Source: Syncephalis fuscata | Lineage: Eukaryota > Zoopagomycota > Zoopagomycetes > Zoopagales > Piptocephalidaceae | DNA: 64,000 bases | NCBI GenBank assembly: GCA_025786725.1 | Contig: JAHLTZ010000013.1 | Span: forward strand, 434,001-498,000 | Direction of reading: 5' to 3' | Part shown: piece by piece, positions 1 to 64,000 of the stretch | How positions within the stretch are numbered: the stretch's first letter is position 1 | Layout of the letters: every line of letters starts with the position of its first letter | Notes under the pieces: generated by a model | Seen by the model: the letters and a program-made list of their open reading frames with translations, nothing else | Told to the model about the DNA's origin: nothing | Databases searched by the model: none | Position numbers and translations under genes: made by a program

Positions 1-269
1 GTTTGGATATATTTGGTAGGTTAATGAATGCCAATGTATCGCTATTTTTTGTATTAATTTAAAAATATGTAACCTATTATAGGAATATTACATTGATAAC
101 GATATTCTCGGTCAGCATTATCATTACATATACGCTTCGATGGTCATTTCCCAAGAAAAAACCAGATTCAATACAAATTGTAGTGTCAGAACCAGCCACA
201 TCAGCACAATTCACACCAGTTGTGTTACCAAGCGATAATAAACACCCGCATACATTGCCTGCAATGTGA
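1..269 (+). CDS. DUF4436-type membrane protein paralogue, 3' end only
   Basis: This is the last part of a gene cut by the window edge. Bases 2-15 end an exon, 16-82 is an intron (GTAGGT...TAG), and 83-269 is the last exon, ending in TGA. The reading frame and splice sites match the end of the complete gene at 5181-6496. Both encode a final transmembrane segment, a TLRW motif, and a Pro/Ala-rich tail ending near SDNKHP. The two tails differ at many residues but this copy has no frame break, so it may be a working paralogue whose body lies upstream. Whether the rest is intact cannot be seen. Confidence 0.6.
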
Positions 270-610
270 TCTATACTCAAATAAAACTTATTATCATAAG
301 ATTGGTATTAGCCTGGAATGTGTTATATATTGTTTATTATAAAACAATTATAATGTAATTTGTAACCAATTAAACATAATGACAAAGTATAGAAACATTA
401 AGTGTATTGTTAATGTTATTAACCATAATACGATGCAAGTATTAATGTTTATAATAATTTATAATTATTTATTTATGCCAGGTTTATTAAATAATTTATT
501 AAATAATTTAATGTGACTTGATGGCCAAATGACCACAATTAATAATATTCAATCTACTGAACATGATGATGGGTGGTAAGCGACATCAATCATCAAATAT
601 TCATCATTGT
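1..610 (+). repeat. Direct duplication, copy 1 (DUF4436 3' end plus flank)
   Basis: Bases 1-300 match 6228-6515 closely and bases 470-610 match about 6775-6905 more loosely. The second copy has extra DNA around 6515-6690. The block covers the gene's last intron and exon, the AT-rich downstream DNA, and the end of a foldback-like element. The two copies lie in the same orientation about 6.2 kb apart. Confidence 0.75.
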
Positions 611-1490
611 AGATTCATTATCCAATATGCATATATCATCACAGTATGTGTTATTACTATATATACCCGTCATTTTGTTTGAGTAGCATTAAAATCATAA
701 CTAATTGCCATGATCTAGTTTATTTATAAATAATCTTAATAAAACATAACCCGTTCATATCCATATTATCTGTTTTACCAATATAACTCAGTGAACAAAC
801 TAGGTATGATATGTCAATTTTTATTAATAAAAGAGTTGGAACCAAATAGACAACGGCTATAGACAGCGCATAGCCAATATAAAATAAAATAATAAGCATT
901 ATAATGGATATGCAATATTGAACGAGATTAGCTATGTCAAAGTTATTGGGCATATATGCATGCTCAAGCTGATTGACATTAGTTGAGATTTGTTCATAAT
1001 AGTGCTAGAACAAAAATAAAAAAGTTTTGGGTAGAACAAGGGTAGGCGAGTATAGAATAGTATATAAAATGATAAATGTACGGTGAGGAAACATATAAAA
1101 CGATGTTGAAGTTATAGCGCATATAGCATAATGAGGGGAATGAGTAGAGTGTGTTGAACATATAAACAATAGAATGTGTCTAGTATATCATAGAATGATG
1201 TATATTAGTGTGGAATAGAATAGAAATGATACATATGGATATAGGATATATGTGTACTGAATATATGCATACTGGATAATGAATCTATGATGATAAGTAT
1301 TTGATGATTGATGCCACTCACCACCCACCATCATGCTCAATAGGTTGAATGTTATTAAATGTAGTCATTTGACCATTAAATCACACTGTGATATGCTGAT
1401 TTGTCTATTTAATAAAACTTACCACTTGTCTCTATGTTCAATAGATTAAATATTTAGTTCAATTGCGCAAATATTATTAAGAATAGTCAT
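510..1490. mobile_element. Foldback-like repeat element, copy 1
   Basis: The left end (about 512-640, plus) and right end (about 1220-1480, minus) are inverted copies of each other. Both carry the family signature: a CAAATGAC-type motif, then TTCAATCTATTGAACATG-like DNA, then GGTGGTGAG, then ATTCATTATCCA. The interior holds diverged copies of the ~165-bp subrepeat seen in the other elements. The 720-953 minus open frame falls inside and is not a gene. No transposase is visible. Exact termini and target-site duplications could not be fixed. Confidence 0.6.
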
Positions 1491-2300
1491 TTGACCCCCA
1501 AATTATAATTATATTGCCAATACATTGTTAATAAAAGACAAATCGTTTTAATTATTGCTGATTTAATTACATTGAATAGACTATACCAAATGTAACTTAA
1601 TTTGAATATATTCTTAAAGAATTATAATAGTATACAACATATTTTATTAAAAGCAAGTACAAATAAAGTGAGAATAGAACTAATTAAAGCGAAGTGACTA
1701 TTTGTTTGTTAGTATTTGGATATAGATATTAAATGATACTTACTTTTTTGGGCGCGTTTAGTTTTCTTCTTTTCTTCAAATGATTCAAAAGAGCGTAAGC
1801 GTTTTACGCCTTTTGGAATCAATAAGGCAACATTAAACGTTGCCGAGACCGCAGCCGATACATTTGCAGCCAACTTGTTAGATGGTGATGCTGCAACTGG
1901 ATGGCTGGATGTTGATACTACAGCTGACTGACTGTATGTCGTTAGTGCTATAGTTGGGATGGTGGATTTGAAGCTGTAGGAGTAGCAACAGCATCAGCAG
2001 CCACATCTTGAGCGCCATCTTCGCTGCAAGATGCTTCCTTAAACCATCCACTGTTTAAGGCTTCATCGATAGTACAGCGCTTGGTACTATCGATGGTAAG
2101 CAGCCCTTGAAGCAAATGTTTGGCTATAATAAAATTAGTATTGTCCGCTATTTAATGTATTGTTACTTACCGTCTTGACTTAAGTCTGGCCGATTAACAT
2201 TCGCCAGATCAAGTTTATTACTGAATACATCAGTAATATACGTGATATGGCTGCCGTTATTGTAAGGCAATTGATCTAAAAACATATATTAGCTATTACT
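1000..2300 (-). repeat. Inverted duplication, copy 1 (kinase 3' part plus element end)
   Basis: Read on the minus strand, this block follows 19925-21235 on the plus strand nearly base for base. It covers the last kinase exons, their downstream AT-rich DNA and the outer end of a foldback-like element. Similarity fades into the element interior below position 1000. Confidence 0.8.
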
Positions 2301-2500
2301 ATTTAATATCTAAAGTATGCAATGTGTAATAATTATTGCTGTACTTACTGCAATGCACAATCTTGTTTGTGCGCATATGCTATTTAATGTTAATATCAAC
2401 ATATATAATATTAATGTGGCTTACCTGTACGATACTAAGCATTTGCTGAAAGATGTAGTCTTCTGGGTCAGTTTGAATAAAATCAGCTAATTTTTTTATA
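1735..2500 (-). pseudogene. Truncated Ser/Thr protein kinase copy
   Basis: On the minus strand the pieces are: an exon (about 2490-2430) encoding a DPEDYIFQQMLSI-type helix; a small exon (about 2380-2345) encoding HMRTNKIVHC, the start of a catalytic loop; and the 3' exons (about 2290-1740) for the end of the C-lobe and a Ser/Thr/Ala-rich tail. Compared with the kinase at 18839-20478, the whole N-lobe is missing, as is everything between the catalytic loop and the end of helix F (DIK, DFG, APE). That internal deletion joins two intron-like AT stretches. The tail also has frame breaks. It cannot make an active kinase. It lies within the inverted duplication. Confidence 0.75.
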
Positions 2501-5180
2501 GAAATATTGATTAACTTTATTAAAATATGCTGAAATGCGCTAATATTTATATAAAAGTATACAGAATGTCTAATGCTTTAAACGGCGTAGCACTGTAAAA
2601 TAATGAGAAAAAAGAGCACGTTTGCTTGAAAAGGTATTAGGTGATACGAGGGAACTGATTAATGTACAAGTAAGTACAGTTTATTTAGAAATTAGATTAA
2701 CAATTACAACGAATGACAAGAGCGAAAAGGTTAAAAGTAGAAAACACGTGATGCAATCATACTGTTAAGATAACGGATTACGATATATAGCATGCAAATT
2801 AATACTATATACAGTGATTTAAATATTGTTATGATAAGAAACGATAAGCTGCTAAAATTCAAAGTTGACAACAGGTCAAAGATGTCATCTATTACATTTA
2901 TTGTTTATTGCTTTTATCATTGTACAGCATCTATACTATTTTTTGATTGACTGTACTAATGGTTATATTTTGCTTACTAATTAGTAAAATTTCACATACA
3001 TTCAATAAATAGTGGGCATTTTAATAGATTCATTTTAATGGATCACTTGACATGAAGTATTTATTATTGCATTTATTATTATTTTCACTAATAGCTGTTT
3101 ATTTAGAAAATTTGAGTATACACACTTAAATTAATTTTTTTATATATAGTAATATAAATACTAGTCAAATATTAAGATAAATTTCTGTGTAAGCGGCAAA
3201 TAACGTCTGGAATATGGATAGAATGTATTTGTTTAAGATGCAACATTGTGAGAATTCAAACCATTTTATTACCATATTTAACAATGGCATTATTTAATTA
3301 CTTCTTTATTTATATGCTGTTTTTACAAGGTACTTTTATACTCCTAAACCAAACAAAAAACTGTAAACATTTTTATATTATTTACAATAGATAGCAACGG
3401 TTGTTTTACTTTTTAAATAATCTGATTGTTTAAAATTGTTAAAATTTCACGCTGCATCACATGATTACATTCATAAGAGGACGCAACGAACTGTATAGCA
3501 CACAAGCCCATTACTCGGCTACATTCTATACAACTGGGTATAAATTAAGCATTTAACAATAAGTTATTAATTTGGTTTTTTATATAGCTGTATTGACATT
3601 ACGCCAATGTTAGACATTTTATTAATACTTTAGTATATTTTATTTATGAAAGATATCCGTTTTTTCTATTTGTATTTTTTGCCTAGTTTAATTTAGTCTA
3701 CTTCTTTTTGTTCATTACACACGTAGATACACATACAGATGCAGTAACTTTTTCACCATTATTGATACTTTTCTATTGATTGATAATGCTAATACATTTT
3801 AATAATTTATATCAGACCGGTAATTAACTGGTATGCTGTATCATATTAAATAAAAACTATTGGTATAAAATAAATATTAAATAAACTGGAATTTATAGAC
3901 GTTTTAAAAATGGTTTATACTGTTTATTATAAAATAATTATAGAAAGCTTGTAGCTACTCAAACACAAGAACATATTATAAATACATTGCTAATGAAACT
4001 GTCGATAATACTGTCTATAGATGTAACAATTAGTTGAACATTGTTATGATGTAAATAATGGCGGTAATATTATCAGCGTATTTATAATTATTTTTTATTT
4101 TTTGAATGGTTATAGAATATTATATTATTACTCCATGATGAGCAATATACAGTGTTTATTACATTTGTACACATAGCACTTCACTAAACATTTATCTTAT
4201 CATAGTGACCTTTGCTTAAATAGCATTTACAAATAAAACATATATACTATAGTATATAATGACATAATATATAATAAAGTGACAAATAAAGATTTGTAAA
4301 TAGCATAGTTGAAACTATAGTGTGCGCGATTCTTTAAATAAAATGAGCAAAAAAGTTAAGATTTGCAACCAATAAAACTAGCATCAAATAAACAGCAGTT
4401 TTAAATATAGTGACGCTAGTTAGGCATATAACAGTTAGAGAGAGGTGAATAAACATATAAAAGTATACGAATAGTTGCGCTAGTATTATGATGTGCATAT
4501 ATGCATAAGTCAATGTGCCTTAAATTAGAATAATAAAGCTTGCAGCAAAGGAACAACGACTTTGAATAGCGTCTTGCTATTATATGATGAAATGATGTAA
4601 AATATAACGATTATACAACAAGAAAAGCATAAATAGCAATGATAAGCATATGTATATATATATTATTATTATTATTATTTAATATAACAAAATAATTCAA
4701 TTTATATTGTACAATTAAAATGCTCACGCTTGTCATATTAATTGCAATTACATGGTGTGCAATCATTAGTAAATACTAGTCACGCGTACGTTGCCGCCTT
4801 TGTGTCTTATGACCAAAAATGATGCCCAACTTTTAGTCATGGCGTATTATTTTTGTGCGTTGCTCCCGACTTTTTTCGCCATTGAACCTTTGTAAGGCCG
4901 CATGCAATTCTTGCCTGTCGCTATTGCATTCAATATAAAACAGCACCGCGGAATCAACATACTTCATACATGTGTGTTCCTTTCTCACTCGCATGATTGA
5001 TATTAAGCATCTTGGCATCAGTAACAATTGTTTTTTGTTATCGATTGATACAATATTCACTATTCATTTGCAATCTACTCGTAACAAAGCCAATCAATAT
5101 TGTGACAATTGTTTGGCCAATCATTTGTACATCAATTTTAAATCCATTATACAGCCCACATTTAACCATTGAATATAGCC
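2501..5180. other. AT-rich DNA without a recognisable gene
   Basis: Only short chance open frames occur here. A TTA/TAT microsatellite sits near 4660-4680. I see no RNA gene and no clear repeat of the families described elsewhere. The last few hundred bases must contain the promoter of the DUF4436 gene, but no motif stands out. Confidence 0.5.
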
Positions 5181-6496
5181 ATGTCGCTGGTGAAACGGAC
5201 AGCACGTTTTCTACGACGACATGATTATATACGTCGTGCGCTCTGGATGCTGTTGGTATGCGTTCTCTACGTTATCATTGTAGTACCCGTCTACGAAGCT
5301 TATAATGAAGAAAGCGTGCGCCGACGTGTTTCCGTCAACCGAGCTCCGCTTCTTGCGGATATGGAAAAGCTGGGACAACGTGCAGACCAACTTAATGTGT
5401 CAATCAGTGATTTGGTATATAATAATGATACGTCAATTTCAGAGGCTGAGGATTTCATCGATATTCTACTTCGGGCAACCGGAGCCGATTTCGCCAACAA
5501 CGTTTTAAAAGTGCGTGCATCATTTCTACCTGTGGGGACCTTTGCTCTTGACAATGCCACAATAACTCAAGGAGATATTCGTGGTGCTGTAACAAAGTCT
5601 TTGAAGAACGGTATTGTAGATGCAGAGGGTCTTACAGCGCCATCTGCTTTGGCTACGCCTGTAATTGTGACCCTTGGTACAACAACAATAAAGTTTCCGG
5701 CAAATCAAACAATGTAAGTTAATGGCAAACCATACCATAATGATTATAAATAACCGTTGACTCATTATATCTATTTAGGGAGAACCGCGATCTACAAATA
5801 CCATTCCAAAACGGAAATCAAGCAGCATACCACTTGACAAGTACCCGACATCTATCTTCATAAAAGTATATCGGGAACAAGGCAACGATACTACAAAAGC
5901 GTATTTTCCTGTACCCTTCCAGGCTCATTTTGACGGTGCCGTACAATCAATTAGCTTTCGAGCATTTGTAATTTACGACTCGGTCACTGAGGCGTCTTTC
6001 TTCATTCGGACCCGACGCACCACAACAACAGTGGTATTTTCTGTGTTCATTTGTGTGCTAATGTGGTTCCTTACCTTGGGCCTTGGTATTCTATGGATGC
6101 AGCTTGTCGTACGTGGCCGTGAGGTTGCTCCGCCACACATGTCGGTAGGTATAGCCCTTTTATTTGCACTGCCTGGTTTGCGTAATTCTCAGCCGGCCAT
6201 TCCGCCAGTCGGTGTAGCCAGTGATATGTTTGGATATATTTGGTAGGTTAATGAATGCCAATGTATCGCTATTTTTTGTATTAATTTAAAAATATGTAAC
6301 CTATTATAGGAATATTACATTGATAACGATATTCTCAGTCAGCATTATTATTACATATACGCTACGATGGTCACCTCCCAAAAAAGAACCGGATCCAGTA
6401 CAAGTTGCAGTGTCAGAGCCAGTGGCACCAGCACAAGCTACACCAGCTGTGCCACCAAGCGATAATAAACATCCAAATACACCGTTGGTAGTGTGA
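5181..6496 (+). CDS. DUF4436-type multi-pass membrane protein
   Basis: The gene has three exons: 5181-5713, 5779-6242 and 6310-6496, with introns of 65 and 67 bp (GTAAGT and GTAGGT donors). It encodes about 394 residues. The start is the ATG at 5181 (MSLVKRT); the upstream extension has no ATG. One transmembrane helix lies near residues 20-42, followed by a large loop, then two or three helices near the C-terminus. The segment LRNSQPAIPPVGVASD is the kind of motif I associate with DUF4436 proteins of fungi and bacteria. The function is unknown. A frame break at about 5830 (CC where CCC is expected; restores a YPLDKYP motif) splits exon 2 and is probably a consensus error. The family call is from memory of motif style. 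A second, partial copy lies at 1-269. Confidence 0.7.
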
Positions 6497-6905
6497 TTTA
6501 CAGCAGGCATTAAGTAACAAACCTAAAAATGGTGACTGTGCAGCTAGAGAAATAAAAAAAAACATTTTTTGTTTGCTCAATATTCCATGTTATCCACTGT
6601 TAATGTCGGTGATAAAAATGACTAGTCAATACGAACTTTACATTATAATAATGTGTTGTATTAGCTAGTCACTGATATAAATTGTTAGTTAAATAAAACT
6701 TATTATCATAAGGTTGGTGTTGGTTTGGAATGTGTTCTATATCGTTTATTATATAACAATAACAATGTCCAAATTATTTATTTATGCCAAATTCGTTAAA
6801 TAGTTTATTACAATTTAGTGGTTTGTTTTGGTGGTCAAATAACTAAATTTAATAACATTTAATTTATTAAACATGATGATGGACGGTGAGTGACATCAAT
6901 CATCA
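6228..6905 (+). repeat. Direct duplication, copy 2, with a solo foldback-element end
   Basis: This matches 1-610 (see there). The segment about 6830-6905 is a diverged left end of the foldback-like family (AACATGATGATGGACGGTGAG and following). No matching right end was found downstream before 7.9 kb, so it looks like a solo or truncated end. Confidence 0.65.
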
Positions 6906-7269
6906 AATATAATGGTTTAAATACTCTACAGCAACAATTATAATATGAATTGACATTACTATTAATATTATTTATTTATTAACTGACTATAATAAACCAT
7001 AATGATGAATTTAATATTACTACCGCACATTATGATTCTCATATATACATTAGTACATATGCTAGCACATGTATTAGTATACAGTCTATATGCTGCCAAA
7101 ATCATTGCATTTGTTGTTTTGCCTTAGTTCGTCATTACATATCGTACCAACAGCAGATTATAGAGTCTCTGTAGTAGCAGATCACGTTGCCACTCTTGAT
7201 ATTGCACATGCTGTTGCTAGATAAACTACAACGGCATTTTATGGCAAGAATAGAATATACAACAAGACT
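6906..7269. other. AT-rich intergenic DNA
   Basis: I see no gene. The 7187-7405 open frame runs into a repeated segment and is not supported as coding. Confidence 0.4.
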
Positions 7270-7715
7270 TTCATGCATATATTTAACACAGCAGAAACAA
7301 GACCAAAAATGCACTTACCGTGTTGAAAAAGCTTATAATACAAATTATCAGAGTGATGATTTGCAAAAAAGGGTCAGATTACAAAAGAGTAATGCAAGGA
7401 CATAGTGTAGAAGGTGTATATACTTGACTATTAGTCAATCAAATACTAGCACTATCTATGTATAATATATAGAGTGTAAAAGTATATGGTATGGATATAT
7501 GTTGTCAAGTGTAAAGAAAGAGAAAGGAAATGTGATGAGGTAGATTGTGAGATGTGAGCCTGTCAGCCAATATTTATAAACTGCCGAGTTTAATTCATTA
7601 ATAAATGCAATGTGAAATAATAAAAGTCAATCTACCCAACATGTTGATACATCATAGAACAGATTAACAGTAAAGGAATAAATGCATTGAGAATAAAAGT
7701 AATTTACCCCCAAAA
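7270..7715. repeat. Dispersed direct repeat, copy 1 of 2
   Basis: This closely matches 16190-16590 in the same orientation. Shared landmarks are TGCACTTACCGTG, CTTGACTATTAGTCAATCAA, GATTGTGAGATGTGA, GTCAGCCAATATTTATAAA and AGTCAATCTACCCA. Read on the minus strand it has a TATA-like TTTATAAATATT about 250 bp before a consensus splice donor (ACACGGTAAGTGCA). It could be a promoter and untranslated first exon carried by a repeat. No coding exon follows in either copy. Confidence 0.6.
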
Positions 7716-7922
7716 CTACTCATTATTATAGAACATATATTCAGTATATTAAAAGATCAATTAAAAGAATAAAAATTATTTTATTATTAAAACTAATTAA
7801 TATCATTATCATAAAACACTTTGTATACACTAATAATAAAATAAATGATTAAATATTGTATTGTGTTGTGCATATCCTATTAGATTCATTACTAGTAATA
7901 AATAATGGTCGTAATAACTAGT

Positions 7923-9852
7923 CTACTGGCTATTGCAGTCAGCAGGTACGGTAAAGTCTTCAGTGACTGGACCAAAGCCTTCCGAGATGGCTTTTACACC
8001 TACACCACGTTTGGCAAACGCAGCCCAAATAGCACACTTGTGTTGACCTTTAGTCAGTAGTAATTCCGCTTGGATAATAGCATCACGGCCTGTAATAAAC
8101 GTTGGATTACAAGGCTGTAGCTTCATCGCACTAACTACAATCAATAACGCCAGCGTATTGCCTTTAGTTATATTGGCCGATTTTCTAACATTATCAAAAC
8201 CAAGCTTGGCCACCAAATTTAAAAACATTTCATATAAAATGTTGCCCCAAATAACACCAGATTGATGGGACGCTTGCCAATCATCGCGGTTGATATAGGC
8301 ATAGGTCGTTGGATTGGCCTTCATATCCGGCGTGTAATCAAAGGCTCGAATACTTTCACTGTTGACATAATCACCAAGTCGCATACTTGTTTTATTCGCG
8401 CTTGTAGCTGCAGTCGATCGAACCCAGATGGCAAAGAAATCGCCCCATCCTTCGCCCATACCGCTAGATTCTGATGCGAACAAACAGTCGGTATTAAGTG
8501 GGCCACCAGTCAATCGATTTGAAATGCCGTGTGTGTATTCGTGTACCATAATATCGTTTTCAAGTGCGCCATCGCGGCGTGGGTCTGCGCGGTTCCAAAG
8601 ATACATACGCATCGTTGGCTGCTCACCATCCGGTGGTGTGTAGAATTCGGCATTGTTTTCACTAACCGGATCTTGCGCATAAGCAATAACTCGATCGTTA
8701 CCGAGACCGCCCTTGCCATAGTTATCTTTTGGAAATTGCCGGCGGCTTCATCAAAGCCATAATGATAGGATAAGTCATGCATCATATTGTTCATATAAAA
8801 TAAATTTGTAACTGAAGCTTCGCTATAATTTGATGGATCTTTCGTTAAATCTATAGGATAGGAAAAGTTGCCATTGGTCGCCATTGGCTGAACAGCTGCA
8901 ACTGTCTCATCATCTTCAGTTGGAACACTGGCTTCAACGTTATTACCACGTGTAGTTGAATTGGTCGCCGAGTCTGACTCGAGCCAGCCTTGTGGCGATG
9001 CCATTTTGTCCTCTGGATTAATTAGCAAATAACGGCCATTCGTTTTGATATCTTTGTCACCCATTTTAACAACGGTAAACATTGCTGGCGATACCCAATC
9101 GGAAAGTGATAGCAATGTTTGACCATCAGCCGAAACATGAGCATGGAAATAATTGTACTCGAGTCGAACAAAAAACTCCCAAGTCGGTTCGAGACGGCCA
9201 TCTTTCGTATGAATATAGGACTGTTGTACACGAACGGGTGCTTTAACCGTAAATGGAAGGTTACGCAATTTGAATTGCGGCTTCGACGTATCGGACGTTG
9301 TGTGTATTGGTTCTTCAATAACTTTGCTTACATCATTAGGCATTTTGATGTAAGTAGCAAATGTACGGAAGGCATCGCGTGGCGGTACAAAGCTGTCGAA
9401 CTAGGACCAATCCATAAGTGTAGCTTTGTAGCATCGCTGGTTCGGTAGAAAGCATCACTAAACGCAATGACTCGATTGCTGGCATCGACGTGCACAGCAA
9501 TATCGCCATTCGTTACCTCTACACCCTTAACAACTTGACGGAAATAGAAGTGATTAACGTTAAGTGAAGGTGTACGATAGGCATTTTTGATAACAAATCC
9601 ATCTTTAATAACGCCCAAATGTCGACGAATAAACTGAATGGCAGCCTCTTTTGGATCAGATGCTGGTGCAAACTGAGTTGCTGTTTTTTTAAGTCGTGGT
9701 GAGGAGGTTATAGCTTCAAATTTTGACTGTGGGCCAGGCCGGATCATCGATACGTTAATACGTTCGCATTGCACGGTCATCGGCTCTGTCATACTGACAA
9801 CCACCATCATGACAAGAGCCGACAAAAGAAACAAGTTACACGTTATACGCAT
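7923..9852 (-). CDS. Fungalysin-type secreted metalloprotease (M36)
   Basis: This intronless gene encodes about 643 residues, close to the usual fungalysin length. It starts at ATG 9852 with a signal peptide (MRITCNLFLLSALVMMVVV). A propeptide of FTP type follows (GVEVTNGDIAVHVD region). The catalytic domain carries the zinc motif HEYTH, the third ligand region GMGEGWGDFF, and HQSGVIWGNILYEMF further on. Fungalysins are secreted zinc endopeptidases that degrade extracellular protein and are activated by propeptide removal. Two frame breaks interrupt it: near 9395 (one A missing; restores SSNSF-VPPRDAFRTF) and at 8727-8730 (one A missing; restores FQKDNYGKGG). All catalytic motifs are intact, so I treat it as a real gene with consensus errors. 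It is divergent from the GPAT gene. Confidence 0.92.
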
Positions 9853-9927
9853 GGTGTCGTTAAAATAAGTGGAATAATTAAAAGACTTTGATTAGAATGC
9901 CAATAAGCGTAGCATCAAAAGTGTTGT

Positions 9928-10065
9928 TAATTTCGTAAATCAATTTCGTCCAGAATGTAAGAATAAAGTGTGAGTTATTTCGTAAATCACTATCGTCCAG
10001 AATGTAAGAATAAAGCGTGAGTTATTGCGTAATCAATACGGCCAAGCTATAAGAATAGAGCGTTA
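9928..10065. repeat. Short tandem repeat, ~47-bp unit, about 2.7 copies
   Basis: The unit contains CGTCCAGAATGTAAGAATAA followed by a GTGAGTTATT segment. Copies start at about 9947 and 9994, with a diverged third at about 10039. It lies 80-210 bp upstream of the fungalysin start, so it may be promoter DNA of that gene. Confidence 0.7.
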
Positions 10066-11175
10066 AACGGGAAGAAAGAAAATGAAAAGAAGAGTCAATT
10101 GCTACATAGAGGACACGCGACCTATTGTCTACAATTAAATAGATAAAAATATTTGAAACAAACACACGAGGGCATGTTTGAAAGCTTTATCATTGACAGA
10201 TAAAAAAAATCCGGTTTGCAAGTCATCAGACAACAACGTTAATTTACTGTGCATATTCATTAATGTCAATACTTTAACGCGTGATCTGTCATGCGACAAT
10301 GACTCCAATGCAGCGTCATGCCAAGCATAAATAAAGAAATCAAAAGTGCTTTATTGCAATACAATGTATTTGTTAATTAACTATAAGCGCTAATATGAAA
10401 ACTGTAATGCTAATAATGGTAATAATACGACCATTAATGTATTAATACTGCCAAGGTCAGCAATAAAATGGATCATTGTTTCATTTTATTGCCAATCTCA
10501 TACTAATAAACGCCATTTTTTTGTTTAAATATACATAACCTGGTAATTGGTCCAGTGATCTATCCGTATCTCATACACTGTATGGAAAACACAATAAAAG
10601 TTTCATTAACGAAGAACCATTCAATCATCTTTTATGAGGTGTTACATATGCCGATACCATCTGACCACGGTCACTTTACATGCCGAGCACGTGGTGTTGG
10701 CCACCTTATTCGCATGTGTGAGTGTAGGCGAGAACGGTAGATAGCTTGCCGTTTTTTTATTTGTTTTATGTAGATATTGCTTGGACGCCGAGTAACATCC
10801 GATGAAAGGCAAATTTAATGACAATCACGGCTAGAACAATAGAAAGTATCGGATCTAACAGCGGAGTTACCAATACAGGGATAATAAATAAATAGATTGA
10901 ATTTATTAGGATGTTAGCTGAACACAGATACACATACATAAAGAGTACACGTACACACACCCCACCCACCCACACTTATAGCTTATCTATTCTGATTGCT
11001 TTTCTTACAGCCTGTTGCTTTCTTTTATTGCATGAAACATCATTATTACGCTTTACTGCCATAGTAATAACTGGTGCTGTAACTGTTATTGGTCGCCTAT
11101 AGTCCTCTTTTGTAGTTGCTACACTGTTTCTTTAACATTGTCTACTCTCCATTACTGTAGTTAGTTTGCAGCAAT
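10066..11175. other. Divergent intergenic region between fungalysin and GPAT
   Basis: The region must hold both promoters. Small open frames at 10555-10824 are not supported as coding. A C/A-rich tract (CACCCCACCCACCC) lies near 10958, about 220 bp upstream of the GPAT start. Confidence 0.4.
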
Positions 11176-13556
11176 ATGGTGGTCGCTGCGAAAGAGCATT
11201 TAGCGGCCACGGACGCCTCGGCCAAGTCTTCGCTATCCGAATTCATGTGCGACTTTATTAGCTGGATACTTGGTCTTATTGTTACTATATTCTTTCGTGA
11301 AATCCGTACTCGTGGCTCACATAAAATTCCGCTTACTGGTCCGGTTATTTTCGTCGTTGCCCCTCATGCAAACCAGTTTCTTGATCCAATCATGGTGATG
11401 CGGTCGGTGCCACGTCGTGTTGGCTTTCTGTGTGCACAGAAAACCATGGATCGCAAGTATATTGGCAAACTAGCTACGGCAATGCAAGCCATTCCTGTAT
11501 CGCGGGCCCAAGATATGGCCCGTAAAGGATCGGGTCGTATACAGCTGCCTGATCGCTATGGCGAGCCAACACGCATCACCGGTGTTGGTACCAAGTTCAC
11601 TTCTCAATTACAAGTCGGCTGGACAGTTGCATTGCCACAGAATCGTGGTAGTGCCACAGTTGTGGAGATTATCAGTGATACGGAATTGCGTGTCAATAAG
11701 GAATTTAAGGAATTGGCAGCACTCGAGTCGCTTACTTCGCCGAATGGCACACCATACAAATTTATGCCACACGTTGATCAATCTGAAGTTTATCGTCGTG
11801 TTCACGAACAGCTAACGGGCGGTGGCTGTATTGGTATCTTCCCTGAAGGTGGCTCGCATGACCGTGCTGAAATGCTACCGCTTAAGGCGGGTGTCACTAT
11901 TATGGCTCTTGGCGCTATGGCTGCCTATCCAGGTCTTGATGTCAAAATTGTACCTGTTGGTCTAAACTACTTTCATCCAGATCGTTTCCGTTCTCGAGCT
12001 GTGGTTGAATTCGGCAATGTTATTACAGTGGATCCATCGTTGGTTGAGCGATTTAAAGAAGGCGGTGAACGAAAGCGTGAAGCATGTGCTCGACTACTCG
12101 ATACTATCTATACAAGTCTAAAGACCGTAACGGTAAATTGTCCAGATTACGAAACGTTAATGGTCGTGCAAGCAGCCCGTCGTCTCTATCAGCCACCGGT
12201 TAAGCGCCGTCTACGCGACACTGCTCGAGTACTGCGTCTACAGCGCCGTCTTGTTGAAGGCTATCTTGAAATGAAAGACCATCCAGCGGTAATTGCCGTA
12301 CGTGAACGTATTCTTGAGTATAATAAGCTATTAAGCTATTACGGCTTACGTGACCATCAAGTACGCAATACAACCTCGACTTTTCACGGGCCTTCCAGCT
12401 ATGGGCCTGGCGACTAATAACCATTGTACTTATGACTATCGTTGTACTACCGGGCTTGCTTATTAATTTGCCTTGGCTATTACTCGCTTCTATTATTAGT
12501 AAGCACAAGGCTAAAGAAGCACTAGCTGCATCTACAGTGAAGATTAAGGGACGCGATGTGCTTGCTACGTGGAAGGTTATGGTTGCTTTGGGCCTAGTGC
12601 CTATATCCTATCTATTCTACGCTGGATATATCTTTGTCAAGGCCATTCGATGGGGCTGGCCACTTGATTGGCAATTAGGTGCACCTATTCTGGCACTGTG
12701 GGCCCTGCCTATCATTTCCTATCTATCTGTTTTATTTGGTGAACGTGGTCTGGATATTTATCGCTCATTGCGTCCACTTACCTTAGCATTACTGCCTATT
12801 GGTCGTGAACAATTACGCCAGTTGCCAATTATGCGTGAAGAACTATCACGGGATATCACTGCATTGGTTAACGAACTTGGGCCGCAAGTCTTTCCAGAAT
12901 TTGATGTGGAGCGCGCCTTTGATCCAAATAGCAGCACTGAACGCACTAAACGTCGTAACCGTATTCGTGGCCGTAACTCTGAAGATTACGACGAAGGTTC
13001 GGAGACGGGTGGTGCCAGTAGTGAAGGTATTAGCGGCGCAACTACACCGGGTCTTGTTTCATTACGTGGATGGATTAAATCACCGCTTGAGTTACTTGAT
13101 GGCAGTAACTTTGACTGGGGCAGTATGGATGATAAAGAAGATCAAGAAGATGACGTGTTCTTCTTTGGCAGTCGAGCCAATTCGGCCGCTGTCACTCCCA
13201 ATCTACTTAGTAGAAATAGTAGTATGAGTGCAGCTGTTATAAGCACACCATCATCTCATTATCATCATGGCGATACGCTTACCGTACCTGGTATGTCAGT
13301 ATCATTATCGACATCACCAGCAACTGTGGATGAATCAACAAGTCACCATGAAACAAGTCCACCAAGTAGTCGCGGTTCAAATTCATTAACCAACACTACA
13401 GCTACAACTGATCAACATCAACAAAATAATGGTGATAGTAGCCCATCAACCACCGAAGAAAGCTTATATACAGTTGCTGCTACTGTGCCTATACAGGTAC
13501 CATCGACTGAGACATCTTCACCATCACCACCATTGCCGCCATCATCTGCACAATGA
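11176..13556 (+). CDS. Glycerol-3-phosphate O-acyltransferase, SCT1/GPT2 type
   Basis: One uninterrupted exon of about 793 residues, compared with about 740-760 in yeast. It catalyses the first acylation of glycerol-3-phosphate (or dihydroxyacetone phosphate) in the ER. An N-terminal membrane segment is followed by the acyltransferase blocks: PHANQFLDP, then GIFPEGGSHDR, then VKIVPVGLNYFHPDRFRSR. These match the fungal Gpt2/Sct1 form. After them come three hydrophobic segments (LPGLLINLPWLLLASII; LGLVPISYLFYAGYIF; ILALWALPIISYL) and a long Ser/Thr/Gly-rich tail, typical of the regulated C-terminus. A frame break at the T-run 12381-12384 splits the open frame; adding one T restores the sequence TFSRAFQLWAWRLITIVL. 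Convergent with the STN1-like gene, 193 bp apart. Confidence 0.93.
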
Positions 13557-13749
13557 TGATATTAAAACATATCAATTAACGAACAAAAGTTGAATCTTTA
13601 ATGGATATTCATAAAGTAATAGTATTATTAACATCTATAGCTTATGGCTCGTATTTTCCTTCTTTTTAAAACTGCGTTTATTCATATTTTCTTTTATGTT
13701 GCTATTCAACTATGGCAACGACGTAAATATCTTTTATACAATAAATTTA

Positions 13750-15456
13750 TTATTCTATCGCTTTAAATACATTTCTACTAGTTTCATAAGCATCACCTTG
13801 TTCTTGTAAATAGTTAAGTGCTTCAATAACCGCTCTTTTTGACACTTCAGCAAAATTCTTTTCAGATTTGATTCGAGCATGTATAAATTCAGCTCTTATT
13901 CCGCCTAATTAATTAATTAGTATTAATGATATGGATTAGTTAAAGGTATGGCTACCACTTACCTGGACATGATGATGATAGTAGTCGGGTAGCTTCGTAT
14001 AGATATTGACGTACACGTCGAGCAAGATTGCCTTGTGGCACGATACATGCATAGATCTGTTGTTCCAAATCTTCAATATAGATTTGACCCATAGAAATAA
14101 GTAAACCAAGTGTTCTTTAATTGCAACATCGATTTGTTGTCTTTTCTCTTCAGTAGTTAATCGAGTTGATGAAGATCGCTCGTTATTGTCATTAGTAGTA
14201 TTGGTGGTGCCGGTTTGACTATATTCTGCAGCCACAATACTTGAAGCAATAGAGTAAATAAATCTATATTGACGCAATTGATGTAGCGATATTGTACAAT
14301 GACCACGGAATTGTGTTGATGATCGACTGTCTTCAATCTCATATGGTACTTGGTTAATACGTGTATTGATATACTTTTGCATAACTATTTTTAATCCTTC
14401 TGGTGTATTTAGTCGATTTGCTAATAGATGGGGTTCCCAATTTTTCTATAAGTTAACAATTATAAAGTTAGCAATGGTAATCAAGTGCGACAGATTAGAT
14501 TAGCTGTTTAATAAAACTTACTGAAGTACCGACTACATTGACTGCTTCAATGTTAGATGGATCACTATGACCATCGATCGTATCAATAGTGCTACCATTG
14601 GCAGTATTGATGTTAGATTGTTGACTGTTGGTAATAGATTGGCTGTCACCAATGGTGCCGGTAGCTTTGCCAAATCGTTTGGCCGACTCCCAAATACACT
14701 GTTCAATTGCCGGTTGGCGTTCAATTACTTCTTCTGGAACAAATGGTGGTTTTGAGTATATATCGCGTTCAAGCTGTAGCACTTCAAGCCAGTGTAGTGA
14801 CTCGGCATTAGGATCATTAGTCACCGCTAATAGTTGACAAGTTGTATTCAATAAAGCAAATAGTAAATATTTAGCAATTAAAATGTGCATCTAATTATCG
14901 CTGTATACTTGCCCAAATCACCAATATCTATTTGACGTTCGTCATTAAACTCGGTTAATCGACCAGAAACCAATACTAAGTCACCGACACTTGGCAGTAT
15001 TATCTTTTTGTGTGATGCTTGATCGACTGCTGTTGTAGTGTTGTTATCATCGACATTGATCTTATATTTATTAAGCCAGTAAACCGTGACAACGCAGTCG
15101 GTGCCATCGTCCACTAAGGACCGCCATTGTTTGTTAAGTTTATGTGGCACTTTCATGTATTACTTTACTTACCAGTATACAAATGCATTCCCCGACGCAG
15201 TTCTACAGCTGTGACCACGCCAACAAGTGATACTTTTTGTATTAAGTGCGTTTTATTTAGTATGTAAATACCTTTTGTCATTGTATTCGTATCAGTTAAG
15301 TGAATGTGGCAATACTGCTAGTAAGTATTTAGCGTTTGAATGCTTACCATTTGTCGGGCCAGTGGTCAGTTCATGAACCTGTTTACATAGCAATTTGACG
15401 TTAAGCCAAAATAGCGGATTTAATCCCCAGGCTATTCCAGGAGGCAAATGATTCAT
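13750..15456 (-). CDS. STN1: STN1-like telomere-capping (CST complex) OB-fold protein
   Basis: The start is ATG 15456 (MNHLPPGIAWGLNPLFW); the GLNPLFW opening is characteristic of Stn1. An OB fold follows: VSLVGVVTAVELRRG, then DDGTDCVVTVYW, then VGDLVLVSGRLTEFNDERQI. Next come DPNAESLHWLEVLQLERDIY and a C-terminal winged-helix-like region. Stn1 acts with Ten1 and Cdc13/Ctc1 to protect telomere ends and to control fill-in synthesis. Several short introns are present. One appears to use a GC donor (GCAAGT, near 14912) because splicing there joins the OB fold to VTNDPNAE. A frame break lies near 14095-14106 (one T missing; restores LISMGQIYIEDLEQQ). The low sequence conservation of Stn1 limits certainty. 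Confidence 0.78.
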
Positions 15457-18430
15457 ACTGTTGTTGTTGCTTAAATTAACAATGACTTCAATAAAAAATA
15501 ACAGCAAAAATGTTATCTACGTGTTTGTGTGCAATGGTCCATTTTGACTATTTTATTTAAGTACTAAATTATTAATATTTTAATCTACTATATTATCTGG
15601 CTGTTACAATAAAACGTTATTGTTATTTATTACTATTGTTATACTGTGATATAATCATAGCCGGATAAATGATCTAATTCAATTGCGCATTTGACTTGAT
15701 ATTACGTCGTATTATTTCACAATTAGTTATACTACACTGTAAATATGAAATTATTTACTTTTAGTTTAAACAAAATATAGTAACATGTATTGTCTGTGTT
15801 TGTAGAGAACATAAAATATTCAATAAAACTTAGTAATACTTGGCTACATATTTCAAGAAAAGACGCGTGTTTAAATGTAGAGTGATAAAACATATGGTTG
15901 GAAAATGATCAACCAACGATAGACCATCAAACTTGACACTAATTACAGTACTGGTACAGGAAAGTAGTGTAAGGACTAGAATGTTATGCAGTTCTGTAAA
16001 CCGCCACTAGTTACAGACAGAGAAAAGTACTGATGAGTGGGAATGTTTAGATAATGAAATAACGAAGACAGTTGCTGTTGAAGTAACAGTGCATATTGCA
16101 CCACAGCCATCATACTGACAGTTGTGCACATATAGTAGTAGTCATAATCGTAGATTGCACTGTTGTATATGCATGGTAACAGCATAAAAACAAGTCAGAA
16201 ATGCACTTACCGTGTCAATAAAGCTGCCAATACCAATGATCGGAGTAATGAAGGTCAGATTATAAAAAAATAATGCAAGTACATAGTGTAGAAGGTGTTT
16301 GTACTTGACTATTAGTCAATCAAATACTGGTACTATCTATATATCATATATGGAGTATACAAGTATATGCAATGGATGTATACTATCAAGTGTAAAGAAA
16401 AAGAAAGAAAATGTAGTGACGTAGATTGTGAGATGTGAATTCTGTCAGCCAATATTTATAAAGACGTAAGCTTAATTTATTAATAAATGCAATGTAAATA
16501 ATAAAAGTCAATCTACCCAGCATGTTGGTACATCATAGAACAGATTAACAGTAAATGAATAAACGCATTAAAAATAAAAGTCATTTGACCTTTAAATTAC
16601 AATATAATTCAATAGTCTGGCCATTATTAAAATTCACCACTTAGTTCCATATCCAATAGAACGAATTTGTAGTTTAATTGCATGAATGTTATTAAATGTA
16701 GTTATTTGACCACTAAAGCATACCAAATATTAATTAATATTTAATATTGGCATATTATTAGTATATTTGCATAAACAACTGAACAAATAATTAGTATTAC
16801 CGTTAAATTTCAATGTAGATGTAATTATATTAAAGCTAGTTATGCTATGATACTATTTGTGAAAATAAAAAGCTACTTTTATTTAGCAAATAAAAAAGAA
16901 TAATAAATAATAAAAATATGCTACTACAAACCAAGTGCTAAATTGTGTATTGCGATCCTAATCTTGCGAAATATAAACAGTTCTTGAATATAATCTATAA
17001 AAGTGGTATAAGTAAACGATACATGTAAATCAATTATAGCAGTGATGCCTGCTGCATAACTACACCAAGACAAGCAATTTGGAATAGTTACTCTGCATAA
17101 ATACAAAAACCAGCAAGCCAGCGCAAAATCATTTGTATAATACCACCGGACAGAATCCCAGCCCATAAATATGCAGAATAGGCTATTACCACTGCTACTT
17201 CATAGCTGCTTAATTATAAAGGCTACTGTTTACGTCATTTATATACAATCTTTAGCACATATATACAGCATAAAACTAACAGCAGCTGCCTAAGCAACAC
17301 TCTATCTGTACCATCAAAATATCAAATATCAAGTATCAAATACCAAGTATTAAAATTGGTGTTAAGCAGTGGCTCAACAATATCTTCAAGCACAGCCTTC
17401 ATGTTGCACCGACAACCAAATAACTATACCAATGTAATTACCACAGGCAAGCACATAGTAAACACCCATATTCACTAATCAGTATAGCTAATTAACCATA
17501 TAGTATTGAAGCACCTTATGTAGCATATTGGAATTATGCCACAGTATTACATAGTTGTAGCCGACTATGTGTCTAAGAATGCTACCAAATCACACAGCCA
17601 AAAAGCACAACAGTACTGCCCACACAGATTCGTTTACTTAGCTTAGGTATGCAAAACAGTAATTAGCAGCAATCTTGTGATTACTAAAGTCTAACAAGTA
17701 AAAAGTGTACTGAACAATAGACAATGGTATGAAAAGACAAAAACGCAATGCTTGGTTCGGGGAAAGTGGCAAAGTCATTTTATGTGGCAAAAAATCGAAA
17801 CTGGTGAAAAGCATTCACGTTGCATAATTCAGTTGATAAAGCCTAATGGATAGATACTGATATTCGCTCATACTAACAACAGCTACATCGGCAAATAGTC
17901 ATAAATAATTGATTTGTTTGGACATATCCATACTCACTGTGCGTTATTAAGTGCACGGTGCTGGTTGTTATCAGGATCCAAGCCAATCCAGCCAATTAGA
18001 CTGTTCTTTTTGTTATGCCTTCCATACCCATTTAGTTTGTTGCATTAGTCATTCCAAAGCTTCGGAATCATCTTTACGCTTTTTTCCGCACACCTGAATT
18101 TACCTGTTTTGTAGTATGACAAATGCAACTTGTTATACTTTCATAACTAACTGTACAAATAATATGACAATGTGCATAATTAATATATTTGTTTATTGTT
18201 TATATTTCTATACTAATAAAATGAACATAACTATCGTTCGATAACTATCGTAAAGTGGGCAATTGATAAGATCTGAAACCAACACAAAATTGCGTCATTG
18301 ATGGCTTAATTAGACCGTTTTGCTAGTAGACCCGTAGCCGGACGATAACGACGATAAGAAATTGGGGCAATATAGCTTCTGAGCAAAAGCAAGAATCAAC
18401 ACTATACCTAAAGCAGCATTATACGTTCTA
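15457..18430. other. Gene-poor AT-rich region
   Basis: This contains the second copy of a dispersed repeat (16190-16590) and foldback-family terminal motifs (about 16590-16760). From about 16.9 to 17.9 kb the composition is slightly less AT-rich and may be relic sequence, but no protein similarity is recognisable. Small frames at 15976-16185 and 16924-17166 are not supported as genes. Confidence 0.4.
16190..16590. repeat. Dispersed direct repeat, copy 2 of 2
   Basis: This matches 7270-7715 (see there), including the CACTTACCGTG donor-like motif and the CAGCCAATATTTATAAA TATA-like motif. It is directly followed by degenerate foldback-family terminal motifs on the minus strand (GTTATTTGACCACTAAA near 16700). 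Confidence 0.6.
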
Positions 18431-18592
18431 ATGGCAAAGCGCTATGACCAAGATACACGCCGTCACAAGTCCTTTGTCGGTCTTTATTTGACTAAGCCCG
18501 ATATGTCGGTATCGGAGGTTCTACCGGAGTGTTTAAAGTGCATGTGCCGTTTTAAAATAAATTGTTATTGAAAGCAGTAGCAAGTGCAAAAA
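18431..18592 (+). pseudogene. Probable 5' remnant of a protein kinase gene
   Basis: An ATG at 18431 opens a frame of good base composition (MAKRYDQDTRRHKSFVGLYL) that ends at 18571. In the next frame, about 18505-18550 reads RYVGIGGSTGVFKVHVPF, which resembles a kinase glycine-rich loop (GxGxxGxV). One lost base near 18500 would join the two. Nothing further of the kinase follows; AT-rich DNA begins abruptly. It looks like a first exon left by truncation, lying 250 bp upstream of the kinase at 18839. The reading is tentative. Confidence 0.4.
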
Positions 18593-18838
18593 CAATTGTT
18601 ATATGACAGTGCAAAGCAATCAGCTAAAGACCATACCGCAGTAAATTGTGTAGAGCTAATGATGCTTTTGTGATAATATGGCATAGTATGGCTAGCCCAT
18701 AAGACAATGAATAAAGTGTGCAATGCGCAAATATAAAAATAAAATACCAATTGTGTTTCTTCCAACTTACTGTCAGTATATCGTTGTTTATCCGAGCTTG
18801 TTTATTGTATTTTTACTACACTATCTTTTAAAAAAGTA

Positions 18839-20478
18839 ATGGCGTCTATTTCCGCCGTACAAAGGAATACAGATGACAACAGCTCCGATTACGAGAAGGT
18901 AAGTGTTGTATAAGTAGTATATGTTTATTGAAGTTTAATGCGCATACTCATATGTAGCTTATCGCTGCCAAATATCATGTAACAAACCGCCGAATTGGAT
19001 CGTAAGTTATATGTATAAGCAGCCATGCATAGCTAATTGATTATTACTACTATAATACAGAGGCGGTTTTGGTAGCGTCTACTTGGCTACTGCTCTTAGT
19101 TCACGCGAGCCTGTAGCAGCTAAGATGGAGAAAAAGTCCGCTGAAAAGGGAAGTCTTTCTCTAAAGACTCCCTTCAGCTACATTCGTGAGAAGAGTGCCT
19201 TGGAAGTTCTTCAAGGCCACACAAACATTGTTCGACTGCTTGAAGCGGTTGAAACCAAAAAATATACCTATATATTTTTGGAGTATGCGTGGGGTGGCGA
19301 TTTGCATAAATACGTGCAAAAGCACCACCCACTTTCAGAAGATATCTGCAAGAGCATTTTCTGGCAGATCTCTGTGCTGTGCAAGTAAGTTATAATAATA
19401 TTATATACATATATTGGTATTAACAGTGAAGTAGCATATGCACGCCAATAATATCGTACATTGCGGTAAGTAATACAATAATTATAACACATTTAGCTAA
19501 TAATAATTTGCATTTTATATTGCATGTTAGATATTAAAGTAAGTATTTTATTTATAGCTATTTGTAATAACACACGCTAACATTGTTTTAGCTGTTAATG
19601 CACTGGTCATGGATGACGGTGCTAATCCGAAGATTGCGCTTGCAGATTTTGGCCTGGCGCAAACGATCTTAAGCACCGAGCCAAGATTTACCAAATGCTG
19701 CGGCACAAAAGGTACATGGCCCAGAGGTGTTATTGCGCACCGGCTTTAAAAAAGATGTATTAAATAAAATAATCGGATACAGCCAGGAATGCCAAGAAGG
19801 CATTAAGACATTTGCTTCTGGTCAGGATGGTTATAACAAGGAAGCAGATGTTTGGAGCTTAGGTATTGCTTTGTTTTACTTGTTAACAAGTAAGTACATA
19901 ATTCAAATATAAAATAATAGTAATAGCTAATATATGTTTTTAGATCAATTGCCTTACAATAACGGCAGCCATATCACGTATATTACTGATGTATTCAGTA
20001 ATAAACTTGATCTGGCGAATGTTAATCGGCCAGACTTAAGCCAAGACGGTAAGTAACAATACATTAAATAGCGGACAATACTAATTTTATTATAGCCAAA
20101 CATTTGCTTCAAGGGCTGCTTACCATCGATAGTACCAAGCGCTGTACTATCGATGAAGCCTTAAACAGCGGATGGTTTAAGGAAGCATCTTGCAGCGAAG
20201 ATGGCGCTCAAGATGTGGCTGCTGTACTGTTGCTACTCCTACAGCTTCAACATCCACCATCCCAACTATAGCACTAACGACATACAGTCAGTCAGCTGTA
20301 GTATCAACATACAGCCATCCAGTTGCAGCATCATCATCCGATAAGTTGGCTGCAAATGTATCGGCTGCGGTCTCGGCAACGTTTAATGTTGCTTATTGAT
20401 TCCAAAAGGCGTAAAACGCTTACGCTCTTTTGAATCATTTGAAGAAAAGAAGAAAGCTAAACGCGCCCAAAAAAGTAG
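18839..20478 (+). CDS. Ser/Thr protein kinase, frame-broken
   Basis: Start ATG 18839. Exons at 18839-18898, 18958-19001, 19061-19384, 19435-19465, 19531-19538, 19592-19890 and onward are separated by short introns. The domain is complete when read across breaks: GSGGFGSVYLA (glycine loop), VAAKMEKKS (ATP lysine), LEYAWGGDLHKYV (hinge), HC-DIK-AVNAL (catalytic loop), ADFGLAQ (DFG), CCGTKGT-MAPEV (APE) and DVWSLGIALFYLL. A ~35-residue insert (RTGFKKDVLNKIIGYSQECQ onward) sits between APE and helix F. The tail is Ser/Thr/Ala-rich and ends KRAQKS. Frame breaks: two donors each lack a G (19385, 19539), the MAPE region lacks an A and a C (19714-19723), and the tail also has indels. These may be consensus errors or decay; a truncated copy lies at 1735-2500. 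The kinase subfamily is not clear. Confidence 0.7.
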
Positions 20479-21235
20479 GTACCATTTAATATCTATATCC
20501 AAATACTAACAAACAAATAGTCACTTCGCTTTAATTAGTTCTATTCTCACTTTATTTGTACTTGCTTTTAATAAAATATGTTGTATACTATTATAATTCT
20601 TTAAGAATATATTCAAATTAAGTTACATTTGATATAGTCTATTCAATGTAATTAAATCAGCATAATTAAAACGATTTGTCTTTTATTAACAATGTATTGG
20701 CAATATAATTATAATTTGGGGTCAAATGACTATTCTTAATAATATTTGCGCAATTGAACTAAATATTTAATTTATTGAACATGGAGACAAGTGGTAAGTT
20801 TTATTAAATAGACAAATCATCACATATACTATGATTGGTGATCAAATGCTACATTTAATAACATTCAACTATTGAGCATGATGGTGGGTGGTGAGTGGCA
20901 TCAAAGTTAAAATACTCATCATCATAGATTCATTATCCAGTATGCACATATTCAATACACATATATCCAATATTCATATATATCATTTCTATTCTATTCC
21001 ACACTACTATAAATCATTCTATGATATACTAGACACATTCTATTGTTTATATGTATCAACACACTCTACTCATTCCCCTCATTATGCTATATGCGCTATA
21101 ACTTCAACATCGTTTTATGTGCTTTCTTACCGTACATTTATCATTTTATATACTATTCTATACTCGCCTACCCTTGTTCTACCCAAAACTGTTTTTATTT
21201 TTGTTCTAGCTTTATTATTTATAAATGTTGACTAA
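19925..21235 (+). repeat. Inverted duplication, copy 2 (kinase 3' part plus element end)
   Basis: This is the inverted partner of 1000-2300. It extends from the intron before the LPYNNGSHITY exon, through the kinase tail and downstream DNA, into the foldback-like element. Confidence 0.8.
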
Positions 21236-21900
21236 TTCCGCTCATTGATCATAATACATGCTCAATAACTTTGACATAGCTAATCGTCATTTCACACCGT
21301 ATATTCTTTATATTGTATATCATTTTATTGTCTAATAGCTACGCACTACCTATTGTAGTTGGTTTTTTGCTGCTAGCTTTATTGTTTGTAAACTTTGACT
21401 CATTTCGCCTATTCATTCATTAGGCCATATGCACTATAGTTTAACATAGCTAATTGCCACTCTGTATTGTATATTTGCTATATTGTATATTACTTTATTG
21501 TATAGTACATATGCGCTATTTATTACAACTACCGTTTGTTTTAGTCTTATTATTAATAAACATTTATTTATTCGTTGATTAAACTATATGTATTTGAAAC
21601 ATATAACAATAGTGTGTGTCTAGTATATTATAAATGATATATAGTATCGTGGAATAGAATGGGAATGATATAGGTGAATAAAGGATATATGTGTACTGAA
21701 TATATGCATACTAGATAATGAATCTATGATGATGAGTATTTTAGACTTTGATGCCACTCACCACCCATCATCATGTCAATAGATTTAATATTATTGAATG
21801 TAGTCATTTGACCACCAAATCATAGTATATGTGATGATTTGTCTATTTAATAAAACTTACCACTTGTCTCCATGTTCAATAGATTGAATGTGCAGTTCAA
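20700..21900. mobile_element. Foldback-like repeat element, copy 2
   Basis: The left end (about 20778-21060, plus) and right end (about 21594-21875, minus) are inverted copies over roughly 280 bp. The shared outer landmark is TTGAACATGGAGACAAGTGG, followed by TAAGTTTTATTAAATAGACA, then CATGATGRTGGGTGGTGAG about 100 bp further in. Between them are degenerate ~165-bp subrepeats beginning CTAGCTTTATT. The open frames at 20888-21235 are repeat sequence, not genes. Confidence 0.65.
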
Positions 21901-22316
21901 ATACATTTAATTTATTTATTTTATTATTAATACAGCATAATAGATGATTATTATTCATATATAAAATCATATTAATAATATTACTAATCGTTAACTTGTC
22001 CATCTATTGTGCTGGTGTACAACTAATAGACTAGCATCTAGAGTGTATATTAGCCGTAGTCATTTCTATAGTCATTGACCAATAACTTCATTTATAAAAA
22101 ACAATATCATACGTCAGTGGTGTCACAAATCAGCATCTACATCACACATATCAACGTATAACACGGCTCTTCTCGCCCCCAATACATACGTCTTGGTTTT
22201 ACTCACTTTTTTCTACTTCAACCTTGTGAATAAAGCACTGCCTACCCTCGTAACTATTGCTTTTTGCTTGCTCTCTACACCTAACAGCAACAACAACAGC
22301 AACAACACGGACGACA
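21901..22316. other. Transketolase upstream region
   Basis: The distal half is AT-rich. The last ~200 bp are pyrimidine-rich with a CTCGCCCCCAATACATACG segment near 22165, typical of a strong housekeeping promoter or 5' leader. No specific factor site is claimed. Confidence 0.35.
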
Positions 22317-24419
22317 ATGGCTTCAAGTGGCAACAACTTTCACGATGTTGATCGTTTGGCGATCAATACTATTCGTACGCTAGCGATCGATATGGTACAA
22401 GCGGCCAACAGTGGTCATCCTGGCGCTCCAATGGGCTGTGCTCCAATGGCCCACGTATTGTTCTCGCGTCATTTGCGCTGCAATCCAAAAAACTCGTTGT
22501 GGTTTAACCGCGATCGCTTCGTTCTATCCAACGGCCACGGTTGTGCACTTCAATACGTGCTGCTGCACCTACTCGGCTACAAGCTTAGCCTTGATGACTT
22601 GAAACAGTTCCGTCAGCTAGAGAGTAAAACACCTGGTCATCCGGAATCTGCTGACACCGACGGTATCGAGGTGACGACCGGTCCACTAGGACAAGGCTTC
22701 TCTAATGCCGTCGGCCTTGCTATTGCCGAAGCCAATTTGTCTGCTACGTTTAACCGCGATGGATTCCCTATCGTCGACAATTACACGTATACTATACTCG
22801 GCGATGGCTGCCTACAAGAAGGTGTCGCATCTGAGGCTGCTTCGCTAGCTGGCCATCTTAAACTAGGTCGTCTTATCGCGCTCTACGACGACAATCATAT
22901 TCAGATTGATGGTGACACAGCTCTAAGCTTCGACGAGGACGTTATTAAGCGATTCGAAGCCTATGGCTGGCATACACTTGTTGTTGCAGATGGCGACAAC
23001 GACCTTGACGCGATTGACCGTGCCATTGCCGAAGCCAAGCGTGTTACCGATAAGCCAACGCTCATTAAAATCCGCACGACCATTGGTTTGGTTCAGGAAA
23101 GGCTGGTACAGAAAAGGTTCATGGTGCGCCACTTGGCGATGCCGATATTGTCACGGTTAAAGAGGCATTTGGTTTTAATCCTGAACAAAAGTTTTTTGTT
23201 CCAGAGCAAGTAAGCGAGCTTTACGGCAAGATCTGTGCTGCAGGCGAACGACACGAAGCCGACTGGAACCAGTTGCTATCTAGCTATAAGACAAGCATGC
23301 GATGAGGTAAGTGAATGCTGTATACTGATGAATATATGCTAATTGCCAATATAGGCTAATGAATTGGCTCGCCGTATTGCAAAGAAGCTACCTGATAACT
23401 GGCGTCAACATTTGCCCACTTACACTCCATCAGATGCGGCCAATGCTACTCGTAAATTGTCAGAGACAGTCATTAATAAGATTGCCGACGTTTTGCCCGA
23501 ATTGATTGGTGGATCGGCCGATTTGACTCACTCCAACTTGACGATTTGGAAAACAGCCGTTGACTTCCAAGCTAAGGGCAGCTCTTTGGGCCGACCAGAT
23601 GGCCGTTACTTGCGCTTTGGTGTACGTGAACACGGTATGGCAGCCATTCTTAATGGTCTTAGTGCCTATGGTGCTATTGTACCATTTGGTGCTACCTTCC
23701 TTAACTTTATCAGCTACGCTCTTGGTGCTGTGCGTCTTAGTGCTCTTGCAAAAGAACGTGTTATTTATATTATGACCCACGACTCCATTGGCCTCGGTGA
23801 AGACGGTCCTACGCATCAGCCTATTGAAACGCTCGCTGGTCTACGTGCCATGCCTAATCTCAATGTTATCCGTCCAGCCGATGGTAATGAAGTGTCAGCT
23901 GCTTACGTGGCGGCCATTGAGTCGCTAGAAACACCAACAGTCATTTGTTTGACTCGTCAAAATATACGCCAACTTGATGGCTCATCCATTGAGAATGCTC
24001 TGCGTGGTGCCTACCGACTTGCTCACGGATCGGCTAAGCCACAAATCATTCTAGTTGGCACCGGTTCCGAGGTAGAGATTTGTGTCGATGCAGCCACTGA
24101 ACTCATTGCCGGAGGTATTGAGGCCCATGTTGTATCGATGCCTTGCTGGGAACTATTCGATAAACAGTCTGAAGACTACCGTCAATCGGTATTCCCAGCT
24201 GGTGTGCCAGTACTTAGTGTTGAGGCCCTCTCCACGGTTGGCTGGTCTCAATATGCTCATGCTCAATTGGGTATGCACACATTCGGTGCATCTGGCCCTT
24301 ACAAACAAGTATACGAGCATTTTGGTCTAACTGCAAAGAATGTTGCAACCAAGGCCCGTGCCACCGTAGAATTCTACAAGTCAGAACCAGTTACTAATCT
24401 TGTAAAAAAGCCATTCTAA
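22317..24419 (+). CDS. Transketolase
   Basis: Start ATG 22317 ([15 protein letters not shown]); one 48-bp intron at 23307-23354; about 685 residues, the usual fungal length. It is the thiamine-diphosphate enzyme of the non-oxidative pentose phosphate pathway. It moves two-carbon units from ketoses such as xylulose-5-phosphate to aldoses. Visible motifs are [10 protein letters not shown] and [10 protein letters not shown] (active-site His residues), [14 protein letters not shown], the cofactor motif [13 protein letters not shown]...YDDNH, and [16 protein letters not shown] with the catalytic Glu. Two frame breaks occur. One lies at 23087-23089 (one T missing; restores [16 protein letters not shown]). 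The other lies just before the intron at about 23292-23302, where the YK-T-KHADEANELARR reading needs added bases. All catalytic motifs are intact, so consensus errors are more likely than loss of this essential enzyme. Confidence 0.96.
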
Positions 24420-24596
24420 TCAATGGTAATTACAACATTAATTACGTATCAAATGTGGTTTAATTTTAATGATAATAAGAATAAACTACTAACAGGATAC
24501 AATTTATATTACTATTATTATAACTAATACTAACTAATGTGTTTATATGGTAAATATATCTGACACTGTTTCAATGTTTACTTAAAATTTAGATAA

Positions 24597-27500
24597 TTAA
24601 CTCGGCTGTACATCAAACTCTAATTCTCCATTCAAATGCACAATATTTGTACGAATATCTTCCACATGACACGCAAGTGTATAACGACCACAGCGTAAAA
24701 AGTAGACAGGCAATTTGTACTCGTAGTATTCATTCGGTTGGATCTAATAAACAATATAAATAAAATATTAAAATTATTGGTATATCACTTACTTCAGGAA
24801 GAATACATTGAAGTTGGCCACTCCATAATACGTGTTGTGTAAGATGCTGCTCCTTTTGTCCATTACAATAATCCAGTGATGGTTGAGCACGGAAGAATAG
24901 TTTGCTAGGCAAATCTACCACACGTATTAATATTACTATCATCAAGTGCTACATAGCCATTACCATTATTATTAGTCAATCTAATGACAAGTGTAAAGAA
25001 TTGATCGACTTGACAAATAAATCGACCATCAGCTGAATCGATCACTTTATCGCCCAAGGTTAATGACGATTTAAATACAATATCGTCACTTTTTAGCACA
25101 TCAAGCATTGGTTCAGTTAATCGAATGGCCCTCAAATCAAACCTGCCCTCTTTACCAGGTGACTGTATTATGTCATCAATTAGTGTTAGTGTTAACATTG
25201 CCACCATGTCTATTACTTACACAGGTCCAATTTGCGGTTATTCGCTGTAGCATATGTTCTTTGTACCAAAACAGTTGTCGTGTTAATTGTTCTTCTTTCA
25301 TACTGGGCTTTGGTCCTTTGTCAACAACAAATTGCTTATTTACTAAAGGAATCGGCTGTTCTGCCTCTGTCTTCAATCCAAGTCGTTCAACAGGCAATAG
25401 AATTCTAATACAATAAATACATGTATCCATTAGCCAATAGGCCAACTATAGTAACCAATATAGTCTAATTACCTTTTTGCCGATCCTGGCTGAAGTGTCA
25501 CTGAAGTAAGTGCAATAACCTTATCGCTATCTATTTTATTACTAATCATATTGATATCTGTCATATTAATTATTGCTGCCTCTTCTCCTTCTTCATCTCT
25601 ATTTAATGTCGACAGTTCTTTCGATACCAATGAAAACTGTAAATGAAATGGTGTTGACCATATATTACGTATATCAAGTGTAAGTAGACACCATTGATCA
25701 CGTCGATCCTCAATCACTTGATTGATCATGCCCATAGCATCTGTATTGCTTAATGGTATGTCCCGTTGATTTACCGCCAGTACATCAGCATTTAACAATT
25801 CAAGCGTACGTCTAACTGTTAACAGTACTGGAATTGATAACTGGCGAGTATAAACAATATTGGCCGTTGTATCTGTTGTATTTGACAATAGTTCATGGCC
25901 ATAGTCAACTTGAATAGTGCCACCCGTACTATGAATATCGTATTAATCACTATAGAATACTGGTGTCACTATTAATTAACTACCTATTTCTTTTGCCATA
26001 GAGTCCAATTCTAAGATCAAATGTATGGCCTGGTTCAATAGTAACCTTTGTCTCACTCTCTCCGGTCTATCGGTTAATGGCCATTGAAAAGCGTGTGTAT
26101 AGGCAAGGAATCTATCCTGTTCATATGTATCCTCCTTTGATGGCCGTAACTGATGATTGCTAGTGGGTGGCGGTGTTGGATTCTCAGCAAATGTTGGCAG
26201 TACAAAATTGACAACTTCTCGTCCAATATTCTCAAGTGTAATAGTCATGGTCGTGCTTAGCATTAATACTGTATTAGTTTATATTATTTTACAGCAAATA
26301 TAAACTTACGCTTCGCCTTCACATAACATAACTGCGCCATGATTCAATGTTGTGTTTTTAACACGAACTAGTGGCATTTGTTGAATTACTTGTACCTCAA
26401 TTGAACTAGCCATACCAGCTGGAGCTGTAGCAGTGGCTGTTGTGGTCGCTGGTGATAGTGGCTCATTATCTGCTGGTGCTGTTTTACTATCAAGCTGGTT
26501 ATTGATTGACATGCCAAATGCTTCCAGACCACTAATAATCAATAGTGTCAGTATCAATAGCCAGACTGATTAACAAATCCATACCTTCGTTTAGGCCGTT
26601 GTTGAAAGGCCAATTCGTTTTGCGTCTTTCAATCATTTGAGCATTATTGCCCCCTCCACTGCCTCCACCTGCACTGTCATCGTTATCGTTTTCATCAAGA
26701 CTTGGTCGAATGTAGAACTCTTGTCGAATACCGCCAAATACTACAACTGAACAACCAATAATAGACAATTGACCAGCCTCTTTAGGTGTGCCAGATAATC
26801 GAAGTGTTAATGGTGCACCAGCTGGTATAAGTGCTACAGCTGGTTCTGATTCAAATGCCAATCCCTTTGTACTATTATTACAACAATTAATATACAATCA
26901 ATACACAGTATATATATATATATTAGCTTACACAAGACGGATTTCTTGTAGTTCAAGATCAAATGCAAATGGATTCCATAAAGTTACCATAGTATAGACG
27001 GGCTCATCAACCACCCATATAATCTAATTATATATTCATCTGTATTAGTTAAACAATCATATCAATATGATGGTGTCCTACTTTACTAGTATCTTCATTG
27101 GACTTCTTGGCAAATGGATTGTAGATAAACGGATCTGTACCTGCTTGTGTACCGCCATCTGTTCGACGTTTTCTTAGATGTGGTCTTCGATGGTCAAGCG
27201 GCCTAATCGCTATCATTATCAACTGATAAATATTAAGCGGTAAGCTAACTTACTTGCACGCCTCTAAATGACGTAGAAATCCATTGTGCCAAAATGCATT
27301 GTAAAATGCCTTACGTGCACCACTATTAATGGCTGCAATAACCATTCGGTGCATAGAAGAAGCAACACGGGCCTGGTCATCTCTGTGTAGATAGTCACGT
27401 CTTCTACGTAATAGCTGTGTTGTATAATGCACCATTCGATCATAGTCTATGTAATGTATATTTGTTTAATTATCTGTTTATTTATTCTAATATGGATATG

Positions 27501-29710
27501 TGTATATCGACTTACCTCGAATGGCTTCACATACTCGAATGCATTCACGTAATACATCAACTTGTAGTATAGCCCATCCAAATGTATGGTTTAAGTCTAT
27601 TTGTTCTTCTTCATAGCATATTTGTGTGCCAGTTACTCCAGGTACATAATCTATATTTGAATAGCATTTGAGTTAATTAAATGCATCTGTTAACCAATAG
27701 ACTTGTATACCTTCAATGCCATATGCAGGACATACTCGGTTCAGACAGCCAATTAGTTGTTGCGTTACATCCTGTCGTGATACATCATTCTGCGCAATGG
27801 CTCGATGTAGTAGAGGAAACAAAAGTGTTGTTACACGTCGAAGCCAAAATGCACGTTTACGATGCGCGCCAATATCGCTAAGTAACTCGGCAGCAATAGT
27901 AGCAAATGAAATCTAAAAAGTATTAGATATTGTATATTGTATATTGTGCATCGCCATCATATATTGTATATTAGCTTACTTTGTCTCCTACAGCTAATAT
28001 GTCTCCGGCATAGTTCCAGGCTCTGGCAATCCATATTGATGCCTCTTCCGTACGCCATCGTCGTCCTGTTTCATTAGTAATTGAAAATCGGGCCATTTTT
28101 AAACATGCTTCAATATATACAACAGGCCACACTTGAGCTCTTTCATACATAAGAGCAATCTCTCGATATCGAGATGGAATATCTGCCAAGAATTTACGTA
28201 ATGTATCTGTAGATGTAATAATCATTGGCGCAGATGGATCAAATGTAAATCCATAAGAGGTTGAAGTGACACTGTTTAGTGAAGGCAGTGGCTAATTGAT
28301 AGTGATGTGTCGTATTTTAGTACTGTTTTGTAACTATGACACTGCTATATATTCAATATAGCTGTTACTTACCCCTACATCCGGTGCATCAGTTAAAGAG
28401 AGCAGACCAATGGCCGCACATAATCCTTCTGTGGCAGTTGCTTGCCATAAATAATCACCACCACTACGAGCTTGATCAATTGATGATATATAACTATAGT
28501 GGTTAAAGTGGTAAAATGGTTATTTAATAAATAAAATAAATAAACTACACTTACGCTATAACTGCCTCGGGTAATCGACCCGATAACACTAACAAATCTC
28601 CAATTAATTTCTGTGCACGACCTGGAGTGCGTTTACGTGCTTTGGCTTCATTTGAAGCAGTATTACTGATATTAAAGTTGTTATTGCCGCTATTATTGTT
28701 GCTATTATTACTATTGGCGGCTACACCAGTCATAGCACCTCCCGGAGAGGCTGATCGGAAATACGATGACATTGGCTGTGGCTGTGGTTGGGCATTAGTT
28801 GTCCCAGAAAATGAACCAGCGTATCCACTGCTATTACTGCCTGTACTATTGAGATTGGTACTACTGTTGTTATTCGGTGTAGTTGGTCGACCAATATCTG
28901 GTGTGCTAATAATAGTACGTCGTTCAATGGCTGCAATCTATTAGTTAATACCATTCAATTAATACTATTATCCTTGTTGACACAACTAAACTAGTTTATA
29001 TTTACCATTATATTAAATGCATCCAATAGTTGTTGTCCAAATTCTTGTATAAAGCTTTCAAGATATGTGTCAATCTCGCCTTGTCGTGGAATAATTGTGA
29101 CGCCGTCTAATTTACACGTACGTTGATCCTCTCGAGGCTCAAATGCAATGCAGCGCCGCACAACACTACGTGAAAACTAGTTGTGTATACCAGTTAGTTG
29201 GTGGCTATCCATTGTTTGCATTGCGTTATTTAGCCAGCTACCTACATCTTTGGTATTAGCCTGAAATTCCTTATGAAGTTGGTCAACGCTGGCAAAATCA
29301 GTGCAGCATGCCACGCCAACCACCTAATACGTATATCAAGTAAGTAACAGCTATATAGCAAACAATACAAAACTATTTACTATCGCGCTACTTACACCGA
29401 GTACTTGGCGATATGGCTGGAATTCGTCGAGGTATTCATGATCTTGTGGCGCCTCAGTAATAAAATTGAAGCGAAGTCTGCCCTCAGTCCAACGAGAACT
29501 GCTTGTAATGGACGACGACGACGTAATAGCACCCGATTTCAAATCGGCAACCCGAACTGCATTATGAACAGCTAACTGGCGAGCATACTTTTGAAACGAG
29601 CTTATATGTGCCAGTGTTGACTGTCCTGGTAGGATGGGTACAAGCAGAACCCGTACGCGTGCTTGGTCTAGCAGACCCGTGGTAAGTTGCGGCTGCACGG
29701 GCACAGTCAT
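24597..29710 (-). CDS. TRS120: TRAPP II complex subunit TRAPPC9/Trs120
   Basis: Start ATG 29710 (MTVPVQPQLTTGLLDQARVRVLLVPI); stop at 24597; about 15 short introns with ACTTAC (minus GTAAGT) donors. The protein is a subunit of TRAPP II, the tethering complex that activates Ypt31/Rab11-type GTPases at the late Golgi. N-terminal motifs include FQPYRQVLGV. The middle is a helical solenoid, with Ser/Asn/Gly-rich inserts near 28750. The C-terminal third is a series of beta-sandwich domains, with RILLPVERL and VRVKNTTLNHGAVML. A probable frame break lies near 26545, where the frame must shift between NEGMDLLIS and the following SGLEAFGMS segment. It is convergent with transketolase (177 bp apart). 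Not every exon junction was resolved. Confidence 0.85.
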
Positions 29711-30199
29711 CACTTCTGTACGCTAATAGTCAAATACTACAGTCGCCAGAATTGCCGTCGATAACTAGCGTATGCGAAAAGAGTGAAGCGCCTACGTATA
29801 GCTGGCAATAAATGAAGAAAGCAGAAATGATGACGATTGAAATATAGATGAATAAACGCAATAAAACTGAGTAGAATCGATATTTAATTGTCATAATACT
29901 AAATATTTATTTGCTTCAATATGAACACAATACAATACATTTGGTAAATAAAACAGTAATTTTATTACTTTCAAATATCAAACTAAATTACTATGATATA
30001 ACACCTATTATAAATATGAAATAAATAGAAATTGATATTAAATTGAGTACACAATCTACGCTGAGCCATATCTCTAGCACTCATCACATCACAGCGTATT
30101 AGCTTTTGATAACAAAATTATTATAACTTTTATTTACATACACTACCAAACGAACGGTGGTAATCATATTAAAACATAACAAGTGCTGGTTGATTTATC
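29711..30199. other. TRAPPC9 upstream region and AT-rich DNA
   Basis: The first ~150 bp upstream of the TRAPPC9 start is less AT-rich and should hold its promoter. The remainder is AT-rich with no recognisable gene or repeat. Confidence 0.35.
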
Positions 30200-30990
30200 T
30201 ACTCTATTCCAAATGTATTGATCGAATAGCGAATAAATAAAGTTTGTATTTACTTCTATGTAGAAATATATGAATGAGTGAATGGGAGCGTGTATAAATA
30301 TTTATGGTCAAGTTATAGTATACATGACAACAAGATAAGCGAAATAAAGCGAGATTATACCGAATAAAGCTAATTACAAACAAGCAATAGTATTAAATAA
30401 AGTGTGTCCATTAGAACATATAACAATGTAAAACAAAACAAATAGACAATAAAGAGTGTATAAATGATGACATTGAAAGTGTAGTACATATGGCTTAACA
30501 AGTGAATGAACGAATGAGCCAAAATTTATGACGAATAGAGACGGTGATAAATGAACAGCGATTTTGAATAGATAGCAGTCAATATATGATGAAAACATAC
30601 AATATAATGAATATACAACTTCGTTGTATAAATAGCAGTACTGAAGCTATAGTGCAATGAGGGGAATGAGTAGAGTGTGTTGGTGTATATAATAAATAGA
30701 ATGTGTCTAGTATATCATAGAATGATGTATAGTAGCGTGGAATGGAATAGAAATGATACATATGAATATAGGATATATATGTACTGAATATGTGCATACT
30801 AAATAATGAATCTATGATGATAAGTATTTGATGATTGATGTCACTCACCACTCACCATCATGTTCAATAGATTTAATATTGTTAAATTTAGTGGCAGGCA
30901 AGTTCTGCTTTAAGCGGATAGGTCCTACAGACCGTTGCCTCACATCAGCAAAATATAAAGAATAAAGAATGTTATTAAATTTAGTCATTT
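30200..30990. mobile_element. Foldback-like repeat element, copy 3 (one clear end)
   Basis: The right end (about 30640-30990, minus) matches the family ends well: GGGGAATGAGTAGAGTGTG, then CTAGTATATCATAGAATGAT, ACTCACCACTCACCATCATG, and GTCATTTGACCACCAAG. The interior to the left (30240-30640) has the degenerate subrepeats. No clear left end was found, so it may be truncated. An insertion-like GC-richer patch (GCGGATAGGTCCTACAGACC) breaks the end near 30910-30945. Confidence 0.55.
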
Positions 30991-31449
30991 GACCACCAAG
31001 ATAGCAATAAATGTGATGATTTAATTTATTGCAATAATAATATAATAAAGCATGCAATTCAAGTGATTAAATGACGCATTACAGCTGTCACCAATTCTAT
31101 GGTCATTGTGTCTATACTCAGTCTTTATGTTCAAGTAGCTATCAAAATACTTTATAGTTTTTCTACAATAAACAATATATAACACTTAACACTTACTACA
31201 AAATGATTTAAATCTGTATTAATCTTATAATAGTAACATTTATTAATATTGTTATCGATATGTGCCGTAACAGTTTCGCTGACTGTACAGATAATTGACA
31301 CAAATAAATAATAAGCATTAAATAATAACTAAAATCAAAAGGATAAATATATATGTTTATTAAAAATAAAAATTATTAATTATTAGAGAAAATAAAATAA
31401 GAGAATTAAACTACAAAAATAAAAGATAAGGTTTGCTAGACTTGAAAAC

Positions 31450-31785
31450 TTGGTTTAACAAGTGGGCTTGAATTGCATCGTTGATGAACCAACATCAGGC
31501 TCAATTTCATTGTCGATTCCAATGCTCGATGTCACTAAAGCATTCATTGCATTTGTGCCGATAATAAGTCTCCGGGAGTTGTCTTTATATTGTATGGTCG
31601 CATGCACACCAGGATACAATGCGTCACTTGGTGGATGTAATGTCATTCTTGAACTTTTCCCAGTTAGAATCGTTCATGGTGTGCATCGACAGATGGAGTA
31701 CGCCCATATACTTCTAGACAATTGACTAGAATCGCGGCTGTACCCTCCATCAGTATAGCGCCTGTTAAAACTATTGCTGTTGAAT
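31450..31785 (-). pseudogene. Fragment of the zinc-finger gene family (copy of 35595-35905)
   Basis: On the minus strand, about 31770-31450 reads closely with the zinc-finger gene's internal region from AGAILMEGTTAILVNCLEVY to EPDVGSSTMQFKPTC. One base is missing near 31672 (GATTCTAAC versus GATTCCTAAC), which breaks the frame, and a TAA follows KPTC. Upstream homology stops at an acceptor-like TTTTAACAG. The rest of the gene is absent. It shows that the family has been copied at least once in this region. Confidence 0.75.
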
Positions 31786-32279
31786 AAAAAGAACAAAGAT
31801 GATTGAAACTTAATATTTAAAATGTGAAGAGCTCATAAGATACTATTTTATCGGCTAAAATGTAACAGCTTATTTATACTGGTCATAAATATTAGTAAAT
31901 CATCAATGAACTACAATTGTATCAGGTAACTAATAGATGTCAATCATTATCAGCATATCAGTCCTGTACAAGTATGACAGATGTGTCAAGACATTGATGT
32001 CTTTAGTTGTTCGTGTTTTGACCGATCATGCTACTGATTGCATAGCACTATATAGCTTTTACAGCCTGTAATTACGGCCATATTTGCATATTTGCCAATT
32101 GTGTCTAATTAAAAGCTTAAAGATTCTAACATTTTTTATTAAGTAAAATATGGCAATCATTTAAAATATTGTGTTTATTTAATATTATTACGCAATTTAT
32201 TTCTATAATAATTTATAATTAATTTATTATAATCTAAGCATTAAATGGCAGCAATTGCCAATATCTGTTTAATTGGATT
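31786..32279. other. AT-rich DNA without a recognisable gene
   Basis: No coding or RNA feature is recognised in this stretch. Confidence 0.35.
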
Positions 32280-33340
32280 AGACACTTAGTTTGTCAAAGG
32301 TAAATATGGGTGATGCGTTATGTCAGTCATCAAAGCAGCAAATCATAAATTTGTCATCATAATTATCCTGTATCCATATCGTCTATTCGTCCATAGTATT
32401 ATTTCTATATACCTATACTACTATATATTACCTTAGCATATATCAATCACTTCATATTACAGGTTAATATTTTTTAATGCTGGTTATACTAGTTATAAAT
32501 TTTGTTTCACTCATTGTGCCATATATACAATTACTTAATAATGTCATGTCCTTTATTGTATATTCATTTTAATGTATATCATTATATCGTATAACAAACA
32601 TTGACTTTTATTGCCATCTAATTTAACATATTGTTACCATTGCTTAAATTACTAGATTCAACGAAGTTCATTTTAAGCTTCGTTGTACTTAAATTAAGCT
32701 TTTCTCGTCAGGGTCCTTTGCCTGATCCTCCATTTTAATTGCCGACAGCATTGTAAATACTTAATGCTGCCGGCCAAACATTAAATAAATAACTTTTTTA
32801 CTTTCAATTACTTTTAGCTTATTTTCAGGTTTATACACTTGAGACTTCTGTTTAAATTACTGAATAAAGCTATTTATTGTTAACAAAAGGCGTTAAGCTA
32901 TTAAATTAATCATATTTATTAGTTTAAATAATTAACAAGTGAATAAGCTACCTTTATTGTTTTTTCTTTTATTTGGGGTGCTTAGCAAAGCTTACAAAAC
33001 CATAAAACTAATTTTGTAACAATATATTCAATTTAATTTTTTCATTTTGTTGTCATAAATACAGCAACTTCATCACTAACATTCATATAACTCCACCTAT
33101 TAGATTATAACAACTATACAAAGCATATATTCAAACAAATAAAATACCTCAAAGTTTATAAAGAATAAATTTAATTAGTATATGATAAAATACTATGTAT
33201 TAATATAAGCATATAAAGATAGTGATATATGTGAATAAAGTAGATGCGTGTACTGATAATGATGATAAACTGATAATTTAATAACTAATATTACTTATTG
33301 CACACGTTTATCTTCATTAGGATAAATGTTGTCATTTGCC
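32280..33340. mobile_element. Foldback-like repeat element, copy 4 (diverged)
   Basis: The left end (about 32290-32430: GGGTGATGCG, then GTCAGTCATCAAAG and ATTATCCTGTATCCATAT) and right end (about 33170-33330: TATGATAAAATACTATG, then GATAATGATGATAAACTG) resemble the family ends in inverted arrangement. They are much more diverged than in the other copies. Boundaries are approximate. Confidence 0.4.
32659..32775. other. Cluster of three hairpins
   Basis: Within 117 bp there are three inverted repeats: CAACGAAG/CTTCGTTG (32659-32685), TCAGG/CCTGA (32708-32725), and GCCGACAGCATT/AATGCTGCCGGC (32741-32774, one mismatch). They are GC-richer than their surroundings and lie inside the diverged element copy. 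They could be a structured RNA or element-internal hairpins. Confidence 0.55.
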
Positions 33341-34757
33341 TCTTAAATCATTCTAACATATTAGTAGGTTGTTGATAAAAGTAAATTGTATGATAACGTT
33401 AAATGGTGCTGTGATCAATTGATTTATAATAATTGCTTGATTATGTATTATTCATTTTTTAAAGGTCAGCTATTTAATAAATAAGCACGCAATTTATATA
33501 AAATGAATAATAAATAATAAGCAATAGTGAGTTTTTATAGTTAATGAGTGTCACAAGTTTGAGTAATAAACTGAATAACGTTTGCAACTAGAGCTGAATG
33601 ATATTAAATGCGATAATTAGAAATATCTACTGTATAATAAAATAATGCTGATATTTATATTAAAGTACAAATTGGATAATGAATAGTATTAATAATAAAA
33701 TAGGAGCACCGTTTTACTTCTTCCACCATGTGGCTATTTATTTCATATGGTAAGTTATATATTTCAAATAATAAATAATTTTAAATAATTTTAAATGTTA
33801 TAAAGTAAATTGTAACTAATTAAATATTTAAACATATTTAAACATTTATACGAAAGTAGGAAGTGGCTAATACTCGAAGCAAATTAAAGCACAGTAACAC
33901 AATGCGAAATAAATCATGTAATAATGTTAACAATTACAAACATAATTGATAAAAGCTGATATTACGTATAAAAATATTATATCTCACGTAGCAGTTTAAT
34001 AATTAAGCTTAACGAATGACAAAAAAATGTAAAGATGGAAGAAATATTGTATAGTAAATGCTGATTAAACATCAGGTAATATTTTTAACAATAAGTATTG
34101 CTATTAAATATAGTTAGCATTAATGTTAGTACTGTTTTATACTTTTAATGGATTACACATATAATTACAATATTACTTATTTGCTCACAATATTTGATCC
34201 AAATGATTCGTGGTAGCTCACGTAATAAAATAAATAAATTACGTGATGCATTGGCTTATTTATTAAAAACAAAATCACGTGATTCATTGGCATATTTATT
34301 AACTTCATAGTCAGGTGTTGTAATTACTGTAATAATTACCACATTTGTAACAGTACACAGCATGCTACATGATTAACACATTCATTTAACTTGATAAATA
34401 AATAAAAAAATCTATAGCATTTTTTTAAATAAAACAATCGACAATTATGTGAATATAGCTGTAATTAGACACCATAGCATTATAACAATTATAAGTAATT
34501 TCCTAATAAAACATGTCTTACTTGAGACCAGTTCTCGTCATACAGCACCATGCATTAATTCCTTTATTAAATATAAGGAATTACTAGCGCAATATTCAAT
34601 AAATTATTTGCTTTCTCTTATTCAAAATTTGCTGTGTTCAAATACTTTAAAAACATTTATTGTTTATCTTCCAAGCTACATCCACATCAACTCAAGCGAA
34701 ATCAATATACTATTTCAGTATAACGCCTATCTTTTTGTTTTATTTAAACATTTAAAT
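33341..34757. other. AT-rich DNA upstream of the zinc-finger gene
   Basis: Nothing is recognised. A short direct repeat is visible at about 34215-34305 (ATCACGTGATTCATTGGC and TTACGTGATGCATTGGC types). Confidence 0.35.
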
Positions 34758-36459
34758 ATGACTTCCAAGAATCTACTCACTTGCCAATTTTGCCCAGGAT
34801 CTTTATTTAAAACTAAAGGTAGTCTTAGATACCACCAATCTAAAGAACACACCAAGAGTGTTAAAATTACCTTAGTGGGTTTAGGTAGCTTTAATTAAAA
34901 GCTTTAAATAAAGTTAATTAATTTTATTTTATATTTATCTACAGGTCAAGTCACTATCATTAGAAATGAAGACAATATGTTTGTTTGTCCTTGCGGTGCA
35001 TTTTTTCCCGGAAGAGCATCAGTTGCTAGACATGGCAAGCAGTGTGATGGCAAACAAAATCAAGGTAAGCAAGAATAGTATTTTAAAAGTGAAATTAACA
35101 TTAGTTTATTATTTAGGCGACAAACTGGGCTTAATTACATCTATTGGACTAAATACAGCCAACGACCAATTGTCAGCTACAGCCCCGCGATCATTTAACC
35201 ACGCAACATTATCTGCATGCGGTGCTCTCAAAGAAACACCGGATGCTCAGCGTAAAACACTCCGAGTTGTAGATGCATTGGAACTGAAACCAATTGCCTT
35301 AACAGGCCCAGATGGTTTCGAATACAACTTGCTGGGTGACAGTTCGGTAGTTTCTCGTCTAGTAGCTTATCAGCCTGCCGTGACTTTCAATGCTGCTCAT
35401 AGTGAGAAAAGCAAAACAGTAGATGACAATATCGGCTGCTCTAGCAGCGACTTGTCCCATTTAATTCAACATGGGCCATACAATAACTGCATAAGTATAA
35501 ACGACTTTTCCGAGCTGGATGCCAAACTTTGTTATCATTTGAACAAGGATTGGCGATTTAAAAAATCGATGATGTACTTTTGTTCACAAGTACTTGCAGG
35601 GGCCATACTGATGGAGGGTACAACCGCAATTCTAGTTAATTGTCTAGAAGTATATGGGCGTACTCCATCTGTCGATGCACACCATGAACGATTCCTAACT
35701 GGGAAAAGTTCAAGAATGACGTCACATCCACCAAATGACTCATTGTATCCTGGTGTGCATGCGACCATACAATATGAAGACAACTCCCGGAGACTTGTTA
35801 TCGGTACGAATGCAATGAATGCTCTAGTGACATCGAGCATTAGAATCGACAATGAAATTGAGCCTGATGTTGGTTCATCAACGATGCAATTCAAGCCCAC
35901 TTGTAAAACTAGAATTTTTGTGTCGTCAAAGAGCGCTAAATATGCAATGGAATTCATTGAACAAAAGCCGCCTTGCGAGCTATATCCATTTGATACATGT
36001 TCACAATTACGGCAGCTAAGATCAAAATTTAACAACCCCACAACATATTTACTTCTACGTTCATCATCGTCATACACGAACCGGTGTTATTTGCGGCCCT
36101 ATACAATTTGGACACTTGCTGATTTTGATTCGACTGCTGCATTACCTTCACAATCAAGCATGGCATCAAAAATGTTCCAGCTTGTCATATTTGCAGTTAT
36201 AAATGGTACCAATGCTCTCAAGAAGGATGAAATTGAAACCTTGTACGCGGACTGTTCCGATGGAGTGACAAAGGCCTCACTGGAGGCGATTCTAAATCAA
36301 TTTGGATCTTCTGACGAACTTATGGTGTTGAAAAACACCAACTTGAACATGGTGCTAAAACAAATGGCAACAAGCATGATGACTGATCTACAACGGATCA
36401 ACAAGAAAGTTGCCGTATCCATTCTGGATGCCTTTAAATCGCTATGTTCTCATTCTTAA
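34758..36459 (+). CDS. Two-zinc-finger protein of unknown family
   Basis: Three exons: 34758-34884, 34945-35064 and 35117-36459 (introns 60 and 52 bp), 529 residues, no frame break. The start ATG (MTSKNLLTCQFC) gives a C2H2 finger: CQFC, 12 residues, H, 4 residues, H. Exon 2 adds a second finger of C-x-C, 12 residues, H-x4-C form (VCPCGAFFPGRASVARHGKQC region). The remaining ~450 residues form a long, unrecognised region with motifs GPDGFEYNLLGD, YPGVHATIQYEDNSRRLVIG and EPDVGSSTMQFKP. The splice joins were chosen because they keep the fingers in frame. The gene is the only intact one in the repeat-rich 29.7-46.2 kb stretch, and a fragment of it lies at 31450-31785. It may belong to a mobile element or a lineage-specific expanded family; no transposase motif is recognised. 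Confidence 0.7.
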
Positions 36460-36689
36460 AGTATTTAAGTGTATCATTAAATTGTAGCAATATGAGCTGG
36501 TCGACGTTATTATATTAAATAAATAGTATTTATTTTATTGTTGTTATTGCACTAGCATTAATATTGATTTGGTTTAAAGTTTAACATGATTGATGGTCAA
36601 ATGATTACAATTGATTATATTCGCATAATGAAACTAAAATTTGTTTTATTAAAGATGGGGCCGGATGGTAAAAAATATTCATCATCACA

Positions 36690-38112
36690 TCATCCCATTT
36701 AACATGGTTTGGTGATTAAATGACTACATTTAATAACATTCAACCTATTGAACATGATGGTGGGTGGTGAGTGGCATCAAAGTTTAAAATACTCATCATC
36801 ATAGATTCATTATTCAGTATGCACATATCCAATACACATATATCCAATATTCATATATATCATTTCTATTCCATTCCACGCTACTATATATCCTTTTATG
36901 ATATACTAGACACATTCTATTGTTTATATGTTTCAACACACTCTACTCATTCCCCTCATTGCACTATATGCGCTATAACGTCAACAGCATTTTATATGTT
37001 TCCTCACCGTACATTTATCATTTTATATACTATTCTATACTTGCCTAGCCTTGCTCTATCCAAAACTATTTTTATTTTTGTTCTAGCTTTATTATTTATA
37101 AATGCCGACTAATTCTGCTCATTGATCATGCATACATGCTCAGTAACTTTAACACGACTAATCGTCACTCAATATTGCATATTCAGTATATTGTATGTTA
37201 TTATACTATATTGTAACTGTGTGATAGCTCTTGCAGTTGTTCTTTTACTGCTAGCTTTATTTTTTTGTAAATTTCAGCTCAATCGCTCATTGGCTCATGC
37301 ATATATGCTCAGTAACTTCAACACTACTAATCGTACAGTTTCCACTGTATACTAAGTATATTGTGTATCGCTCTACCATATAACTGCTACACTTTGTTCA
37401 AACATGTTGTCTGTTTAATTCTAGCTCTACTAACTGTGATTGTTTACTCATTTGTTCAATGGGCAATATGCGCTACAGCTTTAACATCGCTGTTTGTATT
37501 TTGCCATTGTGTTCAGTATCATGGATTATTATGTCATCTAATAGCCAAAAGTGCTAATAAAAGCTGTCTATTTATTGCTAACTATATTCATTATGAATTT
37601 CGAGTCATTTGCTCATTAGGTTATATACACCACAGTCTCAACATCATTATCTATACACTCTTATTGTCTATTTGTTTTATTCTATATCGTTGCATGTTCT
37701 AATAATCACATTCTATTCAACACTGTTGTTCGTTTGCCACTAGCTTTATTCGTTGTAAATCTTGCTTCTATTTGCTCACTCTTTATGTTTTAGATAAGAC
37801 ATAAATGACGTTGTTGAAACAATAATGCATTTTAGCTTAATGAATGAAATGAGTGAATTCACAAATAATGGAGTTATTTCCAAACGGACAATAATTTTGA
37901 ATAAAGTTGGCTAATATATGATGAAATACTATATGTTTGTATAAATGTACAATGATAGTAATATGAATGAATACATCTATGTATACAGGATAATAAACTT
38001 ATAATTGATGGTTTGATGATTGGTGCTACTCATCGCCTGTCTTTATATTCACCAAAAAAAAAGTTTAGCTCAACTGCGCGAATGTTACTAATGTATTCAT
38101 TTGATTCTAAAT
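36690..38112. mobile_element. Foldback-like repeat element, copy 5
   Basis: The left end (about 36700-36900, plus) carries AACATGATGGTGGGTGGTGAG and ATTCATTATTCAGTATGC. The right end (about 37950-38110, minus) carries the inverted equivalents, more diverged. Between them are five to six degenerate ~165-bp subrepeats; starts of the CTAGCTTTATT-type motif are near 37083, 37251, 37421, 37576 and 37740. Open frames at 36771-37702 come from these repeats and recur, inverted, at 42749-43545. They are not supported as genes. Confidence 0.65.
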
Positions 38113-38951
38113 ACAAAAATGTTTGATTAATAAAATGTTTAATATCAATTTAAAAACAATGGCAGAACTAGATGGGATAGCTGGTCAAATAAACCACTGA
38201 TGTTATCATTAAAATGGTAACGTGGACGTAATTGTATTGAGTGTAACTTGCTTTAGTATTTTAGGTAAGATAATGACATTTTAATATGGTTCAAGTAACT
38301 AAATGACGCGTTGCGCATAAAGATACTACGAATAGACCAGTCGTTACAAGCAAAAAATCGTCAATACGTTGTATGGCAGTAGTGCTTTATAGTTGCAATT
38401 GCCGGCCAGATATGGTGATTTTATAATAAAAGCTTTCAATGTCATAAACAACTTCATTATCTTGTTAATGATATAAATATAAGTAAAACAACATTATCAC
38501 TGTAGATCAAATAGACGGTATACATTTGGTATTATATATATATATATATGTGTGTGTATTTACTAGTTATTTGTTTATATTTATTTATAGCCGTACGTTT
38601 TGAAAAATAAAATAAATATGCATTCGATAAATTCACTTCTAGCTACTTGCTGCTGTTATCATACGCGTTAAGCGATTTTAAAAAATAAAAACTTATTGTG
38701 CACCAAATAAATGCAAATCTGCCAATGACTGTCCAGACTTGACGTAATACATTGTCATCAAATCATATTGTTTAAAGCAAAATAACTTGGTCGTGCTATA
38801 TTTGACCATTTGCTGTGTATAAATGTTGATGATTAGCTGTAGTCTAGTTTATTTAACATGTAAACAATTAAGATTTATTTGTATTTGGTCAATCCACCTA
38901 TTTTCATTTAGACACACCTGCGCTGTTCATTTTATCTGTGATGGTCTGTGT

Positions 38952-39131
38952 GCGCACTTGCTTTTTGTGATGGTTTCAAGAGCGCACTTGCTTTTTGTGA
39001 TGGTTTCAAGAGCGCACTTGCTTTTTGTGGTGGTTTCAAGAGCGCACTTGCTTTTTGTGGTGGTTTCAAGAGCGCACTTGCTTTTTGTGGTGGTTTCAAG
39101 AGCGCACTTGCTTGCTGTGGTGATCTTGTGT
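38952..39131 (+). repeat. 30-bp minisatellite array, 6 copies
   Basis: The monomer is GCGCACTTGCTTTTTGTGRT followed by GGTTTCAAGA; R is A or G. The last copy is the variant ending GATCTTGTGT. The 30-bp period is a multiple of three and the monomer is largely stop-free, so long spurious reading frames result. Confidence 0.95.
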
Positions 39132-39509
39132 GCGCCTCATGTTCACCATAACCATTCAGCTTTATTTGCTTCCACCTAGTTGGCTAGCAAAACAACTTAT
39201 CACGTTTATTTACAACATTCCACATACATAATTGTGGTTAACAAAAAACATAATAAATAGCCATTCACAAATAAATATAGCACAATTTGGTGTTTGTAAA
39301 ATCGATAGAAACATAAAAACAAATGCTATCTGAAGCAAAATAACTTGGTCGTGCTATATTTGACCATTTGCTGTGTATAAATGTTGATGATTAGCTGTAG
39401 TCTAGTTTATTTAACATGTAAACAATTAAGATTTATTTGTATTTGGTCAATCCACCTATTTTCATTTAGACACACCTGCGCTGTTCATTTTATCTGTGAT
39501 GGTCTGTGT

Positions 39510-39749
39510 GCGCACTTGCTTTTTGTGATGGTTTCAAGAGCGCATTTGCTTTTTGTGGTGGTTTCAAGAGCGCACTTGCTTTTTGTGATGGTTTCAAGAG
39601 CGCACTTGCTTTTTGTGGTGGTTTCAAGAGCGCACTTGCTTTTTGTGATGGTTTCAAGAGCGCACTTGCTTTTTGTGGTGGTTTCAAGAGCGCACTTGCT
39701 TTTTGTGGTGGTTTCAAGAGCGCACTTGCTTGCTGTGGTGATCTTGTGT
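39510..39749 (+). repeat. 30-bp minisatellite array, 8 copies
   Basis: The monomer is the same as in the array at 38952. A and G variants alternate irregularly, one copy has GCGCATTTGC, and the last copy is the GATCTTGTGT variant. Confidence 0.95.
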
Positions 39750-40127
39750 GCGCCTCATGTTCACCATAACCATTCAGCTTTATTTGCTTCCACCCAGTTG
39801 GCCAGCAAAACAACTTATCACGTTTATTTACAACATTCCACGTACATAATTGTGGTTAACAAACAACATAATAAATAGCCATTCACAAATAAATATAGCA
39901 CAATTTGGTGTTTGTAAAATCGATAGAAACATAAAAACAAATGCTATCTGAAGCAAAATAACTTGGTCGTGCTATATTTGACCATTTGCTGTGTATAAAT
40001 GTTGATGATTAGCTGTAGTCTAGTTTATTTAACATGTAAACAATTAAGATTTATTTGTATTTGGTCAATCCACCTATTTTCATTTAGACACACCTGCGCT
40101 GTTCATTTTATCTGTGATGGTCTGTGT

Positions 40128-40247
40128 GCGCACTTGCTTTTTGTGATGGTTTCAAGAGCGCACTTGCTTTTTGTGATGGTTTCAAGAGCGCACTTGCTTT
40201 TTGTGATGGTTTCAAGAGCGCACTTGCTTGCTGTGGTGATCTTGTGT
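40128..40247 (+). repeat. 30-bp minisatellite array, 4 copies
   Basis: This is the shortest array: three standard A-type copies and the terminal variant. Confidence 0.95.
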
Positions 40248-40462
40248 GCGCCTCATGTTCACCATAACCATTCAGCTTTATTTGCTTCCACCTAGTTGGC
40301 CAGCAAAATTGTGCTATATTTATTTGTGAATGGCTATTTATTATGTTTTTTGTTAACCATAATTATGTATGTGGAATGTTGTAAATAAACGTGATAAGTT
40401 GTTTTGCTGGCCAACTGGGTGGAAGCAAATAAAGCTGAATGGTTATGGTGAACATGAGGCGC

Positions 40463-40762
40463 ACACAAGATCACCACAAAAAGCAAGTGCGCTCTTGAAA
40501 CCACCACAAAAAGCAAGTGCGCTCTTGAAACCATCACAAAAAGCAAGTGCGCTCTTGAAACCACCACAAAAAGCAAGTGCGCTCTTGAAACCACCACAAA
40601 AAGCAAGTGCGCTCTTGAAACCATCACAAAAAGCAAGTGCGCTCTTGAAACCATCACAAAAAGCAAGTGCGCTCTTGAAACCACCACAAAAAGCAAGTGC
40701 GCTCTTGAAACCACCACAAAAAGCAAATGCGCTCTTGAAACCATCACAAAAAGCAAGTGCGC
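40463..40762 (-). repeat. 30-bp minisatellite array, 10 copies
   Basis: This is the longest array, on the minus strand. Here the last copy carries GATCACCACAAAAAGC (plus-strand reading) in place of the GATCACCACAGCAAGC found in the other arrays. One monomer has the GCAAATGCGC variant also seen in the 8-copy array. Confidence 0.95.
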
Positions 40763-41140
40763 ACACAGACCATCACAGATAAAATGAACAGCGCAGGTGT
40801 GTCTAAATGAAAATAGGTGGATTGACCAAATACAAATAAATCTTAATTGTTTACATGTTAAATAAACTAGACTACAGCTAATCATCAACATTTATACACA
40901 GCAAATGGTCAAATATAGCACGACCAAGTTATTTTGCTTCAGATAGCATTTGTTTTTATGTTTCTATCGATTTTACAAACACCAAATTGTGCTATATTTA
41001 TTTGTGAATGGCTATTTATTATGTTTTTTGTTAACCACAATTATGTACGTGGAATGTTGTAAATAAACGTGATAAGTTGTTTTGCTGGCCAACTGGGTGA
41101 AAGCAAATAAAACTGAATGGTTATGGTGAACATGAGGCGC

Positions 41141-41350
41141 ACACAAGATCACCACAGCAAGCAAGTGCGCTCTTGAAACCACCACAAAAAGCAAGTGCGC
41201 TCTTGAAACCACCACAAAAAGCAAGTGCGCTCTTGAAACCACCACAAAAAGCAAGTGCGCTCTTGAAACCACCACAAAAAGCAAGTGCGCTCTTGAAACC
41301 ATCACAAAAAGCAAGTGCGCTCTTGAAACCATCACAAAAAGCAAGTGCGC
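41141..41350 (-). repeat. 30-bp minisatellite array, 7 copies
   Basis: The monomer is the same on the minus strand. Four G-type copies are followed by two A-type copies, with the terminal variant at the low-coordinate end. Confidence 0.95.
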
Positions 41351-42229
41351 ACACAGACCATCACAGATAAAATGAACAGCGCAGGTGTGTCTAAATGAAA
41401 ATAGGTGGATTGACCAAATACAAATAAATCTTAATTGTTTACATGTTAAATAAACTAGACTACAGCTAATCATCAACATTTATACACAGCAAATGGTCAA
41501 ATATAGCACGACCAAGTTATTTTGCTTTAAACAATATGATTTGATGACAATGTATTACGTCAAGTCTGGACAGTCATTGGCAGATTTGCATTTATTTGGT
41601 GCACAATAAGTTTTTATTTTTTAAAATCGCTTAACGCGTATGATAACAGCAGCAAGTAGCTAGAAGTGAATTTATCGAATGCATATTTATTTTATTTTTC
41701 AAAACGTACGGCTATAAATAAATATAAACAAATAACTAGTAAATACACACACATATATATATATATATAATTACCAAATGTATACCGTCTATTTGATCTA
41801 CAGTGATAATGTTGTTTTACTTATATTTATATCATTAACAAGATAATGAAGTTCGTTTATGACATTGAAAGCTTTTATTATAAAATCACCATATCTGGCC
41901 GGCAATTGCAACTATAAAGCACTACTGCCATACAACGTATTGACGATTTTTTGCTTGTAACGACTGGTCTATTCGTAGTATCTTTATGCGCAACGCGTCA
42001 TTTAGTTACTTGAACCATATTAAAATGTCATTATCTTACCTAAAATACTAAAGCAAGTTACACTCAATACAATTACGTCCACGTTACCATTTTAATGATA
42101 ACATCAGTGGTTTATTTGACCAGCTATCCCATCTAGTTCTGCCATTGTTTTTAAATTGATATTAAACATTTTATTAATCAAACATTTTTGTATTTAGAAT
42201 CAAATGAATACATTAGTAACATTCGCGCA

Positions 42230-43620
42230 GTTGAGCTAAACTTTTTTTTTGGTCAATATAAAGACAGGCGATGAGTAGCACCAATCATCAAACCATCAAA
42301 TTATAAGTTTATTATCCTGTATACATAGATGTATTCATTCATATTACTATCATTGTACATTTATACAAACATATAGTATTTCATCATATATTAGCCAACT
42401 TTATTCAAAATTATTGTCCGTTTGGAAATAACTCCATTATTTGTGAATTCAACTCATTTCATTCATTAAGCTAAAATGCATTATTGTTTCAACAACGTCA
42501 TTTATGTCTTATCTAAAACATAAAGAGTGAGCAAATAGAAGCAAGATTTACAACGAATAAAGCTAGTGGCAAACGAACAACAGTGTTGAATAGAATGTGA
42601 TTATTAGAACATGCAACGATATAGAATAAAACAAATAGACAATAAGAGTGTATAGATAATGATGTTGAGACTGTGGTGTATATAACCTAATGAGCAAATG
42701 ACTCGAAATTCATAATGAATATAGTTAGCAATAAATAGACAGCTTTTATTAGCGACTTTTGGCTATTAGATGACATAATAATCCATGATACTGAACACAA
42801 TGGCAAAATACAAACAGCGATGTTAAAGCTGTAGCGCATATTGCCCATTGAACAAATGAGTAAACAATCACAGTTAGTAGAGCTAGAATTAAACAGACAA
42901 CATGTTTGAACAAAGTGTAGCAGTTATATGGTAGAGCGATACACAATATACTTAGTATACAGTGGAAACTGTACGATTAGTAGTGTTGAAGTTACTGAGC
43001 ATATATGCATGAGCCAATGAGCGATTGAGCTGAAATTTACAAAAAAATAAAGCTAGCAGTAAAAGAACAACTGCAAGAGCTATCACACAGTTACAATATA
43101 GTATAATAACATACAATATACTGAATATGCAATATTGAGTGACGATTAGTCGTGTTAAAGTTACTGAGCATGTATGCATGATCAATGAGCAGAATTAGTC
43201 GGCATTTATAAATAATAAAGCTAGAACAAAAATAAAAATAGTTTTGGATAGAGCAAGGCTAGGCAAGTATAGAATAGTATATAAAATGATAAATGTACGG
43301 TGAGGAAACATATAAAATGCTGTTGACGTTATAGCGCATATAGTGCAATGAGGGGAATGAGTAGAGTGTGTTGAAACATATAAACAATAGAATGTGTCTA
43401 GTATATCATAAAAGGATATATAGTAGCGTGGAATGGAATAGAAATGATATATATGAATATTGGATATATGTGTATTGGATATGTGCATACTGAATAATGA
43501 ATCTACAACGATGAGTATTTGATGATTGATGTCATTCACCATCAACTAGCATGTTCAATAGATTAGATGCTATTAAATGTAGCCATTTGACCACCGGATC
43601 ATGTTAAATGGCAATAAATA
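42230..43620. mobile_element. Foldback-like repeat element, copy 6 (inverted twin of copy 5)
   Basis: This is the reverse complement of the element at 36690-38112, almost identical except for its outermost ~100 bp (43520-43620), where the two diverge (CATGCTAGTTGATGGTGAAT versus CATGATGGTGGGTGGTGAGT on the same strand). Confidence 0.65.
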
Positions 43621-46244
43621 AGACAGCAATAAATAAATCATTGGCACTATTATTAAAATAGTTGGTGTAGATGCAGTATTAAATGTAGCTACTTGTAATC
43701 TAGCCATTCAAGTATCAGTGACTTTAATTGAATACATGTACCAGTATTATAGTTTTATTAAACATAATAAGACCATTAGACAAACTAGTAATGGAGTCAC
43801 AGTGTTATGTTGATTCAGCAAACACCTCATGCGCTTCTTTATTAAATCTACCATTTCAATGTAATATATGTGTAATGCCCACCACCTCCCTCTTTATTAC
43901 CACCACTTCAATCAAACCAAAGCATTTAGCAGATGCGCAATAGCAATGCCAGTTAGTGTTGGGTAATATAAACCAGATAAGTATATGTCCCATTTAGAAT
44001 CCAGTCCAAACAATAGTACCAACGACAGTATACAGTATTGTTGTCGATGCTTGTGCCAACGAATTCTATAGTTGGTATTGTAAGTTGCATGCAAAATATT
44101 TGTGCCCGATAACAAATGCAGTCAGATATACTTGTCGATCCGGCACCAATGCTCGAATAGCTATAATAAAAGTGCGTTAGTATTGTTTAGTAGTAATAAG
44201 CACCTACATCTAGTTGATTGTTCCTTGCGTATAGTTTATAGCGTACATGAGTGCAGTTGTTTGTATATTGTTGTTAGTTGTTATACAAATAAACTAGAAA
44301 TGTTGTTAAAGTTGTTAAACAAGATAGCAGCTAATATAGCAACTATACGTCCACCTGGAGTACCGGCAATACTACGACTTGGGCGTAAGTAACATTTGTC
44401 GGATGCGTACGGCTCTATATTAGCTGCTATCTTGATGGCGATGCTGTTCAATAAATGTTACAAGATGCCATGGCAATTCAAGCGTAGCAATAAGCTGCAC
44501 CAAACTATGGATTCACCCATTTGTAGTTGATGTTTAGAGCTAAACACATGAACACCACAACATATTACAACTAAACAGCACATCACCATATACTGATATG
44601 TTATTAAATAATTGTAATATAGTAACCAGTCTACACTAAGACATTATCAGTAGTAGAGATGCCATTTGTTTTCGGCCGCTAGTCCTTGTTTATGTCAGTG
44701 TTGTAAAAATTAATAAAAACGGCAGTTGAAAACTAAAATGGTATGGCGACTAGTGTTCTATTACAATCGTTTAACAACACCCACAGGTAAACAGTGTAAT
44801 GCATGGTATTCAGTACGAATAAGCCACATATCACACCAGTCCAGTGTGCGATGATAGTATTCAGCAAGTTGAAGGCTATCAAACACACCTCCAGTGCACG
44901 TTCAATACAAGTGAGCACTAACATATAACCACCCATACAGGTCGCCGCATCAACATGAGGGGAGTGCACAGCAATACTGACTTGCTAAACACAGCACTGC
45001 ACACCCTGTTATCCCACATATCTCCGCACTATGCCAGTATACAGCTGCCTAGTACAGGCAACCATATAGTTGCTGAGCTAGTATAACACAATAGTCTGCA
45101 CTATTGTACTCTACATTCAACACAGCTCAAATGCATAACGCAGTATATCGTGATCAACCAACAAGGAGACCACTCACCACTGGATATAGCTACTAGAACA
45201 GATGCTTCCATTAACAAGCGGTTTATAGCATATTAACAACTAGAAACAAGAGAAAGTGAAGTAATGAGCAAAAGTACTCTCGGCGCAACCTTATAAACTT
45301 GGTCCAAAATATATCCACCAATTAGAATGGGCAATATTGGTAAAGAGTACATGGCGACTGTTCATTGGCATATTGCACCTGACTGGACCATTTTAGTGAG
45401 CAGCCACTATCTATAATACGCTATTTATGTTACTTGAATTGTATCCACTACTTTATCAGTATCATGTAGATATTATCTTATCAACATATCACTCTACATC
45501 CCTTCCTTTGTTCCACATTTGCTCGCTTTCGCCTTTTATATTTGTTAATTTTTTCTTACAAACTGTCATTTTTTAACTGGTGTCTATCACCATATTTTAT
45601 TAAATAAAATCATTAGAAAATGACAAAATACAATTGATGTTCAAAGGTACCAAATTGCAAAATGTAAATAATTTTGGTGTGAGCTGATGTTAACTATGAG
45701 TGCTATGATTCTTCAATGTAGAATGAACCGAATAGTTTTCAATTACTAAATATGATAATGATAATTAAAATAAATCAATGTAATCATAAATCATAGTAAT
45801 GTGTTACATTACCATGCTTCTGCCACCTGAACATTTTACTCATTACTAATTTCCTTTGATCTTTAGCCATTGACAATTGTACATGGCTAAACTAGCCTTC
45901 TCGTCTTTGCATTACTCGTCATGTACCGGTAAGTTAATTGTGTCAAACAGTTATCTATCATTGATTGACCATTTGCCAACTATATGTTGTATCACTCTAC
46001 AGTTAAACGCGCATTTTTTTCAGAATATGTAGCTAAATATTACTAAACCTTAGTGAATACTTTGTGTTCTCTACAAACACAAGTGATACATGTTGCCATA
46101 TTTTGATTCCGAATAAAAGTGAATAACTTTGTATTTATCATATAAAAAACCATGTTTTATTTTATATACTAACAAAACAACAACGATGGTTAGATTAGGA
46201 CGCAGAAATAGGATAATAATAAAGCACCATTATGTTTATCTGCG
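43621..46244. other. Intergenic region without a recognisable gene
   Basis: From 43.7 to 45.3 kb the DNA is somewhat less AT-rich than the repeats, and several small frames exist (44102-44392, 44733-44969). None shows a domain, consistent codon use or splice structure I can support. It may be relic sequence. Confidence 0.4.
44320..44434. repeat. 20-bp perfect inverted repeat, 75-bp loop
   Basis: Arms CAAGATAGCAGCTAATATAG (44320-44339) and its reverse complement (44415-44434). It could form a hairpin or be the end of a small element. Confidence 0.8.
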
Positions 46245-47558
46245 TTAATAAAGTAAAAGATTATTTAATCCTACTCGATACTCAGGATTGACTACCAAAA
46301 GCTCGTCTACATTACTACCAAGAGAGTGCATAGCTTGTACAACCGCTGGTTTCATGTTGATTGGAATGGTCGATTGCCAGTTATCAATACAGTATATATT
46401 TAAAAAACTTAAATATTCATAAATAGGCATTACCGACCATTGGCCCTGCCGATAATGGTAGCCAAATAGTGGTACTTTTGCAAAAACATGATACAACACA
46501 GAGCCTACTGCCCATGCGTCACGTTTAATAAGATTAACATATTTTTTAACCGTTGTCTCCGGTGCTTCAAAACCAATAGTACGAGTCAAAGGTTCATTGT
46601 CAATTAAATGCTCATCGCTAGAATCGTAACGTAATCCCACAGCATTGTCTAAATCAATAAGCATGATATGAACGTTATTGGGGTCTTCATCGTTTACCAT
46701 AATATCTAAAAGTATCAAGATAAAGTAAGATAATTGCTACAGACAATTTGGTATGAATAAGCGTAAACCTACTGGATGTGCTAATATCACCGTGAGATAC
46801 ACTGATGTCATGTAAGAAATTAACAGCTAATATGATAACATATAATAATTAGATGTGTTATGTTATAATTATATCTATTACCATGAACTATCTGCTTAAA
46901 TAAGCGCTTCATAACAGCTACGGCTGCTTGCAAATCGAGTCCCCTAGTAAACACATCTAACTTTTTGGTGCCACCATAGCTAAGCACCATACAATAATGG
47001 CTATTGACCCAGAAGCTATGCAGTCGTCTTACAATCCACTGGCTACCTTGATGGTTTGCATAGCTTGGATCTTTTTGTCGTTCATTTATATACTGTAGAA
47101 AGATATAGCAGTTGATTAATGCTTTTGTATAATTCATCAAATGGCATAGCAAAGCTTTTACTTACTTTAAGATATTCATTTTCTCTTATAAACCTTGTCT
47201 TCATGGACGAACATTTTAGAAACGCCTTTTTTTTCTGATAAAGCACATCAGCTGTGACTACAAACTCGCTTTGTGAGCCCCACTTGGTAATCACTAAATC
47301 ATCCTCAGAATACGGGCTTGGCGTGTTCACCTTTTCCTTAAACATAATTTCGTGTATGCTATCGACAGTATATATGCTAGAAAAACTTGAAGAAAGGCTT
47401 GGTACTGAAGATATAGATATACTTTTTTCTAATGCTACATCTTGTCTATTATCATTAGATGGTGATGTTGGTGATGGTAGAGCAGCAACAGGAGATTCAC
47501 ATATCTTTATAAGCAACAAAGTGCTCCATAAAATAAGTAAAAAACGTAAATATTTCAT
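46245..47558 (-). CDS. Protein kinase-like protein with N-terminal signal peptide
   Basis: Four exons: 47558-47166, 47092-46882, 46826-46773 and 46705-46245 (introns 73, 55 and 67 bp), 372 residues, no frame break. The start is ATG 47558 (MKYLRFLLILWSTLLLIKIC), which gives a clear signal peptide or anchor, then a Ser/Pro-rich stretch to about residue 85. Kinase features are AFLK (Lys115), RENEYLK (helix C Glu), HGDISTSN (Asp215, Asn220), IDLD in place of DFG (Asp237), GFEAPET, and RDAWAVGSVLYHVF. The glycine loop is degenerate. The HxDIS...N and ID-D forms resemble fungal FunK1-type kinases. An in-frame ATG at 47588 would hide the signal sequence slightly. It could be a secreted or ER/Golgi-luminal kinase, or a pseudokinase; activity is not shown. 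Confidence 0.75.
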
Positions 47559-48575
47559 TGGGTAGAAATTTTTAACTTGATGTAGCATAAAAATAAAGTA
47601 TAAATATAATCTATTTGATGCTTTATATAATTTGACTAACAACGACTTGCACACATGCCATTGTATACTAAATAGCATAATAACATGTGGCGGTTTACAT
47701 TTATATACATCGCTAATCAAACTGGAATTTAAATTTATAAGAGTTGCTCAACTAGTGCTAATGCCAAAACGATAGCTATAATTAGAAATGCTCTATTACC
47801 ATATGCGTATTTTTTTTCGGATCTTATTCAAACAATACATATATTTGGCAATTTGTGTAGACTAGATAGTAATGGGGTATAACGCGTGCCATTTCAGCAC
47901 TAAAAGAGTATATAATTATACGCGGATTTCCATTTTGTATATTGATCGCTTGATTGAGATTTAAATTTATTAGTACCACTCACTTAGTGCTAATGATAAA
48001 ATAGCAATTATACAGCGTAATGCATACTCGACTCGTTTTATACATCTAAATTGGTATATAATCATCTACTATTTATATTTACAACATGTCAAATACTATA
48101 TTCCTACTTGATATTTAACGTACTTAACACGCATATGCTACACTCATAAATCAAGTTCAGCTTAGCTATTATGTATATTATATAGTTATAATTAACTAAT
48201 ATAATAAGCAAATATTACCCATATTAGTAGCATGTAACTAGTATTTATTATTATCATATTGTATATATACCCAACAGAAACGCACATAGCTACCACCAAA
48301 TAAACAACAGTAGCAATAAGATAAAGGTATAATATAGTGTAAATTGTGATATATTTTAATTAATTTTAATAATTAATAATGATATATACTAATTTATTTA
48401 ATTAAATACAAATAAAATGACTTTTTAAAATTAAAATACAAATGTTATATAAACAACTGTATTAAATTAATAGTAAACGCCCAAAGCTTAAGCTAAAATG
48501 TAATAATAGCCAAATTACGGAGTTTTAATTTGAGTTTTGAAATAAGTATGTAATTTTACCTTAAAAAATATCCGA
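47559..48575. other. AT-rich intergenic DNA
   Basis: This should hold the kinase-like gene's promoter. No other gene, repeat or RNA is recognised. Confidence 0.35.
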
Positions 48576-48648
48576 GGGCGCATGGCCAAATGGATAAGGC
48601 GCCTGACTACGGATCAGGAGATTCCAGGTTCGAGTCCTGGTGTGCTCG
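48576..48648 (+). tRNA. tRNA-Arg (anticodon ACG)
   Basis: A 73-nt cloverleaf. The acceptor stem GGGCGCA pairs with TGTGCTC (two G-T pairs), discriminator G. The D-arm contains GGCCAAATGGATAAGG. The anticodon stem CCTGA/TCAGG has loop CTACGGA, giving anticodon ACG, read as ICG for CGU/CGC/CGA. The T-arm is CCAGG-TTCGAGT-CCTGG. No intron and no encoded CCA. The internal A and B boxes fit a Pol III promoter. Confidence 0.97.
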
Positions 48649-48652
48649 GATA

Positions 48653-48657
48653 TTTTT
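48653..48657 (+). terminator. RNA polymerase III terminator (T5)
   Basis: A run of five T residues starts four bases after the tRNA 3' end, the usual Pol III stop. Confidence 0.85.
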
Positions 48658-49219
48658 GCTTCAGCAAACTTTTTACATTTTGCTATTTATTTTTACTCAG
48701 CCATTCAGCAAATACTTTTTTATTTAAAAAATCAACAATAGCGGCCTTACAAGAGCCAAATTTTAGCTGTACAAACACAATTGAATAATAAAACATTTAT
48801 TTATGTATATATTACTGTATTAAATATAATAAATACATATTTAAATGATTAATAGACAGTCAGGTTATATATAACACAAACCATCATAGCCTTTATTAAA
48901 TAAACAATTGCATAATAGCTTATTAATACTACTGTACTTTTAGATATAAACACTATACAGTATTATAAATAGGACTGTTTATTAATTAATCGTGTAACCA
49001 TTGTACAACAATCTATTATATACTTAATAAATACAAAATTACTTAATAAATCAATATATATTACATTACAACCAATATATAATAGCAATACTAATTTATT
49101 AAATAACTTTATATTATACCATTGACTGATAAACCATTCTTTATTTTCTTAATAGTTATTGATAATGGAATGTTGTAATGCACAAGTCTTGACTACTGTT
49201 GTTAATCCTACGACCGCCA
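48658..49219. other. AT-rich intergenic DNA
   Basis: This lies between the tRNA and the 3' end of the XMAP215 gene. Nothing else is recognised. Confidence 0.4.
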
Positions 49220-52200
49220 CTACATGTCGTCATCGTCATCTACATCCATGGCTGCCACATTAGCACCATTGACGGCATTCTTCATACGGGCTAGTCGTTC
49301 ACGTAGATCGGCCATAGTTTGAGCACGTTCCGTATCTGCAGCAGCAGCTGTCGATGATGACTGTGATTGACCTGCATCCTTAATTTGCTAACCAATCAAT
49401 CAATCAATCAACTATTAATAATTACTAATAGCTACTTACTTGGTAATCAAATCCGATGGGCACTGATGCTCGTTTAGTAGCATCTAATGCAGCATGGGAA
49501 GGTGTTCTACTAGGAAAGATCATCGATCCAGGACGAGAGGAGGCCGGTGAAGACTATTAACACAAATACTAATTAGTTTAGTGGCTATTAGACGTATTAA
49601 ATACGTACATCTTGGCTTTGATAACCAAACATTTGTTGCAATCGCTGTAATCGCTGTCTATAAGCATCACTCTCTCCTATTATAATAAATAATAAATAAA
49701 TAAATAAATAAAATCTATTATTAATTACTTACCACCCATAGTAGAACTGCTCATATCTGATGATGTATCAGAAATGGTCGATATACGTCTAGTTACACTA
49801 TTTGATCTGGATGGCGATATAGGCGGTGTACTGCCACTTGGGCTGGTGAGCGATTCGCCTCGGTCGGCAGCAATATTGGCCAAGGTGCGACGAATATAGC
49901 TCTGGAATGTACCGGCCTTCTTTAAAAACGTTTCAATAGCTTCACCTTCATTAGGATGGTCCCTCTGGAACTCATACAACTCCATAATTCCCTAACCAAC
50001 ATTATCGTTATAAATACACACGTATATATACCTACACACAGTACTATATAACTTACTTGTTTGGTACGTTCACTTGTACTGATCTTCATAAATATTTGTG
50101 AAAGAGTGGCGTGGATCGGATCTGTTGGTGATTTGAGTGATGGTGATTCCCTATTCGCAGTAGAGCTGTATCCATTACTGCCGCCATATCGATCGGAACG
50201 GTCGCCAGACGGTGAGCTAGACGAACCAGCAGTGCTAGGTGGCCGGTCATCGCTTCTATCCTCTGCTGCCATCGCTCGTCGTGTACCGGTGGTTGATCCG
50301 TCATCACTACCATTCTCCGGTATCGATGCCACTCTTGAACCGGGTCGTGAACCGCCATCTTCAATGACAGGTGCCCGTTTACGCGTTGGATCAATGATGT
50401 GACTCAAATAGCTATACAAATAGCTTTTCTCCACATCCGGAATAAGTGTGAGTTGTGACAATACTTGATCGCCCCAGGCTGCCTTCACTTCATGTAGAAT
50501 GGTTTTAATCGTCTTTTGCGGCATATCACCCAATGGTACACGTTCAGCCACTCGACGTTTCCATTCAGCTGGTGGTAATGCTACGTAGAATTTATGCACA
50601 TTAAATAGCAGTACTGGTGTATCCAGTTCCTGCTGTTTAATACTATCTTGAAGTGTTTTGGTCAGTTTCCAAATACACTTCATAACTAATTCGGCAAACT
50701 TTGTTTGGAATTCTATTTGTGCCTTATCCGTGGTACGTAACATGACCGAACTCGATTGCAGCACCGATAACAACGCACTACAAATCAATCCAGTTAACCA
50801 CTATTATATAATTAAATATCTATTTCTTACCTAAATGCTACATCACGTCGTGTATTATCAAGTATACGAATCATAAGAATGTTAAGGGCCCGCGTTAGCT
50901 GTGCACCCGTCTCCCATTGTTGTAAGCTTTGGTCAAGTAGTCGACGTAGTAACTCTTTAAGTAACTGATGCAAGTAGTCTTCAGTCACTTCCGTGGCAAT
51001 TTCCCGTTTGGAAAATAGCTGCACTAAACAATTCATTAAATGTTTGCACAGTTTAACAAATGTTTGTGACTCCGTGTCGAGTGATGTAAATGAAATATCT
51101 ATTTGAAGTGTAATCGCCTTTACCAGTTCATTAACAAACGGTATGATCTTTGATATATCTTCAGCCAGGTATACTTCAAGCTGTTTAAGACCATGAATAC
51201 TACGATGTGAATCGCCACTGTTAATCTCATCCTTTAATAGACGTGGTTCAATCGCACGTCGTTCAGGACGGACTGGTTTCTGAACCGGCATTTGAGGTGT
51301 AGGTGGCATATCAGCCGGTATTTGATGATCTGTTTCCATAGGGACATCGTTATCCGCGTCATCCGATGCTTGTGGCAAATTTAGCTTATTAAGCTGTAGA
51401 CCAAATTGCCGTGGTGGCGTCATAGCACTATTGTTGCCACCCGCACTTGCACCAAATTGTGGACGGCGCAGTGACGAACCACCCAGTTCACGTGGCTGTA
51501 ATCGTGATGGTATTTGACGTGGTCGTTGTAATTGCTGTGACTGTTGTTGTGCCGGTGGTTCAGTATCAATATCCATATCCATTTCATGATCTGGTTCTGG
51601 CGTAACGGCGGTGGGTGGTCGTGGTCGATTTCGGTATAATAATGACCCACCACCGGGTGCCGGTATACCCGATCCACCACCACCACCGGGCACAGGAATG
51701 CTTGATCCACCACCACTACCGGGTGCCGGTATACCCGATGTGGGTGCTTTCAAACGAGCCTTTTGGAATGAAAATATAGGTGCAGGTTCTTCTTCTTCCG
51801 GTCCAGCATCTGGTTCTTCATCAAAACCCGGTGGTTTATTACGACGGAATCGCTCCTCCAACATATCTTTGTCCTTTTCAGATATACGGCCTAGATATTT
51901 ATGCACTGCACTGCCCACCAATAAATAGGCTTGGAGAATAGCATTCATAGCACCATTTCGCACTGCTGGATCACGATCGCCTATATGCGCAGCAATGGTC
52001 GGCAATGCCTTTTGCGGTGTGCATACAGTTAAATTGTTACGCTGTATTAACAGGCCTAATTCCTCCAGCGACTCGGCACGGGTACGGGCATTTTTTGACT
52101 TTAATCCATGATCCATTATAGTGGCAAATATACGACTGGCTGGACATATGCGGGTCATTTGCTTTAAACTAGCCCGAACACGTACACGAATTGTATCATT

Positions 52201-55200
52201 CTTTTCACCCAGCTATAGCACAACTAACATGAATACTAGTACCAACATAAATATACAATCTACCTACCTTGTTGACAAAATGCGGCAAGAAGGCATTGGC
52301 TTCATATTCGGTCATTCTATAGCCGGCTTCATCAAGCATAGTGAATAAATGCTCAATAAGATCCATACAGCGTAGTTGCATTGTAGTACCGTTATCATAG
52401 AGTCGAATCGATAAGTACTTTAGAATTAGATCCGCATTAGCCATAATACGTTGATTCATCTCTTCACTAGATATACCAAAGCTGGTCTCTGCATCAGTTA
52501 CTAGACAATCATCAAGTATGGATATAGCATTTAGCCAGTCTTTATCCTTGCTATGGGATGCACTAAAGCATAGACTATGTATATTTGATGAGAAGTGTGG
52601 CTGCATTTGATCCGATAGTAGCTGTATTATATCTTTACGCGGTGTATCAAATATCCATTTAGCCGTGGTACGATCTTTATCCGCTCGTATATCTTTGGAT
52701 CTGTTATCAGAGGTAAGTATAGGTGCATCACCACCACCGCCACCATCAGCTGATGACGATGATGCAGCTGCAGCACTACTAGATGATCCAGGTGCCGGTA
52801 TACCGCTACGTGGTCCGCCAATGCCACTACTGCCTGGTGCTACAAGTTTACGTTTAAGCGCCAATTTGGATTTAAGATTAGATGGACGGGCCAGTCCTTT
52901 GGGTGGTGAACCGGGTCGAGCAGGTCCTGGACCAGGTGAGATGGAACGGTCGTTATTGCTACTATTACGACTACTACTACGGCTCATAGAGGTGGCCGTT
53001 GATGGTGGTGCTAGTGCAGAGGCTGGCTTACTAGTAGGAGCACTTGCCGCTGCCTTGCCAGTATCACGACTTCTTAGTCCTTCAACAATAGGTCCAACCG
53101 TCTTGACACCATTGTTCTTTAGACTATTGCATTTACTACGCACTCGGTCAAATCCCACTACCGCAATCAAGTCACCTGTTGTACTTTGTGCCGCTTTACG
53201 TACATCAGCATTTCTATCCATTAGACAGCCAAGTGTAGGTAGGATAATCGGATCAACTTCACTGGCCGATAATCCTTCCGCTTTAGCTACACGTTCTTGT
53301 AGCCATTTCAATAGATCTTTACGCAATGTAGGAGCCTCTGCTTCGAGTGCAGTACCTGCCGGGGGTAGAATAATTGCCAGTGAACATTCATCGGCTAGTT
53401 TGTCAAGTGCACTGGTAACACCGAGTCGTACAGGTGCCTTTGTATCATTAAGATTGGATAGCATCAATGGCAGTAAAGGACGGACCATCTTTTCAAATGG
53501 TTTACCCATGCCTTTAGCCAAAAGGCCTATAATTTCACAAGTAGTAACTACTAAACTCTTATTACTGTCACCTAGACGTCCTTTAAGTGCTGGAATCAAT
53601 TCATTGCCTATCATAACAAGTATAATAATAAGTATAATATACAATATATACAATTAGAGTAATGATTTACCTAGATTTGGTTTAAGGCGAGTATTCGCAG
53701 TGGCTACACCATGAATATGATCGAGTGCTTCTTTACGCACTTTCCAATTAGCATCCATCAATTCCTAAAATAATATGAATACTAACATTATTCCTGTTAT
53801 TAATAACTTACTTTATATAATTTATTTGGTATTTGTGATGTAATATCTATACGGGGGAATAGTTCATCCATAACATCGGCTGAACCACCACCACCACCAC
53901 TGCCACCAGCATCACCACCATCATCCTATCATATCATATCATATCATATTATTAGTAATAGTCAAATCAAATCAACTACTACTTACACCACCACCACCTT
54001 TTGTAGGTTGGGGAGGAGGCAATGCAGCTACTCGTTCAAATTCGGCATCAATATTTGTTAATACTGCTGGACTCACATCCTGTACAAATGTACGAATATC
54101 TAGCATTATACAACATCTATTAGTAGTCACCTATAAATACGTATATAATTGTATATTACCTGGACCGGCAAACATACGAATAACACCGAGGAGAGCAATG
54201 CTATTGGTACGCACTGCAGCATTCGTGCTACTTAATAATGATTTGGCAAATTCAATTAAATCACGAATAGCCAATCCACGAATACCAAAATCACTTAAAG
54301 TAGTCTGCATCCATAAAAGTGCATCAGATTGAGCCTTGGGTGCTTTCTGACTCTTAATCGAATCATAGACTAAATAGTAAATACATTAATATAAATACAC
54401 TGATTATAATAATGGCTTTACCTTGCGAGAATACAAATTGTAATGATATCTTTTCTGCAATGGCTGTTAAACTATCACCGGCACTTTTCTTTACTTTGAT
54501 GTCACCCAATTTATCCGTCATACCTATACAAATAGTTAATACAAGCGTAAATACAATACTATAGAGTTATTACCAGAAATACAAAGAGCACCACAGGCTC
54601 GAGTAAAGTTATTACTTTGAGTGGCCAGTAATCCAATAACACCAAATACTTTGGATAATACCTATTGATTGATTCATTACTATGGTTATTATGGTATTAT
54701 GGCTATTATGGCTATATAGCTTACTTGAAAGTTATTGTCTTTCCATCCCGGCTTCTTGGACATCATACGAATAACTAATTCAGGATGAATAGCACTGCAT
54801 CCTGTTCTATAAGCGAATGAACAGATTCCACCGCTATATAATATAATATTAATTAATATTATATTAATTTAGGATTATTTAATGTACATACCAGCTAGAC
54901 GGGTCTTCCAATTAGAATTGGCAATATCGGTAAGAATATTGGCGGGGAATGCTTCTTCAATCATGCCTTGGGCTGTATCTGGATTGAATTTATAGACAAT
55001 GGGTTCATCAGGCTTGGATCCTTTCTTTGGTGCCGGTGGAGGGGCACTTTTAGCAGCAGCCGGTGCAGCTTTCTTAGGCGGACCTGCACCAATCTATTAC
55101 CATATATATATATATTAACCTAATCAATATCCATATTAATACTAACTAATAAATACTTACTTTTGGTTTGGCTGGACCAAGTTTTGGTTTTAGTTTTGGT

Positions 55201-56421
55201 TTTGGTTTTGGTGGTGCAGCTGCACTCGCTGATGATGGTCCACTATCATCAATAGGATCAATGTCCATATCCATAGCCGATGAAGAGGGTGGAGGCTATA
55301 TAAATACATATACATTATTAGTTCATATACATACCCTTTATATATACGTCTAGTTTACCGGTTTTCTGGCTACTGGTTTACTGGGTGCACTGGCTGCTGG
55401 TTTGGCTGGTGCAGGTGCAGGACGGGCCGCTGTGGCTTTGGCTTTAACTTCAGCCTTGTCAAAATATTCGCGCATTTTAGTTTCCTTTACTTTATCCATG
55501 CCATCAATCATTGATAGCATTGCTCGTTCGCCGGCTGCTTTCATCATTGTGCCTAGTGCTTCCAATGCTGCTTCACGTACATCTGCTTGACTATCATCAA
55601 GAGCCACTTTCATAGCATCAGTATACGTCTTCAATTCAGCCTTGCCCGGTGGCTGTTTAATCACTTTAAGACTTCTTATTAACCAGCGACACGTTTCAGC
55701 TCGCACATTCGGGTTCTTATGCTTTGATCCAGTCACCACATCTTCCATAATATCACCAATAGTTATCTATAGATATATAAATCAATATATAGATATATAG
55801 ATATATAAATAACTAGATAGTATAATAACAGATAAATGACTTACAGTAGCAAAGATGGCATCAAGTGCATTCCGAAGTGCATCTAGTGCATTTTGTTTCT
55901 TTTCTTTCAACTTTTCAATCAGGGGTGATATGACTGCACCTTTGTACTGTGCAAATTGTTCACGTAGACCTTTAGCGATGCATTCAATGCATTGAGCAGC
56001 TAGAATGGTAACTAGAATATTGGCATCACCAATACGCTATGAACAGTTAGTATATTGTATATTGGTATTCATGGGAACCTACTTTGGCTAATGCGGCTAA
56101 TAGTTCACTATAGTTGGCTGGGGCTAGTTTTACGGTATTGGCAATGGCATAGAGTGCTTCTAGTGCTTCTTTACGATCCTTCCATTTTGCAGATCCCTAT
56201 GTAACATCATAGCAAGTAGTGAGTATGGATGGATGGATGTACCTAATGTATACTTACCATATGTGTATAGAATTCCTTGTCCATCTTTCCTAGTAAGTCT
56301 ACTGGATCTGCCAAATCATAGGCATCTACTTGTACAAAGGCATCATCGTCACCATCAGCTTCACCGGCACCACCACCACCACCACCTATAACGAGGATAG
56401 ATAGTAAGTATTTACATATAT

Positions 56422-56453
<32 letters not shown>

Positions 56454-57691
56454 TATTTATTAATAGAATTCATTACCTGCTGCATCAGGTTCTGCTTCTG
56501 CTTCTGGTGCTGCTTGTTGAGATCGTAAAAGACGTCCTTGAACAGGTCGTTCTTTAGGTAACTTTTCAAACTGTTCAGTAAGTTCTTTTACTTGAACTGG
56601 CTTCAACTCTTGTAGTTGACCGATAAGGGCATCACCCAACCAACGATACAATTCCACAACCAATAGCGATGCCTACCATATTAATAACATTAATATAAAT
56701 ACGCATCATGTTATTACTATTGTTACTTACTTCAGCCCGGACATTTTTATCAGTATGGGCAAACATTTTGGGTATCACTTTAAGTAATGGCTTTACATTA
56801 AATGTACGTACACCAAATGCTTGTACTATTTCTCTTAAACTTGTTACACACATCGCCACCAATTTAGGTAGTTTATGGCCTAATCCACTAATAATACATT
56901 CAATCACTGGATCTGGTACTTCTATTTCACAATAAAATAGAAATATGTCTACTGCTTTCTTCTTTGTACCGGCTCGTGATGAACCAAGACATTTCTCGAC
57001 AAGAATAGGCAGTACAGCCTCTCGTGTTCTATTTATTAATTATATATTAATATATATGTGTTTTCTTTTATCTACTTATACTTACTGTGTAGCAGTAGGT
57101 GAATTTTCTACAAAGGATGCTAAACAAGCTAGACCACTTTCTTGGGCTATTGCATTACTATCGGCAGCCATCTTTGGCAAATAACTATGATATTTCCTAT
57201 AGGCTGCTTGATCGTCTGGATCACCGATACGGAACTCTTTGACTAGTTCCTCATACGCACTAACACGGGCCTTCCATACCTAGATAATAAACAAATAAAC
57301 AAATAGATAAGTAAATAGGAGTAGAATACATACGGAGAATATCCAATATGTACACACAGTATTGTGTCTATGGTATGCAGTCTGCAGTGCTTATGCATAA
57401 CCATGACCACTATCGGTTGAACAGTTATCAAAGCAACACTACAATGCACAATACCCGTATTTTATCAATGTGGTATTCATGACTGCAGCTATTTTACACC
57501 GCCAAGTAGTATTCGTAATACTTGTATCGTTATAAACAATAGACATACGAACAATAGCCGTATAACTTGTTTATAACAGTTGGTACTGCAGTGACATGTC
57601 ACCTGATGGGTCGTGGTTGTTGTACTCTTACCTTATGTTCGAGTCGATCCATGACGGGAAGCGCCCCGAAATCTTCCTCGGGTGCCGCCAT
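49220..57691 (-). CDS. XMAP215/ch-TOG/Stu2 microtubule polymerase with five TOG domains
   Basis: Start ATG 57691 (MAAPEEDFGALPVMDRLEHK); stop at 49220 (...MDVDDDDDM). There are many short introns plus a first intron of 352 bp (57631-57280). TOG arrays bind tubulin and speed plus-end growth; family members act at spindle poles and kinetochores. In order: TOG1 (about 57280-56650), TOG2 (56330-55460), basic linker (KPKPKLKPKLGPAKPK), TOG3 (about 55000-54060), TOG4 (53880-53080), Ser/Arg/Pro-rich linker, TOG5 (52690-51900, opening TTAKWIFDTPRKD), a Pro/Gly linker, the conserved C-terminal helical domain (51240-50390), and a tail with ADLRERLARMKN. This is the long animal-like form; yeasts have two TOGs. 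A frame break lies near 54788 (one T missing; restores VLFHPELVIRMM). The 52665-53657 plus frame is antisense shadow. Confidence 0.95.
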
Positions 57692-58332
57692 TGCATCTAA
57701 AAGATACTCGTTGTTGTCGTTGTTACTGTTGTTATTGCTCTAGTCTTTCTAATCTGTACTAGTCACTGGATGAGATAACTAAAGAGGACTACAATCAAAT
57801 AGAAGAAGAGCAGCTATCAATGTACAACAAGGCTATGAAACAACGATATTGAAATAAAACGAATAAATAGCTAGAATATCGACGCGCACGCACGGTAACA
57901 GTGAAGATGAACACAATAGATCCGGTCGCTTATTCCAATGCAAGAATAGGCGCTAATAGTAAAAAGAAAGGAGTGACCGGTGGATAGTTCGTTGTTGAGT
58001 AAGTGAGTGAGTTAAGTGAATAGAATAATAACAATAATGTTATGGTTACTATTCTGTTTTCAGTGACGTTAATGTTAGTTAATAATAATAATAATAATAA
58101 TATTAATAACGAGAGAATGTTAAAAGGTCAGAAGAAAAAACACAATTTACTACAAATTGTATCCATTTGTACACAAATAAATAATAATAAATTATCAATC
58201 AATTTAATCTATAATGTTAATACTATTGAAAGTTATTACACCACTTTTTTCTTTTGATTCAATCTATTTGACACCACTACAGTTATTGTAGTAGCAGCAG
58301 TAGTAGTAGCAGTAGGTTATTTCTAGTTTATT
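57692..58332. other. Divergent promoter region of XMAP215 and MIC19-like genes
   Basis: It contains an AAT microsatellite at about 58079-58105 and an imperfect GTAGCAGCAGTAGTAGTAGC tract near 58289-58312. No specific factor site is claimed. Confidence 0.5.
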
Positions 58333-59149
58333 ATGGGGGCCAATTCTTCTAAAGAGGAGCAGACGATGGCATTTATGGCTGAACGCAGTACACCGGTTAT
58401 GGTATGTGGTTAGCGTCTATTCTGTATATCATATTGATGACGCGTAAAGCTTACACCGGATGTGATCGACCAAGTAACGGCCGACCCATCTACTACCACA
58501 ACTAACGATGGCCAAGTAAGTTTGTAGATCAGATTGATAGATTCATTAACGGTAATATACTGTGCTATATGGTATCTGTATTGAATAGAAGAAAGAACAA
58601 GGTGGTGCGATAGTACACGATGCACCATTATCAGAGACGGATGTGGATGCACTGGTTGGTGAACGAGTTAAAGAAGAATTGGCCAAGTTACGCCACACTG
58701 AAGTGAAGAAGCAGTTGATTGAACTAGAGCGTAAAAATCTTCATTCTCAAACCCTACGACGTGATATGACTCACTCGGGGTCGTCAACGCATGTAAGTAG
58801 AAAAAGTAATTCATACATTCATCATAACCTATCTCTACTATATATTTGTAGTATGCAGCAGTTAGAACTACATCCAGAGTTGAAACGTCGTCAAAAAGCC
58901 GTGGATGCTTGTTACAGGTAAGTAGTAATAAAGTGTTAAATATTTATATACAATTAATTAATTATGATTACGTATTAGATATCATAAAGATCAGCCACTG
59001 GATTGTTGGCAAGAAGTACGTGATTTTAAATATGCGGTAGAAAAAGCCGGCGAGGTAATTAATAGATGAATAGATTATGTATTATATAACAGTTATATTA
59101 ATATACTGTTATTAATGGTTAGGAGTTGATTCGACAGCCCATTGCCTAA
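58333..59149 (+). CDS. MIC19: MIC19-like MICOS subunit (CHCH domain)
   Basis: Six short exons are joined by introns of about 50-70 bp, starting at ATG 58333 and stopping at 59149. The N-terminus MGANSSKEE fits N-myristoylation, as in known Mic19. A charged helical middle follows (DALVGERVKEELAKLRHTEV), then a CHCH-type end: KAVDACYR, YHKDQPLDCWQEV, FKYAVEKAGE. The cysteine pair is spaced as in Mic19, with the DCWxEV motif. Mic19 sits on the intermembrane side of the inner mitochondrial membrane, in the Mic60 branch that shapes crista junctions. The acceptor at GCAG before QLELHPELKRR was chosen to keep frame. The last exon (ELIRQPIA) is less certain; reading through the donor gives a slightly different end. 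Confidence 0.78.
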
Positions 59150-59234
59150 TAAATAACCATAGTTTATTAAATGAATAGTATTTACTCGTTTATTTTTAGT
59201 GTTAAATGCTTATTAATGAAATTAAACTATTTAT

Positions 59235-60372
59235 TTACACAGTTGATCGTAATAATCGCATCATGTCAGTTAGTGAAATAACTTGTTCAGGCTGTCCCTT
59301 ATCATTAACTACCCAGACATGATGGGTACGTGACCGTATCATGCCATCGAGTAATTCTCGTAGACTGGCCGTGACTAGACAAGTGACAGGAGTTAATGGC
59401 GCATTGGTAGCCATCTAGGAGTTATATTAGTAGGTGTACTCTTCTATTCTATAGTATAGAGTACTTGCCTTTAAAAAGTCAATGACGGGTCGGTAAAGGA
59501 CCGATAATTGACTAGCGGCTACAAATCCTGCATCAAAGGCTCGTAAATTAGCCACCAACTGTCCATTCCTATTAAATAGTTACATATCAACAAAAGTTCA
59601 TATTTAATTAACTGCTTACTGATCTAATACAGGAACACAGTGTAGATTCTGTCGTTGCATAATAGCAAATGCATCGAGGGCTGTTTGATCTTGATTAACT
59701 GATACCAGTGGCTGTTTATCTTTTAGACAGCCGAGTTGTTCAAGAGAAGCATCTAGGTTTAATCCATGTAGGCATTGGGGATATCGGGCGGCAAATCGAA
59801 CAATGTCGGCTTGCGTTACTAGTGTTGATGGCAGTGCACTTGGATGTTCATCCACCACCATGCCATAATGACCACCAGCCGAGAATGCATCAAGTAACTA
59901 GCATGATTATCGGGTGGGTTATAATGTTATTTTACGATTTGCTACTACTTACTTTAGTTAACGTGTCGTAGCGTTCTGCTTGAATGAGTCGATAGCTTTC
60001 ACGGTCTGGATCGAGGGTCATTACCGCTTCAATACTTTCATTTAACTTTAGGTTGCTCGCTTGTTGTAGCTGTGCCGCATTCAATTCTTTCTCTCTATTT
60101 GCATAGTGTTGTGAGAAGGATATAACATAGTTAAGCAAGTCATATGTATTAACAATATTGACAATGACTCCTGGACGGTCATGACTATAGACAGGCAGAG
60201 CAGTAATATTGTACGTATGGAGTGTTTCCATAGCCGTTCTTACGGTAGTCGACGGGTGGGCGGCCACCAATTCTTTAGGGCCTACCAAATGCTGTTGCCT
60301 ATCTTCAAGCACATCATTGAGTGTAAGCTGTGCCAATGGCGTCGTTGCTGTTTTATCAGCCATGGATGTCAT
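59235..60372 (-). CDS. Four-CBS-domain protein, AMPK-gamma (SNF4)-like
   Basis: The start is ATG 60372 (MTSMADKTATTPLAQ) or the ATG three codons on. A few short introns are present; the stop is at 59235, 85 bp from the end of the convergent MIC19-like gene. Four CBS repeats are visible: VRTAMETLHTYNITALPVYS; RYDTLTKLLDAFSAGGHYGMV; TALDAFAIMQRQNLHCVPVL; SLRELLDGMIRSRTHHVWVV ending ISLTDMMRLL. Two Bateman modules in about 320 residues is the architecture of the AMP-sensing gamma subunit of SNF1/AMPK. Individual nucleotide-binding residues are not obvious enough to be sure. A Sds23-like or other CBS protein is possible. Confidence 0.7.
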
Positions 60373-60710
60373 AGTTAGAATAGAGTAGAGTAGAGTGAAA
60401 TAGTACGGACAAGAAAGTGACGACAAGAGAAGGAAAGAAATAAAACTTTGCAGTTAGTTGTCATGTAAAGGATAAAACAGTAAATGTAGTATTTGTAGAA
60501 ACATTTGGACAAGTCAAAGTAATAGAAATGTTTTACATTTGATGATTGTATTTAGTATTGATTGTGACGTCATCATTAGTATAATTGTATTCATAAATAT
60601 GGATCATAGTAGAATACGGATCATTTATTTATGTGAAGGGGAATTTAAGTTACTAAATTACTAGTATAGATGCTGTATGGTGTGCTATATTGTAGTATTT
60701 AATACTATTA
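60373..60710. other. Intergenic spacer
   Basis: This lies between the CBS gene start and the ABC transporter stop. It should hold the CBS gene promoter; nothing else is recognised. Confidence 0.4.

Positions 60711-64000
<3,290 letters not shown>

What the first reader, a model, noticed from the sequence alone, without database searches (positions are those of the whole stretch)
510..43620. A Foldback-like, apparently non-autonomous element family in at least six copies
Seen: copies at about 510-1490, 20700-21900, 30200-30990 (one end), 32280-33340 (diverged), 36690-38112 and 42230-43620, plus a solo end near 6830. Each full copy has inverted ends of about 0.2-0.4 kb with a shared signature (CAAATGACTACATTTAATAA, then ATTGAACATGATGRTGGGTGGTGAG-like DNA, then ATTCATTATYCAGTATGC) around a repetitive interior. 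No transposase is encoded. I know of no fungal family with this layout, though I cannot search. Inference: a DNA transposon-derived foldback/MITE-like family mobilised in trans.
Basis: partly seen in the sequence, partly recalled or inferred. Interest (0 to 1): 0.75.

Follow-up and report, generated by a model that had tools for sequence, protein, structure and literature searches.

The report
Foldback transposons beside a glycosylase gene
A fungus that preys on other moulds carries hundreds of hairpin-shaped jumping-gene ends, and at two kinds of place they lie right beside a previously unnamed gene that looks like a DNA-repair enzyme fused to DNA-binding fingers.

Summary
The window lies in Syncephalis fuscata, an early-diverging fungus. 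The terminal signature is a genome-wide family: 699 places match a 23-base core with up to 3 mismatches, against 0 for the reversed control. Copies are foldback-like, with composite inverted ends; the main size classes are about 0.5-1.4 kb and 6.5-7.7 kb. The 'copies' at 36690-38112 and 42230-43620 are the outer parts of one 6.9 kb palindrome. Below its outermost ~100 bp (76% identical) its arms, where compared, are 97-100% identical. No target-site duplication and no transposase inside an element could be shown, so the superfamily is open. The finding does not mention the neighbouring gene (34758-36459): C2H2 fingers plus a domain whose predicted fold matches human alkyladenine DNA glycosylase in two models, with the active-site residues in place; sequence profiles do not support membership. 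Four near-identical contigs carry a 34%-identical relative in the centre of ~14 kb palindromes (one read only in part), between outward-facing family ends. In the window only the 3' side is clearly flanked that way, and outward-facing end pairs also occur without the gene. Named relatives are from Mucoromycota. A transposon-linked zinc-finger glycosylase-like protein would be new; the link is suggestive only.

The parts
518..1502 (.). foldback-like element copy A; ends 518 (+) and 1379 (-), extra outer tandem module to 1502
   Evidence: S profile 105.5 and 119.2 bits, outer module 15.8 bits; folds as a hairpin, z -8.2
6827..6909 (+). solo end
   Evidence: S profile 63.9 bits, E 1.5e-18
16672..16716 (-). 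short end fragment (weak)
   Evidence: S profile 13.8 bits, E 0.0046
20716..21903 (.). foldback-like element copy B with duplicated end modules on both sides
   Evidence: S profile 102.9 bits at both main ends, outer modules 15.4 and 16.8 bits
30342..30999 (-). one-ended copy, outer end at 30999
   Evidence: S profile 93.3 bits at 30892 plus outer module 15.0 bits; 30342-30559 matches palindrome interior 37563-37773 at 72%
32263..33333 (.). diverged copy; left end supported, right end not significant
   Evidence: S profile E 3.2e-4 and E 0.23
34758..36459 (+). three-exon gene (34758-34886, 34947-35066, 35119-36456, then stop), 529 aa, same as BDF19DRAFT_413340: N-terminal C2H2 fingers plus AAG-like fold
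   Evidence: 100% match to the public protein; exon map; fold matches
31453..31764 (-). inverted, disrupted fragment of the same gene
   Evidence: 94.6% to 35597-35909; tblastn 87% and 77% pieces, each with a stop
36595..43611 (.). 6.9 kb palindromic (foldback) element or inverted duplication; end homology to copies A and B from 36595, palindrome proper from 36695
   Evidence: arms 96% overall with the minisatellite; 97-100% per 100 bp below the outer 100 bp over the first ~2.1 kb
36708..38084 (.). left 1.4 kb S-to-S' unit inside the palindrome
   Evidence: S profile 112.5 and 29.8 bits
42221..43596 (.). right 1.4 kb S-to-S' unit inside the palindrome
   Evidence: S profile 26.4 and 100.0 bits
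38775..41527 (.). palindrome centre: mirrored ~0.56-0.62 kb blocks with 30-bp minisatellites; the query 38500-39300 was found at length only here and on contig C193
   Evidence: families D1-D3; 12 matches, 3 of them ~50 bp on other contigs

Best explanation
A high-copy, foldback-type DNA transposon family of Syncephalis fuscata. Shown: copies are bounded by composite inverted ends made of one or two tandem ~115-bp modules; short copies (0.5-1.4 kb) and long ones (6.5-7.7 kb) recur; the two long palindromes read (window ~36.6-43.6 kb; contig C26 15241-22896) have ~3.2 kb arms that are nearly identical. Inferred: an unidentified transposase acts on the modules in trans; hairpin or cruciform formation and inverted recombination at the ends copy elements with their flanks into giant palindromes and keep the arms alike. 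A gene for a C2H2-finger, AAG-fold protein lies right beside family ends at two diverged kinds of locus. I think it may be a partner or cargo of the family (about 40%), with fingers that bind the modules and a glycosylase-like domain that acts on modified or flipped bases at the ends. Both biochemical steps are inferred.
For: Genome-wide ends with zero reversed-control hits. End modules mapped by profile with no reversed-control hit below E 1.7. Sizes from listed exact motif pairs facing inward: 0.49-0.93 kb, and eight pairs at 6.45-6.67 kb. Arms: window palindrome; C26 15241-18418 against 22896-19719, 99.5%; 6 kb arms around the gene in C26 (99.3%) and C99 (99.1%). Similarity to the other copies ends 30 bp outside an S end at C241:25139. 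Gene between outward-facing ends in C26, C99, C217 and C241. In both kinds of locus end homology starts within about 150 bp of the stop codon: window stop 36459, homology from 36595; C26 frame end 8278, homology from about 8424. Fold: human AAG is the top hit of both models and fills VIA ranks 1-7 (seven entries of one protein).
Against: No target-site duplication. No transposase found inside an element that was read. The four gene-bearing contigs are near-identical and share flanks, so they count as one event. In the window the nearest significant end 5' of the gene is the (+) end at 32263, which points towards the gene; the outward arrangement there needs the unsupported end at 33333 or the end at 30999, 3.8 kb away. 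Outward-facing exact motif pairs under 6 kb also occur at seven other places, C11, C13, C89, C159, C247 (two) and C248, where the two gene searches found no copy. A sixth, decayed gene copy (C232) has ends only ~5 kb away. Sequence profiles do not link the protein to AAG, and no Foldseek match is below E 1e-3.
Confidence: 0.45

Rival explanations
1. An ordinary non-autonomous foldback/MITE family of a known superfamily (Mutator-like or another), moved by a transposase elsewhere in the genome; the finger-glycosylase gene is only a neighbour.
For: 14 matches to the MULE transposase domain in this genome, 10 over the curated cut-off. At C247 (two mirrored places) and C240 MULE fragments lie 5.9-7.0 kb from a listed motif, on its inner side. 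Known foldback elements mostly belong to Mutator (PMC4079207, passages; PMC3169594, abstract). Ends are dense in this window, and outward-facing pairs occur without the gene.
Against: No 9-bp target-site duplication detected. No listed motif lies closer than 5.9 kb to a MULE match (lists cut at 100 places each). The gene lies close to ends at a second, diverged kind of locus.
Confidence: 0.45
2. The large palindromes are assembly or foldback-read artefacts.
For: Foldback artefacts in long reads are known (PMC12870357, search listing only). The gene-bearing palindromes all lie at contig ends.
Against: The outer 100 bp of the window arms differ (76%), and the arms differ in minisatellite length. 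Flanks of the window palindrome differ. The ~6.66 kb class recurs on five contigs.
Confidence: 0.07
3. Segmental duplications of host genes produced the copies; the ends are not mobile.
For: Copies A, B and two in C157 share 0.9-1.4 kb of kinase-like flanking DNA.
Against: Hundreds of dispersed ends, and most compared end flanks do not match each other over their length.
Confidence: 0.03

Closest known systems
Foldback (FB) elements and FB-like Tetris, Tm1, Galileo (animals)
   Same: long, modular inverted ends with internal tandem repeats, variable or non-coding middles, association with inversions (PMC4079207 passages; PMC3169594 abstract; Galileo papers in search listing only)
   Different: no 8-10 bp target duplication found here, transposase unknown, fungal host, two main size classes; a finger-glycosylase gene beside some copies (a comparison with the FB-NOF composite would be from recall)
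MITEs
   Same: short (0.5-1.4 kb) copies with inverted ends and no large ORF in those read, hundreds of ends
   Different: composite ends and a 6.5-7.7 kb class; no target duplication shown
Alkyladenine DNA glycosylase (AAG/MPG, PF02245)
   Same: predicted fold of the central domain; E, Y, H, P, Y spaced +2, +11, +27, +33 against +2, +11, +28, +34 in human AAG
   Different: no sequence-profile match; C2H2 fingers and a C-terminal helical part; beside a repeat family
Fungal DNA transposons carrying TET/JBP dioxygenases
   Same: precedent for a DNA-base-modifying enzyme encoded on fungal transposons (PMC12730594, abstract start and two passages)
   Different: different enzyme class; there the transposases are named; here linkage is by position only

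Membership tests
Foldback-type elements | long inverted repeats able to fold back | tested here: met
Foldback-type elements | inverted repeats built of tandem modules | tested here: met
   14 of 42 end sequences (some ends counted twice) carry a second module by a regular-expression test; duplicated modules by profile
Foldback-type elements | 8-10 bp target-site duplication | tested here: inconclusive
   21 elements against mispaired controls: no excess; termini not exact in all copies
Mutator superfamily | MULE transposase between the ends | tested here: inconclusive
   MULE matches exist; their flanks could not be fetched
piggyBac | TTAA target plus DDE_Tnp_1_7 transposase | tested here: inconclusive
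   TTAA precedes the terminus in several copies; no PF13843 match, but the control also found none
AAG DNA glycosylase (PF02245) | AAG fold (predicted) | tested here: met
AAG DNA glycosylase (PF02245) | catalytic residues E125, Y127, Y159, R182 | tested here: met
   by order and spacing: E260 18/18, Y262 17/18, Y293 18/18; R325 16/18 by my assignment; residue roles from PMC12347255 passages
AAG DNA glycosylase (PF02245) | sequence-profile similarity | tested here: not met
   no PF02245 match in the genome up to E 10; hhalign probability 0.5% and 0.2%
AAG DNA glycosylase (PF02245) | base-excision activity | not testable with these tools
   needs a biochemical assay

The most novel reading that the evidence does not exclude
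A new kind of mobile system in early-diverging fungi: foldback elements paired with an element-borne C2H2-finger, AAG-fold DNA glycosylase that reads the end modules and removes or senses modified adenines there, either to undo silencing in lineages rich in 6-methyladenine or to open the hairpin ends through abasic sites and so drive inverted duplication.
Probability: 0.2. Interest if true: 0.88.

Novelty: new variant of a known kind. Interest (0 to 1): 0.6.

Why it matters
Foldback elements whose transposase is unknown are a standing puzzle; this genome offers hundreds of ends, two main size classes and giant palindromes, some with breakpoints at element ends. If the finger-glycosylase belongs to them, it would be a base-excision-type protein working for a transposon, in fungal lineages where 6-methyladenine is prominent (PMC8470550 abstract; PMC8298701 search listing), and it gives direct tests.

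Tried and rejected
Target-site duplications: exact-adjacency test on 21 elements gave mean 1.05 against 0.95 for mispaired ends; longest shared direct word 9.1 against 8.9. Rejected as evidence either way.

AAG by sequence: PF02245 search of the genome (its control rings in 3 of 14 genomes) and hhalign of two family alignments with an AAG alignment found nothing; the hhalign stretch does not pair the active sites. Pfam on 18 members gave zinc fingers and chance rows (25 of 30 families shown). PDB sequence search gave mostly zinc-finger proteins and no AAG among the 60 of 100 hits shown.

piggyBac was considered because TTAA often precedes the terminus; no PF13843 match, but the control also found none. 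Telomere repeats (TTAGGG x4): 0 places, so a telomeric role of the arrays is neither supported nor excluded. Literature searches in whose listings I saw no paper on a glycosylase-bearing transposon or on transposable elements in S. fuscata: (that library only; titles and abstract starts).
Full report
Where it is. The window is G000:C35:434001-498000 of a 28.95 Mb, 299-contig assembly. The window gene matches Syncephalis fuscata BDF19DRAFT_413340 at 100%, on a record of 668,898 bases, the same length as C35. That S. fuscata is a mycoparasite is recalled.

The repeat is real. A 23-mer core has 699 with up to 3 mismatches and 0, of which 142 are exact. A 28-mer has 367 with up to 1 mismatch and 0. 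A 301-base end query gave 41 matches, only 40 of 1087 candidates being scored. If most copies have two ends, that is a few hundred copies (inference).

Anatomy. I call the end module S. It runs from a TTTGGTGGTCAAATGACTA-like start through AACATGATGATGGGTGGTGAGTG to a CAGTATGCATATATC-like part. A second upstream module of about 115 bp is common: 14 of 42 end sequences by one test, some ends counted twice, and visible in the alignment. A profile from 37 end sequences outside the window maps the window copies and has no hit below E 1.7 in the reversed window. In listed exact motif pairs facing inward, short ones span 0.49-0.93 kb, and eight pairs span 6.45-6.67 kb on C26, C241, C206, C216, C220 (6.65-6.67 kb) and C185, C255, C284 (6.45-6.46 kb). 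Four more inward pairs under 20 kb fall outside both classes: 3.3, 9.2, 14.0 and 15.2 kb. Outward-facing pairs under 20 kb number 12 in one list and 1 in the other; four of the 12 are the gene contigs (2.89-2.90 kb), and seven more are under 6 kb (C11, C13, C89, C159, C247 twice, C248). The lists are cut at 100 places, of which I used the 94 exact ones and all 100.

Terminus. At C241:25139 similarity to the other copies ends 30 bp outside an S end, and the shared sequence starts ACAATTTGC. In several copies TTAA precedes the same point; at the C241 junction it does not. Whether TTAA is target or element is open. Target-site duplications could not be shown.

The palindromes. In the window 36695-39906 pairs with 43611-40306. 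The outermost 100 bp are 76% identical, the next 97%, then 98-100% per 100 bp over the first ~2.1 kb. This sharp switch lies inside S, as expected if inverted recombination or copying started within the end module (inference). Contig C193 repeats the right half and its flank at 99.1%, probably an alternate assembly of the same locus. C157:27997-37114 is a second inverted duplication: kinase-like flank plus element on both sides of a 4.5 kb spacer with an MFS-type gene, arms 99.9% identical and ending at the element ends on the inner side. C26 holds two: the 6 kb-armed one around the gene, and element 15241-22896 with 3.18 kb arms at 99.5%.

The gene. Window exons are 34758-34886, 34947-35066 and 35119-36456. 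Relatives at 34% identity lie on C99, C217, C26 and C241. These four are 98.4-99.5% identical in DNA to C26 over 8.5-18.5 kb and share flanks where both were read, so they are one event. The palindrome was read at ~14.4-14.6 kb in C26, C99 and C241 and in part in C217. The longest open frames over the main exon are 534 aa (C217), 503 (C26) and 451 (C99); the C241 match is interrupted by stops. A decayed copy lies at C232:90372-91678, with family ends about 5 kb away on each side. In C26 the gene lies between outward-facing ends at 6267 (E 9e-12) and 8561 (E 3e-37; end homology from about 8424). In the window end homology starts at 36595, 136 bp after the stop, and the main module at 36708. On the window's 5' side the nearest significant end, 32263, points towards the gene; 30999 is 3.8 kb away. 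With about 350 ends per orientation in 29 Mb, an end within 250 bp in the right orientation has a chance of about 0.3% genome-wide, more in this end-rich window (my estimate).

Reading. The repeat family is a foldback-type DNA element of unassigned superfamily (confident). The gene as partner or cargo is about 40%; I lowered this on re-checking. A precedent for base-modifying enzymes on fungal transposons is the TET/JBP work (PMC12730594, abstract start and passages). Early-diverging fungi carry high 6mA (PMC8470550 abstract), which makes a 6mA-related role the boldest reading; no activity was tested.

Noticed in passing
window 1434-2319 and 19769-20783; L050 1-1019 and 7094-8500: kinase-like flanking DNA is duplicated together with the element at four places (91.7-94.8% to L050)
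   Followed up: partly
G000 C68, C113, C228, base 1 (L058-L060): three long contigs begin with exactly the same base inside the S end, an assembly-graph node or a real break
   Followed up: partly
G000 C247 6206-53941: MULE fragments and S motifs lie almost mirror-symmetrically around ~30 kb, suggesting a ~48 kb inverted duplication (coordinates only)
   Followed up: no
window 39381-41479: 30-bp minisatellite blocks keep open frames of 155-185 aa (one on +, two on -); the weak Pfam helicase row for the one scanned is probably repeat chance
   Followed up: no
C26 14253-15173, C241 14242-15211 and 23004-24197: 22-bp minisatellite at the outer ends of the 6 kb arms, flanking another foldback element
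   Followed up: partly
window 1-254 / 6228-6481 and 7295-7705 / 16188-16586: direct repeats (90% and 84%) of other unidentified sequences
   Followed up: no
whole assembly: no (TTAGGG)4 anywhere
   Followed up: no
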